Positions 1-64,000 of a DNA stretch of 64,000 nucleotides are shown piece by piece. The position numbers and the translations under genes are program-made. Source of the DNA: Mycolicibacterium fluoranthenivorans (lineage in GTDB: Bacteria > Actinomycetota > Actinomycetes > Mycobacteriales > Mycobacteriaceae). Under the pieces are notes generated by a model. The model was not told where the DNA came from. It searched no databases and saw only the letters and a list, made by a program, of their open reading frames with translations. The stretch is from contig NZ_JAANOW010000001.1 of NCBI RefSeq assembly GCF_011758805.1, positions 2,542,001 through 2,606,000 of the forward strand, in the 5' to 3' direction. Positions within the stretch are counted from its first letter, which is position 1. Each line of letters begins with the position of its first letter.

Positions 1-259
1 GCCGGGGGGACTGCACTGGGACCGGATCCTGTTCTGCGCCAAGGAAGCCACCTACAAGGCGTGGTTTCCCCTGACCCATCGCTGGCTGGGATTCGAGGAT
101 GCGCACATCGAGTTCACCACCGACTCTTCGGGTTCGGCCGGCACCTTCGAGTCGAGAATCCTCATCGATCCCGCCGCCGAGTCCGGGCCGCCGCTGAAGG
201 TGCTGGCCGGGCGGTGGACCGTGCGAGACGGTCTGGCGCTGACGGCGATCACGCTGTGA
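1..259 (+). CDS. pptT: 4'-phosphopantetheinyl transferase PptT, C-terminal part (cut by window start)
   Basis: Partial gene in which only the last 85 or so residues are present. PptT moves the phosphopantetheine arm of CoA onto acyl- and peptidyl-carrier proteins of polyketide, mycobactin and mycolate synthesis. The segment [18 protein letters not shown] is the conserved third motif of Sfp-type transferases (W-x-K-E-A-x-Y-K), whose Glu and Lys bind magnesium and CoA. The frame ends in TGA at 257-259, which overlaps the GTG start of truB. The pptT-truB order is the normal mycobacterial arrangement and supports the call. The start lies outside the window. Confidence 0.9.
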
Positions 260-1188
260 CCGGCACCGCGGGCAGCAGCGTGATCCCGCCGGGCCTGGTG
301 ATCGTCGACAAGCCGGCCGGCCTGACGAGCCATGACGTGGTGGGCCGCTGCCGGCGGCTGTTCGGTACCCGCAAAGTGGGACATGCGGGGACGCTGGATC
401 CGATGGCCACCGGCGTGCTGGTGGTCGGCATCGAACGGGCCACCAAGATCCTCGGGCTGCTCACCGCCACCGACAAGTCCTATGCCGCGACCATCCGGCT
501 CGGCCGGACCACATCCACCGAGGATGCTGAAGGCGAAGTGCTCCAAGACATCTCCGCGACGCATCTCACCGATGAGCAGATCGAGTCGGCGGTGGCGGCC
601 CTGCGCGGAGACATTTCCCAGGTGCCCTCGTCGGTCAGCGCCATCAAGGTCGACGGCCAGCGGGCCTACAAGCTGGCCCGGGAAGGGCAGACAGTCGAAC
701 TGCCCGCGCGGCCGGTGCGCATCGACCGGTTCGAGGTGCTCGCCGTGCGCAGATCGGACGCTCAGGCCGCGGGGCCGGCGGCCGGCGAATTCGTCGATGT
801 CGACGTCGAGGTGGACTGCTCGTCGGGTACCTATATCCGGGCGCTGGCCCGCGATGTCGGTGCCGCTCTGGGGGTCGGCGGGCACCTGACCGCGCTGCGG
901 CGCACCAGGGTCGGGCGCTACGGACTCGACGAGGCCCGCACGCTCGACGAGTTGGGTGACGCCGCGCGGTTGTCCTACGGGTTGGACGCGGCCTGCCTGC
1001 TCGGGTTCCCGAGGCGTGATCTCACCGATGCCGAGACCGAGGACGCCCGGCATGGGCGGGCGCTCACGCCCGCGGGTATCGACGGGGTGTACGCAGCCAC
1101 CGCGCCGGACGGCCGGGTGATCGCGCTGTTGCAGGACGGTTCCGCCCGTACCAAATCGGTCGTCGTGCTGCGGCCGGCCACCCTGTAG
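256..1188 (+). CDS. truB: tRNA pseudouridine(55) synthase TruB
   Basis: 310 residues. TruB converts uridine 55 of the tRNA T-loop to pseudouridine. The N-terminal [11 protein letters not shown] motif and the [12 protein letters not shown] motif are both present; the Asp in GTLDP (residue 48) is the catalytic nucleophile. The C-terminal 70 or so residues resemble the actinobacterial TruB tail domain. The GTG start at 256 overlaps the pptT stop (GTGA), so the two genes are translationally coupled. An upstream extension of the frame is open but would run inside pptT and lacks TruB homology, so I reject it. Confidence 0.95.
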
Positions 1189-1328
1189 TCGGGGGATGGC
1201 TACCTGTGCGCGTGTTGATGTCGCCGGCGGTATTGGCTGAATCTCTGCCGGTCGAGTCGGTATTTGAGCTTCTGTAGTTCACCGCGGGCGCGTGCTCACC
1301 GTGTGCGCGATCCCCGCGCCTTGGATGT

Positions 1329-1350
1329 ACATACCGTCCGAAACGTTTCT
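1329..1350. promoter_or_regulatory. degenerate copy of the 22-bp inverted repeat, upstream of the TetR gene
   Basis: ACATAC, 10 bases, then GTTTCT, which matches the GTATGT right arm at 4 of 6 positions. The geometry equals the better sites at 2102, 3048, 12670 and 18435. It ends 33 bases before the TetR start, where autoregulation would be expected. On its own it would not be convincing. Confidence 0.4.
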
Positions 1351-1383
1351 TTCAACGGATCATGCGTCGATGCCGGTTAGCAT

Positions 1384-2034
1384 GTGTTGGTGAGTGCACC
1401 TGTCGATGGGCCGAACAGGCGGCGTACGCAGGCCGAGCGCAGCGCGGCGATGCGCACGCGACTGCTGGACGCGACGGTGGAGTGCCTGGTCACGTACGGA
1501 TACGCCGGCACCACTACGCAGCGTGTCGCGGAGGTCGCCGGGGTTACCCGTGGGGCCCAGGTTCATCACTTCCGGTCCAAGGAGGACCTCGTGGTGGCTG
1601 CTATCGAGCATCTTGCGGAACAGCGCGTGCAGGCGGCGGTGCGTGAATTCGGTCGGGTGTCGGAGGCGCCGGATGCTGCGTCGTTGGTTCTTGACTATCT
1701 CTGGGAGTCGCATCAAGGTCCGGTATTCGTTGCCACCCTGGAACTTTGGGTTGCATCACGTACCGATGCGGTGCTCGCGGCGCAGATCGAGCGAGTTGAG
1801 CCCATCGTTACCGGCGCGCTGATTGGCGCATTGGCTCAGATGGTCCCGGATCAAGCGGCTCAGAAAAATCTCCGCGATCTGGCGTTCACCGCGATGGACG
1901 CATTGCGAGGGATCCTGCTGTCCAGCTTTGCCGACCGTGATCCCGAGCGGGCGCGTAAGCGATGGGACCGGGTATGCGGACAGCTGCGCGATCTACTCGC
2001 TGATTCTCTGAGCCCGGAGCTGCGCTCCTCGTAG
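1384..2034 (+). CDS. TetR/AcrR family transcriptional regulator
   Basis: 216 residues with a GTG start; GTG at 1390 is an alternative. Residues of about 20-75 form the TetR helix-turn-helix: helix 1 in TRLLDATVECLVTYGYAG, recognition helix region TTTQRVAEVAGVTRGAQ, and the usual HFRSKEDL ending. The C-terminal ligand domain is unremarkable and its ligand cannot be read from sequence. It is the only one-component regulator in the ltp1 block and lies next to copies of the ACATRC-N10-GTATGT repeat. I infer it represses itself and the thiolase operon, with an acyl-CoA or related pathway intermediate as inducer. Confidence 0.9.
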   Translation: MLVSAPVDGPNRRRTQAERSAAMRTRLLDATVECLVTYGYAGTTTQRVAEVAGVTRGAQVHHFRSKEDLVVAAIEHLAEQRVQAAVREFGRVSEAPDAASLVLDYLWESHQGPVFVATLELWVASRTDAVLAAQIERVEPIVTGALIGALAQMVPDQAAQKNLRDLAFTAMDALRGILLSSFADRDPERARKRWDRVCGQLRDLLADSLSPELRSS

Positions 2035-2101
2035 GACTTTGTCAGGTGGGGAAGCGATGTGGCGGGGCTGACCCAATCCTGCCCAGTCATTTGCGATATA
2101 T

Positions 2102-2123
2102 ACATACCGCGATGACTGTATGT
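2102..2123. promoter_or_regulatory. 22-bp inverted repeat (candidate TetR operator)
   Basis: ACATAC, a 10-base spacer, then GTATGT: perfect 6-bp arms. It lies about 65 bases after the TetR gene and just before the PE-PPE remnant, so it may once have controlled that gene. The spacing is identical to that of the site at 3048-3069. Confidence 0.6.
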
Positions 2124-2799
2124 CACTGTCTCAGCTGGACTCCGGTTTCCGAGTCCGCCACCGCCACAAGACATCTCGCTAGTCACGATCGGGGACCCCA
2201 CAAACATCGACGGTGGCCTCCGGGCGAGACCTCCTCATCTCCACATACCGATCTTGGATGCGACCATTCCGAAGCCTCCCGTCGAAACGCCGTACAACAC
2301 GGTCGAGATCGTCCATGAGTACGACGGCTATGCGGATTTCCCCGATAGACCGCTCAATCTGCTGGCCGACTTGAACGCTCTTGCCGGCGTCGTACATGAG
2401 CACCCCAACAAGCGCGGCGTCGATCTTTCAGATCCGAGCAACGTCGTAACGACAAGTACGAACTCATTGGGCGGCACCACTACTCACGTGTTGGTAACCA
2501 ACCGACGAGCTTCCGCTTACGCGACCGCGAGGTCTGTCGGCGTACCGGACAAGATAGTGAACCGGATGGACAGACCGCTGCGACGGATCATCAACACCGG
2601 CTACAGCGGCGAACGACCTGGGGCGGCTGAACCGCAGTCGGAATTCGAGGGTTCCGGTACGGATCGCACTGCCCGGGCTAGCAACCGAGCGGCTGGGCGC
2701 GTCCTACGTGGGATGAGCCATCGAGCTCTGAAAACGGCACACTCCGATGCCCCGAAAGGCACAAAGGCGCGGGCCGCTGGTGGGGGATTGTCTGAATAA
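2116..2799 (+). pseudogene. PE-PPE domain (alpha/beta hydrolase-like) protein remnant
   Basis: The open frame from 2116 reads IGDPTNIDGGL, then VEIVHEYDGYADFPDRPLN, DLSDPSN, and GVPDKIVNRMDRPLRRIINTGY. These are hallmarks of the C-terminal half of mycobacterial PE-PPE-domain proteins, which are exported serine hydrolases and esterases. The N-terminal part with the nucleophile and signal peptide is missing, and an in-frame TGA at 2113 closes the frame with no start codon and ribosome site ahead of the homology. A methionine at 2254 could start a 181-residue product, but that would begin mid-domain. I infer a decayed 3' fragment whose residual reading frame is still well preserved, implying recent loss. 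Confidence 0.75.
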
Positions 2800-3046
2800 C
2801 GGTGGACCTGACTTGGTCTGACACGCCGGGCGCGAATCTGGCGGGAAGGACTGATGATGTCCGACGCGCTCGAAATCGTGGCGATGGACCCGGGTCCTAG
2901 GCAGGTGCCACCACCGACCCGAATCAATCCGCGGCTTTGGACGGAGGCGATCTGGTGGCGTAGTCGACCGCACAGTAGGCCCTTCCGGGGACTTCGCACA
3001 CCTGATTCACACGGCACCACGGAACAGACCTGGCCACTTCTTGTAA
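2800..3046. other. non-coding stretch before the ltp1 operon
   Basis: No convincing gene on either strand. Short open frames here lack a start with ribosome site and show no family motifs. The stretch is presumably the promoter region of the thiolase operon together with the 3' flank of the PE-PPE remnant. Confidence 0.5.
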
Positions 3047-3070
3047 AACATACCAACAGGATGGTATGTT
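3047..3070. promoter_or_regulatory. 24-bp perfect inverted repeat, operator of the ltp1 operon
   Basis: AACATACCA, six bases (ACAGGA), then TGGTATGTT: nine-base arms without mismatch. It ends 27 bases before the ltp1 start and therefore probably overlaps the promoter. Length and symmetry fit a TetR-type operator. It is the best copy of the repeat found at four other places in this block. Confidence 0.75.
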
Positions 3071-3097
3071 AAATCCATCCCACGGAAAGAGAGGGCC

Positions 3098-4288
3098 ATG
3101 CCCAGGAAGACATACGTCATCGGCGTCGGTATGACGAAGTTCGAGAAGCCCGGAGCGATCGAGGGGTGGGACTACCCCGATATGGCTCGCGAATCGGGGA
3201 CGAAAGCGCTGGCCGACGCCGGCATCGACTATCGAGACGTCCAGGAGGCCTACGTCGGCTACGTGTATGGCGAGTCGACCTCGGGCCAGCGGGCTGTCTA
3301 CGAACTCGGCATGACCGGCATCCCGGTCGTCAATGTCAACAACAACTGCTCGACCGGATCCACCGCGCTGTACCTCGCTGCGCGGGCGGTCCGTAGCGGA
3401 CTCGCCGAATGTACGCTCGCACTGGGGTTCGAGAAGATGCAACCAGGGTCGCTCGGTTCCACTTACGACGACCGCGAGCAGCCGATGGCCAAACACTTCC
3501 TGGCATTGGCCGAGATCTCAGAGGTGCTGTTCCCGCCTGCGGCGTGGATGTTCGGGGCGGCCGGCCGAGAGCATATGCGGCAATACGGTTCTACTTCTGA
3601 GCATTTCGCGAAGATTGGGTACAAGAACCATAAGCACTCGGTCAACAACCCATTTGCCCAGTTTCAGGACGAGTACAGTCTCGATGACATCCTCGGCGCG
3701 CGGATGATCTACGACCCCCTTACCAAACTGCAGTGCTCACCGACCTCGGACGGTTCGGGCGCCGCCATCCTCGCCAGCGAGGACTTCGTCGACAAGCACG
3801 GGTTGGCCGAGAAGGCGGTGGAGATCGTCGGCCAGGCGATGACCACCGATTTTGCGAACAGTTTCGACGGCAGCTGCAAAGCGCTCATCGGGTACCACAT
3901 GAATGTCGCTGCGGCGCAGTGCGTCTACCAGCAGTCCGGTCTGGGGCCCGAAGACTTCCAGGTCATCGAGCTACACGACTGCTTCTCTGCCAACGAACTG
4001 CTGCTCTATGAGGCATTGGGCCTGTGCGAGGAAGGCGAAGCGGCCAAGCTGATCGACAACAACGACACCACTTACGGTGGGCGATGGGTCGTCAACCCGT
4101 CGGGTGGGCTGATCTCCAAGGGGCACCCGCTAGGAGCCACCGGGTTGGCCCAATGCGCCGAACTCACCTGGCAGCTGCGTGGTATCGCCGATAAACGGCA
4201 GGTGGACAACGTAACCGCAGCTCTGCAACACAACATCGGCCTCGGTGGCGCCGCCGTCGTCACCGCCTATCAGCGCGCCGAGCGCTGA
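3098..4288 (+). CDS. ltp1: lipid-transfer protein / SCP-X-type thiolase Ltp1
   Basis: 396 residues, ATG start behind an AGAGAGGG site. Thiolase-fold protein that cleaves or condenses acyl-CoA thioesters. The nucleophile is Cys84 in NNNCSTGS. The other catalytic segments are [10 protein letters not shown] and the GHPLGATG loop near the C-terminus. There is no SCP-2 domain, so it is the thiolase-only type related to the carbon-carbon cleaving Ltp and FadA enzymes of sterol side-chain degradation. M. tuberculosis has ltp1 at the same locus between truB and sirR, which supports the symbol. It is the first gene of the operon. The natural substrate is not known from sequence. Confidence 0.85.
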
Positions 4289-4311
4289 CCGAACACAAGA
4301 GGAGAACACCA

Positions 4312-4752
4312 ATGGGACATATCGAGGCAACCCGCGAGCTGGCCGCCGGCCCCGACGAACTGTGGGCGACGGTATCGAACCCCAACACCTGGGGTGACTG
4401 GTTCACCGTGCACGACAAGTGGCTGGAGGAACCGCCCGCAACGCTCACTCCCGGGACGAAACTCACCGCCAAGATCGTCATGCTGGGTATGGCGAACAAG
4501 ATCGAATGGAATATCGAATCCGTCGACGCTCCCCACAGCCTCGTGCTGGGTGGCACGGGAATGGCCGGTGTCAAAGCTCGATTTGTCTTTGACATCCAAC
4601 CGATCGCCGGCGGGTCCCGGTTCACCGTCAGCGGCGACTTCGAAGGAGCTCTCGTCAAGGGCGCCCTCGCGAAGGCCGTCGAGAAGGACGGCGTAAAGCA
4701 GCTCGACAAGAGCCTCGATGCGCTCGACGCACGAGCCGCGGCGTCCGCATGA
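4312..4752 (+). CDS. SRPBCC (START/polyketide cyclase-like) family protein
   Basis: 146 residues, ATG behind AAGAGGAGAA. The whole length is a helix-grip SRPBCC fold, a hydrophobic-cavity domain that binds or carries lipids and aromatic ligands. Typical segments are the N-terminal ATRELAAGPDELWATVSNP strand-helix and DWFTVHDKW. It lies 23 bases after ltp1 and overlaps the next gene by ATGA, so it is part of the operon. A clear paralogue lies at 21226-21837, sharing the patterns WG-WFxVHDxW and PPAT-x(3)-GTxLxAK. I infer a ligand-holding or chaperone role for the pathway's substrate; no catalytic residues are evident. Confidence 0.85.
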   Translation: MGHIEATRELAAGPDELWATVSNPNTWGDWFTVHDKWLEEPPATLTPGTKLTAKIVMLGMANKIEWNIESVDAPHSLVLGGTGMAGVKARFVFDIQPIAGGSRFTVSGDFEGALVKGALAKAVEKDGVKQLDKSLDALDARAAASA

Positions 4753-5639
4753 CGTCGACGAAAAGCGCTGCGGACACCGACGAACTCGTCTTCGATGACA
4801 GCGGCCTGAACACCTGGACCGATGAAGAGCGATTCGATGTGACCCGAGATCGGCTTGCCGAGTACGCGGCGGCCACCAACGATCCGATCCCGGCGCATCG
4901 CTCGGGCGAGGTCGCGCCTCCGGTGTTCGCCATCGTCCCGGTATTCGAGGCACTATTGGTTCCTGCCGTCGATGTGCTGCCTGTCGAACTCATCCCGCGA
5001 GTGGTGCACGGGGAGCAGGACTTTCACTTCCATCGTCCGATCAGGCCGGGGGACAAGCTCGTATCGCGCGGCAAGATGATCGGCTACGAAGGACTGGAAA
5101 ACGGCACCCGTGCGGCGATCTATCTCGAATGCCGCACGGAAGACGGCGAACTGGTCAATGAACAGTATGTCACCACGTTCGTCCGGGGATTCGATGCTGG
5201 TAAGGCGGTGGGGGAGCTCAGCCCCACCCACCGCTTCGACGAGGCGCTGCGTGCTAGGGCTCCTGTCGCCACCGTGGTTCAGCATATCGATGATGATCAG
5301 ACGTTCCGGTACAGTCCAGCGGCCGGCGATCCGATGCCGATCCACCTGGACGAGGAGGTGGCTCGCGATGCCGGACTGCCCGGCATCATCGCCCACGGTC
5401 TGTGCACCATGGCGTTCACCTCGTGGGCGGTGCTGACCGAGCTGGCGGGTTCGGACGTGCACCGGCTCAAGCGGTTCGCGGTGCGCTTTTCGAAGATGGT
5501 GTTGCCCGGCGACGATCTGCAGACGCGTATCTGGCAGAGCACCAGCGCAGCCGGAGTCACCACTTACGCATTCGAAACCGCACGTGGAGCTGATCTGGTC
5601 ATCACCGACGGGTTGGCCGAAATTGCCGAGGAGGCATAA
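4749..5639 (+). CDS. MaoC-family double-hotdog enoyl-CoA hydratase
   Basis: 296 residues, start overlapping the previous stop. Two hotdog domains: an N-terminal MaoC_dehydrat_N-like half (residues of about 20-150, RPGDKLVSRGKM) and a C-terminal MaoC half. The hydratase 2 signature is in the second half: YSPAAGDPMPIHLDEEVARDAG followed by IIAHG, with the catalytic Asp in GD and His in PIH. It would add water to a 2-enoyl-CoA giving the (3R)-hydroxyacyl-CoA. That product suits the MFE-like dehydrogenase encoded next, so hydratase and dehydrogenase form consecutive steps. Confidence 0.88.
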   Translation: MTSTKSAADTDELVFDDSGLNTWTDEERFDVTRDRLAEYAAATNDPIPAHRSGEVAPPVFAIVPVFEALLVPAVDVLPVELIPRVVHGEQDFHFHRPIRPGDKLVSRGKMIGYEGLENGTRAAIYLECRTEDGELVNEQYVTTFVRGFDAGKAVGELSPTHRFDEALRARAPVATVVQHIDDDQTFRYSPAAGDPMPIHLDEEVARDAGLPGIIAHGLCTMAFTSWAVLTELAGSDVHRLKRFAVRFSKMVLPGDDLQTRIWQSTSAAGVTTYAFETARGADLVITDGLAEIAEEA

Positions 5640-5642
5640 CAT

Positions 5643-6512
5643 ATGGGAGCACTGGACGGGCGCGTTGCCGTCATCACCGGCGCAGGTCGGGGGATCGGGC
5701 GCGAGCATGCACTGCTGTTCGCCGCAGAGGGAGCCAGCGTCGTGGTGAACGATCTGGGCGGCACCAACTCCGGGGACGGCACCGACGCTGGCCCGGCGCA
5801 CGAAGTCGTCGCCGAGATCCGGGCGGCCGGAGGCGCCGCCGTTGCCCATACCGAGAACATAGCTACCTGGGACGGCGCCCAGTCGCTGGTGCAGCAGGCA
5901 GTCGACGAGTTCGGGCGGCTCGATGTGGTGGTGAACAATGCCGGCATCCTGCGGGACGCGTTCATCCCCACGATGGCTGAATCCGATTGGGACGCCGTGA
6001 TCGCGGTACATCTCAAGGGTCACTTCTCGGTGCTGCGCCACGCTGCGGCGTACTGGAAGGCGCAGTCCAAGGCGGGTGATCAGCCCAACGCGGCGGTGAT
6101 CAATACCGCATCGGGATCGGGTACCACGATTCCCAATGCCGGGCAGGCCAACTACGGGGCCGCCAAGGCCGCCATCGCGGCGCTGACCTTGGTCGGGGCC
6201 GATGAGTTGGAACGCTACGGTGTGCGTGTCAATGCCATCGCCCCGATCGCGCGGACCCGGCTCACCCTGGCGACTCCAGGAATGGGTGCGTTGATGGCAG
6301 AGCCGGACGACGGCGAGGTCGACCTGTTCAGCCCTGCCAACATTTCACCACTGGTGGCCTATCTTGCGACTGAGAAGTGCCCGGTGACGGGTCAGGTGTA
6401 CGCCGTTCAAGGCGGTGCGATCTCGCAACTGCGAGGTTGGCACGATACTGAGACCATCGAGACCGACGGGCTGTGGCGCATCGATGATATCGCTGGGCGG
6501 CTGCCGTCATGA
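5643..6512 (+). CDS. SDR-family (3R)-hydroxyacyl-CoA dehydrogenase-like oxidoreductase
   Basis: 289 residues, ATG three bases after the MaoC stop. Classical short-chain dehydrogenase: nucleotide loop GAGRGIGRE near residue 12, NNAG motif, catalytic Ser in the NTASGSG segment and YGAAK as the Tyr-x3-Lys pair. The stretch VVVNDLGGTNSGDG after the first Rossmann strands is typical of the dehydrogenase unit of peroxisomal-type multifunctional enzyme 2. This fits oxidation of a (3R)-hydroxyacyl-CoA produced by the adjacent MaoC protein. It overlaps the acyl-CoA dehydrogenase gene by four bases. Confidence 0.88.
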   Translation: MGALDGRVAVITGAGRGIGREHALLFAAEGASVVVNDLGGTNSGDGTDAGPAHEVVAEIRAAGGAAVAHTENIATWDGAQSLVQQAVDEFGRLDVVVNNAGILRDAFIPTMAESDWDAVIAVHLKGHFSVLRHAAAYWKAQSKAGDQPNAAVINTASGSGTTIPNAGQANYGAAKAAIAALTLVGADELERYGVRVNAIAPIARTRLTLATPGMGALMAEPDDGEVDLFSPANISPLVAYLATEKCPVTGQVYAVQGGAISQLRGWHDTETIETDGLWRIDDIAGRLPS

Positions 6513-7783
6513 TCGAATGGTCCGATACCGATGTGATCATGCGGGATACCGTCCGCGAGTTCATCGACAAGGAGATCAGACCGCACCTGGATGTCCTGGA
6601 GCGTGGAGAGATGTCTCCGTATCCGTTGGCTCGCAAGCTGTTCAGCGAATTCGGTCTTGACGCCATGGCCGCCGAAGCAGTCAAGACGATGCTGGACAAG
6701 CAACGGGCCAAAGAGACGGCCGTCGCTGCCGGCGCAACCGCCACGGACAAGGTCTCCCACGAGGGAGGTGGTCTCGGCGATATCGGTGCGCAGGCGTCGA
6801 TGGCCGCGGTGATGGTCTCCGAACTCGCCGGCGTGAGCATCGGCCTGCTCAGCACCATCGGTGTCAGTCTGGGACTGGGCGCGGCAACCATCATGAGTCG
6901 CGGCACGCTGGCACAGAAGGAGCGCTGGCTGCCCGAACTGATGACCTTGGACAAGATCGCGGCGTGGGCGATCACCGAGCCGGATGCCGGCTCGGATGCC
7001 TTCGGCGGTATGAAGACCACCGTCAAGCGCTCCGGTGATGGTGACGGGGCCTATATCCTCAACGGACAGAAGACGTTCATCACCAACGGCCCGGAGGCCG
7101 GCATTCTGATCGTCTACGCCAAGCTCGACGATGGCAGCGGTATCGATCGACGGGACCGCCCGGTGCTGACGTTCGTGCTCGACGCGGGGATGCCCGGACT
7201 GACTCAGGGCAAAGCGTTCAAGAAGATGGGCATGATGTCCTCGCCGACCGGTGAGCTCTTCTTCGACAACGTCCGGCTCACCCCGGACCGGTTGCTCGGA
7301 GAAACGGAGTCCCACACCGGCGGCGACGGACGCGACAGCGCTCGAGCCAGTTTCGCAGCCGAACGGGTAGGGGTCGCGCTGATGTCGCTCGGCATCATCA
7401 ACGAGTGCCACCGGCTGTGCCTGGACTACGCAAAAACCCGCACGCTGTGGGGTAAGCAGATCTCGACCTTCCAGCTGATCCAGCTCAAGCTGGCCAAGAT
7501 GGAGATTGCCCGGATCAACGTGCAGAACATGGTGTTCCAGACTTTGGAGCGCCTGAAACATGGCTCACTACCCAGCCTTTCAGAGGCGTCAGCGATCAAG
7601 CTGTACTCCTCGGAGGCGGCCACCGAGGTGGCGATGGAGGCCGTGCAGCTATTCGGCGGTAACGGCTACATGGCCGAGTACCGGGTGGAACAACTCGCCC
7701 GTGACGCCAAGTCGCTGATGATCTACGCGGGCAGCAACGAGGTACAGGTCACCCACATTGCCAAGGGCCTGCTCGCCGGATGA
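6509..7783 (+). CDS. fadE21: acyl-CoA dehydrogenase (FadE21-like)
   Basis: 424 residues. FAD enzyme for alpha,beta-dehydrogenation of acyl-CoA: WAITEPDAGSDA and GQKTFITNG in the middle domain and GGNGYMAEYRVEQLARDAK near the end. The usual C-terminal Tyr-Glu-Gly base is Tyr-Ala-Gly here. A Glu is present in AAERVGVALMSLG (residue 285), the base position of isovaleryl- and long-chain enzymes, so the enzyme is probably active. Residues of about 55-95 form a longer insertion, polar and Ala/Gly rich. M. tuberculosis has fadE21 beside ltp1 here, hence the symbol, with moderate certainty. The start overlaps the SDR stop. Confidence 0.82.
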   Translation: MIEWSDTDVIMRDTVREFIDKEIRPHLDVLERGEMSPYPLARKLFSEFGLDAMAAEAVKTMLDKQRAKETAVAAGATATDKVSHEGGGLGDIGAQASMAAVMVSELAGVSIGLLSTIGVSLGLGAATIMSRGTLAQKERWLPELMTLDKIAAWAITEPDAGSDAFGGMKTTVKRSGDGDGAYILNGQKTFITNGPEAGILIVYAKLDDGSGIDRRDRPVLTFVLDAGMPGLTQGKAFKKMGMMSSPTGELFFDNVRLTPDRLLGETESHTGGDGRDSARASFAAERVGVALMSLGIINECHRLCLDYAKTRTLWGKQISTFQLIQLKLAKMEIARINVQNMVFQTLERLKHGSLPSLSEASAIKLYSSEAATEVAMEAVQLFGGNGYMAEYRVEQLARDAKSLMIYAGSNEVQVTHIAKGLLAG

Positions 7784-8613
7784 TCGCCGAATCTCGGGCC
7801 ACCTACAACGGTGTGGGCACCCGGGTGCTATCGGTGTCCGGGTGCGGAACCCCGGTGATCCTGCTGCACGGTTACGCCGACAGCGCGGACACCTGGCGGG
7901 CCGTGCTCGCCCGGCTAGCGGCAGCCGGGCGACGGGCGCTGGCCGTCGACCTGCCCGGCTTCGGCCGGGCAGGTCGACGCCGGTCGGGTCCGATGCTCCC
8001 ACAGTTCGACTCCTTCGCCGACGCCCTGCTCGACGATACGGGACCCGCAGTCCTGGTGGGGAATTCACTGGGCGCGGCTACGGCGGTGCGCGCCGCCGAT
8101 CGCCGTCCGGACGTTGTGCGGGCACTGGTGGCTTTGGATGATCCGATCAACGCCAGGCACTGGTTGGCCCGCGCCGCGCGCTACCGTGAGGTTCCGACCG
8201 GGTTTTGGCGCACTGCAGCTCGGCTACCCATACCCGCGGTCACGTTACGTTGGGCAACCGAGCGGGGCGTGCGTCGGGTGCTCTACGGTCCGGGCGCGCC
8301 CGCGGACCCCGATGTGCTCGCCCGGTGGAACCGGACGGTGGCCAGTCAGGCCGCGGTCGCTAACCTCGGCCGATACGCCCTTCAGTACGCACGTGAGACC
8401 GCGGCCGGTCACTGTGGCGTCCGCGTCAGCTGCCCGACGGTCGTGGTGCACGGAGCCAGAGACAGAATCATCCCAGTCGACGCGAGCCGCGTTCTACATC
8501 AACAGATTCCGGGGAGCGAACTGGTGGTCCTTCCGGGATCGGGACACTGCCCGCAACTCGACGATCCAGATGCCGTCGCGCGACTGATCGTCGCGCTGAA
8601 AGGTGATACATGA
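7780..8613 (+). CDS. alpha/beta hydrolase
   Basis: 277 residues, ATGA overlap with the dehydrogenase gene. Oxyanion segment LLHGYADSADTW, nucleophile elbow VGNSLGAA (Ser96), acid in HGARDRIIPVDAS and catalytic His in GSGHCPQLDDPDA. All parts of the Ser-Asp-His triad are therefore visible. The family covers esterases, ring-opening C-C hydrolases and lactonases. Given its place between acyl-CoA dehydrogenase and acyl-CoA ligase genes it may open a lactone or ester before CoA activation, but that is inference. No signal peptide is seen, so it is cytosolic. Confidence 0.85.
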   Translation: MIAESRATYNGVGTRVLSVSGCGTPVILLHGYADSADTWRAVLARLAAAGRRALAVDLPGFGRAGRRRSGPMLPQFDSFADALLDDTGPAVLVGNSLGAATAVRAADRRPDVVRALVALDDPINARHWLARAARYREVPTGFWRTAARLPIPAVTLRWATERGVRRVLYGPGAPADPDVLARWNRTVASQAAVANLGRYALQYARETAAGHCGVRVSCPTVVVHGARDRIIPVDASRVLHQQIPGSELVVLPGSGHCPQLDDPDAVARLIVALKGDT

Positions 8614-10196
8614 CAAGGATTCTGCGCCACCTGCGTGATATCGCTTCGGCTGCCCTGGTCTTACAGCACAGGGGAATGGTCGACGTTCGCAAACCGCACC
8701 AGGCGCTGCGCGCCTCCCAGGCACTGCGGCGCTACGGGTCGTTCGGTGGACTCTCGGAACATACCGCAGCGAGATACGGAGATGCCCCGGCACTCACGGA
8801 CGAGGACGGCACCCTGAGCTTCCGTGAACTCGAGGATACTTCCAATGCACTGGCGCGCGGATTAGGCGAGCGCGGTGTCACCGGCGTGATCGGCCTGCTG
8901 GTTCGTAACCACCGCGGCCTGCTGTTGGCGCTGTTCGCCGCCGGGAAGCTGGGCGTCAAGGTGGTGCTGTTGAACACCGGATTCGCTGCCCCTCAGTTGA
9001 CCGACGTGTGCCGACGGGAGAATGTCACCGTCGTCATCGCCGATGAGGAATACCGTGGCTTGCTCGATACTCTCTCACCGGATATCGATCAGATAGTCGG
9101 CTGGTCCGGCGCGGGTTTGGCGTCATTGGCCGCCGGGCGGTCGGTGGCGCGCCTGCCCGTTCCGGGGGGCGTCGGTGGCATGGTTCTGCTGACCAGCGGC
9201 ACAACCGGCGTCCCCAAGGGCGCACCTCGCAACAAGGTGAGCCCGCTGCAGTCTGCGCAACTGCTCGACCGCATTCCGTGGCCGAAGGGTGGCGCGTACT
9301 ACGTTGCCGCGCCGATGTTCCACGCCACCGGGCTGGCTACCTGCGCACTTGGTCTCGCGCTCGGGAACCGGGTTGTGTTGGCCAGACGATTCGACGCCGA
9401 GGCCACCCTCGCTGCGATCGAGCGTCACCGGGTCGAGGCGCTGATTCTCGTGCCCACCATGCTGGTCCGTATCCTCGATGTAGGGCCCGAGGTGCTGGCT
9501 CGCTACGACACGTCATCGCTGAAAGTCGTGTTCGCGGCGGGTTCGGCGCTGTCGCCGGACCTGTGCCGGCGGACCGCTGAGACCTTCGGAGACGTTCTCT
9601 ACAACTTGTACGGGTCTACCGAGGTGGCGGTTGCCGCAGTGGCGACACCGAGCGAATTGCGCGCTGCTCCCGGTACGGTGGGGCGACCGCCAGTTGGCTG
9701 CACGCTGGCCGCCTATGACGAGCAGCGGCGCAGGATCACCCAACCGGGCTGCGTCGGAACGCTCTTCGTATCGAGTGGACTGAGCTTCACGGGCTACACA
9801 GATGGCGGGCAGAAGGAGTCCGTCGACGGATTGCTCTCCTCGGGGGACACCGGCCACTTCGACGCGGACGGACTGTGGTTTGTCGACGGTCGCGACGACG
9901 AGATGATCGTCTCAGGTGGCGAGAACGTCTTCCCGCTCGAAGTCGAGAACCTGCTTGCCGGGCACCCCGCGGTGCTCGATGTGGCCGTCGTGGGCGTGGA
10001 CGACCTTGACTTCGGAAAACGTCTGCGTGCGTATGTCGTAGGTGTTCCGGGCGTGAAATTGGCTGCCGACGACATCAGAAGCTATGTGCGGACATATCTG
10101 GCACGGCACAAGGTGCCACGCGATGTGGTCTTCCTTGACGCGTTGCCACGCAACGAAACAGGAAAGCTCCTCAAGGTTCAGCTCGGGCGGGAGTGA
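8610..10196 (+). CDS. AMP-binding acyl-CoA ligase (FadD family)
   Basis: 528 residues, start overlapping the hydrolase stop. ANL-superfamily adenylating enzyme: P-loop LLTSGTTGVPKG, the YGSTE adenine motif, GDTGHFDADGLWFVDGRDDEMIVSGGENV hinge region and a C-terminal Lys in RNETGKLL that catalyses adenylation. It makes an acyl-CoA from a free acid, ATP and CoA, feeding the thiolase, hydratase and dehydrogenases upstream. The first 45 residues form an extra N-terminal segment, as in several mycobacterial FadD proteins. The exact chain or ring substrate is unknown. Confidence 0.88.
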   Translation: MTRILRHLRDIASAALVLQHRGMVDVRKPHQALRASQALRRYGSFGGLSEHTAARYGDAPALTDEDGTLSFRELEDTSNALARGLGERGVTGVIGLLVRNHRGLLLALFAAGKLGVKVVLLNTGFAAPQLTDVCRRENVTVVIADEEYRGLLDTLSPDIDQIVGWSGAGLASLAAGRSVARLPVPGGVGGMVLLTSGTTGVPKGAPRNKVSPLQSAQLLDRIPWPKGGAYYVAAPMFHATGLATCALGLALGNRVVLARRFDAEATLAAIERHRVEALILVPTMLVRILDVGPEVLARYDTSSLKVVFAAGSALSPDLCRRTAETFGDVLYNLYGSTEVAVAAVATPSELRAAPGTVGRPPVGCTLAAYDEQRRRITQPGCVGTLFVSSGLSFTGYTDGGQKESVDGLLSSGDTGHFDADGLWFVDGRDDEMIVSGGENVFPLEVENLLAGHPAVLDVAVVGVDDLDFGKRLRAYVVGVPGVKLAADDIRSYVRTYLARHKVPRDVVFLDALPRNETGKLLKVQLGRE

Positions 10197-10243
10197 ACGG
10201 GGAAGGTGCGCCGATTCGAATTCGCTATCAGAGGGGATGTTCA

Positions 10244-11110
10244 ATGATGCGTCGCTATCACAATATTCACCGGATCGTTGCGGTGACCGGTGGTGCCCGT
10301 GGTATAGGTCGCGCCACCGCCAAGGCATTCGCGGGAGCAGGAGCTCGAGTCGCCATCGGTGACATCGATGGCGATCTGGCAGCCCATGTCGCGCACGAGA
10401 TATCCAGGGCGACCGGCGGACAGGTGTGCGGATTACCCCTAGACGTCACTGATCGATCTGCCTTCACGGATTTTCTGGACGCGGCCGAGTCTCGATTGGG
10501 CCCGCTCGACACGCTGGTCAACAATGCCGGCATCATGCCCACCGGGTTGTTCTCCGACGAGGACGACACGATGACCGACCTCATGGTGTCCATCAACCTC
10601 GCAGGTGTGCTGAACGGGTCCAAACTGGCAGTGCGGAGGTTCTCCGGACGCACCGGCCGCATCGTCAACATCGCCTCGCTGGCGGGCATCAGCGCGCACC
10701 GCGGTGTAGCCACGTACTGCGGCACCAAACATGCAGTGGTCGGGTTCTCGGATTCGCTTCGCCTCGAACTGCGCGATAGCGGAATCGGTGTGACGCTGGT
10801 CCTTCCGGGGTTGGTGCGAACAGATCTGTCGGCAGGGAGCGGAACACCGCTGTGGGTCCGACCGGTCAGCGAAGTGGATCCCGAGGATGTGGCTTCGGCT
10901 GTCGTCGACGCAGTTGTGCGTGGTCGTGACAAGGTCGTGGTGCCGCGATCGCTCGGTGTCCTGCTCGGAGCCGTGCAACTGCTGCCGACGCGTGTGCGCA
11001 GCAGATTGGAACGGTTGGCGCATCTCGACGCCGCCTTCACCGCCACGGATTCGGATGCCCGGGCGCGCTACCACGGGCGGATTCTGGAGACCAGACGTGA
11101 CAATGTTTGA
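10244..11110 (+). CDS. SDR-family oxidoreductase
   Basis: 288 residues from the ATG at 10244, which has AGAGGGG seven bases ahead. A GTG at 10193 overlapping the ligase stop would add 17 residues and cannot be excluded. Short-chain dehydrogenase with GGARGIGRAT, NNAG, IASLAGISAHRG and YCGTK as the Tyr-x3-Lys pair. The C-terminal 60 residues are longer than in minimal SDRs and carry a LPTRVRSRLERLAHLD stretch seen in FAR- and hydroxysteroid-type SDRs. With the aldehyde dehydrogenase gene that follows it could oxidise an alcohol to an aldehyde and then an acid for activation by the ligase. Confidence 0.85.
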   Translation: MMRRYHNIHRIVAVTGGARGIGRATAKAFAGAGARVAIGDIDGDLAAHVAHEISRATGGQVCGLPLDVTDRSAFTDFLDAAESRLGPLDTLVNNAGIMPTGLFSDEDDTMTDLMVSINLAGVLNGSKLAVRRFSGRTGRIVNIASLAGISAHRGVATYCGTKHAVVGFSDSLRLELRDSGIGVTLVLPGLVRTDLSAGSGTPLWVRPVSEVDPEDVASAVVDAVVRGRDKVVVPRSLGVLLGAVQLLPTRVRSRLERLAHLDAAFTATDSDARARYHGRILETRRDNV

Positions 11111-12602
11111 CGTCACGGCGCCGGCAACGGGTCAGATCGTGGGGCGGGTGGCCGATATGACCGGCGACGACGTGGTCGCGGCGGTCGACAATCTGCATGC
11201 TTCGCAAGGTGATTGGGCAGATATGGCCGTCACGCAACGTGTTCGGTGGCTTCATCGATATCGAGACTGGCTATTGGATCATGAGGACGCGCTCGCAAAG
11301 TTGCTGCAGGATGAGACTGGGAAGCCCTGGGCAGAAGCGAATCTGGAGATTCCCTATATTGTCGAAGCAATCAACTACTACGGGCGGCTGGCGCCTGGCC
11401 AGCTACGGTCGAAGGCCGTCAGAAGACACGGCCCTCTGGCGCTGGGCAAGAGCCAGATGCTGCGCTGGCACCCGTATCCGGTGGTCGGCATCATCACCCC
11501 GTGGAACTTCCCGCTCGGTTTGTCGCTGCTGGACGCGGTTCCGGCATTGGTCGCCGGCGCCGCCGTGGCGATCAAGCCGTCGGAATACACCCCGTTGACG
11601 GTTTGTGCTGCAGTGCGCGGATGGGCGGCAATCGGTGCACCGCCGGTGCTTTCGGTATGTACTGGCGGTGCGGTGGCTGGTGGTGCTCTTGTCGACAGCG
11701 TGGACTATATCCAGTTCACCGGCTCGTCCGCCACCGGCCGCGTTGTCGCGCACCGGGCTGCGGAACGGCTCATTCCCTGCGGGCTGGAACTTGGCGGCAA
11801 GGACGCGCTGATCGTCCGGGCTGATGCCAATCTCGACCGTGCCGCCAACGCGGCGGTCTGGGGCGCGGTGGCCAATGCAGGACAGATGTGTACCTCCATC
11901 GAACGCGTCTACGTCCACGCCGATATCCATGACAGATTCGTTTCCCTGGTCGCCGCCAAGGTCGGTGAGCTACGAGTCGGCTGCGACGATCGTAGATACC
12001 GATTCGATGTCGGGCCCCTGACCACCGCGGCGCAGTGGGGGGTGGTCAGTGCACATGTGGACGACGCCCTTCGCAAGGGCGCCAGGGTGGCTGGCGCCGG
12101 CCGGGTGCCGTCGTGTCCGAGTTCGTCCAACCTGTATCCACCGATCGTGCTGGTCGATGTCGACCATTCGATGAGCTGTATGCGGGACGAGACGTTCGGT
12201 CCGATCCTGCCGGTGATGCGATTCACCACCGATGACGAAGCGATTGCCTTGGTCAACAACTCTCGGTACGGACTGTCCGCCACGATATTCGCCGAGGATG
12301 TCGAGCTTGCGCACCGGATGGCGCATCGGCTCGATGTGGGTGCCGTCAACATCAACGACGTTTTCGCGAATCTGTTCACCCTGGCGCTCCCGCAAGGGGG
12401 CCGCGGTGAATCGGGTGTCGGTACCCGGAACGGTAGCGGTGCCGTCTATAAGTACTGCCGGCCACAAGCGGTGGTGACCGCACGGTTCCGGCCGCGCCGC
12501 GAACCGACCTGGTATCCGTATGCGCCGCTGCGTGGGGCGTTCGTGCATCGGGTATCGCGCATCCTTGGTGCGCGCGATGTCATCCGACAGTTTTGCCGGT
12601 GA
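11103..12602 (+). CDS. NAD(P)-dependent aldehyde dehydrogenase
   Basis: 499 residues from ATG 11103; GTG at 11097 is two codons upstream. Full-length ALDH: NAD-binding region with ITPWNFPLG and AIKPSEYTP, catalytic Glu in ELGGKDALIV, catalytic Cys in GQMCTSIERV, and GRGESGVG near the C-terminal bridging part. It turns an aldehyde into a carboxylate, or possibly a CoA-linked acid. It is the last gene of the nine-gene operon and overlaps the SDR gene. A start inside the SDR gene at 10887 is open but unsupported. Confidence 0.88.
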   Translation: MFDVTAPATGQIVGRVADMTGDDVVAAVDNLHASQGDWADMAVTQRVRWLHRYRDWLLDHEDALAKLLQDETGKPWAEANLEIPYIVEAINYYGRLAPGQLRSKAVRRHGPLALGKSQMLRWHPYPVVGIITPWNFPLGLSLLDAVPALVAGAAVAIKPSEYTPLTVCAAVRGWAAIGAPPVLSVCTGGAVAGGALVDSVDYIQFTGSSATGRVVAHRAAERLIPCGLELGGKDALIVRADANLDRAANAAVWGAVANAGQMCTSIERVYVHADIHDRFVSLVAAKVGELRVGCDDRRYRFDVGPLTTAAQWGVVSAHVDDALRKGARVAGAGRVPSCPSSSNLYPPIVLVDVDHSMSCMRDETFGPILPVMRFTTDDEAIALVNNSRYGLSATIFAEDVELAHRMAHRLDVGAVNINDVFANLFTLALPQGGRGESGVGTRNGSGAVYKYCRPQAVVTARFRPRREPTWYPYAPLRGAFVHRVSRILGARDVIRQFCR

Positions 12603-12668
12603 CGGCGCCCCCGGTTTCCAAGCCGGCAGGGCCAGGCTCCGCGTGTCGTATGCGAGTCGTAGATCGAT

Positions 12669-12692
12669 AACATGCGTTCCCCTTAGTATGTT
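12669..12692. promoter_or_regulatory. 22-bp inverted repeat upstream of the response regulator
   Basis: AACATGC, ten bases, then GTATGTT. One mismatch in seven-base arms (the G in the left arm), with the same 22-bp core geometry as the ltp1 operator. It ends 28 bases before the response-regulator start, in the 118-base gap after the aldehyde dehydrogenase gene. This links the two-component system to the same regulator. Confidence 0.65.
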
Positions 12693-12720
12693 TGTGACGG
12701 CGGGATGACGGGAGTCGGCG

Positions 12721-13434
12721 GTGTACAGTGACCTGCGGCAACCGGCACATCCACCCGCAACGGTGTTGGTGGTCGACGACGATCAGGGCATCTGTGACCT
12801 GCTGGAATCGGTGCTGGACCTTGCCGGATACTCGGTGCTGCGGGCCAACGACGGACTGAAGGCCGTCACCGTGTTGTCCACCCATGAGGTTGACCTGGCG
12901 TTAGTCGATATCGGCTTGCCGGACGTCGATGGCATCACTCTGATTCCGCGTATCCACCAGCGGAGCCCGACGACAGCGATCATTCTGCTCACCGCCCGAA
13001 ATGACATCGAGTCCAAGGTGGGTGCTCTTCGCGGCGGGGCTGACGACTATGTCACCAAACCGTTTCATCCGACTGAGGTCGTTGCCCGTATCGAGGCTGT
13101 GCTGCGCCGGTCCCATGACGGAGACGGAGAACGGTTGTCCTACGGTGACCTGACGGTTGATCTGCAGCGCCTGATCGTCGAACGTGCGGGACATCCGGTG
13201 GCATTGACGCCGACGGAGCTGAGACTGCTGGTCTACCTTCTGCGCAACGCCGAGCGTGTCGTGTCGCGCAGTCAGATCCTCGATCAGGTGTGGCAATACA
13301 GCTTTCAGGGCGAAGGTGTCGTGGTCGAGAAGGTGGTGTCGAACCTACGCAAGAAGGTCGATGCCAACGGGGAGCCGCTGATTCAGACCGTGCGTGGATT
13401 CGGATATACCTTGCGCCGGAGCGCCGGTTCGTGA
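12721..13434 (+). CDS. OmpR-family two-component response regulator
   Basis: 237 residues, GTG start. The N-terminal receiver domain has acidic residues in VVDDDQG, phospho-acceptor Asp63 in ALVDIGLPDVDG, a Thr/Ser switch in LLTARND and Lys113 in VTKPF. The C-terminal 100 residues are a winged helix (LTPTELRLLVYLLRNAERVVSRSQILDQVW) ending in VRGFGYTLR. Phosphorylation by the kinase encoded next would switch its DNA binding. The kinase gene overlaps by GTGA. Target genes are not shown by the sequence; the exported-protein genes immediately downstream are natural candidates. Confidence 0.92.
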   Translation: MYSDLRQPAHPPATVLVVDDDQGICDLLESVLDLAGYSVLRANDGLKAVTVLSTHEVDLALVDIGLPDVDGITLIPRIHQRSPTTAIILLTARNDIESKVGALRGGADDYVTKPFHPTEVVARIEAVLRRSHDGDGERLSYGDLTVDLQRLIVERAGHPVALTPTELRLLVYLLRNAERVVSRSQILDQVWQYSFQGEGVVVEKVVSNLRKKVDANGEPLIQTVRGFGYTLRRSAGS

Positions 13435-14906
13435 GAGTTGGTCCGTTTCGCAGACGGGTGCCGCGGGGCTTGCCGTCCATGGTGGCAACTGTGCGAAGCC
13501 GGACCGTGGCGATCCTGTGCATTGCTGTACTGCTGATCTCGGCGACGGCAGTGCTCGGACTGGCCTCGCTGCTCGACCTTTACACCCGTAGGCAGGTCGA
13601 TCTGGCGGCGGGCGTCCTTGCGTTTGTCGGTTCGGGCCGGCAGCAGTCGCAGATCATCGATCCCGACCAGTTCGCCGCGCGAATGCCCTCGACGGCAACG
13701 ATTGTATTTGCCGACGGTGGTGGTACTCGGGTGGTGTGGTCGACCGCGCCGGGTGATCCCGCGGCAGGCGAACTCGAGCGGCTGCTTCAGTCCGTCGCAT
13801 CCGGTGGCGTCGTCGATGTGCCGTTTGTGCAGCACATGGTCAAGGCGCAGCTGCTGCGGTTCGGTACTCCGGTGTTGTTGCAAGACAAGGTGACCGGCGA
13901 GCTGAGAGCGGCGGACTCAGCTGTCGTGGCGCTGGGAACCCGTTCATCGGTGAAGCTGCTTCGCGTGATGATCGGGGTATCGGCGGCGATCACGGTCGTC
14001 ACGATGGTAGGGGCTGCGCTTGCCGTGACGATCATGGTGCGGGCCACGATGCGTCCGCTCAGCCGGCTGGCGGACCTGGTCGGTGCGCTCGGTGATCGTC
14101 CGCCCGTCGGGTCCCTGCGACGTGGCCGCGTGAGCATGAGTCGGTACCAGGAGTCCTCGACGCTCGCGAATGCCATTGCAGGTTTGGTCGACCGTCGCGC
14201 CCGGATCGAAGCCGAACTGCGCGAGTTCGTCGCGAACGCATCACATGAATTGCGGACGCCGCTCACCAAGATCCAGGGTTGGTCCGAACTCCACTTCCAA
14301 ACGCCGCCGCAGGCGGAGCGCACCGAGCGCGCCATGCGCAGCATCGTGGAGGAATGCGACCGGATGCGTGGTCTGCTCGACCAGCTGACGCTGCTGGCCC
14401 GCGCCGAGGCGCCCCAGCAGCTACCCACCGAACATGTCGACGTGTGCGCGCTGTGCGCCGTGGTGGCCGAGGATGTCGCGGTCGTTGCTCCGGACCGACG
14501 CGTGACAACGCGGCTCCCGAGTGATCCGGTGTTCGTGGTTGCACACGAAGACCGGCTCGCTCAGGTCCTACGCAATGTGGTCGGCAACAGCCTTGCCCAT
14601 GCCGGCGACGACGCCGTGGTCGATATTGCCGTCGAGACGGATGACCTTTCGGTCCGAATAGTGCTGTCCGACAACGGAGTGGGAATTCCTGCGGTGTACA
14701 GGGCGCGGGTGTTCGACCGCTTCTTCACCAGGACCCGGGGGACCGGGTCCGGCAGTGGTCTCGGGCTGTCGATCGTGCAGGCGATTGTCAGCGGCTACGG
14801 GGGATCCGTGCAACTGTGGTCGGAACCAGGCAGGGGAACAAAGGTGACGATCGCACTTCCTCGTGTTCGTCGCACATCCGGCGGGGGGCTGAGGATCGAC
14901 AGGTAA
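13431..14906 (+). CDS. membrane sensor histidine kinase (HAMP type)
   Basis: 491 residues from the GTG at 13431 overlapping the regulator stop. A first membrane helix lies at about residues 22-45 (TVAILCIAVLLISATAVLG), then a 130-residue external sensing region and a second helix at about 180-205. HAMP linker, H-box NASHELRTPLTK (His272), N-box NVVGNSLAHA, and G-boxes DNGVGIP and GSGSGLGLSIV follow. This is a TcrY/TrcS-like layout. The external domain shows no motif I recognise, so the stimulus is unknown; a cell-envelope signal is plausible because three exported proteins follow. Confidence 0.92.
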   Translation: MRVGPFRRRVPRGLPSMVATVRSRTVAILCIAVLLISATAVLGLASLLDLYTRRQVDLAAGVLAFVGSGRQQSQIIDPDQFAARMPSTATIVFADGGGTRVVWSTAPGDPAAGELERLLQSVASGGVVDVPFVQHMVKAQLLRFGTPVLLQDKVTGELRAADSAVVALGTRSSVKLLRVMIGVSAAITVVTMVGAALAVTIMVRATMRPLSRLADLVGALGDRPPVGSLRRGRVSMSRYQESSTLANAIAGLVDRRARIEAELREFVANASHELRTPLTKIQGWSELHFQTPPQAERTERAMRSIVEECDRMRGLLDQLTLLARAEAPQQLPTEHVDVCALCAVVAEDVAVVAPDRRVTTRLPSDPVFVVAHEDRLAQVLRNVVGNSLAHAGDDAVVDIAVETDDLSVRIVLSDNGVGIPAVYRARVFDRFFTRTRGTGSGSGLGLSIVQAIVSGYGGSVQLWSEPGRGTKVTIALPRVRRTSGGGLRIDR

Positions 14907-15019
14907 TCGTCAGGAAACCATCCAGGGTCGGTAAAGCGGAAGCGGTCGACTTATGGACGACCGGGCCAGTTCACCTCAGTGTCCCGGATCGCACGTTCCC
15001 GACGACTGAAGGAAGTTCC

Positions 15020-16933
15020 ATGGTTGCGCATTCACCGCACAGGGTTGTCATCGGCGCAATGGCCGCCTGGTCGATCCTCGCGCTAGGATCCGTGATTTCG
15101 GCGCCGCAGGCGCTACCGGCACCTGCCGGTGCTCCACCGCCGGCCTCGCCGGCGCTGGAGCCCTTCAGTGTCGAGAAAGTCATCCAATTCCAGTTGCCTT
15201 CGGGGGTGACGGCCAACACCGCCGACTTGAGTCCCGACGCACAGCACCTGCTTGTCGAGGTTGTGGTCGACGGAAAAACACAGGTGGCATCGACAAACCT
15301 GGACGGCGCCGACTATCAATGCATCTCGTGCGGAACAGCGACGAATGCCACCAAAGTCCTTGCACTGGAAGATAGTAAGCGAATCTGGTACGCGGACACT
15401 TCCGGGCAGCAGTCGACGGATGACCCTGGCAGCGGGGGCACAGGCAGTATCAATTACTCCCTTCTTGAGTGCTCGCCGTCGATCTACGACTGCCGGCAGA
15501 AGAGCAACACGAAGGTGAAGTTCCCTTCCGACAAGCGGAACCTGCCTGCGCAGAATCGCGAGGCCAAGCCGGATCCGTTCGGGGAGTACGTCACGTGGAA
15601 CGAGGTGTCAGCCATCGAAGGCACCCGGATGAGTATCGCCAAGTTGGCGAAGACCGATAAAGGATACGAGCTGACCGATCAGCGGGTCTTCAGCCCTCCG
15701 TGGGTCAAGAAGTCCGACTTCGCCGCCGATCGAGAGAATGCCATGCGGTTCTACGAGGGTGCCAGTTGGCATGAGGGCGGTCGGATCCTGAAGTACCAGG
15801 AGACTTCGACCGGTCTCAACTACGACATCTACCTGCTGGATACGGCCACTGGGGAACGGAGACAGCTGACCACCGATCTGGACTACAACGAGGCTGCAGA
15901 TATCGCCCCGGATGGTAGGACCGTGTATTTCACCTCGGCCCGCGGTCTCGACCGAATGGATGTCTTCACGGCATTGCAGAGGCCGTCTCTGATCGACAGC
16001 GGGGCATTCGGCCAGATTGCCAGGGTGAGCCTGTGGAACAACCGCCGCTGCATGAACGAGCCGTGGATGATGCAGATGGATCCGGGGCAACAACTCGGCG
16101 GATACTCCGGGCAACCCATCATCATCGACCCGGCCTGGACGGTGCGGGGGTGGAGTTGGTTTCCCGATTCCACGCGTGCAGTCATCAACGAACAGGAACG
16201 GCCCGCAGATAGTCAAGGTCCGGGTGCGCCCGACACACCTTGGCGGACAAGCATCGTCCGGTTCTCGACCCGCAATGCAACCGCACCGATGTCACCGGTG
16301 CACCAGAACCCGGCGGCGATAGCAAAATGGTCCGTGCCGATCAAAGACTTCAACCCCATGATGGGCAGGCAAGCTCCGCTCAAGGTGCTCAAGGGCAAGA
16401 AGTCCGGAACCGCAACGATTCAGTACCTGGGTGCCTACGCCATCGGATCGTATGCCGTTGCCTACAAGAACTACTCGGATGACGGCAAGACGTTCATCGA
16501 TGGAACAGAGCGGATTGTGGTCCCGTACGCCGCGGCAAGCGCCGAATGGTCGGCGGACCTCACGAGTAAAGGTGAACGCTCTGGTTATCTGAAGGGCAAC
16601 ATCACTATCGGCGCGCAGAACAAGTACTCCGGTGAGGTGACTTCCGAGATCAACGGCAAGAGGTACTCCGGCATCCCGACGCAGGGGGATTGTCCTTCTC
16701 CCGGAATGCCCGCGCTGGCGGTATCAGCATCGGATGGCGGCGTGCAGGTCACCGCAACCGTGTCCGAGGACGCGAATCCACGGCCCGTCCGGGGTGCCAA
16801 GGTCACTGCAGGCTCGGCCAGTGCGACGACCGATGACCGCGGATTCGCACGTATCGCGGTACCCGCCGGAACCACCGTGAACGCCCAAGCCGACGGCTTC
16901 AAGGCGACGTCCACCGAGGTTGCCGGCTCCTGA
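15020..16933 (+). CDS. secreted WD40/TolB-like beta-propeller protein with C-terminal Ig-like domain
   Basis: 637 residues, ATG behind GAAGGAAG. Signal peptide: basic HSPHR, a hydrophobic stretch, then small residues before a Pro/Ala-rich linker. The body has repeated blade motifs such as TADLSPDAQHLLVE, DYNEAADIAPDGRTVYFTS and GWSWFPDSTRAVIN, typical of PD40 propellers. Paired Cys occur in CISCGT and LECSPSIYDC, fitting an extracytoplasmic location. The last 75 residues (VRGAKVTAGSASATTDDRGFARIAV) resemble a carboxypeptidase-regulatory-like fold. The protein shares blade patterns with the one encoded at 18490. Function unknown; no enzyme residues are apparent. Confidence 0.8.
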   Translation: MVAHSPHRVVIGAMAAWSILALGSVISAPQALPAPAGAPPPASPALEPFSVEKVIQFQLPSGVTANTADLSPDAQHLLVEVVVDGKTQVASTNLDGADYQCISCGTATNATKVLALEDSKRIWYADTSGQQSTDDPGSGGTGSINYSLLECSPSIYDCRQKSNTKVKFPSDKRNLPAQNREAKPDPFGEYVTWNEVSAIEGTRMSIAKLAKTDKGYELTDQRVFSPPWVKKSDFAADRENAMRFYEGASWHEGGRILKYQETSTGLNYDIYLLDTATGERRQLTTDLDYNEAADIAPDGRTVYFTSARGLDRMDVFTALQRPSLIDSGAFGQIARVSLWNNRRCMNEPWMMQMDPGQQLGGYSGQPIIIDPAWTVRGWSWFPDSTRAVINEQERPADSQGPGAPDTPWRTSIVRFSTRNATAPMSPVHQNPAAIAKWSVPIKDFNPMMGRQAPLKVLKGKKSGTATIQYLGAYAIGSYAVAYKNYSDDGKTFIDGTERIVVPYAAASAEWSADLTSKGERSGYLKGNITIGAQNKYSGEVTSEINGKRYSGIPTQGDCPSPGMPALAVSASDGGVQVTATVSEDANPRPVRGAKVTAGSASATTDDRGFARIAVPAGTTVNAQADGFKATSTEVAGS

Positions 16934-16941
16934 TACGGGCT

Positions 16942-16981
16942 CGGCCCGGCCGTGCAGCGCACCGAACGCACGGCCGGGTCG
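16942..16981. terminator. strong hairpin after the first propeller gene
   Basis: CCCGGCCGTGC, 12-base loop, GCACGGCCGGG: eleven perfect pairs, extendable by C-G, G-C and a G-T pair at the base. It starts nine bases after the stop codon. No T-run follows, which is common for mycobacterial terminators. The next gene begins 40 bases later, so some read-through is possible. Confidence 0.65.
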
Positions 16982-17020
16982 GTTCCGCCTGCAATCGTTG
17001 CCCGTCGGAAGGTCGATGAA

Positions 17021-18307
17021 ATGAAATCAGCAATCTCCCTGGGGCTGGTAGTGCTGGTACTTCTCCTGTCCGGCAGGGCACATGCGGCTCCCACAACCAT
17101 CGACGTCGATGCGCTGACCACACTGGTGAGTGCGGTCGCCGAGGCCGAACAGAACGTGCACCGTGTGCAGGCACTGGCCGCCCAGGATCGGGAAAGGGTC
17201 AATGCCTTCATTGCCGACGCGGCGCAGGCGCGAGTTGCGGCGGACGAGGCGCACCGAAACGAACTGCGGGCGAGCGGAGCGCTCGGTGACGCGGAGGGAC
17301 GACTGGACTTGTTGCAGAAGGGATTCGACCGCTTTGCGGCTGCGAGCTATGTGTACGGCCCCATCGCCTCTGCTGAAACGATCGCTGACCCGGCTGAGCT
17401 GATGGCAACCGCTGCGCTGACGGAATCGATAGTCCTCAGTAGGAAGAATGCCGCCGACGATCTGTCGGAGGCGCGAACTCGGCGGGTGGACGACCTGCAA
17501 CGCGCTCGGGCGGCGGCGGAAGAATCTGAGCGCGCGTTGGTCGAGACAGAAGAGCGCCGCGCTGATGCCGTCAGGGCGCTAGCGAATTCGCAGCATGCGG
17601 CTGCCGACTGGCAGCGCACGTTGAATGAGCTGGTGGCGCAGCGTAATCAGCTGCAGGAGAGGCTCGATGCGGTCACCGGTAGCCATGAGAACATGCCACA
17701 AGACCCGAGTCCGGTCCCTGTGCCGCAGTCGTCCTCCGACCCGACGGAAGCGGTCGACCGGTTGCTCGCGCTCGCGGAGACATCGTCTCATGCCACCGCC
17801 GCCATGGGCCGTACCTTCTTGGCGCGATTGAGTACATCGGCACAGGATATTCCGGCACTGCCGGCTCGACCGACCTCATCGGGCCCTATACCCGTGAGTG
17901 CGGGAAGGCGGGCAAGCGAATACGTCATCGCGCGAGCCCTGACGCAGCGGGGCGTGGATTATTCCTGGGGCGGCGGCACTGCGACGGGGCCCAGCCGCGG
18001 TATCGGCGGGGGCGCCGACACGGTGGGCTTCGATTGCTCAGGGTTGATTCTGTACGCGTTCGCGGGGGTAGGGATCGAACTTCCGCACTTCTCCGGCCGG
18101 CAGTACGAGTTGGGCAGAAAGATCCCGGTGGCCCAGATGCGCCGAGGCGATGTCGTCTTCTACGGCGAGGGCGGCGGACAGCACGTGGCGCTCTATCTCG
18201 GCGACAACGTGATGGTGGAGGCGCCGACTCCGGGCGGTGTCGTCACTGTGTCGCCACTGCGTACCAGCGATATGGCCCCGTACGCGGTGAGGTACATCGA
18301 GTCCTGA
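17021..18307 (+). CDS. NlpC/P60 peptidoglycan endopeptidase, RipA-like
   Basis: 428 residues, ATG behind GGAAGG. Signal peptide with cleavage likely after AHA (residue 22). A long helical coiled-coil (about 30-230, Ala/Glu/Arg rich) matches the autoinhibitory N-domain of RipA; a Pro-rich linker follows and then the C-terminal NlpC/P60 domain. Catalytic residues are Cys339 in FDCSGL, His388 in QHVALY and Glu400. The 49- and 12-residue spacings equal those of the Cys-His-Glu triad of M. tuberculosis RipA. It should cut peptide cross-bridges of peptidoglycan in the periplasm. Its place between two secreted propeller genes and after a sensor kinase suggests a regulated wall-remodelling unit. Confidence 0.9.
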   Translation: MKSAISLGLVVLVLLLSGRAHAAPTTIDVDALTTLVSAVAEAEQNVHRVQALAAQDRERVNAFIADAAQARVAADEAHRNELRASGALGDAEGRLDLLQKGFDRFAAASYVYGPIASAETIADPAELMATAALTESIVLSRKNAADDLSEARTRRVDDLQRARAAAEESERALVETEERRADAVRALANSQHAAADWQRTLNELVAQRNQLQERLDAVTGSHENMPQDPSPVPVPQSSSDPTEAVDRLLALAETSSHATAAMGRTFLARLSTSAQDIPALPARPTSSGPIPVSAGRRASEYVIARALTQRGVDYSWGGGTATGPSRGIGGGADTVGFDCSGLILYAFAGVGIELPHFSGRQYELGRKIPVAQMRRGDVVFYGEGGGQHVALYLGDNVMVEAPTPGGVVTVSPLRTSDMAPYAVRYIES

Positions 18308-18433
18308 GCACCCAGGGAAGGGGGCACCGCCGGGGGACGATTTCGGCCGGCAAGGTGATGAGGTGCGACAGGAATCATCGGAACCGACAATTTCTTGCCA
18401 TGGTCGGATCGGTCGCCTACAGTTCGCAGCATA

Positions 18434-18457
18434 TACATGCAGTCGAGTATGTATGTA
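18434..18457. promoter_or_regulatory. 22-bp inverted repeat upstream of the second propeller gene
   Basis: TACATGC, ten bases, GTATGTA. The core ACATGC-N10-GTATGT has the same spacing as the ltp1 operator, with one arm mismatch and an extra outer T-A pair. It ends 33 bases before the GTG start at 18490. Confidence 0.65.
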
Positions 18458-18489
18458 TCTGTCGCTGGACGAAGACATGTGGAGGTATC

Positions 18490-21060
18490 GTGCCGAATCG
18501 CCCCGAAGCCAGACCGCTTTCCTATGCCGGAGGTGCCCACGCCGATGCTGATCCCGGTCTTCGCGCGCGCAGAGACGCCGTGTCACCGGCGGATCTCGGC
18601 TGGGGAGACAAGCTCGTGCCTGCGGTCAAGTACGGCTCGGTGGCTCTGGCAACTGTCGCCGCGCTGGCGCTGGGTCCTGGCCATGGTTTCGCCCATGCTG
18701 ACGCTTCGGAAAGCGATTCGACCGCGCACGGCGGGGCGTCTGCGTCGGTCTCGAGTCAAGGGGACGCGTCAACCGATCCCGCTGCAAAGTCGCGGTCGGG
18801 TAGGAAACATCCTGCAACGCAGCCGAAATCGAGAACTCAGTCGAGCCGCGAAGAGTCCGGTGGCGGATCCGGCCAGTCCGCCCAAGATTCGGAGACCGGC
18901 CCCGCATCTGATAGGCGGAATGACGTCTCGTTGCCAACGCCAGGCGGTGCGCCCCGGCGAGATGTGCCTTCGGAGAACGAAGCTGATGGGTCGGAACGAG
19001 CAGGCGGCAGGGATGTTCCCACGCACGCAGCGCGTCCGGTGAAACCGTTTCATCGCACTGCGCCTGGCGCGAACGATTCGTCTTCTTCGGTTGGGGTCTC
19101 GGGGAGGCCTAGGTCTGCCACGGAGAGTGCGGCCGTCACACCGACGCCCGTCGGTATCGCCAGAGTCGCTGCCTCGGTCACGAATCCACTCATCGACACT
19201 GGACCGGCCGGCAAGCCTGTCGAGCCTCCCTTCGCGTCAGCGCTGCTGGCCTGGGTCAGGCGGTCATTCTTCAACAAATCACCATCGCTGCACTACGACC
19301 CCACCATCAACGTGCAGGCACAGTACGGTGTCGTCACCGGCAACATCGGTGCCGTGGACCCAGAAGGCGACGTGATTGCGTACAAGCTGGTGAAGGGCCC
19401 TCAACACGGCATCGTCACCATCGATCAAGCCAGCGGAAGCTTCACCTACACACCTGATCTGGACTACGCGCAGGCGGGCGGTAGCGATTCGTTCGTGGTG
19501 AAGGTGACTGACAACGTGTGGAGCGTTCGCGATCTCTTCCGCTGGGATCACGGTTCGCGTAAGGCGGTCATTGGGCTCAGTGTCGACAGCATCCTGCCCA
19601 GTGCGCAGCGCTTCGTCGTGCCGCTACCTGACGACATCCTCCAGCCGCAGAATGCTGCCTTCACCGCGGACGGACAGGCGCTCGTTTTCCGCGCGACGCC
19701 AGCGGGTGGCACCCGCTCGGAGATCTATCGGGTGAACCTCGACGGAACGGGCTTGCAGTGTCTCACCGCGGGTCTCGCACCCGATCTCACGACGAATCTG
19801 TCAAAGCCGTTCGTCTTCGATGACGGCAATCGCGTGCTGTTGAGCGCGGGAACGCAATCCGATTCGGGCGGGGAAACCGCCGACCACTACATCCTCGAGT
19901 GTGCGGGTGGGGTCAGCTCCTGTGGAGCTGGATCGACGCTGCTTCAGATCAGAGTGCCAACCACCGTGGCACCGGGCGTGACGGTCATACAAAAGGAGCG
20001 GGAGTTGCGAGTCGCCCCCGACGGCATCCACGTCGGCTTCACTCAGTTGTTGGGCGCGGGCACGGCCACGCAATTGGTGTCGTCGGTGGGCACCCTGCAG
20101 CGTTCCGATACGGGATACGACGTCGAGGACGCCCGAGTGGTGTACGTCGGAGGTGAGCTGAAAAACTTCACGCCGGACGGTAAGGGTGTCATGGTGACAG
20201 ACTTTTCCGGCAAGTACGAAGCCGGAAACGCCGACGACGTCCTTGTCGACCTGGGCTCCGGGCGGGTATCTCGAATTACCGGGAACCTCGATTACGACGA
20301 GTCGGTCGACATGTCACCCAACGGGGAATGGCTGGCGGTCGGCAGCTCGCGAACAAGGGACTATCTCACCCCGATGTCGCAGATCGTTCGTCCCACGTTC
20401 GTTCCTGCTTACGTTGTCTTCCCCACGTTTCAGGCAAAGAAGGGCACGCTCAACCAAGCCTGGGTCGTTTCGCGTGAGGGTGAGCTTGCCGGTGAGAACG
20501 GAGTGTTCCTCGGCGACCCGAGCGGAGCATATATCTCTGTTCCGGTGGCAAATTGGAGTCCGGATGGCGACAGCATCGCGTTCTGGGAGCGCAGTTCGAC
20601 CGATCCGACCGATACCCGCTTGGTGGTGGCGCAGCTGCACAATATTGACGGCGGAACGATGCCGTCCGATATCGCCACCCCCGATACGTCGTCGTGGGCG
20701 CCGGCGCTGTCGACCGTTGTGCCGAAGCAGACCCCGTTGGAGCCCTCGCGGGCGGGCAGGGTGGGGGGACGGGCCGACGTGGTCACCACCAAAAACGGCA
20801 ATATCACCACAACAGTCGTGACCTACACCGATTTCGAAGACGAGTCGGGCATGATCCTCAACGGCAGCGAGTCGACGACGAACAACCCGACCTACACCAA
20901 CATCACCTACAGCGCGAATATCACCGTCACCGGTTTCGACGGCACCGAGCGGGGTTACCTGACGGCGGAGAACGTCAAGATCGTCAATCAGCTGTCGATG
21001 ACGGGCACGGTTGAGTCGTCGCTCGATGGAAATCATCTGACGATGGGCACGCCCGTCTGA
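18490..21060 (+). CDS. large exported protein with cadherin-like/VCBS domain and TolB-like propeller
   Basis: 856 residues from the GTG at 18490, preceded by GGAGG; the frame is open further upstream but overlaps the NlpC gene. After a 45-residue N-terminal extension comes a hydrophobic export segment (VALATVAALALGPG, then FAHADA). Next is a 180-residue Ser/Thr/Gly-rich low-complexity linker, and then one Ig/cadherin-like repeat (QYGVVTGNIGAVDPEGD ... YTPDLDY ... SDSFVVKVTDN). A beta-propeller with blades like SPNGEWLAVGSS and WSPDGDSIAFWE follows. A disulfide-like pair lies in LECAGGVSSC. It shares blade features with the 15020 protein. This architecture fits a surface or wall-anchored protein; partner unknown. 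Confidence 0.78.
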   Translation: MPNRPEARPLSYAGGAHADADPGLRARRDAVSPADLGWGDKLVPAVKYGSVALATVAALALGPGHGFAHADASESDSTAHGGASASVSSQGDASTDPAAKSRSGRKHPATQPKSRTQSSREESGGGSGQSAQDSETGPASDRRNDVSLPTPGGAPRRDVPSENEADGSERAGGRDVPTHAARPVKPFHRTAPGANDSSSSVGVSGRPRSATESAAVTPTPVGIARVAASVTNPLIDTGPAGKPVEPPFASALLAWVRRSFFNKSPSLHYDPTINVQAQYGVVTGNIGAVDPEGDVIAYKLVKGPQHGIVTIDQASGSFTYTPDLDYAQAGGSDSFVVKVTDNVWSVRDLFRWDHGSRKAVIGLSVDSILPSAQRFVVPLPDDILQPQNAAFTADGQALVFRATPAGGTRSEIYRVNLDGTGLQCLTAGLAPDLTTNLSKPFVFDDGNRVLLSAGTQSDSGGETADHYILECAGGVSSCGAGSTLLQIRVPTTVAPGVTVIQKERELRVAPDGIHVGFTQLLGAGTATQLVSSVGTLQRSDTGYDVEDARVVYVGGELKNFTPDGKGVMVTDFSGKYEAGNADDVLVDLGSGRVSRITGNLDYDESVDMSPNGEWLAVGSSRTRDYLTPMSQIVRPTFVPAYVVFPTFQAKKGTLNQAWVVSREGELAGENGVFLGDPSGAYISVPVANWSPDGDSIAFWERSSTDPTDTRLVVAQLHNIDGGTMPSDIATPDTSSWAPALSTVVPKQTPLEPSRAGRVGGRADVVTTKNGNITTTVVTYTDFEDESGMILNGSESTTNNPTYTNITYSANITVTGFDGTERGYLTAENVKIVNQLSMTGTVESSLDGNHLTMGTPV

Positions 21061-21225
21061 AACCACAGACGGTGTCGACCTACCGTGATTCACCACAGCC
21101 CCATGTGCCACATCCGAAACACGCGTCCGGCGTGTTGTCGTCCATCCCGGTGTCGTGACCAATTCGAGATCAGCACCACAAGAATTCACGGGAACCGCGG
21201 TCGTGCGGGTTGCGTTGTTCAAGAT
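21061..21225. other. intergenic region
   Basis: 165 bases without coding signal or copy of the inverted repeat. I see no clear promoter or terminator. Confidence 0.4.
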
Positions 21226-21837
21226 ATGACGATGCAGCTGCCCGCTCATCCCTCCGAGTGGTTCGGATACGCCGCGGACCACAGCGATGGACGGCGCCTT
21301 GTGTCGCGACGAGACCGCGCACGGATCTTCCCGCACCGCGAACGTGAAGCGCCCGTCGGCTATATCGATGCATCGCAGCATCTGTCCGCTTCCCCGGCAG
21401 CGGTGTGGCAGGTACTCACGGACCCCCGCACCTGGGGTCAGTGGTTCGCCGTGCACGACAGCTGGGTCACGCAGCCGCCTGCCACCGTCGCCGCGGGTAC
21501 CCGGCTCAGCGCCAAGCTGCGCATGCTGGGCGTCACCAACACCCTGGACTGGGTTGTCGAGTCGGTCGACGAGGGCACCCGAATCGAATTGGCCGCTACC
21601 GGCGCCGAGGGACTGTCGGTGCGGTTGATGTTCCGCGTGTCACCCGCGGGTTCGGGGTCGTGGATCACCGCCAGCGGACAGTTCAGCGCCGCGCTGCTGA
21701 GTCCGGCGCTGCTGGAGGCCGTCGAGGCCGACGGCGTCTGCCGGCTGGTCGACAGCCTGGCCGGGCTGGACATGCGCGCCCGCGAAGTGCAGGCCCGCGC
21801 TGCGTCGGCGCGCCCGAAGTTGCGCCTGGTGCGTTAG
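21226..21837 (+). CDS. SRPBCC family protein (paralogue of the operon member)
   Basis: 203 residues from ATG 21226; ATG 21232 and GTG 21301 are alternatives. The first 43 residues are a non-homologous leader; from GYIDASQHLSASPAAVW onward the sequence is a helix-grip SRPBCC domain paralogous to that at 4312-4752. Shared points are the WGQWFAVHDSW segment, PPATVAAGTRLSAKLRMLG and the C-terminal LLEAVEADG. It is a stand-alone gene convergent with mntR, 21 bases apart. Ligand unknown; a lipid or steroid carrier role is possible. Confidence 0.82.
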   Translation: MTMQLPAHPSEWFGYAADHSDGRRLVSRRDRARIFPHREREAPVGYIDASQHLSASPAAVWQVLTDPRTWGQWFAVHDSWVTQPPATVAAGTRLSAKLRMLGVTNTLDWVVESVDEGTRIELAATGAEGLSVRLMFRVSPAGSGSWITASGQFSAALLSPALLEAVEADGVCRLVDSLAGLDMRAREVQARAASARPKLRLVR

Positions 21838-21858
21838 CCGACCGGGTCATCGAGCTCG

Positions 21859-22560
21859 CTAGGGGACAACCCAAATCGCCTGTGCCGCAGGGCTTCCCAA
21901 GTCGACGGTAGTTTGAGCGTCGTCCTCGGTGCCGTCGCCTTCGATACCCACCGAGATCATGCCGGCGAAGTCACGCCGGGCCAGCACGCGTAACCGCGAG
22001 TCCAGGCTGATGCCCACACTGTCGAAGTAGCGCAGCATCTCCGGGTCGGCATCGGAGATGCGTGCCACGGTCCCCGTATCGCCGTCGTTGCATGCCGACA
22101 ACTGGCGGGCCGGCGGTGTGGGCACCCTGCCGTCGGCGGCCGGGATCGGATCTCCGTGTGGATCACGGGTGGGGAAGCCCAGCTTGGCGTCGATGCGGTC
22201 CAGCATGCGGTCGGAGACCGCGTGCTCGAGGATCTCGGCCTCGTCGTGCACCTCGTCCCAGCCGTAGCCGAGTTCGCGCACCAAGAACGTCTCCATCAAT
22301 CGGTGTCGGCGCACCATCGCCAGCGCGGCACGCCGGCCGGCGTCGGTCAGTGTCACCGCGCCGTACTTCTCGTGATCGACGAGGCCCTGATCGGCGAGCT
22401 TGCGGATCGATTCGGACGCCGTGCTCGCCGACACGCCGATCCGTTCGGCGAGCAGCTTGGTGCTCACCTTTTCCCTGGACCACTCCTGCGCGGTCCAGAT
22501 GACTTTCAGGTAGTCCTGCGCAACCGTCGTCAGGTCGTGCGGGTTGCCGTTGGGACTCAC
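21859..22560 (-). CDS. mntR: DtxR-family manganese/iron-dependent repressor MntR (SirR)
   Basis: 233 residues from a GTG (VSPNGNPHDL); a TTG ten codons upstream is also open. N-terminal winged helix (DYLKVIWTAQEW to HEKYGAVTLTDAGR), then the metal-binding dimerisation domain (RHRLMETFLV, DEVHDEAEILEHAVSD) and a C-terminal FeoA/SH3-like part (GDTGTVARISDADPEML). It represses metal uptake genes when Mn or Fe is bound. The sequence matches the Rv2788 SirR type and the sirR-ribF divergent order is conserved. A DtxR-like palindrome lies in the shared promoter region. Confidence 0.92.
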   Translation of the reverse strand: MSPNGNPHDLTTVAQDYLKVIWTAQEWSREKVSTKLLAERIGVSASTASESIRKLADQGLVDHEKYGAVTLTDAGRRAALAMVRRHRLMETFLVRELGYGWDEVHDEAEILEHAVSDRMLDRIDAKLGFPTRDPHGDPIPAADGRVPTPPARQLSACNDGDTGTVARISDADPEMLRYFDSVGISLDSRLRVLARRDFAGMISVGIEGDGTEDDAQTTVDLGSPAAQAIWVVP

Positions 22561-22582
22561 GTGGACCTCACACCGAGAAAGT

Positions 22583-22601
22583 TTAGGCAATCATCACCTG
22601 A
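22583..22601. promoter_or_regulatory. candidate DtxR/MntR-type box between mntR and ribF
   Basis: A 19-base segment beginning TTAGG and ending CCTGA matches the DtxR/IdeR consensus (TTAGGTTAGCCTAACCTAA) at 13 of 19 positions by eye, and the two half-sites have exactly the 19-bp length of such boxes. It lies 22 bases upstream of the mntR start, suiting autoregulation. The match is moderate. Confidence 0.35.
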
Positions 22602-22651
22602 TCCGGGGATCCGGAGCAGACGGCGAGGCGTGCGCGCCGTAGGCTTGCGTT

Positions 22652-23665
22652 GTGCAACGGTGGCGGGGCCGGGAAGACATCCCCACAGACTGGGGACGAT
22701 GTGTCGTGACCATCGGGGTGTTCGACGGTGTTCATCGCGGACACGCCGAATTGATCAATCATGCGGTGAAATCCGGGCGCTCGCGCGGTGTGCCGACCGT
22801 GCTCATGACCTTCGACCCGCATCCGATGGAAGTGGTCTTTCCCGGTAGCCATCCGGCGCAGCTGACCACCTTGACCCGGCGCGCCGAACTGGTCGAGGAG
22901 ACCGGTATCGACGTCTTCCTGGTGATGCCGTTCACCGCGGATTTCATGAAACTGACCCCGGAGCGCTACATCCACGAGCTGCTCGTGGAAAGCCTGCATG
23001 CCGTCGAGGTGGTGGTGGGGGAGAACTTCACCTTCGGCAAGAAGGCGGCGGGCAATGTGAACCTGCTGCGCAAGGCCGGTGAGCGTTTCGGCTTCGCTGT
23101 CGAAGGGATGACCCTGGTGTCCGAAGTGGCCGAACCCGGTCTGGGCGAGCGAAGCGACGGGGTACTGCTGCGGGACGAGACCGTGACGTTCTCGTCGACC
23201 TATATCCGGTCCTGCGTCGATGCCGGTGACGTGGTCGCCGCCGCCGAGGCGCTGGGCCGGCCGCACCGGGTCGAGGGTGTGGTGGTGCGCGGTGACGGGC
23301 GCGGCCGCGTGCTCGGCTTCCCGACCGCCAATGTCGCGCCACCCATGCATTCGGCCATCCCCGCCGACGGGGTCTACGCGGCGTGGTTCACCGTGCTCGG
23401 GCACGGCCCGGTGGTCGGCACCGTCACACCCGGACAGCGCTACCAGGCGGCGGTGTCGGTAGGCACCAACCCGACCTTCTCCGGGCGCACCCGCACGGTC
23501 GAGGCTTTCGTGCTGGACACCGAGGCAGACCTGTACGGCCAGCACGTCGCCGTCGATTTCGTGGCGCGCATCCGTGGCCAGGAGAAGTTCGACTCGGTCG
23601 ACGACCTGGTGGTCGCCATGCAAGGCGATACCGCCAAGGCGCGCACGATTCTCGCTGCGCAGTGA
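22652..23665 (+). CDS. ribF: bifunctional riboflavin kinase / FAD synthetase RibF
   Basis: 337 residues, GTG start. N-terminal nucleotidyltransferase half with TIGVFDGVHRGH (ATP-binding, HxGH-like) and the SSTYIR motif; C-terminal flavokinase half from about residue 195 with GRGRVLGFPTANV. It phosphorylates riboflavin to FMN and adenylates FMN to FAD, supplying cofactors for the acyl-CoA dehydrogenases in this window. It is divergent from mntR and upstream of rpsO, the standard mycobacterial order. Confidence 0.95.
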   Translation: MQRWRGREDIPTDWGRCVVTIGVFDGVHRGHAELINHAVKSGRSRGVPTVLMTFDPHPMEVVFPGSHPAQLTTLTRRAELVEETGIDVFLVMPFTADFMKLTPERYIHELLVESLHAVEVVVGENFTFGKKAAGNVNLLRKAGERFGFAVEGMTLVSEVAEPGLGERSDGVLLRDETVTFSSTYIRSCVDAGDVVAAAEALGRPHRVEGVVVRGDGRGRVLGFPTANVAPPMHSAIPADGVYAAWFTVLGHGPVVGTVTPGQRYQAAVSVGTNPTFSGRTRTVEAFVLDTEADLYGQHVAVDFVARIRGQEKFDSVDDLVVAMQGDTAKARTILAAQ

Positions 23666-23761
23666 GGTGCTGCTAGACTTCGCGGCGACCCAGCGCGTGC
23701 TGCAGTTCGCGGCGGCCGTGCCTCAGATAATCCTCGCGGACCTTTTTGATGGAGTTGTTTC

Positions 23762-24031
23762 GTGGCGCTCACTGCCGAACAGAAGAAGGAAATCCTCGGC
23801 CAGTACGGCCTGCATGACACCGACACCGGCTCGCCGGAGGCTCAGGTGGCCCTGCTGACCAAGCGGATCTCCGATCTGACCGAACACCTGAAGATGCACA
23901 AGCACGACCACCACTCGCGGCGGGGGCTGCTGCTGCTGGTGGGTCGTCGGCGCCGGCTGCTCAAGTACGTCGCGCAGGTCGACGTCGAGCGCTACCGGTC
24001 GCTGATCGAGCGCCTCGGTCTGCGTCGCTGA
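23762..24031 (+). CDS. rpsO: 30S ribosomal protein S15
   Basis: 89 residues, GTG start, exactly the usual S15 length. The sequence shows the four-helix S15 pattern, including [16 protein letters not shown] and the rRNA-contacting [25 protein letters not shown]. It binds 16S rRNA helix junction 20-21-22 early in 30S assembly. A 96-base untranslated leader separates it from ribF and may hold a promoter. Confidence 0.97.
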
Positions 24032-24048
24032 CGCGGCGGGCCGCGGCC

Positions 24049-24525
24049 GTGCTGGCCGCGTTCTGTTTTCTCGTGGGGGGACTCACCACCGGCTGTTCGT
24101 CGGCTGCTGCCGCGGATCTGCGGACCGGGGACTGCCTGAAAGTGGGCGGTCCGCCGGACCGCCCGGAGGCCATCAAGGCGCAGTGCGGAAGCGCCGAGTC
24201 GAACTACAAGGTCATCGCCACCGTCGCCACCGGCGACGAGTGTCCGACCGATGCCGACTCGTACTACTCCATGCACAGCACCTTCGGTGACGGTGGCGGC
24301 ACCACCTGTATGGATATCGACTGGGTGCCCGGCGGTTGCATGAGCATCGATCCGGAGCACGGCCGCGACCCCATCCGGGTGGATTGTGGCGACAGCACCC
24401 AGCCGCATCGCCAGCGCGCCACGCAGATCCTGCAAGGGGTGGCCAATGTCGATCAGTGCGGGAGTGGCCTGGGCTACCCGTACGACCAGCGCGAGTTCAC
24501 CGTGTGCGTCGAGGACGTCTCGTGA
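24049..24525 (+). CDS. lppU: LppU-type lipoprotein
   Basis: 158 residues from the GTG at 24049, 17 bases after rpsO. Short signal sequence VLAAFCFLVGGLTTGC; the lipobox LTTGC puts the acylated Cys at residue 16, so it is an exported lipoprotein. The mature part is Cys-rich (about eight Cys, for instance DCLK, QCGS, ECPTD, TTCMD, GGCMS), suggesting disulfides. The gene occupies the position of lppU between rpsO and pnp in M. tuberculosis. Function is unknown in the family. Confidence 0.8.
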   Translation: MLAAFCFLVGGLTTGCSSAAAADLRTGDCLKVGGPPDRPEAIKAQCGSAESNYKVIATVATGDECPTDADSYYSMHSTFGDGGGTTCMDIDWVPGGCMSIDPEHGRDPIRVDCGDSTQPHRQRATQILQGVANVDQCGSGLGYPYDQREFTVCVEDVS

Positions 24526-24798
24526 CACTGCTTGCCAATGGCCGTGTCGTCCCGGTGTAACATGGGGGTGTTTTAGGCCACTGGGCCCTGACACTTGGTG
24601 CGGTTCGCGTGTTTCCGCGCGCACCGTTCCTGTGCGTCACCGCACCGTTCGAGGTATCGGGCGGTCTTCGGTAGTGGCTGCCGGGAGTTCATCCCGGCCG
24701 CTTCGATCGACGGCCGTAGCCGTATCCGGGACGGGTCTCACGTTCGCTGACGCGCGAAACAGTTGAATACCTGACCAAGAGAGGCTGTACGGACACCT
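24526..24798 (+). promoter_or_regulatory. structured upstream region of pnp
   Basis: 273 bases with no gene. A hairpin with GTGCGGT at 24598-24604 pairing ACCGCAC at 24639-24645 (plus an outer G-C pair) encloses a CGCG-rich loop. The gap probably holds the pnp promoter and leader. In other bacteria PNPase mRNA leaders fold into hairpins used for RNase III-dependent autocontrol; that this applies here is inference only. Confidence 0.35.
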
Positions 24799-27045
24799 AT
24801 GTCTGCAGTTGAAACCGACGAAGGCGTGTTTGAATCCACCGCCGTCATCGACAACGGGAGCTTCGGCACCCGCACCATCCGCTTCGAGACCGGCCGGCTG
24901 GCCCGCCAGGCCGCCGGTTCCGTCGTCGCCTACCTCGATGACGACACGATGCTGCTGAGCGCGACCACCGCCAGCAAGTCCCCGAAGGACCATTTCGACT
25001 TCTTCCCGCTGACCATCGACGTCGAAGAGCGGATGTACGCCGCGGGTCGCATCCCCGGTTCGTTCTTCCGCCGCGAGGGCCGCCCGTCGACCGACGCGAT
25101 CCTGACCTGTCGCCTGATCGACCGCCCGCTGCGCCCGACGTTCGTGTCCGGCCTGCGCAACGAGATCCAGGTCGTCGTCACCATCCTGAGCCTGGATCCC
25201 AAGGATCTGTACGACGTGCTCGCCATCAACGCCGCCTCGGCGTCCACCCAGATCTCCGGCCTGCCGTTCGCCGGCCCGGTCGGTGGCGTGCGCGTGGCCC
25301 TGATCGACGGCCAGTGGGTCGCTTTCCCGACCGTCGAGCAGCTCGAGGGTGCGGTGTTCGACATGGTCGTCGCCGGCCGTAAGGCGGGCGACGATGTCGC
25401 GATCATGATGGTCGAGGCCGAGGCGACCGAGAAGGTCATCGAGCTGGTCGCCGGTGGCGCGGGTGCGCCGACCGAGGCCGTGGTGGCCGAGGGCCTGGAG
25501 GCCGCCAAGCCGTTCATCGCCGCGCTGTGCACCGCGCAGGAGGAACTGCACGCGGCCGCCGGCAAGGAAACCGCGGAGTACCCGCTGTTCCCCGAGTACC
25601 AGGACGACGTCTACGGCCAGGTCGCCGCGGTGGCCACCGAGGCGCTGTCGCAGGCGCTGACCATCGCCGGCAAGGCCGAGCGCGATGAGCGCACCGATGA
25701 GATCAAGGGTGAGGTGCTCGAGCGCCTGGCCGGCCAGTTCGAGGGCCGTGAGAAGGAGATCGGTGCCGCCTACCGATCGCTGACCAAGAAGCTTGTGCGC
25801 CAGCGCATCCTGACCGACCACTTCCGCATCGACGGTCGCGGTGTCACCGATATCCGCGCCCTGAGCGCCGAGGTCGCCATCATCCCGCGGGCGCACGGCA
25901 GCGCACTGTTCGAGCGCGGCGAGACTCAGATCATGGGTGTGACCACCCTCGACATGGTCAAGATGGCCCAGCAGATCGACTCGCTGGGACCGGAGACCTC
26001 CAAGCGCTACATGCACCACTACAACTTCCCGCCGTATTCGACCGGTGAGACCGGTCGCGTCGGTTCGCCCAAGCGCCGCGAGATCGGCCACGGCGCGCTG
26101 GCCGAGCGGGCCCTGATGCCCGTGCTGCCCTCGGTCGAGGAGTTCCCCTACGCCATCCGCCAGGTGTCAGAAGCGTTGGGCTCCAACGGTTCCACCTCGA
26201 TGGGCTCGGTGTGTGCTTCGACCATGTCGCTGCTCAACGCCGGTGTGCCGCTGAAAGCGCCGGTAGCAGGCATTGCTATGGGGCTGGTCTCGGACGAGGT
26301 CGACGGGGAGACCCGCTACGTCACGCTCACCGATATCCTCGGCGCCGAGGATGCGTTCGGCGACATGGACTTCAAGTGCGCCGGCACCAAGGACTTCGTC
26401 ACCGCGCTGCAGCTCGACACCAAGCTCGACGGCATTCCGTCCAAGGTGCTCGCCGGTGCGCTGGCCCAGGCCAAGGACGCGCGCCTGACCATCCTCGACG
26501 TGATGGCCGAGGCTATCGACGAGCCCGACGAGATGAGCCCGTACGCACCGCGGATCACCACGATCAAGGTGCCGGTCGACAAGATCGGCGAGGTCATCGG
26601 GCCCAAGGGCAAGATGATCAACTCGATCACCGAGCAGACGGGTGCGTCGATCTCCATCGAGGACGACGGCACCGTGTTCGTCGGCGCCTCCAACGGCGAG
26701 GCGGCCCAGGCCGCGATCGACATGATCAACGCGATCGCCAACCCGCAGCTGCCCAAGGTCGGGGAGCGGTTCCTCGGCACCGTCGTCAAGACCACCGATT
26801 TCGGTGCGTTCGTGTCGCTGCTGCCGGGCCGTGACGGGCTGGTGCACATCAGCAAGCTGGGCCGCGGCAAGCGCATCGCCAAGGTCGAGGATGTCGTCAA
26901 GGTCGGTGACAAGCTCCGGGTGGAGATCGCCGATATCGACAACCGCGGCAAGATCTCGCTGGTGCTGGTCGCCGAAGAGGGCGAGGCCACCGGAGATGAT
27001 TCGGCGGAGCCCGTAGCCACAGATGCCGCGACCGCTGACGCCTAA
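24799..27045 (+). CDS. pnp: polyribonucleotide nucleotidyltransferase (PNPase / GpsI)
   Basis: 748 residues, ATG start. Two RNase PH domains (about 15-250 and 335-560, with [11 protein letters not shown] linker helices between), then KH ([15 protein letters not shown]) and S1 ([24 protein letters not shown]) RNA-binding domains. It degrades RNA phosphorolytically from the 3' end and can also add tails. The actinobacterial protein is also called guanosine pentaphosphate synthetase I. The end overlaps the next gene by 23 bases. Confidence 0.97.
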
Positions 27046-28366
27046 ACCCGCATTACGCCGCGGAAGTCGCGGCGCAGACACCTCCGAGGCAGTGCGGGTC
27101 ACCGCACTGCCCGGAGGGTTGCGGGTGGTCACCGAGTACATCCCGTCGGTGCATTCCGCGTCGGTGGGGGTGTGGGTCAACGTCGGATCGCGCGACGAGG
27201 GTCCGTCGGTGGCCGGCGCCGCGCACTTCCTCGAACATCTGCTGTTCAAGTCGACACCCACGCGCTCGGCGGTTCATATCGCCCAGTCGATGGACGCGGT
27301 GGGCGGCGAGCTCAACGCGTTCACCGCGCGTGAGCACACCTGCTACTACGCCCACGTGTTGGACGCCGATCTGGAGCTCGCCGTCGACCTGGTGGCCGAC
27401 GTCGTGCTGCGCGGCCGTTGTGCCGCCGAGGATGTCGAAGTCGAACGCGATGTCGTGCTCGAAGAGATCGCCATGCGCGACGACGATCCCGAGGACACCC
27501 TCGGTGACGTGTTCCTGACAGCGATGTTCGGCGATCACCCCGTCGGGCGCCCGGTGATCGGCAGCGCGGAGTCCATCGAGGCGATGACCCGCACCCAGCT
27601 GCACTCGTTCCATGTGCGCCGGTACACGCCGGAACGCATGGTGCTCGCGGTGGCCGGCAATGTCGACCACAAGCAGGTCGTCGCCCTGGCGCGCGAGTAT
27701 TTCGGCCCGCATCTGGTCCGCGGGCGCACCCCGCTCCCGCCCCGCAAGGGTGCCGGGCGGGTGCCCGGACGGCCCGGTCTGCTGGTGGTCAACCGCGACG
27801 GCGAACAGAGCCACGTGCTCGCCGGTGTGCGTACACCCGGACGGTACTGGGAACACCGCTGGGCCATGTCGGTACTCAACACCGCGCTCGGTGGTGGTCT
27901 GAGTTCCCGTCTGTTCCAGCAGATCCGGGAGTCCCGGGGACTGGCCTACTCGGTGTATTCGACCATCGACATGTTCTCCGACGCCGGTGCGCTGTCGGTG
28001 TACGCGGCCTGCCTGCCGGAACGCTTCGACGAGGTGGTGCGGCTGGCCACCGACGTGCTCGACGAGGTGGCCCGCGACGGCCTCACCGAAGCCGAATGCC
28101 GGATTGCCAAGGGCTCGTTGCGGGGTGGCCTGGTGCTGGGCCTAGAGGATTCGGGGTCGCGGATGCACCGGATGGGCCGCAGCGAGCTCAACTACGGCGC
28201 ACACCGCACCATCGCCCAGACCCTGGAACAGATCGATGCTGTCACCCTCGACGAGGTGAACGCGGTGGCACGCAAACTGCTGAGCAAACCGCTCGGTGCC
28301 GCGGTCTTGGGGCCGTACAAGTCGAAACGCTCACTACCGCAACGTCTTCGTCATATCGCGGGCTGA
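27023..28366 (+). CDS. pepR: M16-family zinc peptidase PepR
   Basis: 447 residues, ATG inside the end of pnp. Inverted zinc motif HFLEH (His-x2-Glu-His) near residue 70 with the downstream Glu in the [12 protein letters not shown] region; the second, inactive M16 domain has the R/Y region [22 protein letters not shown]. Predicted processing protease of the mitochondrial-processing-peptidase type, cytosolic. Conserved downstream partner of pnp in mycobacteria; translationally coupled by the overlap. Confidence 0.93.
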
Positions 28367-28382
28367 TGGGTACAGTCGGGAC

Positions 28383-29285
28383 ATGCGGTTGTCCCGGCGA
28401 ACTGTCCTGATCGGCGGCCTGACCTTCGCGGTGGCCGCGTGCAGTGCCGAACGCGTGCACGCCGACCCCGCCGAACCGCTGCCACCGCTCGACCAGCAGA
28501 TCGGTGCGTTGGAGCGCAGGCACAATGCCGTCGTGGGTCTGTCGGCCGTGAACCTGAATTCCCCGGGGACGGTGGCGCATCGGCCCGACCAGATGTTCGC
28601 GATGTGCTCGACCTTCAAGGCCTATGCCGCCGGTCGGGTGCTTGAGCAGGTCGGCCGTGGTGAATTATCTTTAGAGGCAACGGAGTTCGTCGACCCGAGT
28701 GCAGTGGTCGCGAACTCGCCGGTGACCGGGCCCAGGGCGGGCAGTCAGATGACGCTGGCCGAGTTGTGTCAGGCGGCGTTGCAGCGCAGCGACAATACGG
28801 CCGCCAACCTGTTGCTGAGGCGCCTCGGCGGCCCGCCCGCGATCACGGCGTTCGCCCGCAGCGTCGGCGACGACCGCACCCGCCTGGACCGTTGGGAGAC
28901 GGAGCTGAACTCGGCGATCCCGGGCGACCCCCGTGATACCAGCACGCCGGCGGCCCTGGCCGGCGGGTATCGCGCGCTGCTGACCGGGGATGTGCTGGCT
29001 CCACCGCAACGGCTGCTGCTGGAGCAGTGGATGCGGGCCAATCAGACATCCAGCATGCGAGCCGGTCTGCCGACGGGCTGGACGACGGCGGACAAGACGG
29101 GCAGCGGCGACTACGGCAGCACCAATGACGTCGGTGTCGCGTTCGGACCCGAGGGCCAGCGCGTGCTGTTGGCGATCATGACGCGTTCCGCCGCCGACGA
29201 TCCCAAGGCCGACGCCCTGCGACCGCTGATCGGTGAGCTCACCACCCTGGTGCTGCCCTACCTGCTGGATCCGAATCACCCGTGA
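28383..29285 (+). CDS. class A beta-lactamase, Tat-exported
   Basis: 300 residues from ATG 28383, 16 bases after pepR. The N-terminus [13 protein letters not shown] is a twin-arginine signal followed by a lipobox-like AVAAC. All class A motifs are present: STFK (Ser70, Lys73), SDN (Ser130), RWETELN (Glu166) and KTGSG (Lys234). It hydrolyses penicillins and cephalosporins in the periplasm and corresponds to the resident BlaC/BlaS-type enzyme of mycobacteria, found beside ald in M. smegmatis. It is chromosomal background rather than an acquired resistance gene. Confidence 0.93.
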
Positions 29286-29291
29286 CATACA

Positions 29292-29325
29292 CATCGCCCG
29301 GCCGGAGAGATCCAGCCGGGCGATG
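29292..29325. terminator. bidirectional terminator between beta-lactamase and ald genes
   Basis: CATCGCCCGGC, 12-base loop, GCCGGGCGATG: eleven perfect pairs in the 54-base gap between two convergent genes. It should stop transcription from both sides. Confidence 0.8.
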
Positions 29326-29339
29326 GTGGGGGTGAGGTA

Positions 29340-30455
29340 TCAGATCAGGACGGTCGACGGGTCGGTGAACGCCAGGTCGAGGTCGTTGGCGACGTGCTCG
29401 TTGAGCAGTGCGCCCTCGTGTGTCGAGAGTCCCTTGGCCAGTGCGGCATCCGCGGCGCACGCAGCCTGCCACCCCTTGTCGGCGAGCTTGAGCACGTACG
29501 GCATGGTGGCGTTGGTGAGCGCGTAGGTCGACGTCCGCGGCACCGCGCCCGGCATGTTGGCCACGCAGTAGAACACCGTGTCGTGCACCGCGAAGGTCGG
29601 GTCGTCGTGGGTGGTGGGCCGGGAATCCTCGAAGCAGCCACCCTGGTCGATCGCGATGTCGACCAGGACTGCACCGGACTTCATCTGGGCGACAGTCGCA
29701 TTGGTGACCAGCTTGGGCGCCTTGGCGCCGGGCACCAGGACCGCGCCGATGACCAGATCGGCTTGCTTGACCGCATCTTCGAGGTCCAGGCTCGAGGAGT
29801 AGCGGGTTTCGATGGCGCCGCCGTACTCGGCATCGATCTTGCGCAGGGTGTTGACGTTGAGGTCGAACACGGTGACGTGCGCGCCCATACCCCAGGCCAC
29901 GGCGGCTGCGTTGTCACCGGCCATACCGCCGCCGATGACGACGACCTTGGCGGGGGCGACACCGGGGACACCACCCATCAGGACGCCGCGACCGCCCTGG
30001 GTGCGCATCAGGTGGTAAGCGCCGACCTGGGCGGCCAGCCGGCCCGCGACCTCGCTCATGGGGGCCAGCAGTGGCAGCGCATTGTCGGCGGTCTGCACGG
30101 TCTCGTACGCGATCGAGGTGGTACCCGAGGCCAGCAGGGCATCGGTGCACGGCCTGGACGCGGCCAGGTGCAGGTAGGTGAACAGGGTCTGGCCCTTGCG
30201 CAGGCGCGAGTACTCGGCCTCGATGGGTTCCTTGACCTTCAGCAGCAGGTCGGCCTCGGCCCACACCTCATCGGCGGTGGCGACGATCTGGGCGCCGACG
30301 GCCTTGTAGTCGCTGTCGGACAGTGCCGAACCCTCACCCGCGCCGGCCTGGATGAGGACCTCGTGGCCACGGCGGGTCAGTTCGGCCACGCCGGCCGGGG
30401 TGATGGCGACGCGGAACTCGTTGTTCTTGATCTCGGTCGGGATGCCGACGCGCAT
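29340..30455 (-). CDS. ald: L-alanine dehydrogenase
   Basis: 371 residues starting [17 protein letters not shown], the exact usual length; ATG preceded by AGGAG. Catalyses reversible NAD-dependent deamination of L-alanine to pyruvate. The catalytic Lys is in [12 protein letters not shown] and His in FTYLHLAAS; the Rossmann loop is [13 protein letters not shown]. In mycobacteria it is induced by alanine and by low oxygen and is controlled by AldR, encoded divergently here. An upstream in-frame extension to 30548 covers the operator repeats and is not real. Confidence 0.97.
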
Positions 30456-30482
30456 TTCATGCTCCTGTGTGAACCGGTAGAG

Positions 30483-30509
30483 ACGGTGGATACCGTGGAT
30501 ACGGTGGAT
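30483..30509. repeat. three tandem 9-bp repeats in the ald promoter (candidate AldR site)
   Basis: ACGGTGGAT, ACCGTGGAT and ACGGTGGAT follow each other without a gap, differing at one base. They lie 28 bases upstream of the ald start, between ald and aldR. Lrp/AsnC-family AldR binds repeated degenerate sites in this gap in other mycobacteria, so these repeats probably order several AldR dimers along the DNA. Confidence 0.6.
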
Positions 30510-30580
30510 GCTGCGTCCAATTGTGAAGAACCTTCGACCCAACAGCAATGACTACGACGTTAATTCGCTAAGATGCCGTC

Positions 30581-31096
30581 ATGCGTGAACAATCAGCATC
30601 ACCGCGTGCGCGTCTGGCGCCCGCGCCGAAGGATGTTCGGCCGGCGGAGCTCGACGATATCGACCGGCGCATGCTGCTGGCCCTGCACGCCGACGCCCGC
30701 ATCTCCAACAGCGCGCTGGCCGATATCGTCGGCATCGCCCCGTCGACCTGTCATGGCCGGCTACGCCGCCTGCAGGACATCGGGGTGATCCGCGGGTTCT
30801 ATACCGATATCGATCCGGCGGCGGTGGGGCTGACGATGCAGGCCATGATCTCGGTGAGCCTGCAGTCCAACGCGCGCGGGCGAATCCGGGACTTCATCGC
30901 CAACATCCGCAAGCGGCCCCAGGTCATGGACGTGTACTTCCTGGCCGGTGGGGACGATTTCATCCTGCATGTGGCCGCGCGGGACACCGATGATCTGCGC
31001 GCGTTCGTGGTGGAGAACCTCAATGCCGATGCCGATGTGGCCGGTACGCAGACCTCGTTGATCTTCGAGCATCTGCGGGGCGCGTCACCGCTCTAG
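30581..31096 (+). CDS. aldR: Lrp/AsnC-family regulator AldR
   Basis: 171 residues, ATG start. A basic N-terminal tail of about 25 residues, an AsnC winged helix (DDIDRRMLLALHADARISNSALADIVGIAPSTCHGRLRRL) and a C-terminal RAM ligand-binding domain (MQAMISVSLQ, DVYFLAGGDDFILHVAARD). It is the alanine-responsive activator/repressor of ald, encoded divergently with 125 bases between start codons. Its 3' end overlaps the 3' end of hypB by 12 bases, showing how tightly the hydrogenase block was joined here. Confidence 0.92.
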   Translation: MREQSASPRARLAPAPKDVRPAELDDIDRRMLLALHADARISNSALADIVGIAPSTCHGRLRRLQDIGVIRGFYTDIDPAAVGLTMQAMISVSLQSNARGRIRDFIANIRKRPQVMDVYFLAGGDDFILHVAARDTDDLRAFVVENLNADADVAGTQTSLIFEHLRGASPL

Positions 31097-31879
31097 GCGG
31101 ACCGAGGGCGCGATGGTGGGTTCGGCGGCATGGCAGGCGAATTCGCGCAGCCAGTCAAACCAGGCCGACATGCCCGCCCCGGTGCGCGCGCTCAGCGGAA
31201 GCACCAATGCGTGCGGGTTCACCTGATGCACGTGGTCGATGTAGGTCGCGACATCGGCATCCAGATGCGGTTCGAGATCGATCTTGTTGAGCAGTACCAC
31301 GTCCACCGAGCGGAACATGACCGGATATTTCAGCGGCTTGTCCTCACCTTCGGTGAGCGAGTACACCATCACCTTGGCATGCTCGCCGACGTCGAATTCG
31401 GCCGGGCAGACCAGGTTTCCGACATTCTCGACGATCACGAGGTCGAGGGCGGCCAGGTCGAGTCCGGCCAACGCCCGGTTCACCATCGGTGCATCCAGAT
31501 GGCATTCGCCGCCGAAACCGTTGCTGGTGTTCAGAAGCGACACCTGTGCTCCGCGGCCGGCAAGTTTGGCGGCGTCGAGGTCGGTGGCGATATCGCCCTC
31601 GATCACACCGACTGAGATATCGCCGCGGAGCTCGTCGAGCGTGGCCGCGAGCACCGTGGTCTTGCCGGACCCCGGTGAACTCATCAGGTTGAGCGCGCGG
31701 ACGCCGTTGGTCTCGAAGGCGGCCCGATTGATATCGGCCCGCACGTCGTTCTCGGCGAAGATCGACTCCAGCACGTCGATACGCTGCGACCCGGTGTCGT
31801 ACCCGCTGTGGTCACCATGGTCGTGGCCGGCCTCGTGGCTGTGCACCGTGCCGTCGTCGTGACGGTGGAATCTACCCAT
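31085..31879 (-). CDS. hypB: hydrogenase nickel incorporation GTPase HypB
   Basis: 264 residues from ATG 31879; the longer frame upstream lies in hypA. His-rich N-terminus (HRHDDGTVHSHEAGHDHGDH) for nickel storage, P-loop SSPGSGKTT, metal site in GFGGECHLD, base motif NKIDL. HypB delivers nickel to the hydrogenase large subunit together with HypA using GTP hydrolysis. It overlaps hypA by eight bases; both face away from hypF. Confidence 0.95.
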   Translation of the reverse strand: MGRFHRHDDGTVHSHEAGHDHGDHSGYDTGSQRIDVLESIFAENDVRADINRAAFETNGVRALNLMSSPGSGKTTVLAATLDELRGDISVGVIEGDIATDLDAAKLAGRGAQVSLLNTSNGFGGECHLDAPMVNRALAGLDLAALDLVIVENVGNLVCPAEFDVGEHAKVMVYSLTEGEDKPLKYPVMFRSVDVVLLNKIDLEPHLDADVATYIDHVHQVNPHALVLPLSARTGAGMSAWFDWLREFACHAAEPTIAPSVRLER

Positions 31880-32249
31880 TTTGAACACCTTCCGTTGATC
31901 TGACAGCAGGTAGATCGCCGATCTCGATCGATGTGACCAGAAACTCGTGGCCGTGCACCACGTCGACGTCGGCGCTGCCGCACTGCGGGCATGCGACAGA
32001 GAACCGCGATGCGATCTGCGAACCCGCCCCACACGCTCGGCATGACACCTCGGCGACCACCAGGTCCAGTTCCAGCTCGGCCTCGGCCAGGTCCTCGAAG
32101 TCGCGCAGCAGGGTCCAGCAGAACGCCAGCGCATCGGGTACGACCTGACGGAGGGCACCGACCTGAACCCGCACGACGCTCACGCGCCGGCCGGCGGCGT
32201 GGGATTTCACGACACCGGCTATTGCTTGGCACAGTGACAGCTCATGCAC
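31872..32249 (-). CDS. hypA: hydrogenase nickel metallochaperone HypA
   Basis: 125 residues. The N-terminal MHELSLC gives the nickel-binding Met-His of HypA; the zinc site is formed by CRACGAG and CPQCGS. It carries nickel and docks on HypB and the immature large subunit. First gene of the minus-strand hypAB unit; its start faces hypF across a 164-base divergent promoter region. Confidence 0.95.
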   Translation of the reverse strand: MHELSLCQAIAGVVKSHAAGRRVSVVRVQVGALRQVVPDALAFCWTLLRDFEDLAEAELELDLVVAEVSCRACGAGSQIASRFSVACPQCGSADVDVVHGHEFLVTSIEIGDLPAVRSTEGVQNG

Positions 32250-32257
32250 AGCGAGGC

Positions 32258-32321
32258 GCTATCGGTCTGGGTTCGTCGTTGATACTGCGCACTTTAATCC
32301 TCATTCGGATGGACCGATAGC
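32258..32321. promoter_or_regulatory. divergent hypA/hypF control region with perfect 10-bp inverted repeat
   Basis: GCTATCGGTC at 32258-32267 is repeated inverted as GACCGATAGC at 32312-32321, 44 bases between arms (54 bp centre to centre, near five helical turns). Inside it lie TTGATA at 32279 and TGCGCAC at 32286. CGATAGC and TGCGCAC both recur in the hucM promoter. This suggests one regulator for both transcription units. Confidence 0.5.
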
Positions 32322-32413
32322 CGAACCGGCATCAGGAAACGGGTCTAGCCTTGGGAGGCCGGTGCGCGCCGACAGCCCAATGGCGCGATCGGCTTGCTCT
32401 GTTCGGGAGGCCC

Positions 32414-34744
32414 ATGAAGCGTGTTCTACCGTCGCCCGTCGCGACGGTGCGGACGAGGGTCGACATCACCGGCGTAGTCCAAGGTGTCGGGTTTCGTCCC
32501 GCTGTGGCGCGGATCGCCGACGCGCGCGGTGTGACCGGATTCGTGTACAACGACTCCGGCTCGGTGCACTGCGAATTCGAGGGTGCCGACGTCGACGTCG
32601 ACGGCGCCGTGGAGGATATCCGCCGCGCGCCGCCACCGATGGCGCGCATCGACAGCATCGTGCGGACAGTCCTCGCGCCGACCGGTGCCGGTGACTTCCG
32701 CATCATCGACAGCACTCCGGCTGGGTCGGGCCGCACCCTCGTGCCCCCCGATATCGCCAGCTGCGCCGATTGTCTGCGCGAGATGCGCGACCCCACCGAC
32801 CGGCGCTACCGGCACCCGTTCATCACCTGCACCAACTGCGGCCCGCGCTACACCGTCATCACCGACCTGCCCTACGACCGGCCCGCCACCACGATGGCGC
32901 AGTTCGCGATGTGCGCCCGGTGTGCCGCTGAGTACCGAGATCCCAGGGATCGCCGATTCCATGCTCAGACCATCGCATGTCCCGACTGCGGCCCGGTACT
33001 GCAGTGGTCGGGGCCGGATGGCGATGCGGACCCTATCGGCGCGGCCGTCGCGATGATCGACACCGGCGGGATCGTCGCGGTGAAGGGGATCGGCGGCTAC
33101 CACCTGGCGTGCCGGGCCGACTCGACTACGGCCATCGCCGAGCTGCGACGGCGAAAATCGCGGCCGGCCAAGCCGTTCGCGGTGATGACACCCGATCTCG
33201 AAGCCGCCCGTGGCATCGCGGAGATCTCCGATGCCTCGGCGCGGCTGTTGTCGTCCGCTGCGGCGCCGATCGTGCTGGTGCCCCGATCCGGTGCCGGCGT
33301 CTGTTCGCTGGTGGCGCCCGGCCTGCGCGATATCGGGGTGATGCTGGCCTACTCGCCGATCCATCACCTGCTCTTCGAGCGATTGGGCACGACACCATTG
33401 GTGATGACCTCTGCCAACGCGGGTGGGTCACCGATCGTCTTCCGGGACGGCGACCTGAGTTGGATCACCGGGCTTGCCGACGGCGTGCTGTCCCACGACC
33501 GGCCCATTCACGTTGCGTGTGAGGACTCGGTGCTGACCGTCGACGATCGGGGCGCCACGCTGCCCTTGCGCCGGTCTCGGGGATACGCGCCACTGCCGGT
33601 GTCGGTTCCGGTTGCCGACGGACCCGTCATCCTGGCGACGGGCGGCGATCTCAAGACGACCTTCTGCCTGCTGGGGTCCGATGGACATGCACACCTGTCA
33701 TCGCACCTGGGGGATATGGCAGACCCGCGCACGCAGTCCTGCTTCTCGGCGACGCTCGAGCACCTGGCGCGCATGACGGACCGGCGCCACGGGCGCATCG
33801 TCTGCGATATGCACCCCGGATATGCGACCACTCGCTGGGCGCAACGCCGGGGTGGACCGATCAGTTATGTGCAGCATCATCATGCCCACGCGATGTCGCT
33901 GCTGGCCGAGCACGCCCGCCTCGGCAGCCCGATGCTCGCGGTCACCTACGACGGAACCGGCTACGGCCCCGACGGCACCATCTGGGGCGGTGAAGTTCTG
34001 GCGCTCTCGGGTGCATGCGGATTCACCCGGGTGGGACATCTGGCACCCTTCGCGTTGCCCGGCGGTGACGGTGCCGTACACCAGCCCGCCCGGATCGCAC
34101 TCGACCTCCTGCACCGGGCGGGTGTCCGGTGGGATACGGACCTGCCTCCGGTCTCGGCCGTGGGCGAGACCGGCCGACACGTACTGGCCCAGCAGATTCC
34201 ACGTGGGATCGGGTGCGTCGCGACGACCAGCATGGGGCGGCTGTTCGACGGCGTGTCCAGCCTGCTGGGCGTCTGCCAACAGGTCACCTACGAAGGCCAG
34301 GCCGCCATCGAGCTGGAGCACTTCGCGCGCGCGGGCGGGCCGGGAGCGCGGGCCGTGGATTTCGAGATCCGCGACGGTGTCATGGACCCGACGCCGGCGA
34401 TCATCGGATTGGTCGACGGGATACGTGCGGGTGCGGCTGTGCCGGAGTTGGCGTGGGCGTTCCATCAGGCCGTGATCAGGGCCACCGTGGCAGTGGCCGC
34501 CGAGCGCGCGCTGGCCGCCGCGATCCCCACCATCGGGCTGACGGGTGGGGTCTTCGCCAATCGTCTTTTGCTCGAAGGCATTCGAAACGGTCTGGCCGAT
34601 CGTGGCTTCGAAGTGCTCACCCACAGTGTCGTGCCGTGTAATGACGGCGGCCTGGCCCTGGGCCAGGCCGCCGTCGCGGCCGCAGACAGGCGATCCTCGA
34701 CAGAAGGAAGTGGCATATGTGCCTCGGAATCCCCGGCAAGATAG
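32414..34744 (+). CDS. hypF: carbamoyltransferase HypF
   Basis: 776 residues from ATG 32414 with GGGAGG ahead; the frame is open upstream to 32351. Four parts in order: acylphosphatase domain (GVVQGVGFRP), zinc-finger region with four Cys pairs (CADC, CTNC, CARC, CPDC), YrdC-like nucleotide domain (GIVAVKGIGGYHLAC, KSRPAKPFAVM) and Kae1-like domain with the metal motif HHHAHAMS. HypF transfers a carbamoyl group from carbamoyl phosphate to the C-terminal Cys of HypE, the first step in making the cyanide ligands of the NiFe site. Confidence 0.95.
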   Translation: MKRVLPSPVATVRTRVDITGVVQGVGFRPAVARIADARGVTGFVYNDSGSVHCEFEGADVDVDGAVEDIRRAPPPMARIDSIVRTVLAPTGAGDFRIIDSTPAGSGRTLVPPDIASCADCLREMRDPTDRRYRHPFITCTNCGPRYTVITDLPYDRPATTMAQFAMCARCAAEYRDPRDRRFHAQTIACPDCGPVLQWSGPDGDADPIGAAVAMIDTGGIVAVKGIGGYHLACRADSTTAIAELRRRKSRPAKPFAVMTPDLEAARGIAEISDASARLLSSAAAPIVLVPRSGAGVCSLVAPGLRDIGVMLAYSPIHHLLFERLGTTPLVMTSANAGGSPIVFRDGDLSWITGLADGVLSHDRPIHVACEDSVLTVDDRGATLPLRRSRGYAPLPVSVPVADGPVILATGGDLKTTFCLLGSDGHAHLSSHLGDMADPRTQSCFSATLEHLARMTDRRHGRIVCDMHPGYATTRWAQRRGGPISYVQHHHAHAMSLLAEHARLGSPMLAVTYDGTGYGPDGTIWGGEVLALSGACGFTRVGHLAPFALPGGDGAVHQPARIALDLLHRAGVRWDTDLPPVSAVGETGRHVLAQQIPRGIGCVATTSMGRLFDGVSSLLGVCQQVTYEGQAAIELEHFARAGGPGARAVDFEIRDGVMDPTPAIIGLVDGIRAGAAVPELAWAFHQAVIRATVAVAAERALAAAIPTIGLTGGVFANRLLLEGIRNGLADRGFEVLTHSVVPCNDGGLALGQAAVAAADRRSSTEGSGICASESPAR

Positions 34745-35004
34745 TCGAAATCTGGGAGGAGTCGGGTACCAGGATGGCCACGGTGGATTTCGGTGGTACC
34801 ACCAAGAAGGTCTGCCTCGCTTACCTGCCCGACCTGCAGATCGGGGAGTACACCATCGTGCACGCCGGATTCGCCCTGAACCGGCTCGATGAGGAATCCG
34901 CCAACAACACCCTGAACATGTTCGCCGAACTCGGCATCCTTGAAGACGAACTCGCGGGTGTCCAGCCTTCGGCGCAGACCGGAGAACGTCGGGAGCCGGC
35001 GTGA
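34717..35004 (+). CDS. hypC: hydrogenase assembly chaperone HypC
   Basis: 95 residues, ATG inside the end of hypF. Begins MCLGIPGKI, with the essential N-terminal Cys2 that holds the Fe(CN)2CO unit with HypD. The C-terminal 20 residues are longer and polar compared with E. coli HypC. The stop overlaps the hypD start by four bases. Confidence 0.95.
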
Positions 35005-36101
35005 AGTACCTCGATGAATTCCGTGACCCCGTTGCGGCCCGGGCGCTCGTCGACCACATCAAGCGCCGAGCCAGCCGTACCTGGACGATCATGGAAGTCT
35101 GCGGTGGACAGACTCATTCGATCATCCGTAACGGTATCGACCAACTACTGGGCGACGCCGTCGAGTTCATCCACGGCCCGGGTTGCCCGGTGTGCGTGAC
35201 GCCCCTGGAATTGATCGACAGGGCCCTCGAGATCGCCGGGCGCGAGAACGTCATCTTCTGCTCATTCGGCGATATGTTGCGCGTACCGGGCAGTCACGAG
35301 GACCTGTTCAGCGTGCGTGCCCGCGGCGGGGATGTGCGGATCGTGTACTCGCCGTTGGACGCCACGCAGATCGCGGCGGAGAACCCGGATAAGGATGTGG
35401 TGTTCTTCGGGGTGGGCTTCGAGACCACCGCCCCGGCCAACGCCATGTCGGTGGTGCATGCCCAACGGCTGGGGCTGACGAACTTCTCGCTGCTGGTATC
35501 GCATGTGCTGGTGCCGCCGGCGATGACGGCCATCTTGTCCTCGCCGACCAACCGGGTCCAGGGTTTCCTCGGCGCGGGGCACGTGTGCACCGTGATGGGC
35601 ACCTCCGAATACGGGCCGCTCGTTGCGGAGTTCGGCATCCCGATCGTGGTGTCGGGCTTCGAGCCGCTCGACCTGCTCGAAGGAGTCCGCCAGCTCGTCG
35701 ACCTGCTCGAAGACGGTAAGGCCGAACTGCGTAACGCCTACCCCCGGGCGGTCACCGCGGCCGGGAATCTGGTGGCCCAGCAGACGTTGCACGACGTCTT
35801 TGTGGTCACCGACCGATCGTGGCGCGGTATCGGCATGATCGAAAAATCGGGCTGGACGCTGTCACCGCGCTACGCGGAGTTCGACGCCGAGAAGAAGTTC
35901 GGGGTCGGCCACCTGCAGGTCGCAGAATCCGCCGAATGTCACAGTGGTGAGGTGTTGCAGGGCCTCCTGAAACCTAATGAGTGCCCGGCTTTCGGGAAAT
36001 CCTGCACTCCTCGCACGCCGCTGGGCGCGACGATGGTGTCCAGTGAAGGGGCGTGCGCGGCGTACTACCAGTTCCGCAGGCTGGATCTTGCCCATGTCTG
36101 A
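35001..36101 (+). CDS. hypD: hydrogenase maturation factor HypD
   Basis: 366 residues, GTG start. Iron-sulfur protein scaffold for the Fe(CN)2CO fragment: conserved [22 protein letters not shown] and the C-terminal cluster region CHSGEVLQG ... [16 protein letters not shown] ... EGACAAYY supply the cysteines. Works with HypC and HypE. Overlaps hypE by eight bases. Confidence 0.95.
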
Positions 36102-37161
36102 AGTGACCGCGATTGATCCGGCGGACTGGGTGTGCCCACTTCCCCTGCGGGAGACCACACGCATCGTGATGGGCCACGGTGGCGGCGGCATTTTGTCCGA
36201 GGAGCTGATCGAGAACCTCTTCCTGCGTGCGTTCGGCGCCCGGGGACCGTCGCGCGATTCGGCGGTGCTGACCGTGCCCGCCGGCCGGATCGCGGTCTCC
36301 ACGGACTCATATGTGGTGCAGCCGTTGTTCTTTCCCGGCGGCAACATCGGCGACCTGGCCGTCAACGGAACCATCAACGACCTCGCCATGAGCGGCGCCC
36401 AGCCGCTGGGTCTGACGGCCGGCTTCATCCTCGAAGAGGGCCTCGAACTCGAAGTGCTCGGCCGGATCGCCCAGTCGATGGGCAAGGCGGCCGACCATGC
36501 CGGGGTCGGGATCGTCACGGGCGACACCAAGGTGGTCGGCAAGGGCAGCGCGGACCAGCTCTTCGTGAACACGGCCGGAGTGGGGGTGATCCCGGCCGGG
36601 GTGGACATCGGACCCGAGCGGGCATGCGTCGGTGACGACATCATTGTTTCCGGCGCCGTCGGTGAGCACGGCGTGGCGATCATGAGTGTGCGCGCGGGTA
36701 TTGATTTCGGCACCGTCGTCACCACTGACAGCGCACCGCTGCACCGGTTGGTCGCCGCAATGCTGGCCGCGGATGCGCCCACCGGCGGTATCCATGCCCT
36801 GCGCGATCCGACCCGCGGCGGCCTGGTCGCCGCGGTGGTCGAGATCGCCAGGGCGGCGCGGGTCGGGATCGCGCTCGACGAAGCAGCGATCCCGGTGCCG
36901 GAGGCGGTGGCGTCGGCATGCGGGTTCTTGGGCCTGGATCCGCTTCAGGTGGCCAATGAGGGCAAGCTGGTGGCGTTCGTGGACCCGGCGGTCACCGAGG
37001 CAGTATTGGCGGCGATGAGAGCCCGGCCGGACGGGGTCGGCGCCGCAGTCATCGGCCGGGTCGTCGCCGAACATCCCGGTATGGCGGTTGGGCGCACTTC
37101 GTTCGGCACCACCCGGGTTATCGAACGTGAACTGGGCGAACAACTACCGCGCATCTGCTGA
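36094..37161 (+). CDS. hypE: hydrogenase maturation factor HypE (carbamoyl dehydratase)
   Basis: 355 residues from ATG 36094. PurM-like fold with [14 protein letters not shown] and [18 protein letters not shown] at the N-terminal ATP site and [14 protein letters not shown] in the middle. It ends in PRIC: the C-terminal Cys is carbamoylated by HypF and dehydrated to thiocyanate, source of the cyanide ligands. Last gene of hypFCDE; ends ten bases before the convergent AraC-type gene. Confidence 0.95.
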
Positions 37162-37171
37162 CCCGACGTAT

Positions 37172-38242
37172 TCAGCGGCGCAGGGTTTGCGATGGTGACT
37201 CGCCCCAGCGCTTGCGGTACTCGACACCGAAACTGCCGAGGTGGTGAAACCCCCATCGTTCGGCGACCGATGTCACCGTGATGCCGTCGGCTGGTGTGGC
37301 ATCCATGAGTTCCTCATGGACCCGCTCCAGGCGTCGCTCACGCAGATAGGTCATCGGCGTCATACCGAGCTGCTCGTGGAAACCCTGTTGGACTGCCCGC
37401 ACACTCATGTGCACGGCTTCGGCGACCGAGTTCATCGTGATGTGCTCGGCGAGATGGTCGTCCAGGTACTCGACAGCTGCCTGAACCACCGCTTTGCGTT
37501 TGGCCGTGCGCCCCGGTGACGTGAACTCGGTGTGGTAGTTCGACGGTTGCAGGTGCAGCAGACTGCTCATCACCAGATCTTCGACGGCGCCGATACCCTG
37601 CCCACGCCCGACCAGCGAACCAGGGTGGAACACCTCGGTGTGAATAAGCTGTACGGCAGCATGCCAACGCATCGCGGCCTCGCTGGTGAGGTCGAATTGG
37701 GGTTCAAAAGCCAGAGGCTGCGCAAGGCTGCGTCCGATGATCCGGGTCAGGTAGGCCGTCATCGCCGACTCCTCGATCCGGATGACCAGCTGTGGGGAGT
37801 CCAGATCGAGGCGCATGGTCAGCGGGTCGCCTGGGCTGCATACCGCCGAGCAGATGCTGTTCGCCTCGAAGGTGTTGCCGCGGTGGCTGACCAGTGCGCT
37901 GCCGTTCATCGGTATGTGCACGGCGACATAGTTGCCCAATCTCGGGATGTCGATCGTGGCGGGCACGTGCAGGTCGAAGTACAGCATGCTGACATTGCGC
38001 AGACGTACCCCGTGCATGCCTGCGGCGAATCCGTCGGTGTGCTCGTCGGCAACGTGCAGTGCCAACGGCGACAACGCCTGGCCCAGCAACGTGGTGGCCT
38101 CGCGGATGTTCTCGGTGTAGAAGATCTCGTTGCCGGTCAAGGCGGGAGGCACGCCGCGCGACCGGACTTTTCGCCGAACCGGGTCTTCGGTATGGCGGAC
38201 GTCGATGAATCCGAGGCGCTTCAGGCGTGACATCGTGGCCAC
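37172..38242 (-). CDS. AraC-family transcriptional regulator
   Basis: 356 residues from GTG 38242 (ATG 38233 alternative). The first 200 residues match an AraC-binding-like sensing domain (LHVPATIDIPRLGNYVAVHIPMNGS). Residues of about 245-350 are the double helix-turn-helix (EHITMNSVAEAVHMSVRAVQQGF; ITVTSVAERWGFHHLGSFGVEYRKRWGESP). It is divergent from hucM across a 196-base gap and sits between the hyp and huc units. I infer it regulates the hydrogenase, but the sequence does not prove this. Confidence 0.85.
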   Translation of the reverse strand: MATMSRLKRLGFIDVRHTEDPVRRKVRSRGVPPALTGNEIFYTENIREATTLLGQALSPLALHVADEHTDGFAAGMHGVRLRNVSMLYFDLHVPATIDIPRLGNYVAVHIPMNGSALVSHRGNTFEANSICSAVCSPGDPLTMRLDLDSPQLVIRIEESAMTAYLTRIIGRSLAQPLAFEPQFDLTSEAAMRWHAAVQLIHTEVFHPGSLVGRGQGIGAVEDLVMSSLLHLQPSNYHTEFTSPGRTAKRKAVVQAAVEYLDDHLAEHITMNSVAEAVHMSVRAVQQGFHEQLGMTPMTYLRERRLERVHEELMDATPADGITVTSVAERWGFHHLGSFGVEYRKRWGESPSQTLRR

Positions 38243-38318
38243 CCGGCAGGCGTTGACAGCATAAGCAGAGGCTCACCTAAACGATCGACGGCTTCACGCA
38301 AGTTTGCACCAATCCCGC

Positions 38319-38377
38319 TGCGCACCAGCGTATTGAAGTGTGCGCAATCCTGACAATAACTGCGCGATAGCGATAGG
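38319..38377. promoter_or_regulatory. candidate hucM promoter with operator elements
   Basis: TTGAAG at 38333 and ATAACT at 38356 are 17 bases apart, a plausible sigma-70-type promoter for the huc operon. TGCGCAC (38319-38325) and GTGCGCA (38340-38346) form an inverted repeat around the -35. CGATAGCGATAG, a 6-bp tandem repeat at 38365-38376, lies at the expected start of transcription. TGCGCAC and CGATAGC also occur in the hypA/hypF region. Confidence 0.4.
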
Positions 38378-38438
38378 CGCAGCCCGTTCGGAGAGCTAGC
38401 TTGTGAACGAGGCCATATCTTCAGGCACGGAGGCACAC

Positions 38439-38966
38439 ATGACAGCGAACGGCCAGGTTCTGTACGTGTCGCCCGCCGATCAAGTCCGCGCCAAGCTGGA
38501 CGATCCCCGGGTGGCCGCAGCGCTCAACGATCTCCTCGAACACGCCGACCTACTGGCAATTCTGGTGTCCGGCCTCGACGGACTGGTGCGCCGCAGCGAT
38601 GAGATCAGCGATTCCGTGACTTCGGCGATCGGTGAGTTCAAGGGTGAGGTGAACACGCCGCTGAAATCGGTGGACCTGGCGGGCTTGGCGGGCACTTTCG
38701 CGACGCTCTCGGGAAAGGTGATCGAGGCGACGCCCGCGCTGAATTCTCTTCTCGGGTCAAGCCTGGTCGATCCGCGGGCGGCCGAGGTGCTCGGGCAACT
38801 CGGTGCGGCACTCGTCGAGGCGAAGTCTGCCACCGCGCGCAATCCCGAGGGCCCGAAGGGATTCTTCGGAATCCTCAAATCGGCCAAGGACCCCGATGCG
38901 GTCCGCGGCCTCGGGTTCCTGCTGCAGGTGGCCAAGGCATTCGGTAGACAACTGGCCACCCGATGA
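38439..38966 (+). CDS. hucM: DUF1641-like hydrogenase-associated protein, HucM-like membrane scaffold
   Basis: 175 residues from ATG 38439 with GGAGG six bases ahead; GTG at 38403 is possible. Mostly helical and amphipathic: LNDLLEHADLLAILVSGLDGLVRRSDEISDSV, then GLAGTFATLSGKVIEATPALNSLLGSSLVDPRAAEVL and a DPDAVRGLGFLLQVAKAFG tail. It lies directly ahead of the small subunit, the place of HucM in the M. smegmatis huc operon, where that protein anchors the hydrogenase oligomer near the membrane. Family placement is by these features and position. Confidence 0.75.
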   Translation: MTANGQVLYVSPADQVRAKLDDPRVAAALNDLLEHADLLAILVSGLDGLVRRSDEISDSVTSAIGEFKGEVNTPLKSVDLAGLAGTFATLSGKVIEATPALNSLLGSSLVDPRAAEVLGQLGAALVEAKSATARNPEGPKGFFGILKSAKDPDAVRGLGFLLQVAKAFGRQLATR

Positions 38967-39019
38967 CACCCGCATGACCAGACCCCGGTGCGCCGGGGGC
39001 CATCAGGAGAGGAGTGTGC

Positions 39020-39985
39020 ATGGCTTCGGTGCTGTGGTTTCAAGGAGGTGCGTGCAGTGGTAACACCATGTCGTTCCTCAACGCCGACGAGCCCAATGTC
39101 GTCGACCTGATCGTGGATTTCGGGCTCGATCTGCTCTGGCATCCATCGCTGGGTCTTGAATTGGGTAAGAACGCGCAGAAGGTCTTCAACGACTGCGCGA
39201 GCGGCGAACGCCCACTTGACATCTTCGTCTTCGAGGGCAGCGTCATCGAAGCGCATGGCGGACGGATGGACATGTTCGCCGACCGGCCGATGAAGGACTG
39301 GGTCACCGACCTCGCCGGCGCTGCACAGATCGTCGTCGCGATCGGTGATTGCGCCTGCTGGGGTGGTATACCCGCGATGGAGCCCAACCCGTCACAGTCC
39401 ACCGGACTGCAGTTCCACAAGCGCGGTAAGGGCGGCTTTCTCGGCCCGGACTTCAAGTCGAAGATGGGTTTGCCCGTCATCAACATTCCCGGCTGTCCGG
39501 CCCATCCGGACTGGATCACCCAGATCCTTGTCGCCTTGGCCACCGGCCGTGCCGGCGACCTGACACTGGATGAACTGCACCGCCCTGAGACGTTCTTCAA
39601 GACCTTCACCCAAACCGGTTGCACCCGTGTGCAATTCTTCGAGTACAAGCAGTCGACGATGTCGTTCGGCGAAGGAACCCGCACCGGGTGCCTGTTCTAC
39701 GAGTTCGGCTGCCGCGGGCCGATGACCCATTCGCCGTGCAACCGGATCCTGTGGAACCGCCAGTCCTCCAAGACGCGGGCCGGGATGCCGTGCCTGGGCT
39801 GCACCGAGCCGGAGTTCCCGCACTTCGATCTGGCGCCGGGCACCGTGTTCAAGACGCAGAAGGTCAGCGGGGTCATTCCCAAGGAGGTGCCCGAGGGCAC
39901 CGATCACCTGACGTACATGGCGCACGCCGCGGCGGCCCGCATCGCCGCACCGCAGTGGTCCAAGGAAGACATGTTCGTGGTCTAG
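39020..39985 (+). CDS. hucS: group 2a [NiFe]-hydrogenase small subunit HucS
   Basis: 321 residues from ATG 39020 with AGGAGAGGAG ahead. Electron-transfer subunit. No Tat signal, so the enzyme is cytosolic, as in group 2a. Cluster ligand regions are GGACSGNT (residue 12), GDCACWGG, GCPAHPDW, a His/Cys stretch around TGCLFYEFGCRG and PCLGCTEPEFP. The first motif reads Cys-x2-Asn where classical small subunits have Cys-x2-Cys, consistent with reported three-iron clusters in Huc. It passes electrons from the NiFe site toward quinone. Confidence 0.92.
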   Translation: MASVLWFQGGACSGNTMSFLNADEPNVVDLIVDFGLDLLWHPSLGLELGKNAQKVFNDCASGERPLDIFVFEGSVIEAHGGRMDMFADRPMKDWVTDLAGAAQIVVAIGDCACWGGIPAMEPNPSQSTGLQFHKRGKGGFLGPDFKSKMGLPVINIPGCPAHPDWITQILVALATGRAGDLTLDELHRPETFFKTFTQTGCTRVQFFEYKQSTMSFGEGTRTGCLFYEFGCRGPMTHSPCNRILWNRQSSKTRAGMPCLGCTEPEFPHFDLAPGTVFKTQKVSGVIPKEVPEGTDHLTYMAHAAAARIAAPQWSKEDMFVV

Positions 39986-40046
39986 CGGCGGCGCAAGGCC
40001 GCGCAGTCCATCACCACCGGAGTTCATGGAAGGACCACAGCAAAAA

Positions 40047-41657
40047 ATGACCGCACTCGACCTCTACGTCAGCCCACTCGGGAGAGTCGAGGGTGACCTC
40101 GACGTCCGGGTCACCGTCGAAGACGGTGTCGTCACCTCCGCCTGGACCGAAGCCGCGATGTTCCGTGGCTTCGAGATCATCCTGCGCGGCAAGGACCCTC
40201 AGGCCGGGCTCGTCGTATGCCCGCGCATCTGCGGGATCTGCGGTGGCAGCCATCTGTACAAATCGGCGTATGCCCTCGACACGGCGTGGAAGACACACAT
40301 GCCGAACAATGCGACCCTGGTGCGCAACATCTGTCAGGCCGCCGAGACGCTGCAGTCGATCCCGCGGTACTTCTATGCGCTGTTCGCGATCGACCTGACC
40401 AACAAGAACTATGCGAAATCGCCGCTGTACGCCGAGGCGGTGCGGCGCTTCGCCCCGTACGTGGGGACGAGCTATCAACCGGGCGTTGTGCTTTCGGGTA
40501 AGCCGGTCGAGGTTTACGCGATATTCGGTGGGCAGTGGCCGCATTCGAGCTTCATGGTGCCCGGTGGCGTGATGTGCGCGCCGACACTCTCGGACGTGAC
40601 CCGCTCGATCGCCATCCTCGAACACTGGAAAGACGCCTGGCTCGAAGGACAGTGGCTGGGCTGCAGCGTCGACCGCTGGCTGGAGATCAAGACCTGGGAG
40701 GACATGCTCGCCTGGGTCGACGAGAACGAGTCCCAGCACAACAGCGACTGCGGGTTCTTCATCCGGTACTGCCTCGACGTCGGCCTCGACAAGTACGGGC
40801 AAGGAGTGGGCAACTACCTCGCCACGGGGACCTATTTCGACCCGGTGCGCTACGAGAACCCGACGATCGACGGGCGCAATGACGCCCTCATCGGCCGTTC
40901 CGGTATCTATGCGGGAGGTGACTGGCACCAATTCGATCAGGCCAAGGTCCGGGAGGATGTGACGCATTCCTTCTACGAGGGCAGTCGGCCCTTGCACCCG
41001 TTCGAGGGAGAGACCATCCCGATCGATCCCGAGGCAGGCCGAGGTCTTGGCAAGTACAGCTGGGCCAAGTCGCCGCGCTACGACATCGGCGGCGGACTCG
41101 GCAACATCCCGTTGGAGGCGGGCCCCCTGGCCCGTCGGATGGCCGCGGGCGGTCCGAATGCGCTGCCGCACCAGGACAACGACCCGCTGTTCCCCAACCT
41201 GTACAACTCGATCGGCCCGAGCGTGTTCGTCCGCCAGATGGCGCGCATGCATGAAGCCCCCAAGTACTACAAGTGGGCTCGTCAGTGGCTCGACGATATC
41301 GATCTGAAGGAGAGTTTCTACACCAAGCCCACCGAGTACGCCGAGGGTAAAGGCTTCGGCGCCACCGAGGCGGCTCGGGGAGCGCTGGCGGACTGGATCG
41401 TCATCGAGGACTCCAAGATCAAGAACTATCAGGTGGTGACTCCGACGGCGTGGAATATCGGCCCTCGGGACGGTGCCGAGGTCCTCGGCCCGATCGAGCA
41501 GGCGTTGGTCGGTTCACCGATCGTGGATGTCGAAGACCCGGTTGAACTCGGGCACGTGGCCCGCAGTTTCGACTCGTGTCTGGTGTGTACCGTGCACGCC
41601 TACGACGGTAAGACGGGGAAAGAGATGTCGAAGTTCGTGATCAACGGGATGGTGTGA
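40047..41657 (+). CDS. hucL: group 2a [NiFe]-hydrogenase large subunit HucL
   Basis: 536 residues from ATG 40047 (MTALDLYVSP); ATG 40026 would add seven residues. NiFe ligands are Cys62 and Cys65 in CPRICGICGGSH, and Cys511 and Cys514 in DSCLVCTVH near the end. Nineteen residues after His517 form the tail removed by the maturation protease. Oxidises H2, probably down to atmospheric level, as group 2a enzymes of mycobacteria do. Active site is cytosolic. The stop overlaps the protease start. Confidence 0.95.
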   Translation: MTALDLYVSPLGRVEGDLDVRVTVEDGVVTSAWTEAAMFRGFEIILRGKDPQAGLVVCPRICGICGGSHLYKSAYALDTAWKTHMPNNATLVRNICQAAETLQSIPRYFYALFAIDLTNKNYAKSPLYAEAVRRFAPYVGTSYQPGVVLSGKPVEVYAIFGGQWPHSSFMVPGGVMCAPTLSDVTRSIAILEHWKDAWLEGQWLGCSVDRWLEIKTWEDMLAWVDENESQHNSDCGFFIRYCLDVGLDKYGQGVGNYLATGTYFDPVRYENPTIDGRNDALIGRSGIYAGGDWHQFDQAKVREDVTHSFYEGSRPLHPFEGETIPIDPEAGRGLGKYSWAKSPRYDIGGGLGNIPLEAGPLARRMAAGGPNALPHQDNDPLFPNLYNSIGPSVFVRQMARMHEAPKYYKWARQWLDDIDLKESFYTKPTEYAEGKGFGATEAARGALADWIVIEDSKIKNYQVVTPTAWNIGPRDGAEVLGPIEQALVGSPIVDVEDPVELGHVARSFDSCLVCTVHAYDGKTGKEMSKFVINGMV

Positions 41658-42484
41658 TCCTGACGGCCAATGAACCGGACACCGGGGTCATCGATCTCGA
41701 GCCGCCGGGCTGCGAGGTGCTCGTGGTCGGCTGTGGCAACCTGCTGCGCGGTGACGACGGCGTGGGACCCGTGCTGGTGCGCCATCTCTGGGAATTCGGC
41801 GTGCCCGACGGCGCACAGATGGTCGATGGCGGAACCGCCGGCATGGATACCGCATTCCGGATGCGGGGCGTGCAGCGGGTCGTCATCGTCGATGCCGCGG
41901 CCACCGGCGCGAAGCCCGGCACGGTGTATCGGGTGCCTGGCGAGGAGTTCGCCGAACTGCCGCCGCTGCAAGGGCTGCACACCCATTCGTTCCGGTGGGA
42001 TCATGCCATCGCGTTTGCCCGCTGGGCGTTGGGAGATGCGTGCCCGGCCGATATCACGGTGTTCCTCATCGAGGTGGCCGGCGTCGAGTACGGGGCCGAC
42101 CTGTCCGAGCCGGTGCGGGCCGGGATGCAGACCGTCATGGACATCATCGAGCGGGAGTTCCTTTCCGCGCTGCGGCCGGCGACGGCCGCCGAGGTGACCG
42201 TCGAGTTCACCGAGGACGGGTATATCCGGCTCGATGCGGCACTGGCCGCGAGTAGGTTCGCCTCCGACGCGGTCGCGGCCGTCGTGCGCGATGACGACTT
42301 CTGGCTGATTCCGTTGCGCGGCCCGCGCAGCGGCGGCCTGCTGCTCAAGCAGCGCAACCCGGCGGGGGACCGCAGTGCACTCATTCACGAAGTGCTCCAC
42401 GGTCGCATCCCGATCGGCACTCGCCGTGCCTTCTGGGATGACGAGCGTGGCGCGCTGCGGGTTCCCCTCGAACCGGCCACGTGA
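41654..42484 (+). CDS. hydrogenase maturation endopeptidase with C-terminal extension
   Basis: 276 residues, GTG overlapping the hucL stop. Residues of about 20-175 match HybD/HyaD-type proteases: VGCGNLLRGDDGVGP (metal-binding acid), DGGTAGMDT and LHTHSFRWDHA (His). It removes the C-terminal tail of HucL after nickel insertion. The last 95 or so residues (from EVTVEFTEDGYIRLDA to the end) are an extra domain absent from E. coli HybD; I do not recognise it. It could bind the large subunit or a chaperone. Confidence 0.88.
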   Translation: MILTANEPDTGVIDLEPPGCEVLVVGCGNLLRGDDGVGPVLVRHLWEFGVPDGAQMVDGGTAGMDTAFRMRGVQRVVIVDAAATGAKPGTVYRVPGEEFAELPPLQGLHTHSFRWDHAIAFARWALGDACPADITVFLIEVAGVEYGADLSEPVRAGMQTVMDIIEREFLSALRPATAAEVTVEFTEDGYIRLDAALAASRFASDAVAAVVRDDDFWLIPLRGPRSGGLLLKQRNPAGDRSALIHEVLHGRIPIGTRRAFWDDERGALRVPLEPAT

Positions 42485-42699
42485 TGGTGGTCATGAGTTC
42501 CGCTGAGGAGGCGCACGCCGTCTACACCCTGGTGGTCGAGGAGCGCGGGCAGTTCGCCGTCGACATCGTGGTGGTATTCGCCGACGGCGTGGTACGTAAG
42601 CGCGTCCACACCTACCGCACCCGCCGGCGGGCCGAACTGGCGGCCGGGCTGATCAAGCGTGCCGCCGAGCGTGACCTCAACGAGCCCAGAAGAGGGTGA
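42481..42699 (+). CDS. small conserved-looking protein in the huc operon
   Basis: 72 residues counted from the GTG at 42481; ATG at 42484 or 42493 may be the real start. Overlaps the protease stop. Mixed alpha/beta pattern YTLVVEERGQFAVDIVVVFADGVVRKRVHTYRTRRRAELAAGLIKRAAERD, basic at the end. No family recognised. Coding character and tight coupling on both sides make it a real gene. Confidence 0.7.
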   Translation: MMVVMSSAEEAHAVYTLVVEERGQFAVDIVVVFADGVVRKRVHTYRTRRRAELAAGLIKRAAERDLNEPRRG

Positions 42700-42715
42700 C
42701 ATCGATGGGAGGGTC

Positions 42716-43969
42716 GTGACCGATACTGCGATCGCCGAGACTTCGGCGAAGCTCGCCGTCCGTCCACAACCGGTCGGGGCGTTCGGCCTTCCCCTGGGCT
42801 ATCTGTTGATCCCCGCCGGTGTGGACACCGAACCGGCCCGCGAGGCGCTGCTGGCGGGTTGTGTGCCCGAGGATTGGCCGGCCCGTCTCGCCGCGCATCG
42901 GTACGCGTTGGCCGGTGACCGCGACGCTGCCTTGGCCGCGCTGGACGGAACCGATCCGGTGACCCGGTACAACCGTTTCGTGCTCGACCCAGATCTCGAG
43001 GACGCCGACAGCCTGCGGTCGGTGCTCGGCGAGTTCGCACCACTTGTCGACGTGGTCTCGTTCGCGCTGGGCCGTGCCGACGAACCGCCCGACGTCGGTG
43101 CCGCTGATGGCGAGTTGGCCGCCGTCGTTCTGGCGGCCCGCGCCAGCCACCTGTTGACAGACGATCCGCCGGCGGCCCTCGCCACCCTCGACTCGGCGAT
43201 CGAGATCGCGCGCAGCGTCTCCCGGCCGCTGACAGGGATCCTGCTCGGTGCGTCGGCTTCGGTCTGCATGACATCCGATGACCCGGGCGAGGCCCACGAG
43301 CGCATGGAGAAGGCTCTGCGGCTGCTCGACGATGCTGACGGCCTGCGCGTGGAACGCGCCGAGTTACATCTCACCGCCGCGGGTCTGCTGCACGAACAGG
43401 CCCAGGAGAACCCGGGCCTGATCGCGCAGGCCGTGCCGCATTACCACGCGGCTCTGCAACTGGTACGGCGCGAGGACGCACCGTTGCTGTGGGCGTCGGC
43501 ACATGCCAATCTCGCGACCGCCTACCTCACCATGCCGATGGTCGAGGCTTCCAGCCGGCTGCGACTCGGTGTGGCATCGCAGTCGCTGCGATCAGCGCTG
43601 ACGGTGTACACCCGCGAGGAGTATCCGGAGCAGTGGGCGAGTGTCCAACTCAACCTTGCCAATTCGTTGGTCTACTCACCGTCGAAGCATCAGGCCGACA
43701 ACCTCGTCGAGGCGGTGGAGCTCTACGAGGCGGTCCTCGAGGCCAGGGACCGCCATACCGACCCACTCGGCAGGGCGCGGGTACTGGCCAACCAGGGCAA
43801 TGTGCTCGCTCATCTCGGTGCGTTCACGGAGGCCAAAGCCAAGTTGTACGAGGCGCGGTCGCTGTTCGAGGAGTTGGGTGACGGGGAATCGGTGCGTGCG
43901 GTGCGCGGTGTCCTCGACGAGGTGGCCCGCCAGATCACGCTGAATCGAACCGAGGTACCGCCCAGATGA
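42716..43969 (+). CDS. tetratricopeptide-repeat protein of the huc operon
   Basis: 417 residues from GTG 42716, which has GGGAGGG just ahead. Helix-turn-helix repeats with TPR spacing from about residue 130 on: AALATLDSAIEIARSVSRP, AHERMEKALRLLDDADG, QAVPHYHAALQLVRREDAP, WASVQLNLANSLVYSP, NLVEAVELYEAVLEARD and AKAKLYEARSLFEELGD. TPRs mediate protein-protein contacts, so it may help assemble the Huc complex. It overlaps the NifU-Rieske gene by four bases. Confidence 0.82.
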   Translation: MTDTAIAETSAKLAVRPQPVGAFGLPLGYLLIPAGVDTEPAREALLAGCVPEDWPARLAAHRYALAGDRDAALAALDGTDPVTRYNRFVLDPDLEDADSLRSVLGEFAPLVDVVSFALGRADEPPDVGAADGELAAVVLAARASHLLTDDPPAALATLDSAIEIARSVSRPLTGILLGASASVCMTSDDPGEAHERMEKALRLLDDADGLRVERAELHLTAAGLLHEQAQENPGLIAQAVPHYHAALQLVRREDAPLLWASAHANLATAYLTMPMVEASSRLRLGVASQSLRSALTVYTREEYPEQWASVQLNLANSLVYSPSKHQADNLVEAVELYEAVLEARDRHTDPLGRARVLANQGNVLAHLGAFTEAKAKLYEARSLFEELGDGESVRAVRGVLDEVARQITLNRTEVPPR

Positions 43970-44871
43970 CCACCGTGGCCGAACACTCCACTGCAGGCGG
44001 TGTCGACGAGCCGGAATTCGAGAAGCTCGCCAAGCGGGTGGACGATGCGATGCGCGCGCTGGCGGGGCTGGACCCGATGTCGCGGGCCATCGCCGAGGAG
44101 GTCAAGGCGTCCGTCGAGGCGATTCACCGGGCCGGACTGGTCAGCATCGTACGCAGGCTCAAGGCCGACGAGGCGACTCGTGCGGCATTGTTCGAGCTGG
44201 TCGACGACCCGGTGGTGCACCTGCTGCTGTCGATTCATGAGATTGTCCGGCCCGATCCGATGACGCTGGCCAATCGTGTGCTGGCGCAGGTGCGGCCGCA
44301 GTTGCAAAGTCATGGCGGCGATGTCGCCTTGGTGCGCGTCGAGGACGGCACCGCGTTCGTCCGGCTCGAGGGCGCGTGCAATGGCTGCTCGATGTCGTCG
44401 GTGACGCTACGCACCCTGGTCGAGGGTGCGCTCACCGAAGGCGTCCCCGGCGTGCACCTGGTCGAAGTGCTGCCTAACGAACCGTCGCCGACCCTGATAT
44501 CGGTGGAGTCGTTGACCATCGGGCTGAATCCGGCCAACGAAGGTTGGGTGCGGGTAGGCCCAGTCGCCGATGTGCCCGACGGGAACATCACCGCGACAAG
44601 CCTGACGGCTGACTCCGGCGCCTACGCGGAGGTCGTGCTCGTCAACGTCGGAAACAGAATCACGGCGTACCGAAATGAATGTGCCCATGAGGCACTGCCT
44701 TTGGATAATGCGGTGCTTGATGTCAGCAACGGGACACTCACCTGTCCCTGGCACGGTTTCTGTTACGACGCGACATCGGGTGAGTGCCTGACCGCACCGG
44801 GTGCCCAGTTGGAGCAGCTGCCGCTACGGGTCGACGACGCCGACGTCTGGGTCCGAGTCGGGCGGGGATGA
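43966..44871 (+). CDS. hucE: NifU-like/Rieske fusion protein (HucE-like electron carrier)
   Basis: 301 residues. An N-terminal helical part (about 1-95), a NifU C-terminal-type domain (HGGDVALVRV ... GACNGCSMSS, with Cys-x2-Cys for an iron-sulfur cluster), and a C-terminal Rieske domain with CAHEALPL and CPWHGFCYD, the Cys-x-His plus Cys-x2-His set for a 2Fe-2S cluster. In M. smegmatis the equivalent gene hucE is proposed to relay electrons from hydrogenase to the respiratory chain. The symbol is from that similarity of domains and position. Confidence 0.8.
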   Translation: MTTVAEHSTAGGVDEPEFEKLAKRVDDAMRALAGLDPMSRAIAEEVKASVEAIHRAGLVSIVRRLKADEATRAALFELVDDPVVHLLLSIHEIVRPDPMTLANRVLAQVRPQLQSHGGDVALVRVEDGTAFVRLEGACNGCSMSSVTLRTLVEGALTEGVPGVHLVEVLPNEPSPTLISVESLTIGLNPANEGWVRVGPVADVPDGNITATSLTADSGAYAEVVLVNVGNRITAYRNECAHEALPLDNAVLDVSNGTLTCPWHGFCYDATSGECLTAPGAQLEQLPLRVDDADVWVRVGRG

Positions 44872-44880
44872 GCTGACAAC

Positions 44881-46059
44881 ATGAGCCGCTACACCGTCCG
44901 CATGAATGTCAGCGGACGACCCGACCGGCGCGATATTGCCCCCGAGGTTGATCTGCGTGGCGGCTGGTCGCCAGAGGTGTGGCTGGGCGCGCCCGCCCCC
45001 GGTGGCCTGGCGCTGCCGCCGGCGGCCCCGACGATGGCCTGGATGTATTCGCCTCGGGGAGTTTTCCTCGGCGAGAACCTGGTCGTGGTAGCAGATTCCG
45101 GCAACCATCGGGTGCTGATCTGGCACGGCATACCCAGCGATGATGAGCAACCTGCCGATGTGGTGCTCGGTCAGCCCGACGGTACGACCGAGGGCCGGGC
45201 GGCCAACGGACGTGGCCCCGAACGCGGGATGAATCTGCCGACCGGGGTGCTGGTGCACCAGGGGCGATTGATCGTCGCGGACGCCTGGCACCACCGCATC
45301 CTGGTGTGGGATGAGGTTCCCATGCTCAGCGATACGCCCCCGGATCACGTTCTCGGGCAGCCTGATTCGTCCAGTGTTGCCCCGAATCGTGCCGGTGAGT
45401 GTTCGGCGTCGACGTTCTACTGGCCGTTCGGCATCGCCGTCGTCGGTACCCGCTTCTGGGTTGCGGATACCGGTAACCGGCGGGTGCTCGGCTGGCATGG
45501 GGGCATCCCCGATCCTGGATGTCCGGCCGATATCGTGCTCGGGCAGCCTGACGGCACCCAGCGCGAGGAGAACCGCGGTGGCGCGGCGGGCCCGGCCAGT
45601 TTCCGCTGGCCGCACGACATCGCCGGCGACGGTGACCAGCTGCTGGTCGCTGATGCCGGCGACCATCGGATACTCGGCTGGTCCCCACACCCCGAGGCCG
45701 ATCGCCCGGCGGATATCGTCGTCGGCCAGCCGGACTTCAGCAGCGTGACCGAATGGCCGTACGGACCGCACACCGGCGACCGGTTCCGCTTTCCCTACGC
45801 GATCGGTCTGGACGGCCGGCGCCTGGCGATCGCCGACACCGCGAACAATCGGATTCTGTTGTGGGATGGTGTGCCCGCGGACGGCCGTGCAGCGGATCAT
45901 GTTCTGGCGCAGCCGGATTTCGCGTCCAACGGAGAGAACCGGTGGACGTCGGTGAAGCCGGACACCCTGTGCTGGCCGTACGGGATCTCGTTGCGGGGCG
46001 ATCGGTTGGCGGTCGCGGACTCCGGTAACAATCGCGTGATGATCTGGCGTCGCTCGTGA
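44881..46059 (+). CDS. NHL-repeat beta-propeller protein of the huc operon
   Basis: 392 residues, ATG nine bases after the Rieske gene. Five or six NHL blades with the repeated signature VADSGNHRVLIWHG, VADAWHHRILVWDE, VADTGNRRVLGWHG, VADAGDHRILGWSP, IADTANNRILLWDG and VADSGNNRVMIWRR, each followed by an ADxVLGQPD element. No signal peptide, so it is cytosolic. A propeller scaffold in a hydrogenase operon probably supports complex assembly; no catalytic role is visible. Overlaps the next gene by GTGA. Confidence 0.88.
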   Translation: MSRYTVRMNVSGRPDRRDIAPEVDLRGGWSPEVWLGAPAPGGLALPPAAPTMAWMYSPRGVFLGENLVVVADSGNHRVLIWHGIPSDDEQPADVVLGQPDGTTEGRAANGRGPERGMNLPTGVLVHQGRLIVADAWHHRILVWDEVPMLSDTPPDHVLGQPDSSSVAPNRAGECSASTFYWPFGIAVVGTRFWVADTGNRRVLGWHGGIPDPGCPADIVLGQPDGTQREENRGGAAGPASFRWPHDIAGDGDQLLVADAGDHRILGWSPHPEADRPADIVVGQPDFSSVTEWPYGPHTGDRFRFPYAIGLDGRRLAIADTANNRILLWDGVPADGRAADHVLAQPDFASNGENRWTSVKPDTLCWPYGISLRGDRLAVADSGNNRVMIWRRS

Positions 46060-46883
46060 GGCCCCGGATCGTCCAGGACGAAGGTCAGTTGGGCTTCTTC
46101 TGGGTGACGGCGCGCGGCGCGCCGACATCGCTACCAGCCCTGGTCGCCGCCGATGACGAGCCGGACCGGCTGGTTGCCACGCACCTCGAGGCGATCGACG
46201 ACGCGCTGATCATCGCCGCCGGGCGGTTCGGTGAGATACTCGGCGGCGGGCGGCGCCCGACCCGCGACGAACGCGATGACCTGCGTAGCCTGCACCGCGC
46301 CCTCGATCGGCTCTGCCACGAGTATGCGACCGCACTGCAGGCGACTGTGCGCACCGCCGATCTTCGGGCGGGCAAGATCATCGGCACCGCGGCGCTGTTC
46401 TCCATCCTGGCCCGCGAGCCGCTCGGATTGCTCGGGCCCGCACCGTTCGACGGCGAGCTCGACGATCCGGCGGTCGGTGTCGTCGGCGGGTTCGGTGAGC
46501 TGGTGCAGGTCGACCCGGACCGGCCGTGGCTGGGAGCTCGTTGGGTTGTGAGAACTGAAGCAGGACAACGCTATCCGTTGACACTATCGATGCTTCTGTT
46601 CGACAGCTCGGGGGTGAACAAGGAAGCGTCGCGCAAGGAACACCTGGAAGCGCTGCGGACCGTGGTCGGCGCGGCCACGACCGCCGGTGCCGACCCGATG
46701 GCAGTCACTTGTGCGCTGGACTGGCTGCTGTACGACTGGCTGATGGCGCACCGGGACGGCCCGGACAGTGCCGAGATCGTGTTCCCCAAGGGCTACGAGC
46801 CGGATGCGGTCCTCATCGTCGCGGCGGCGGCGGCCTCCGCCGCGGCCAGGGCGACATTCGATCCCGGGTTGCTCGGCCTCTAG
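46056..46883 (+). CDS. hypothetical protein, last gene of the huc operon
   Basis: 275 residues, GTG overlapping the NHL gene stop. No known family recognised. Mainly helical with a charged middle (RRPTRDERDDLRSLHRALDRLCHEY) and an Ala-rich C-terminus (VLIVAAAAASAAARATFDP). No signal or membrane helix. Coupling to the NHL gene and codon character say it is real and belongs with the hydrogenase. Confidence 0.75.
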   Translation: MRPRIVQDEGQLGFFWVTARGAPTSLPALVAADDEPDRLVATHLEAIDDALIIAAGRFGEILGGGRRPTRDERDDLRSLHRALDRLCHEYATALQATVRTADLRAGKIIGTAALFSILAREPLGLLGPAPFDGELDDPAVGVVGGFGELVQVDPDRPWLGARWVVRTEAGQRYPLTLSMLLFDSSGVNKEASRKEHLEALRTVVGAATTAGADPMAVTCALDWLLYDWLMAHRDGPDSAEIVFPKGYEPDAVLIVAAAAASAAARATFDPGLLGL

Positions 46884-46906
46884 GTTGCGGTGATTCAGCC
46901 CCTGCG

Positions 46907-46923
46907 CCCGGGACTCGCCCGGG
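46907..46923. terminator. possible terminator of the huc operon
   Basis: CCCGGG, five bases, CCCGGG, starting 24 bases after the last huc gene. Short but fully GC stem. Confidence 0.35.
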
Positions 46924-47181
46924 TGACCACGCAGGTCTCCGCAGCTCGGCCGTAGGACGATGAAGAAGGGTGTTGCGCGGCAGTAGAAGTCAGGCGCACG
47001 ACCGCTGGTCGTGTACCCCGGGCGGTCCCCGAGCCGCCAGGGGGTGTATCCCGACGCGTGCTCCATCGTGATGGCCGCCTCCCGCGATGGCCTCGGAGCA
47101 GTCAGTGCTTGCCCTTCCATGCACGCTGCTGAGCAGACTATTTGTATGTTAATCTAATTTTTGTGCTGGCATCTAGCGTTG
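46924..47181. other. intergenic region between huc operon and block 3
   Basis: No gene. GC falls sharply around 47135-47165 (TATTTGTATGTTAATCTAAT), which looks like the promoter of the thioesterase gene. Confidence 0.4.
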
Positions 47182-47694
47182 ATGCCATTCATCCTTGAGT
47201 CGTTGCGAAGGAACGCGTTGTCTAGATACATTCCGCCGCCATTTGGTGGCAGCTGGCAGGATTGGGCTGCGTGGGGGTCAGAGCTCTCGGTGGCAAAGGG
47301 CCTGAATCTGAAGTGCACCCACGTCGAGGCCGGCCGCGCCACGTTCGTCTTGGATGGTGACGATTGGTTCATCAATTTCAATGGTGCGGTCAACGGCGGC
47401 ATCGTCATCGCCTGCGCCGATTATACTTTCGGCCTAGTGGCGACGACATTGTTGGACCCGCAGACTGTTCCGGCTACGGCCACATTCACCAGCGACTTCC
47501 TTCGCCCTGCCATACCGCCGATAACCTTCCACGCGTCGGTAGATCGGATCGGACGCACCATGGCCTTCATCTCAGTTCGGGTGACCGACCGCAACGGCAA
47601 GACATGCAACGAGGTCCGAGGGACGATGATCGTCGACGGTTCATCGAGGACCGCGGCGGTCCCAGGCATGGTTTCTTCGATCGAAGTGGAGTAG
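47182..47694 (+). CDS. PaaI-family hotdog thioesterase
   Basis: 170 residues from ATG 47182; a TTG at 47161 is possible. Single hotdog fold: FNGAVNGGIVIACADYTFGLVA is the PaaI-type catalytic helix (Asn/Gly with a downstream Asp), and FTSDFLRPAIP and RTMAFISVRVTDRNGKTCNEVRGTM are the following strands. It releases free acids from acyl- or aryl-CoA, preventing CoA trapping in catabolic routes. Stand-alone, followed 172 bases later by a TetR gene that may control it. Confidence 0.82.
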   Translation: MPFILESLRRNALSRYIPPPFGGSWQDWAAWGSELSVAKGLNLKCTHVEAGRATFVLDGDDWFINFNGAVNGGIVIACADYTFGLVATTLLDPQTVPATATFTSDFLRPAIPPITFHASVDRIGRTMAFISVRVTDRNGKTCNEVRGTMIVDGSSRTAAVPGMVSSIEVE

Positions 47695-47866
47695 TGCTTC
47701 GTGCGGTATCGGCCTTGAGGCGCTTTCGGCGTTTCCTGCGCATGTGCCTACAATCGATGGCAATCGTGCGGTGAGAGAGTGATGATCATGCCATTTGGGT
47801 TGTCTGCGGTTGGCGCATGGTGTGTCTGCCGAGCCTTTGACCGACCGCTGTGCCGAGGGGGTCGCA

Positions 47867-48475
47867 TTGACAGGTGAGACGAGATCGGCTGTGGCGAAGG
47901 ACAAGCCAGCGACAGGCTTGCGTGAGCGCAGTAAGCAGCTCCGCATCGATCGCATCGTTGACGCGGCGCTGGAGATCCTCCGCGAGAACCCTGACGAGAA
48001 TCTGACATTGGATCGCGTGGCGGCTCGGGCAGAAGTCGCCCCCATGACCGTGTTCAATCTCATCGGGAACCGCGATCAGCTGTGGAACGCGATGACTGAT
48101 CGGGCGTTGAAGAGTCTCGAGCCGTCCTCGGTGGCGATCACGGATCCGCGGGAGCGGGCGTACGCGATCGTCGAGGAGGTGGTACGTGTTCTACGGTCGG
48201 ACCCTGACGTCTTCCGCCAGTTGTTGGCCGGCTGGAGTCAGAGCGGCCGCGTCCTGCAGCACGATCCCACCGCTGCGCTGATCGACTGTCTACATCAAGC
48301 CCTCAGGGAGGGAACGGCAAAGCCGGGTGTCAACGCCCGTAAGTACGGGGAGGTGCTCGCCGCCGGCTTGATCGGCACAATCCACCAGTGGACTGCCGGA
48401 TTGCTCAGCGATCGTGCCTTCCGGTTGCGGGCGCGCGCCGTCGTCGATGTCGTGTTCGACGCCGCTCGGCCCTAA
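47867..48475 (+). CDS. TetR/AcrR family transcriptional regulator
   Basis: 202 residues from TTG 47867, chosen because GAGGGGG lies seven bases ahead; the frame is open to 47795 and GTG at 47891 would also work. Helix-turn-helix at about residues 25-70 (IDRIVDAALEILRENPDENLTLDRVAARAEVAPMTVFNLIGNRDQLW). The rest is a TetR ligand domain. Target probably within block 3. Confidence 0.85.
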   Translation: MTGETRSAVAKDKPATGLRERSKQLRIDRIVDAALEILRENPDENLTLDRVAARAEVAPMTVFNLIGNRDQLWNAMTDRALKSLEPSSVAITDPRERAYAIVEEVVRVLRSDPDVFRQLLAGWSQSGRVLQHDPTAALIDCLHQALREGTAKPGVNARKYGEVLAAGLIGTIHQWTAGLLSDRAFRLRARAVVDVVFDAARP

Positions 48476-49103
48476 TGGCAATCGGCGACTCGGCTCACCG
48501 GTAACGGGTAACTCCACCGTCGGGGGAAGGATTTATTCTGACCAGCGGGGGGCTGGGCGCAGGCAGATGACCGTCACACCCGCGATGAGGAAGATGTAGT
48601 TACTGATCGGTCGTGGTGGGCGTCAGCGTGGCCCGCCCAGCCGAACGTCTTGTCGATGTGGCAACCTTGGTGCCGCTGTCCGTCGACTACGAGTACATGC
48701 ATCCCTGGGCAGCGAACCGGCTGTGCTTGACATCGTGTCGACAGCCAGCGTGACTGCGCTGCAATCGTTTACGTCGAGATGAAGGTGCCTGACGCGTCAT
48801 CGATCGGCTCGGGCGCTTCGTGGGTCATGCCGGGGATGTCGGTGAGCAGGTCGGTGGTCAGCATCGCCTCGTAGCTGGGGATCGCTGCGCAGGAGGGTAT
48901 CTTCAGCGAGGTTCGTGCCGAACGTGGATCCGATGTCTGACGTGAACCGCGTGGGAACCGACGAGAACCAGTTTTGTGATCGCCTGCGGATCGAGCGCTG
49001 CCGCGCGGTAGGCCCGGCTCGACTCCACCGAACGGCATACATGCGCCTCCTTGGACGCTCCATTTATGATCATCGACGTCTTGATAATAGGGACGAGGTT
49101 GTT
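48476..49103. other. 628-base stretch without a confident gene
   Basis: Open frames are short and overlap on all strands. On the minus strand near 48770-48900 a frame reading AIPSYEAMLTTDLLTDIPG vaguely recalls the C-terminal part of luciferase-like monooxygenases, but too little remains to call it. The stretch looks like decayed coding DNA. Confidence 0.45.
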
Positions 49104-49610
49104 GTGACGCTTTCCCTTTCGTACAACTCCGGCGGAGTCTGTGAGATCACCTTGAACAGACCGGAGGTGCTCAACCGCTTCGACAATCAGTTGCAGATCG
49201 ATCTTGCCCACGGCATTGGGCATACATTGCGGCGGATCCCCCGGTGAGGGTGGTGGTGCTGGCGTCTACGAGAAAGGCATTTTCCGCTGGGGGGATTTCG
49301 AGCTGATGCAGGTTGCTCATGACGATGCCGCCGTCCGCGCGGCGACCGTCGAGGCGGGTCAGAACCTGGTGCAGGCCTTTCTGGCCCTCAAGCAGCCGAT
49401 CGTGGTAGCCGGCGACGGGGAATGCCCCCTCTGGCCGGCGGCGGAGGGAATGCTGTGGGCTCGACGCTATCTGCTTATCGATGAGCCCGCGGAGACGCTG
49501 GTGCGGGCCCGCGAGATCGCTGGTTGCTTTGCCGCGCTGCCTCCGCGCCGCGTCCCGCGAAGGGCGGGCGCCGTCGTTCACCGGTCACTGAATCCGCCGA
49601 AACTCGCACT
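49104..49610 (+). pseudogene. enoyl-CoA hydratase/isomerase, frameshifted and internally deleted
   Basis: The first segment, from GTG 49104, reads CEITLNRPEVLNRFDNQLQ, the crotonase N-terminus, and ends at TGA 49244-49246. After a shift the next frame reads VRVVVLASTRKAFSAGG, and after a second shift at the GGGGGG run (about 49291) it reads DFELMQVAHDDAAVR and LALKQPIVVA. The oxyanion-hole and catalytic Glu region expected after that is missing; instead WPAAEGML and ARRYLL follow, then the end region. At least two frameshifts and one deletion make it non-functional. Confidence 0.75.
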
Positions 49611-49961
49611 TAATGAGACGGTTCGTACCTATAATCAATTGCCATGTATGACCCGGCGACGGTACCTGATGCGATCGAAGCCCACCGGGTTGCGGTTCCT
49701 GCCGGTTTGGGGCTGGTGATGGCGCGACAGAACCCCGCCATGATCACCGCAGTCGTCATGGCTAAACGGCACGGCGTGCTTCCCCGGCGTCATGCTGGCC
49801 GGTGTCACCGTCGTGGTGTGGCGGGCCAACCGGTCGACGCCTACTGGTCCAGGACAGGCTGAAGGACAACATCTTTCGTCTCGAGCTGGAGAAGAACATC
49901 CGACGTTATGTTGATCGACAACCCGACCTGGCATCCCAGGGCGTGCACCGTTGAAAGGTTC
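49611..49961. other. decayed region before the hydrolase gene
   Basis: Fragments in different frames (MYDPATVPDAIEAHRVAVPAG; RLKDNIFRLELEKNIRRYV) look protein-like but I cannot assign them. No intact gene. Confidence 0.4.
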
Positions 49962-50684
49962 ATGATGAAGACGTTTGTGCTGGTCCATGGCGGCATGCAT
50001 GGTTCGTGGTGCTGGGACCCGATCGTCGGGCCGCTGCGCGCCGCGGGCCATCACGTCACGGCGGTCGACCTGCCTGGCCGGCCCGGAGGTCCGGTGGGCT
50101 CGACGGTCGACATGAATTCCTATGTCGAGGTGGTTACAGCAGCTATCGACGCGGCGTCGGGTCCGGTCGTCCTCGCGGTGCACAGCCTCGGCGGCGTCAC
50201 CGCGAGCCTGGCCGCCGAGTCTCGTGCCGAGTCCATCTCACGACTGGTCTTCGTGAACTCGTTGCTGGTCGACGACGGAGAGACCGCGCTCGGCGCGGTG
50301 CTGCGGGGCGGGTCGGAGTGCGTACTCACTCGGGAGGGTGCACTGGTGGCATCTGCAGACGGGTCGACGATCGCGCTGGATTCGCCGGAGACAGGTGTGG
50401 ATGCCTTCTACAACTGCTGTGATCCCGAGGTCGCCAGGAATGCCGTGGCCAGGCTGGTACCCGAGCCGCTCCCGCCGGTCCTGGAACCGCTCTCGATCAC
50501 GACGGGTCGATTCGGCGCGGTGCCCAAGACCTACGTAGGCGCTCGCCGAGATCATGTGCTGCCCTGGGCGCTTCAGACGTCAATGGCTGACGCCTACTCG
50601 GCCGAGTTCGTCGAGCTCGGCGGCGACCATTCACCGGTTCTGTCGGCAACCGACGACCTGCTGTCCGTGCTCGCCGAGGCGTGA
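49962..50684 (+). CDS. alpha/beta hydrolase (methylesterase/EstC-like)
   Basis: 240 residues from ATG 49962 with GAAAGG ahead. N-terminal strand and oxyanion loop FVLVHGGMHGSWCWDPI, nucleophile Ser in VHSLGG, acid in GARRDHVLPW and His in GGDHSPVLS: the small alpha/beta hydrolase_6 type (EstC, plant methylesterase and hydroxynitrile-lyase relatives). Cytosolic. Substrate unknown; the following TetR gene may regulate it. Confidence 0.85.
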   Translation: MMKTFVLVHGGMHGSWCWDPIVGPLRAAGHHVTAVDLPGRPGGPVGSTVDMNSYVEVVTAAIDAASGPVVLAVHSLGGVTASLAAESRAESISRLVFVNSLLVDDGETALGAVLRGGSECVLTREGALVASADGSTIALDSPETGVDAFYNCCDPEVARNAVARLVPEPLPPVLEPLSITTGRFGAVPKTYVGARRDHVLPWALQTSMADAYSAEFVELGGDHSPVLSATDDLLSVLAEA

Positions 50685-51511
50685 TCCGGCCTCGGCGACC
50701 CTGCGGGCCGATGAGCCGGGTCAGAGCCCAGCCGGCTGCTGGGGATGCTCCTGGGATCTGAGAAGGCCGACCAGGGCGTCGTTGTGATTCCGGCACGGCC
50801 GACCACCAATGCCGACGATGTGCACGGAGGATCGCCGGTGTCGCTGTCAATACCGAGATCGGGTGCGCCACTTCATATGCCGCGGTTGTGCCCGCGCTGG
50901 CCACTCACCCCGGCCTTCAGGTGCTCAGTACGTGGCTGCAGTCGTCCGCGACCAACCAGTAGGTGGAACTCAAAGCGGTCCTCGCGAGGGCCCCAGAGCG
51001 CGGGTGACGCCGATCGTCTGCACTATCGGACTGATCGAGGACTGGATACGCGGAATGACGAAGGGTGGTGCCGTCTCGCATGCCGCTGTTCGTCACTGGT
51101 TCGGCCGGCGGTCGCGCCCGTCACCGGCCAGGGCGAAGGAGCGCGCGTCGCAGCGATGTCCGCCAGGGCGGGCTGCCACTCGGGTGTTCTGTTCTCGGCG
51201 ATCTGTTCGTGCTCGCCGTTCTTTTACGCCCAGCTCTCTGTCGATAGAACGCGGGCAGTCGACTACGGATGGCGGTTCGATGGCCGGTTACTCGTGACTC
51301 ACGACCTCGATCCTGGCCACCGGTTACAAGACTCCGAGTCTCGAACTGTCACGAGCCGCAGGCGTGAGTGTCAATCCGACACGCGTTCGGCGTAGCCTCG
51401 CAGCCCCCTGTCGGCGACCCACGTCTGATCGCGTTTAGCCCTGATGGCGGCGTAATGCGACGACGAGGCTCTAAACTCGCTGGAGAACCCGACCGCAACG
51501 AGGAGAAATCA
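50685..51511. other. 827-base stretch without a confident gene
   Basis: Overlapping open frames on both strands, none with a start plus ribosome site and family motif. One short plus-strand frame near 50830-50950 (GVAVNTEIGCATSYAAVVPAL) looks protein-like but ends quickly. Probably eroded coding DNA and the promoter of the TetR gene. Confidence 0.45.
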
Positions 51512-52177
51512 GTGCCGCAACCTCCGAAGGGCGAGGCGCCAAGGCGACCCAGGGGCCGGCCCCGTCTCGCGATAGACCGCGATGCGGTGGCCGATGCGGT
51601 CGCAGCGCTGTTCGCCGAGGGCGGCTACGAGGCGGTGTCCGTTGTCGGCACCGCAGACAAGCTCGGCGTCTCCCGCGCGACGCTGTACCGAACGGTATCC
51701 ACGAGAGAGGATCTTCTCGGGATCCTGTTCGAACGCAGCACGAGTGATCTCACACAGCGTGCGACGGCACTGATTGCGAGCATCGATGATCCCGCTGAGC
51801 GACTTACCGCGATGATCAGGTTGCAGGCCGAGGCCGCGGTGAACATGCGGAGCTACTTGGGTGTGTTTTTCGGTGGCGTGGGTGTGCCCGCAGATGTCTA
51901 CGCGCGCTGGCATTCCTGGAGTCGCCAGTACGAGAAGTTATGGGTCGGTGTGGTCAGCGACACCATGGAGGTGGGATACCTGGACAAGGGCAATCCTGTG
52001 GTCATCGCGAGGCTGATCCTCGGCATGATGATCTGGGTCTCGCGCTGGTATCGCCCCGGGGAGGACATCAGCATCGAAGAGATCGCTGAAACCGCGACTC
52101 ACCTCGTCCGCGTGGGGCATGCGGCGTCCCCTGCCCAAAGCGCTTCCACTCGCAAGCGAGCCAGAGGTCAACGCTGA
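51512..52177 (+). CDS. TetR/AcrR family transcriptional regulator
   Basis: 221 residues from GTG 51512, which has GAGGAG spaced correctly; longer starts upstream (ATG 51455) lack a site. A basic Pro/Arg arm (RRPRGRPRL) precedes the helix-turn-helix (AVADAVAALFAEGGYEAVSVVGTADKLGVSRATLYRTVSTREDLL). The C-terminal part resembles TetR_C regulators. Neighbouring hydrolase and minus-strand alcohol dehydrogenase genes are likely targets. Confidence 0.87.
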   Translation: MPQPPKGEAPRRPRGRPRLAIDRDAVADAVAALFAEGGYEAVSVVGTADKLGVSRATLYRTVSTREDLLGILFERSTSDLTQRATALIASIDDPAERLTAMIRLQAEAAVNMRSYLGVFFGGVGVPADVYARWHSWSRQYEKLWVGVVSDTMEVGYLDKGNPVVIARLILGMMIWVSRWYRPGEDISIEEIAETATHLVRVGHAASPAQSASTRKRARGQR

Positions 52178-52398
52178 GCCAGGCAGCAGGCCGTCGAACC
52201 AGGCGCATGCCTGATCTTCCAGACCATCTCGACAATGCTCGGTCTCTTATTGGTGTCACTTGCCGTTTACGGCAAGTCCGGCAGCTTCCACTTGGCGGCG
52301 TAGCTGTGTCGACTCGAGCTGGAGAACGGCGTCCGCCGTCAGGTGGTGGACGGCGTCGTCATCGCCACCATCGCGGTGCTGACCGCCGGTGCGACGCT
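52178..52398. other. intergenic region between TetR gene and adh
   Basis: No intact gene. A short plus-strand frame ending near 52400 (VVIATIAVLTAGATL) is hydrophobic but has no clear start. Confidence 0.35.
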
Positions 52399-53511
52399 CT
52401 AGTGCTGGTGCTTGACGATTCCGCGGATCATGCGTCCGGCGAGCATGTCGTCGTAGGCGACGTTGATATCTTGCAGCTTGTATTCGTTGGTCACTACCTC
52501 ATCGAGCTTGAGCTTGCCCTGCCGGTACAGGCTGAGCAGACGCGGGATGTCGGCCCGCGGGTTCGCTTCACCGAAAAGGCTTCCTAGCAAACGCTTTTGA
52601 AATAGAGTAAACATGGCCAGCGGTATAGTGGGGGAGATGTCGGAGAACGGCGCGAGGGCCGTGAGGACCACCGCGCCCGCCTTCCGCACGAGGTCCAGAG
52701 ATGCGCCGATCATCGGCCCTTCGACCCGCCCGACGGTCAGAATCGCCGAGTCGGCCATCACGCCGCGAGTGAGCTCGCGAGCTGTCTCGGCAGCGTCGGC
52801 GAAGCTGGTGGCAAAATGCGTCGCGCCGAGTGACAGCGCCTTGTCGCGTTTGTCCGCGACAAGGTCGACGGCAATGATGTTCTCCGCACCGGCGATGGCC
52901 GCGCCCTGAATCGCGCCCGCGCCGATGCCGCCGACGCCGATCACCACCACGGTGTCGCCGGGTGCGACAGCGGCGGTGTTGACGGCCGAGCCCCAGCCCG
53001 TGGTGACACCACACCCGATCAGACAGGCGCGCGTCAGGTCGTGGTCATCGTCGATCTTGACCAGTGATGCTTCCGGAACCGTGCCGTAGGGAGCGAAGGT
53101 GCCCAGCAAGCTCAACGCGCCGATATCCTGGCCGCGAGCATGCCTGCGGAACGTGCCGTCGAGGTTGGGGCCGGCCATGATGAGGGCGCCCATATCGCAG
53201 AGGTTCTGCCGTCCCGTCGAACACCATCGGCAGCGCCCGCATGCCGGGATGAAGGACCCGACCACGTGGTCACCGGGCTTGAGCGTCGTCACCCCGGGCC
53301 CGACCTCCTCGACGATGCCGGCGCCTTCGTGCCCCCCGACCGTCGGCATCATGGCGGGGGCCTCGCCGGCCCGCGGATGATGATCGGAATGACACAATCC
53401 GGTCGCCTGCCAGGCAACCAGCACCTCACCAGCGCGGGGGCCGTCCAGCTCCACTTCCTCAATGCTCCAGTCCTGGTGCGGGCCCCACAGTACTGCGGCA
53501 TCCATCAGCAT
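52399..53511 (-). CDS. zinc-dependent alcohol dehydrogenase (NDMA-dependent ADH type)
   Basis: 370 residues from ATG 53511 (ATG 53505 also possible). Catalytic zinc: Cys in TGLCHSDHH, and His-Glu in GGHEGAGIVEEVG. Structural zinc: CGRCRWCSTGRQNLC. Rossmann loop VGVGGIGAGAIQG. The length and the pattern around GSFIPACGRC match the actinobacterial NDMA-dependent alcohol dehydrogenase family, whose NAD stays bound and which depends on an unusual redox partner. It would oxidise an alcohol or hydroxy-acyl compound in block 3. Confidence 0.88.
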   Translation of the reverse strand: MLMDAAVLWGPHQDWSIEEVELDGPRAGEVLVAWQATGLCHSDHHPRAGEAPAMMPTVGGHEGAGIVEEVGPGVTTLKPGDHVVGSFIPACGRCRWCSTGRQNLCDMGALIMAGPNLDGTFRRHARGQDIGALSLLGTFAPYGTVPEASLVKIDDDHDLTRACLIGCGVTTGWGSAVNTAAVAPGDTVVVIGVGGIGAGAIQGAAIAGAENIIAVDLVADKRDKALSLGATHFATSFADAAETARELTRGVMADSAILTVGRVEGPMIGASLDLVRKAGAVVLTALAPFSDISPTIPLAMFTLFQKRLLGSLFGEANPRADIPRLLSLYRQGKLKLDEVVTNEYKLQDINVAYDDMLAGRMIRGIVKHQH

Positions 53512-53654
53512 CGTTGTCCTCGTTCCGTTGAAAGGGGATGGTGTTCGCCTGCGAAGTTCGATCCGATCGGGGCGGTCCGCTTGGCGAAAGGGGTCAAATC
53601 CCAGTGGGCCCAGTCAATCGCCGTGCCCGCTGCGCCGCCGTGCGCGTCATACGT

Positions 53655-53690
53655 AATTTTGAAAGATATAGTATCAATAAAAGTTCAGCA
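53655..53690 (-). promoter_or_regulatory. AT-rich promoter region of adh with imperfect dyad
   Basis: This short AT-rich run lies about 150 bases upstream of adh. On the minus strand it offers TTGCTG and TATATC-like hexamers. An imperfect dyad around GATATAGTATC recalls the TATAGT core of the palindrome at 56081. Confidence 0.3.
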
Positions 53691-53742
53691 AGGTCTTTGG
53701 TGAAGTCGGGCCAAAGTTCCATGCCGACGGTCAAACCGGTGG

Positions 53743-54654
53743 CTAGGTGATCGACCAGAATTCCAAGAGTGTCCGAAGGGTCGCGACCAGGGGCAGCGGC
53801 TGGTCGAGCATCGGATGGTGGCCGGCACACGCAAGTTCGACGAACGGGCCTCTGAGCTGGAAGTACGCGCGAATCTTCTCGGCCATCGGGGCCGGTACCA
53901 ACCCGGACTCACACCACACATACCCGATTCGGCAGCGTATTTCGGCGATGGTCTGTTCAAAGATGTCGTCGTCATCGGCCGTTGCGAAGCGCAGTCCGCC
54001 GTTGAACACGGCGGGGTCGAATTTCCAGGTCCATCCCCGCTCGTCCCTTCGGATCGATTCGGCTGCGAGGTGTCGGCCAATGTACGGCAGCACAACGTCC
54101 TGGAACGGGATGGGTTCGAACGACGCGAGAATCGAGTTCTTGTCCTGGAAGTGTCGAGTCACCTGCGGGTGTTGCCGGCCGAGGACGGTATCGGGGACCA
54201 GGCCGGGCAGGGGCGGATCGATGATCAATACGGCGTTGATCTCGCTGCCGTAGTGCGATGCCGCGATGGCGGCGACCCATCCGCCCATGCTGTGGCCGAT
54301 CACGATCGGTCGCCCGCCGGCTCCCGACTGTGCCGTTGCGGCCGCCAGCAATTCGCGGGCCCACAGATCCCACGAATACGCGGGGCGGCGATCACTGTCA
54401 CCGTGACCGCTCAAATCCGGCGCGACGACATGGTGGGTACGAGTGAAGAAGGGGGCGATGTGATCCCACCACCCGCAGTGTCCACCCCCGCCGTGAACGA
54501 GCAACAGTGGTGGTAGCTCCGGTCGTCCCCACGTCCTCAGGCTTATCGTGGCGCCCTCTACCTCGATTCGGCTATGTCGAGGCGTATGTTGCAGCGCGGC
54601 CGTGAACCATGTGGGGGTGGTGGACTGCGGAAGCGCGCGTTGAAAGAGCTTCAT
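53743..54654 (-). CDS. alpha/beta hydrolase
   Basis: 303 residues. Oxyanion loop LLVHGGGGHCGWWDHI, HVVAPDLSGHGDSDRR, nucleophile in IGHSMGGW, late acid/His region with AGHHPMLDQPLPL: complete Ser-Asp-His set. It resembles epoxide hydrolase/haloalkane dehalogenase-like or MhpC-type C-C bond hydrolases. No signal peptide. Same strand as adh, 231 bases apart, so probably a separate transcript. Confidence 0.85.
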   Translation of the reverse strand: MKLFQRALPQSTTPTWFTAALQHTPRHSRIEVEGATISLRTWGRPELPPLLLVHGGGGHCGWWDHIAPFFTRTHHVVAPDLSGHGDSDRRPAYSWDLWARELLAAATAQSGAGGRPIVIGHSMGGWVAAIAASHYGSEINAVLIIDPPLPGLVPDTVLGRQHPQVTRHFQDKNSILASFEPIPFQDVVLPYIGRHLAAESIRRDERGWTWKFDPAVFNGGLRFATADDDDIFEQTIAEIRCRIGYVWCESGLVPAPMAEKIRAYFQLRGPFVELACAGHHPMLDQPLPLVATLRTLLEFWSIT

Positions 54655-54953
54655 GGAAAATGTGTACTACACCTCGTACCGAGTTCGGCGGCCGTTCGGC
54701 GGGTAAGTCTGTCCCGGTCCGGGTCTACGCTATCTTGCGGCGTGCGAACGATCGTTTGTGCTCTGGGGCGATGAGCGTGGACCTTGCCTTCGATATCGTG
54801 TCGTGAATGATGCTGTACCACAGTACTTCGGATGAGATCGCAATCTGTGTCCGTGAACTGATGTGAACGTACGTTCCATGGCTATATAGTCGGTCTCGGG
54901 GTCGCCGACACGATCATGTGCCGGCGTGTCGACAACCGACGACGAGGTGAGGA
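54655..54953. promoter_or_regulatory. divergent promoter region with GAACGTACGTTC palindrome
   Basis: 299 bases without a gene between the minus-strand hydrolase and the nitroreductase. At 54865-54876 GAACGTACGTTC is a perfect 12-base palindrome; a TATATAGT element follows at about 54882, a possible -10 for the nitroreductase. The palindrome is a candidate TetR-type operator. Confidence 0.45.
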
Positions 54954-55655
54954 ATGACGATGGATACGCAGCTGAGTCTCGAGGCGCAGACATTGGCCAG
55001 GCTGGTCCGAGATCGCCATAGCTGCCGTGCATTCCGGCCTGAATCGGTACCGCGCGACACCATTGAGCAGATCCTGGACGTCGCACGGGCGACCCCGTCG
55101 TGGTGCAACACTCAACCTTGGCACGTCCACATCACCGAAGGGCCGGGGACCGAGAGCTTTCGTTCTGCGCTGGCGACGCACGTTGATCGGAGTTTTACGG
55201 AAAGTCCCGATTTCACCTTCCCGCTCGCTTATGAGGGGATCTACCGAGAGCGGCGCCGGGTGGCCGGATGGCAACTCTACGAGAGTCTGGGCATCGCCAA
55301 AGGCGATCGAGTCGCCTCTGGTCGGCAGATGTTGGAGAACTTCCAGCTGTTCGGGGCCCCGCACGTGGCCATCGTCACGACCGACCGGAGCCTGGGCGTC
55401 TATGGCGCAGTCGACTGCGGCCTGTTCGTTCAGAGTTTCCTCCTCGCTGCCGCTAGTCGGGGCGTGGCCACCATCCCTCAAGCTGCGATCGCAAGCCAGG
55501 CTCCGCTGGTCCGCGAGCACTTGAACCTGTCGGATGATCGACTTGTGCTACTGGGTATCTCGTTCGGATACGCCGACGAGGCGCACCCTGCCAATGGTTA
55601 CCGAACGCCGCGGCAGGGCATCTCCGATGTGGTCACCTGGCGCTCCGCTGATTGA
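54954..55655 (+). CDS. nitroreductase-family FMN oxidoreductase
   Basis: 233 residues, ATG behind GAGG. Nitroreductase fold: RHSCRAFRPESVPRDTIEQIL with the Arg/Ser FMN-binding start, ATPSWCNTQPWHV, the central GAVDCGLFVQSFLLAAASRGVATIPQAA and the flavin contact LLGISFGYADEAHPAN. It would use NAD(P)H to reduce nitro groups, quinones or enone-like substrates. Related enzymes occur in mycobacterial catabolic clusters. The 3' end runs toward the remnant VOC gene on the other strand. Confidence 0.85.
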   Translation: MTMDTQLSLEAQTLARLVRDRHSCRAFRPESVPRDTIEQILDVARATPSWCNTQPWHVHITEGPGTESFRSALATHVDRSFTESPDFTFPLAYEGIYRERRRVAGWQLYESLGIAKGDRVASGRQMLENFQLFGAPHVAIVTTDRSLGVYGAVDCGLFVQSFLLAAASRGVATIPQAAIASQAPLVREHLNLSDDRLVLLGISFGYADEAHPANGYRTPRQGISDVVTWRSAD

Positions 55656-55659
55656 CGAC

Positions 55660-55952
55660 GCGCCACCGACTCGGTCCGGTCGGCGCACCCTCGGGGTAGG
55701 GGGAGCGTGCACCGCAGGCAGATGTCGGCGGCGCCCACGGTGAGGGGTCCTCGCCGCCGGATGAACTCCGTTTCCGTGTTGGTGGATGCTCAACATCGCC
55801 TCGCCTATCACCACCTGGCGCAGGCTGGTATCCCCGTCTACGGCATGCTCAAGGATCACTCGCGCGCCGATTATCTCGGCGTATAAGTCGCAGGCGTCGC
55901 CCAGCTTGGCGACGGTGATGGCAACGTGGTCAAAACCACTGATCGGCAACAT
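55660..55952 (-). pseudogene. VOC/glyoxalase-fold protein, frameshifted and truncated
   Basis: From ATG 55952 the frame reads MLPISGFDHVAITVAKLGD, YAEIIGARVILEHAVDGDT and EAMLSIHQHGN, the first beta-alpha-beta-beta unit of a vicinal-oxygen-chelate protein. Near 55745 the homology jumps to another frame (LTVGAADICLR) and then ends against the nitroreductase gene. The second module with further metal ligands is absent, so it is a remnant. Confidence 0.7.
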
Positions 55953-56204
55953 ATTCGGCGATCTGTCGCGCCAAGTGAGCGTCGATGTCCGGAGCGGCGT
56001 CGTGGCGGTCGACCCGTCCCCTCCTGTTGTCGACGCGGGCGAGCGAAAGTGCCAGATACCTATTGTGTATGGAAATATAAATTTGTATAGTTACAAATGC
56101 CAGCCGGTTCTGAACCGCCCGATCTGTGTCGTGACGACAGTGTGTGCGGCTATCAGGGCGGCTGTGACGCCGACAGGTGTCGATACTCAATGCGGAGGAA
56201 TCAA
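55953..56204. promoter_or_regulatory. upstream region of the 56205 operon with ATTTGTA-TAGT-TACAAAT palindrome
   Basis: ATTTGTA at 56081-56087 and TACAAAT at 56092-56098 are perfect 7-base arms around TAGT, in a stretch of unusually low GC. The position, about 107 bases ahead of the GTG start, and the symmetry fit a TetR-type operator over a promoter. No gene in the region. Confidence 0.5.
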
Positions 56205-57266
56205 GTGGGAGAGCCGAACGTGATCACGGAAACCGATGACTTTTTCTGTCACCAGACCATCCAGCCACACTCATATGTCGCCCTCAACGATCTGAGCTGG
56301 GGTGAACGCGGTTACCACACGCTTGGCGATCCGGACCGGTTCGGTCTGGATATCGGCGTCGCCAGTTATGCCAACCGTGGGATGTTCCACACCTACGCCA
56401 TCGCCGGCGTGCCCGGGAAACAGTGGTCGCTGCGTGCCACCCGGGATTTCAGCGAGGGTCGCTGGGAACTGCGGGCCGGTCCGATCCAAGCTCGCATCAT
56501 CGAACCGATGCGCCGGTGGTCCTTCACGTGTGCGCCGAATGACTCCGGTATCGCCTTTGATCTTGAATTCGAAGCCCGCAATGGCCCCTATATGATTCCG
56601 CAGCCACCGATCCGTAAGGGCGGCAGGCTGATTCATGAGGACATCTACGTATTCCAGACCGGGTTCTATACCGGAACGCTGAGTCTGGACGACGAAGTGT
56701 TCGAGGTCGATCGGGTGCCCGGTGCCCGTGATCGGACGTGGGGAGTGCGCGTCGCCGGTGAAGGGCAGCTGCCGCACGGCGTCCTCGCCTGGCTCAACGC
56801 CAACTTCGACGACGTGTCGATCATCGCGCATATCCGTGACCGCGGAGACGAGGTGCCGCAGGTGCGAGACGGGGCGGTGTACCACGACGGCGGTGACATC
56901 GTGCCGATCGTCGGCTTCGAGCATGACCTGAATTTCGATTACGAGACCCGGCAATGCCTCGGCGGGACCATCACCCTGACCGACGAGCGCGGCGAGGTCT
57001 GGCCGATCGAGATCGAGCCGTCGCTGCGGATGTACCTCTCGGGCGCGGGATACACCTCCAACAGCGTTCGGCGCGACAGGTTCACCGATCCGATCTGGCA
57101 CGAGCGGTGGGACCTGACGGACAGCGATCTCGTCGCGCGAGTGGAAGGGCTCAACGACAATATTTCGCACATGCGCTGCGGCGAGCGCAAGGGACACGGT
57201 GTGCTCGAGACATCCGTCGGTGCACATTCGAAGTACAAGGTCCGGGAGCCGATCGAATGGGCGTAG
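56205..57266 (+). CDS. unrecognised protein, first gene of acyl-CoA operon
   Basis: 353 residues from GTG 56205 with GGAGG well placed; longer frame starts at 56097. I do not recognise the family with certainty. It is beta-rich with many Trp/Tyr/Arg residues (RWELRAGPIQARIIEPMRRW; FDLEFEARNGPYMIPQPP; VPGARDRTWGVR), which recalls lipocalin-like or AttH-type two-barrel proteins found beside mycobacterial lipid-degradation genes. No signal or membrane segment. It overlaps the ligase gene by ten bases, so it should act in the same pathway, perhaps as a ligand-binding or isomerase-like component. Confidence 0.75.
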   Translation: MGEPNVITETDDFFCHQTIQPHSYVALNDLSWGERGYHTLGDPDRFGLDIGVASYANRGMFHTYAIAGVPGKQWSLRATRDFSEGRWELRAGPIQARIIEPMRRWSFTCAPNDSGIAFDLEFEARNGPYMIPQPPIRKGGRLIHEDIYVFQTGFYTGTLSLDDEVFEVDRVPGARDRTWGVRVAGEGQLPHGVLAWLNANFDDVSIIAHIRDRGDEVPQVRDGAVYHDGGDIVPIVGFEHDLNFDYETRQCLGGTITLTDERGEVWPIEIEPSLRMYLSGAGYTSNSVRRDRFTDPIWHERWDLTDSDLVARVEGLNDNISHMRCGERKGHGVLETSVGAHSKYKVREPIEWA

Positions 57267-58831
57267 TCAGCCCGCTAACCCTGTCTGCCGCATTTCAGGC
57301 GACAGTCGAACGCCACCCCGATCGGGTGGCGCTGCGTACGATCGATGACAGTGAGCGCTACACCTGGCGCGATTACGCCGACGAGGTTGGTCGGGTTGCC
57401 AGGGGATTGGCGGCCCTTGGGGTCGACCGCGGCGACACCGTGGCGATGTTGTTGACCAACAGACCCGCGTTCCACATCGTCGATACCGCGGCCCTGCACC
57501 TCGGTGCCACAGCGGTATCGGTGTATCCGACGCTTCCGCCCGAGGACATCGCTTGGACGATCAATGACTCCGGCGCGAAGGTCGTCGTCACCGAACTGGC
57601 GAAGCTCGACTCCATACGGGCCGCCGGTGTCAGTGTCCCGATCGTTCTGGTGGATGGCCGGGAAACCGGTGTCATACCGTTCGGCGATCTCGATGGTGAC
57701 CATGATGTGCAGCGAGCCTGGCGCGCTGTTGCACCCGATGACGTTGCGGTGATCGTGTACACCTCCGGAACCACCGGAACGCCGAAGGGAGTCGAGTTGA
57801 CCCATGCGGCGGTTCTGGGCAATACGAAGGGTCTGCACCACGCAATCGGCACCGTGGAGGGCGCCAGGGTCGTGTCGTATCTGCCGATGGCGCATGCCGC
57901 GGAGCGGCAACTGTCCCACTACCGGGCCATGGTGTTCGGCCTGGAAGTGACGACGTGTCCCGATTCCCGTCTCATGCCTGAGTATCTGCTCGCGGTGCGT
58001 CCGCACTACTTCTTCGCTCCACCAAGGATGTTGGCGAAGTTCAGGGCCGCGGCAGTGGGGCTGGACGCTCCGATACTTGAGCACTTCGGGCTCGATCAGG
58101 CAGTCGTTGCCTTGACCGGAAGCGCCCCGGTACCAGCCGAGCTCACCCAGTTCTGGCTGGATGCCGGATTGCCTCTGGTCGAGGCGTGGGGGGTCACCGA
58201 GTGCGGTGCGTTCGGCGCATTCGGCCGGCCGGGGAGCTACCGGGTCGGGACCTGCGGACCTGCCCTGCCCGGCGTCGAGCTCAAGGTTGCCGATGACGGC
58301 GAGATCCTTTTGCGCAGTCCATGGTTGATGCGCGGGTATCGCAACCAGCCTGACGCCACTGCTGAGGCTATCGATCCCGATGGCTGGCTGCACACCGGGG
58401 ATGTCGGCGAGTTCGACGACGGCCACCTACGGATCATCGACCGCAAGAAGGAGATCATCATCAACGCGGCGGGCAAGAACATGTCGCCGGCGCATATCGA
58501 AGCCCGTTTGAAAGAATCCGACCAACTGATCGGAGAAGCAGTCGTGATCGGTGATAACCGGCCCTACAACGTGGCGCTGGTGGTTCCGGACCCGGCGGTG
58601 GCATCGCAGCTCGAAGGAGATCTCAGTAGGGCCATCGTTGAGGCAATGCGGCGGGCTAACGCTCGATTGGCCCGTGTCGAACAGATCAAACGGATTGAAA
58701 TCCTGAATGAGCCATGGCTTCCCGGTGGGGATGAACTGACACCGACCATGAAGCTCAAGCGCAGGGCGATACACGGCAAATATGCCGTCACAATCGATCA
58801 GATTTACGCAGGTGGAGGGATTGGGATCTAA
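57257..58831 (+). CDS. AMP-binding acyl-CoA ligase (FAA/FadD15-like)
   Basis: 524 residues from ATG 57257. Adenylating enzyme with P-loop VYTSGTTGTPKGVE, EAWGVTECGAFG, GWLHTGDVGEFDDGHLRIIDRKKEIIINAAGKNMSP and C-terminal Lys in LTPTMKLKRR. The last motifs and the PTMKLKR ending are of the long-chain fatty acyl-CoA synthetase subgroup. It activates a fatty or cyclic acid for the dehydrogenase encoded next. Its stop TAA shares one base with the next ATG. Confidence 0.88.
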   Translation: MGVVSPLTLSAAFQATVERHPDRVALRTIDDSERYTWRDYADEVGRVARGLAALGVDRGDTVAMLLTNRPAFHIVDTAALHLGATAVSVYPTLPPEDIAWTINDSGAKVVVTELAKLDSIRAAGVSVPIVLVDGRETGVIPFGDLDGDHDVQRAWRAVAPDDVAVIVYTSGTTGTPKGVELTHAAVLGNTKGLHHAIGTVEGARVVSYLPMAHAAERQLSHYRAMVFGLEVTTCPDSRLMPEYLLAVRPHYFFAPPRMLAKFRAAAVGLDAPILEHFGLDQAVVALTGSAPVPAELTQFWLDAGLPLVEAWGVTECGAFGAFGRPGSYRVGTCGPALPGVELKVADDGEILLRSPWLMRGYRNQPDATAEAIDPDGWLHTGDVGEFDDGHLRIIDRKKEIIINAAGKNMSPAHIEARLKESDQLIGEAVVIGDNRPYNVALVVPDPAVASQLEGDLSRAIVEAMRRANARLARVEQIKRIEILNEPWLPGGDELTPTMKLKRRAIHGKYAVTIDQIYAGGGIGI

Positions 58832-60003
58832 TGGCTGTGGTCACCGGAACGGTGCAACAACTGTCCGACGACGAGATGGCGATCCGCGATGCGGTGCGCG
58901 GGATCGCCGCCAGATTTGGACCTGACTACTACCAGGAGCAGGTCGACACCGGTGGCAGTTGCGCTGAGCTGTGGAACGCGCTCGGCCGCAACGGGTATCT
59001 CGGCATGCATTTGCCCGAAGAGTACGGGGGCGGTGGCCTCGGCCTGCGTGAGATCGCGATGGTCGTCGAGGAAACCGCTATCGCGGGCTGCCCCCTGCAA
59101 TCAATGCTGTTCTCTCCGGGCGTGGTCGGCACCGTCATCGACCGCAGTGCCAACGAGGAGCAGAAGCGCCGTTGGCTGCCAGGCGTCGCCACCGGGGAGA
59201 CTCGGCTGTCCTTTGCGATCACCGAGCCTGATGCGGGATCGAACGCGCACCGAATCGCCACCACCGCTGTCCGACACGGCGACCACTACGTCCTGAACGG
59301 GCAAAAGGTGTTCATCACGGGTATGGAATCAGCCGCCTGGGTGATGGTCGTGGCGCGCACCCATACCGACGAGCTGACTGGACGCTCGCAGTCGTCGGTC
59401 TTCATGGTGCCGACCGACGCACCTGGCCTGTCCTTCACGCCCATCCGGACGGTGATGAATCAGCCGGACAAGAGTCACCAGGTCTTCTTCGACGATGTGG
59501 CCGTTGCCGCCGAAAATCTGGTAGGGCCTGAAGGCAAAGGCCTGCGCGTGGCATTCACCGGCCTCAACACCGAGCGGATATTGACCAGCTCGTTGTGTAC
59601 CGGGATCGGCCGTTACGCGCTGAACAAGGCCGTCGACTACGCCAACTCGCGTCGAGTGTGGGACCAGCCGATCGGGGCGCACCAGGGCGTCGCCCACCCA
59701 CTTGCGGCCGCTCACATTCATCTTGAGGCCGCCCGGCTCGTGACAAATCGGGCCTGCGAGCTCTACGACACCGGAGCCGAGGTCGGTGAACTCGCGAACA
59801 TGGCCAAGTACCTGGGCGCCTCCTCGGGTCTGGAAGCCCTCGACTCCGCAGTGGCGGTGCATGGTGGCAATGGCGTCACCTTCGAGTATCAACTGGCGAC
59901 GTACTTCTGGGTGGTGCGGATGCTCAACATGGGACCGGTATCCAAGGAGATGATCCTGAACTTCGTTGCCGAGCATTCGTTGGGATTGCCGCGCTCATAC
60001 TGA
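58831..60003 (+). CDS. acyl-CoA dehydrogenase
   Basis: 390 residues. FAITEPDAGSNAHRI and LNGQKVFITG mark the middle domain, GNGVTFEYQLATYFWVVRM the C-terminal one. The classical Tyr-Glu-Gly base is absent; Glu248 in GLNTERILTSS occupies the alternative base position of isovaleryl-CoA-type enzymes, so activity is likely. Performs alpha,beta-dehydrogenation of the CoA ester made by the ligase. Last gene of the three-gene operon, convergent with the epimerase gene 14 bases away. Confidence 0.88.
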   Translation: MAVVTGTVQQLSDDEMAIRDAVRGIAARFGPDYYQEQVDTGGSCAELWNALGRNGYLGMHLPEEYGGGGLGLREIAMVVEETAIAGCPLQSMLFSPGVVGTVIDRSANEEQKRRWLPGVATGETRLSFAITEPDAGSNAHRIATTAVRHGDHYVLNGQKVFITGMESAAWVMVVARTHTDELTGRSQSSVFMVPTDAPGLSFTPIRTVMNQPDKSHQVFFDDVAVAAENLVGPEGKGLRVAFTGLNTERILTSSLCTGIGRYALNKAVDYANSRRVWDQPIGAHQGVAHPLAAAHIHLEAARLVTNRACELYDTGAEVGELANMAKYLGASSGLEALDSAVAVHGGNGVTFEYQLATYFWVVRMLNMGPVSKEMILNFVAEHSLGLPRSY

Positions 60004-60017
60004 GGGCGGCGTGCCCG

Positions 60018-60920
60018 CTAGGTCCTCAGGAGCTCGGGGTGGAAGTTCGCCACCATCCGGCGGATACCGTCCCGCCAGTCCACCGCCGTGCCGCCGACGA
60101 GTTCGTGCATCCGCGTCGTGTCGGTCGGGCCGCCACGCAAGGCCTGTGCGCTCTCTTCGAACACCGGCTCGCGCCCGACGAGTTCGCCGATGTAGGTGCA
60201 CCATTCCTGCAGGCTGACCGTCTGATCACCGCACCAGTTGACCGTCGTCGCGGGTACCGACGCGGCGGCGAGCATCTTCGGCAGCGTCGCGATGATGTCG
60301 TCCTCGTGAATGGGGTTGTAGCGCGCGGGACCGCCGGGCGGGACGGGGATCGGCACCCCGGCGCGCATCATCTCCATCTGATAGAACGGCCAGCCGCCGT
60401 TGTCGCCATAGGGCACGTTGAGCCGGGCGATCACCGTCGGCACACCGAGCGCGCGAGCCATCGTGCGGGCGACCACCTCGCCGGCGATCTTGGAGATCGA
60501 GTACGTCGGAAGCAGTGACTTGTGATTGTCGCCGAGTGCTGCGGTCTCGGTGCGCGGCTCGTCATCGGGCGGGTCGTACACCGCGGCCGACGAACAGTGC
60601 AGGAACGCCTTCGCGTCGGCGCAGTGCGCCATCAGCAGACCCACCGATTCGGCATTGGCCCCCAGGTCCTTGTCCCAGCGTCCGCTCTTGGCGACCGCGA
60701 GGTTGAGGACGTAGTCGAAATCGGACGGGATGCCGCTGAAGTCGCCCGCGGCGAGGTTGACCTTCTCGCAGCGAATCCCCGCGCTTTCCAGACTCTCTCG
60801 GGCTGCGGTGTCGGTGAATCGGGCGATACCCCACACCTCGTTCTCGGCTGCCAGCGATAACGCCAGGGGTGCCGCGACCTGTCCGGTCGGACCTGTGATG
60901 AGGATCTTCGAGCCGCGCAT
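60018..60920 (-). CDS. NAD(P)-dependent epimerase/dehydratase family protein
   Basis: 300 residues from ATG 60920. Extended SDR: glycine loop ITGPTGQVAAPLA, Ser in LHCSSAAVYDP, YSISK as the Tyr-x3-Lys pair, ARLNVPYGDNGGW in the substrate half. This class includes sugar epimerases and 3-beta-hydroxysteroid-like dehydrogenases; the specificity is not visible. It begins the backbone segment leading to dapB. Confidence 0.85.
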   Translation of the reverse strand: MRGSKILITGPTGQVAAPLALSLAAENEVWGIARFTDTAARESLESAGIRCEKVNLAAGDFSGIPSDFDYVLNLAVAKSGRWDKDLGANAESVGLLMAHCADAKAFLHCSSAAVYDPPDDEPRTETAALGDNHKSLLPTYSISKIAGEVVARTMARALGVPTVIARLNVPYGDNGGWPFYQMEMMRAGVPIPVPPGGPARYNPIHEDDIIATLPKMLAAASVPATTVNWCGDQTVSLQEWCTYIGELVGREPVFEESAQALRGGPTDTTRMHELVGGTAVDWRDGIRRMVANFHPELLRT

Positions 60921-60929
60921 GGCCAGATG

Positions 60930-61379
60930 CTACTCGGCGCGCAGCACCAGTCCGGTGCCTTCGGCGCCGGTGAGTGTCAGGCGATCGCCGTCGATCGAGG
61001 TCTGGACCGGGCCGTGGAGCACGCGCAGGATCGATCGTTCGAGGTCACCGAGTTCGCCGTCGCATACCGGCCCGCTGGTGTTGAGTGCAGCGTGTCCACC
61101 CGCCAGCCGGTGCCGATGAGTGGGCAGGCCATCATCGTGGTGGCCAGCCGTGTCGTCAGATGCCCACCGCTGAGATCGGCCAGGCCGGACCCGCGGTTGC
61201 AGCCGGCGAACGCCGAGAGCCGGCCGTCGGCGAAACTCAGCGTCAACGGCCCGTTGCCGGGGATCTGCTCGCCCGTGACCGCCACCGACACCTTCGGGCG
61301 TGGGGGCCTCATCAGCCGTCGCGGTACCGGCGCTGCCGGCCACGGCCAGCATGGCGACAAGGAACGGGACAAGGCGCAT
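60930..61379 (-). pseudogene. META-domain exported protein with two compensating frameshifts
   Basis: From ATG 61379 the frame gives a signal peptide (MRLVPFLVAMLAVAGSAGTATA). After DEAPTP the homology continues in the next frame: KVSVAVTGEQIPGNGPLTLSFADGR, FAGCNRGSGLADLSG, TTMMACP, typical of HslJ-like META domains. Near 61090 it returns to the first frame for the end (SIDGDRLTLTGAEGTGLVLR). One extra and one missing base, about 200 bases apart, would restore a 150-residue protein. Either recent decay or two sequencing errors; both are possible in such GC-rich runs. Confidence 0.7.
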
Positions 61380-61406
61380 GGCTCCACGGTACGGACCCCG
61401 CAGTAG

Positions 61407-62149
<743 letters not shown>

Positions 62150-62150
<1 letters not shown>

Positions 62151-62638
62151 TGGCCGACCCGGACAGGCGGGACGGTGTGCGCAGCCTGCGCATCCAGCTC
62201 CTGATCGGCCTGATGTGCGTCGCGATGGTCGTCTACTTCGTCATCCTCGGCCGGATCGCCGTGGCGTTCATCGCCTCCGGCGAGGCTGCGGCCATCGGGC
62301 TGGGGGTGGCGTTGCTCTTGCTGCCCATCGTCGGACTGTGGGCGATGGTGAGCACCCTGCGGGCCGGATTCGCACACCAGCGGCTGGCTCGGCTGGCCCG
62401 CGAGGCCGGGATGGAGCTGGACGTCAGTGCACTGCCGAGGATGCCGTCGGGCCGGATCGACCGCGACGCGGCCGACGGGCTCTTCGAGACGGTCCGCGAG
62501 GAGCTGGAAGCCGACCGGGACAACTGGGTGCGGTGGTACCGGCTGGCCCGGGCCTATGACTACGCCGGCGACCGGAGCCGCGCCCGCGAGACGATGCGCA
62601 CGGCGGTCGATATGGAACGGGCCGTGGAACGCGCGTGA
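62150..62638 (+). CDS. small membrane protein (Rv2772c-like)
   Basis: 162 residues. Two membrane helices at about residues 10-35 (LLIGLMCVAMVVYFVILG) and 45-70 (AIGLGVALLLLPIVGLW), then a soluble C-terminal tail rich in Arg and Glu with a TPR-like LARAYDYAGDRSRARETMRTAVDM. Follows dapB in the conserved mycobacterial order. Function unknown. The stop overlaps the next GTG. Confidence 0.85.
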
Positions 62639-63084
62639 AGCTGCTGGTCGTGCACCACACCCCGTCGCCGCATTGCCAGGAGATGTTCGAGGCGGTGCTT
62701 TCGGGTGCGACGGATCCGGAGATCGAAGGCGTCGAGGTGGTGCGCCGTCCGGCACTGACGGTGTCGCCGGTGGACATGCTGGAAGCCGACGGGTATCTGC
62801 TCGGCAGCCCGGTCAACCTGGGATATCTGAGCGGGGCGCTCAAACATGCCTTCGACGAGTCGTACTACCAGATCCTCGATTCCACCCGGGGCAGGCCGTT
62901 CGGACTATGGCTGCACGGCAATGAGGGCACCGAGGGTGCCGAGCGTGCCATCACCGGGATCACTGCGGGACTGGGCTGGGTGAAAGCGGCCGAGTATGTC
63001 GTGGTCTCGGGGAAGCCCGCCAAATCCGACCTCGAGGCGTGCTGGAATCTGGGGGCGACGGTCGCCGCTGCGCTGACCGCGTGA
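62635..63084 (+). CDS. flavodoxin-like/NADPH-dependent FMN reductase family protein (Rv2771c-like)
   Basis: 149 residues, GTG start overlapping the membrane-protein gene. Flavodoxin fold: N-terminal strand LLVVHHTPSPHCQEMFEAVL in the FMN phosphate loop position, YLLGSPVNLGYLSGALKHAFDE and LWLHGNEGTEGAERAI. Probably binds FMN for electron transfer. Third member of the dapB operon. Confidence 0.82.
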   Translation: MKLLVVHHTPSPHCQEMFEAVLSGATDPEIEGVEVVRRPALTVSPVDMLEADGYLLGSPVNLGYLSGALKHAFDESYYQILDSTRGRPFGLWLHGNEGTEGAERAITGITAGLGWVKAAEYVVVSGKPAKSDLEACWNLGATVAAALTA

Positions 63085-63155
63085 TCGGCAATAATCAGAG
63101 ATTGCCCTGGTCTTCGGATGGGTCGGGGTGTCACCAATCGACGGGAGAACCTGAT

Positions 63156-64000
63156 ATGGCGGTGTTGGTCAACGCCGACAACTTTGTTCGCGCCGAGACA
63201 CACAGGATGTTCGCCGATATCCAGCGCGACGCGGGCGGGGTCAATGTGTTCCGGCACAACCGGCTGCCGGCGTCGATCGACGAGCAGACCGTCATCCGCC
63301 TGAACCGGGACACCTTGTACAGCTTCGCCATCCTCGACCTTGCAGAGCCGGCCTGGCTCTCCCTTCCCGACTCCGCCGGGCGGTACATGTCCGCGATGGT
63401 GGTGAACGAGGACCACTACATCAACGTCATCCTGCACGAGCCGGGCCGCCACCTTCTGACACAGGAGCTGAGTGGATCACGGTACGTCATGGTCGGTGTC
63501 CGCACCCTGGTCGATCCGCTCGACCCTGACGATGTCGCTGCGGTAAGCGCCCTGCAGGATCGTATGAAGCTGGAAACGAGTTCTTCGGAAGCCTTCATCG
63601 CGCCGGATTACGACCGCGGAAGTCTGGACAAGACACGCGAAGCCCTGCTGAGCCTGGCGAGTGGTCTGACCGAATTCGAGCGGACATTCGGACGTCCGGA
63701 CGAGGTGGATCCGGTCCACCATCTCATCGGCACCGCCGCAGGATGGGGAGGGTTGCCGACGTCGGAGGCTTCCTATGTCGGTGTCGATCCGGCGTTACCG
63801 CCGGGCGAGTACGAGCTGACCTTCAAAGATGTTCCGGTGGAGGCATTCTGGTCGGTCTCGGTATACAACGCCGCTGGTTTCTTCGAGCCGAACCCACGAA
63901 ACCTGTACTCGGTCAACAGTATCACCGGAGTGCCGAACGAGGACGGCTCGATCACCGTGCGCTTGCGGGCCGAGGTCGGCGACGACGCCCCGCCCAATTG
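63156..64000 (+). CDS. DUF1254/DUF1214-type protein, 5' part (cut by window end)
   Basis: Open from ATG 63156 (GGGAG site ahead) to the window end, 281 residues so far with no stop. The start VNADNFVRAETHRMFADIQ and RLNRDTLYSFAILDL correspond to the DUF1254 half; EYELTFKDVPVEAFWSVSVYNAAGFF is the beginning of the DUF1214 half. Such proteins are often exported or cytosolic with unknown role. No signal peptide is visible here. Separated from the dapB operon by 71 bases. Confidence 0.82.
   Translation, partial: MAVLVNADNFVRAETHRMFADIQRDAGGVNVFRHNRLPASIDEQTVIRLNRDTLYSFAILDLAEPAWLSLPDSAGRYMSAMVVNEDHYINVILHEPGRHLLTQELSGSRYVMVGVRTLVDPLDPDDVAAVSALQDRMKLETSSSEAFIAPDYDRGSLDKTREALLSLASGLTEFERTFGRPDEVDPVHHLIGTAAGWGGLPTSEASYVGVDPALPPGEYELTFKDVPVEAFWSVSVYNAAGFFEPNPRNLYSVNSITGVPNEDGSITVRLRAEVGDDAPPN

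Follow-up and report, generated by a model that had tools for sequence, protein, structure and literature searches.

Five copies of a 22-bp inverted repeat in the window, the whole 64,000-nucleotide stretch of DNA that was analysed, are very probably landing sites of the TetR-type protein encoded beside them. The TetR-family regulator at 1384-2034 is the best candidate for the binder, and we put the probability that it represses a five-operator set of lipid and cell-surface genes, and is released by a small molecule, at about 0.87. The sites, their clustering, their conservation, their co-occurrence with the TetR gene and their overlap with promoter-like hexamers were established by computation. 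From these data, we infer binding by TetR, repression and an acyl-CoA as the inducer. All genes of the window described below lie on the + strand.

The first-pass annotation of this DNA had reported exact matches to ACATRC-N10-GTATGT at 2102-2123, 3048-3069, 12670-12691 and 18435-18456, and all four were recovered at these positions. Its best copy was said to have nine-base perfect arms, which are seen at 3047-3070 around a 6-base centre. A fifth copy, at 1329-1350, is imperfect as described, with two mismatches to the pattern, but the label "decayed" does not suit it, since it scores above the exact copy at 2102 with the matrix described below. Similarly, ltp1, the response-regulator gene and the second propeller gene do have a copy within 35 bases of their start codons, but the number of such genes is four rather than three. 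The gaps between site and start are 28 bases for ltp1, 29 for the response regulator, 33 for propeller 2 (GTG at 18490) and 33 for the TetR gene itself (GTG at 1384).

A genome-wide scan, which had been proposed as a check, found the exact pattern at four places in 6.41 Mb, all in one 16.4-kb part of the window, and the reversed control pattern at none. With up to two mismatches allowed, the window contained 15 strand matches, compared to a mean of 3.44 and a largest value of 9 in 100 dinucleotide shuffles. Across the whole genome, the signal was drowned by background as soon as one mismatch was permitted (21 places vs 23 in the control), and a looser pattern gave 72 places vs 75. A scoring matrix was trained on 35 distinct sites upstream of ltp1, from other species only. 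The five copies received the five highest scores in the 64-kb window, 38.9 (3048), 28.9 (18435), 21.6 (12670), 19.0 (1329) and 16.1 (2102), and the next unrelated place scored 1.5. The peak in 15 random 64-kb sequences was 8.6, and in six random sequences of 6.4 Mb, generated from a model of the window, 4, 1, 3, 2, 0 and 0 places scored at least 14, with a maximum of 20.1. For further sites in the same genome, 26 places were scored, chosen among the one-mismatch and looser-pattern matches listed. The best of these, C3:630266, scored 20.9 and is a palindrome with 6-base spacing, but no clear target gene was found for it. For this reason, and because a random genome reached 20.1 in one of six runs, it is no more than a possible site.

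The highest-scoring copy (3048-3069) precedes a block of genes for lipid catabolism. The first, ltp1 (3098-4288), encodes a lipid-transfer protein of the SCP2-thiolase type (NF006102, 695 bits, cut-off 436) that matches SCP2-thiolase type-1 structures with E of about 1e-166. It is followed by genes for an SRPBCC-fold protein (4312-4752; PF10604; NF047960, 155 bits, cut-off 100), a MaoC-type double hot-dog hydratase (4749-5639; PF01575, PF13452; PF22622 MFE-2 hydratase-2, 30.5 bits, cut-off 27), an SDR dehydrogenase (5643-6512; PF00106; NF005861, 439 bits, cut-off 373), an acyl-CoA dehydrogenase (6509-7783; PF00441, PF02770, PF02771), an alpha/beta hydrolase (7780-8613; PF12697), an acyl-CoA ligase (8610-10196; PF00501, PF13193) and a second SDR dehydrogenase (10193-11110; PF00106). 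The last gene of the block encodes an aldehyde dehydrogenase (11103-12602), a 499-aa open frame for which PF00171 was found on a longer ORF, 10887-12602.

The regulator contains the TetR_N DNA-binding domain (PF00440, E 1.6e-13), and its AlphaFold2 model (pLDDT 84.7) has a predicted all-helical TetR fold whose structural matches are TetR folds. At the level of DNA letters, the inverted-repeat operator lies at the promoters of its neighbouring genes. An alignment of 29 TetR sequences shows little variation in the recognition region of the protein, VTRGAQ.HHF.SKE.L. The copy at 1329-1350, 33 bases 5' of the TetR start, may serve autoregulation. A site scoring at least 12 was found upstream of 20 of 54 TetR genes, and this copy is weak or absent in most relatives. 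The genome also encodes a TetR paralogue, 41% identical, at C2:967795.

Promoter regions of orthologues were then compared, as had also been suggested, and the repeat was kept upstream of them, above all upstream of ltp1. TetR-linked ltp1 genes could be counted at 45 of 55 named mycobacterial loci; the other 10 (L059, L070, L071, L086, L092, L093, L095-L098) had no usable full-length ltp1 match. The operator, with at most one mismatch, was present at 41 of the 45, and at 44 with two mismatches. It was found upstream of none of 40 ltp1 genes in genomes lacking a TetR match (regions taken by rank among the matches listed, with G005, at a contig edge, omitted), a comparison that ignores phylogeny and in which these ltp1 genes may belong to a paralogous lineage. 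It was also found at none of 15 other ltp1 copies, namely 14 second copies and the single ltp1 of G028, chosen among the matches listed. Neither outcome that had been named as speaking against a regulon was seen: the genome has no exact copies elsewhere, and orthologues keep the repeat in their upstream regions.

A refined pattern was found in 28 of 198 genomes, a single time in each, and its reversed control in none of the 198. Of the 62 genomes with a TetR match, 24 had it (own genome included), always just upstream of ltp1, vs 4 of the 136 without (Fisher p 1.5e-10), which agrees with the earlier proposal that the local TetR is the likely binder. Because TetR-linked loci served to derive the refined pattern, its location at ltp1 promoters is partly by construction, and the information lies in its rarity elsewhere. 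The perfect palindrome ACATAC-N10-GTATGT was found in 14 of 198 genomes (1 for the reversed control). Seven of these 14 had no TetR match; therefore, the bare palindrome is not diagnostic of the regulon. A loose genus-wide pattern, present in 157 of 198 genomes, was uninformative.

This co-occurrence of orthologue and motif, together with adjacency, favours the local TetR over the paralogue at C2:967795 as the binder. The existence of that paralogue lends its candidacy some support, as does the genome G092: two motif copies there, with scores of 19.2 and 21.3, are found 1.6 kb away from a 49% identical TetR (L207). This arrangement points to a specificity common to the wider TetR subfamily, in which case cross-talk is possible. 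Overall, we consider it unlikely that a paralogue, and not the local TetR, binds the repeats.

Downstream of the ltp1 block, the copy at 12670-12691 lies 29 bases 5' of a gene for an OmpR-type response regulator (12721-13434; PF00072, PF00486), whose stop is overlapped by the start of a sensor histidine kinase gene (13431-14906; PF00512, PF02518). The position of this copy could indicate that the response regulator binds the repeats and that control of the entire block rests with the two-component system. Against such binding, direct repeats are the usual targets of OmpR-type regulators. Moreover, response-regulator orthologues (at least 55% identity) were seen at just 2 of the 55 named TetR loci (L072, L077), these loci being chosen by TetR and covering at most about 10 kb on each side, vs the motif at 41 of 45 ltp1 promoters. 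We regard control by the response regulator as very improbable and retain the TetR protein as the putative binder.

The same unit continues with a probably exported TolB-like propeller protein, propeller 1 (15020-16933; TIGR02800, 33.4 bits, cut-off 343). The longest ORF begins at 14816; the likely start at 15020 was picked by eye for its signal-peptide-like N-terminus. The predicted structure of propeller 1 had a mean pLDDT of 58.4 and was not used. Homologues were found in 8 of 198 genomes, and all 8 have a TetR match (hypergeometric p 7e-5, or 2e-4 without the own genome). Propeller-1 genes located outside the two-component operon number 12 when three contig-edge copies (L077, L082, L196) are omitted; eight of them have a site scoring at least 12 near the 5' end, one has a weak site (7.5) and three have none. 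Next comes a RipA-like NlpC/P60 peptidase gene (16952-18307; PF00877; RipA model 384.5 bits, below the cut-off of 625). The exact copy at 18435-18456 then lies 33 bases 5' of a gene with a GTG start for a second probably exported propeller protein, Big_9/TolB-like propeller 2 (18490-21060; PF17963, E 3.1e-09; TIGR02800, 22.9 bits only). A site scoring at least 12 accompanies 6 of 16 propeller-2 entries, duplicates and contig edges included, and propeller 2 has a site upstream in G034 and G121.

At rearranged loci, operator sites are likewise found in front of many homologues of the PE-PPE gene, propeller 1, propeller 2 and the response-regulator unit. In G034 (L192), the order is TetR, a site scoring 24.8, aldehyde dehydrogenase (70%), response regulator, kinase, propeller 1, NlpC, a site of 26.7, propeller 2, a site of 34.6 and ltp1. 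In G004 (L204), a site of 14.3 lies just outside the propeller-1 open frame, approximately 620 kb from the TetR gene.

The copy at 2102-2123 belongs to a PE-PPE acyltransferase/esterase gene that is truncated in this genome. The 5'-truncated remnant (2170-2799; ORF 2254-2799) covers positions 119-228 of the 228 in PF08237 and 202-325 of the 351 in NF041570 (62.9 bits, cut-off 580). By profile coverage and comparison with the intact L082 copy, no signal peptide and no GxSxG segment were found in it. Elsewhere, a site lies 535-558 bp before the homologous segment in 7 of 8 distinct PE-PPE homologues (at least 50% identity).

At the ltp1 promoter, the operator coincides with promoter-like elements. 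A probable -35 hexamer, TTGTAA (3041-3046, + strand), is separated by an 18-bp spacer from a -10-like TATGTT (3065-3070) that falls inside the right arm of the operator. When letters were counted position by position in 44 of the 45 aligned sites, the result was TTGYAA, a 17-bp spacer and TATGTT. Conservation is the sole basis of the -35 and -10 assignments, and a sigma-70 consensus scan of 1200-3200 gave no match. Since the operator overlaps the likely ltp1 promoter, repression by occlusion is likely. The reading that the repeats are instead conserved -35 and -10 parts of the core promoter of one sigma-factor class would account for TATGTT in the right arm and TTGYAA 17 bp before it, but it is the least probable of all, because the left arm is among the most conserved positions although it falls within the promoter spacer, where no such sequence is required, the central C and G are conserved too, and the repeat is absent from the promoter regions of the 40 TetR-less ltp1 genes and 15 other copies.

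With TetR as the repressor, a dimer would occupy each repeat when the inducer is lacking; possibly two dimers bind per site, as at another 22-bp TetR-family operator. The repeat at ltp1 takes up the spacer between the putative -35 and -10 and extends over the -10 element, and RNA polymerase would thus be excluded. TetR would be released by a small molecule, for which the most likely candidate is an acyl-CoA that the ltp1 block produces or uses up. Release would allow joint expression of TetR itself, the ltp1 block, the two-component system with propeller 1 and the RipA-like peptidase, and propeller 2. The block would carry out peroxisome-type beta-oxidation with its SCP2-type thiolase, hydratase, SDR dehydrogenases, acyl-CoA dehydrogenase and ligase, and aldehyde dehydrogenase. 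In other genomes, TetR would also control an exported PE-PPE acyltransferase/esterase, of which the remnant alone is left here.

A broader and more tentative idea, which we would favour less than its contrary, is that one switch governs a lipid-utilisation programme. The exported PE-PPE protein and the two propellers would capture a branched or bulky lipid, or act on it, outside the cell, the two-component system and RipA-like peptidase would adapt the envelope, and the beta-oxidation block would degrade the lipid inside, all under a TetR that senses an acyl-CoA and has an operator like those of gamma-butyrolactone receptors. In many mycobacteria, the regulon would connect a specific lipid-degradation block with probably exported, uncharacterised propellers, with a two-component system and with a PE-PPE acyltransferase/esterase. 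The sharp consensus AGATACAnnCnGGTnnGTATGTTT, with TTGYAA in front, is a tool for finding members in other genomes, and the mapped operator and TetR offer a route to the substrate of the ltp1 operon through an inducer screen.

The switch protein is of a familiar kind, and no description of this gene set, as a regulon or by its operator, was found in the open-licence literature (largely titles and the beginnings of abstracts). A grouping of response regulator, kinase, propeller protein and peptidase is known from the mtrA-mtrB-lpqB operon with RipA. The unit here resembles it, with MtrA the best NCBIfam match for the response regulator and RipA for the peptidase. All scores fall below the membership cut-offs (MtrA 187.8 of 300, MtrB 129.6 of 450, RipA 384.5 of 625), and no LpqB-specific Pfam domain matched propeller 1; on these scores, the unit was rejected as an MtrAB-LpqB cassette. 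Among the nearest solved relatives of the TetR aligning near full length are Rv0078 and EthR2, which we take to be one protein; at 26-30% identity (Foldseek), they are distant. KstR is a TetR-family repressor of a regulon of lipid (cholesterol) degradation genes in mycobacteria (PMC1995591). Both KstR and the local TetR have the TetR fold (Foldseek rank 5, 21% identity) and accompany lipid-degradation genes; the local TetR scored 30 bits against the KstR NCBIfam cut-off of 280. The KstR operator motif differs from the repeats described here. The kstR3 operon is a different operon (PMC10398937). BkaR, a mycobacterial TetR repressor of a branched-chain keto-acid operon, would share with the local TetR the repression of nearby metabolic genes, and the genes differ (PMC3920632). 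For another TetR, PccD, two protected sequences are printed; one of them contains ATGGTATGTTAA, which is also found in the right arm of site 3, but it does not match the left arm (PMC11596240). Operator likeness also prompted a check against the CprB/ArpA/ScbR gamma-butyrolactone receptors: the local TetR reached 47.6-47.8 bits with NF041196 (cut-off 150), 37th of 128 matches in its genome, none of which reaches 150, and membership in this family was rejected on the score. In the crystallised CprB-DNA complex, two dimers bind opposite faces of a 22-bp semi-palindrome that begins with ACATAC (PMC4150764). By-eye comparison with this one printed operator shows that it and the repeats described here are equal in length (22 bp) and share the ACATAC outer half-site (PMC4150764).

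All five copies of the 22-bp inverted repeat ACATRC-N10-GTATGT listed by the first-pass annotation (1329, 2102, 3048, 12670 and 18435) were confirmed in the window sequence. The exact pattern occurred at four places in the genome (6,408,998 bases, six contigs), every one inside the window, and its reversed control had no match in the same 6,408,998 bases. With one mismatch permitted, there were 21 places in the genome versus 23 in the control, which is the background level; thus, the clustering is real and sharp, and the pattern alone is unable to detect weaker copies. A 26-bp matrix was trained on 35 distinct ltp1-upstream sites from other mycobacteria, with the window genome excluded. The five copies took exactly the first five places in the window: 3048 (38.9), 18435 (28.9), 12670 (21.6), 1329 (19.0) and 2102 (16.1). 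The next place scored 1.5, once shifted registers of the same sites were set aside, and the maximum in 15 random windows was 8.6. Six random 6.4-Mb sequences had 4, 1, 3, 2, 0, and 0 places scoring at least 14. The copy at 1329 had been called decayed, but by this score it fits no worse than the exact copy at 2102. Elsewhere in the same genome, a palindrome with a shorter spacer, ACATAC-N6-GTATGT (C3:630266; L240 2763), had a borderline score of 20.9 and neighbors an ABC transporter gene and a saccharopine-dehydrogenase-like gene.

Gene calls for the region were made with Pfam and NCBIfam. The gene at 61-1188, which we take to be truB, is followed by the TetR gene (1384-2034), a PE-PPE remnant and the nine-gene block (3098-12602) that begins with ltp1 (3098-4288). 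Next are a response regulator and a kinase gene with overlapping ends (12721-14906), propeller 1, a RipA-like NlpC/P60 peptidase, propeller 2 (18490-21060), a further SRPBCC-fold gene and, beyond it on the opposite strand, a SirR-like (iron-dependent-repressor-type) gene. The ltp1 block holds peroxisome-type beta-oxidation parts, namely an SCP2-type thiolase, a hydratase with an MFE-2 hydratase-2 match, an SDR dehydrogenase, an acyl-CoA dehydrogenase and an acyl-CoA ligase. Its SRPBCC gene (4312-4752) exceeds the NCBIfam cut-off for 'Rv0910 family toxin' (155 bits, cut-off 100); judged by operon context, a lipid-binding role seems likelier than a toxin.

TetR relatives (E 1e-20 or better) were found in 62 of the 198 genomes of the genus; in 38 of these, the identity was at least 60%. 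Among 45 named loci with both TetR and ltp1, the motif (at most one mismatch) lay within 400 bp upstream of ltp1 in 41, and in 44 when two mismatches were permitted. Among the matches listed, it was upstream of ltp1 in 0/40 regions from genomes lacking a TetR match and in 0/15 other ltp1 copies in TetR genomes, and none of these 55 regions had a matrix score of at least 12; the ltp1 genes of TetR-less genomes may form a lineage of their own, which is a phylogenetic caveat on this comparison. The repeat is conserved upstream of orthologous ltp1, and this co-occurrence supports a regulon with TetR as the likely binder, as had been proposed. A refined pattern was found in 28 of the 198 genomes, at one place apiece, and its reversed control in none. 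TetR matches were present in 24 of them (window genome included), all with the site no more than about 60 bp upstream of ltp1. Since this pattern was learnt from TetR-linked loci, its position at ltp1 is in part built in; what is informative is its near-absence elsewhere (4 of the 136 genomes without a TetR match). By itself, the perfect palindrome ACATAC-N10-GTATGT says less: it is present in 14 of the 198 genomes, and 7 of these have no TetR match. Similar perfect palindromes with GC-rich centres in four TetR-less genomes (G007 C50:18598, G108 C2:940278, G113 C86:54406 and G013 C24:53884) are perhaps another conserved feature.

Alignment of the ltp1 sites (44 of the 45) gave the consensus TTGYAA followed by AGATACAnnCnGGTnnGTATGTTT. 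TTGYAA and TATGTT fit -35 and -10 elements with 17-bp spacing; the window ltp1 has TTGTAA, 18 bp and TATGTT. The left arm is conserved in a part of the promoter that needs no sequence and, therefore, the palindrome is most readily interpreted as an operator superimposed on the ltp1 promoter. Such an arrangement would lead to repression by occlusion.

Sites are also retained where the genes are rearranged. G034 (L192) has the same genes in a different order, with sites before an aldehyde dehydrogenase-to-NlpC unit (24.8), propeller 2 (26.7) and ltp1 (34.6). In G121 (L205), the aldehyde dehydrogenase, propeller 2, ltp1 and PE-PPE parts have sites (24.8 to 35.4), and two-component genes were not found in the stretch read. 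In G037 and at locus L077, TetR and the response regulator are transcribed divergently, and a site lies between them (14.4 and 24.1). Propeller 1 was found in 8 of the 198 genomes, each with a TetR match. Of 14 distinct propeller-1 genes inspected, 2 belong to the two-component operon, 8 carry a site scoring at least 12 at the 5' end of the open frame or close to it, 1 has a weak site and 3 have none; homologues of some other member genes also lack sites. In G004, about 620 kb separate propeller 1 and its site from the TetR gene. Distal propeller-1 copies in G043, G176 and G004 (L200, L201 and L204) lie within a few kb of a second ltp1 copy, which has no site. Of 8 distinct PE-PPE homologues (at least 50% identity), 7 have a site, located 535-558 bp ahead of the segment that they share with the window; the exception is that of G009. 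The intact gene at L082 starts 24 bases past its site and encodes a signal-peptide-like N-terminus and a GxSxG segment about 20 residues before the part surviving in the window. Site 2102 is thus most plausibly the operator of a gene whose 5' part is lost.

An autoregulatory site is not widely conserved, being upstream of 20 of 54 TetR genes at a score of at least 12. In G092 (L207), a 49% identical TetR adjoins two motif copies (19.2 and 21.3), so the specificity seems common within a TetR subfamily and cross-talk between relatives is possible. These ACATAC-N10-GTATGT copies (L207 8568 and 8719), 1.6 kb from the TetR, precede an SRPBCC-fold gene and an acyl-CoA dehydrogenase (66%). A TetR of about 50% identity near such a pair also occurs in G050, G088, G147, G169 and G190, perhaps as another regulon that shares this specificity. 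Where TetR lies between truB and sirR with no ltp1, an operator-like site (16.5-24.4) closely follows the TetR 3' end in 5 of 8 loci (L070 10667, L071 2808, L092 10676, L093 1768 and L096 10647). At L079, L081-L084, L088, L089, L091 and L099 the regulator is duplicated: two TetR genes stand in tandem ahead of ltp1, each followed by a motif.

Taken from sequence comparison, the sites and genes are supported as a TetR regulon. No description of it was found in the openly licensed literature, to which the search was confined. This kind of regulon is well known; its membership is unusual in including a two-component system, probably exported propellers and a PE-PPE protein. The genes at 12721-18307 resemble the mtrA-mtrB-lpqB-ripA set in kind (consecutive response regulator, kinase, propeller and RipA-like peptidase), but their proteins' family scores fall under the cut-off. 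The nearest solved near-full-length relatives of TetR include Rv0078/EthR2 (26-30% identity). Placement of TetR in the CprB-type receptor family was rejected, since its score fell below the family cut-off. CprB binds its operator as two dimers on opposite faces (PMC4150764), and that operator matches ours in its 22-bp length and ACATAC outer half-sites. By this likeness, two TetR dimers may bind each site.
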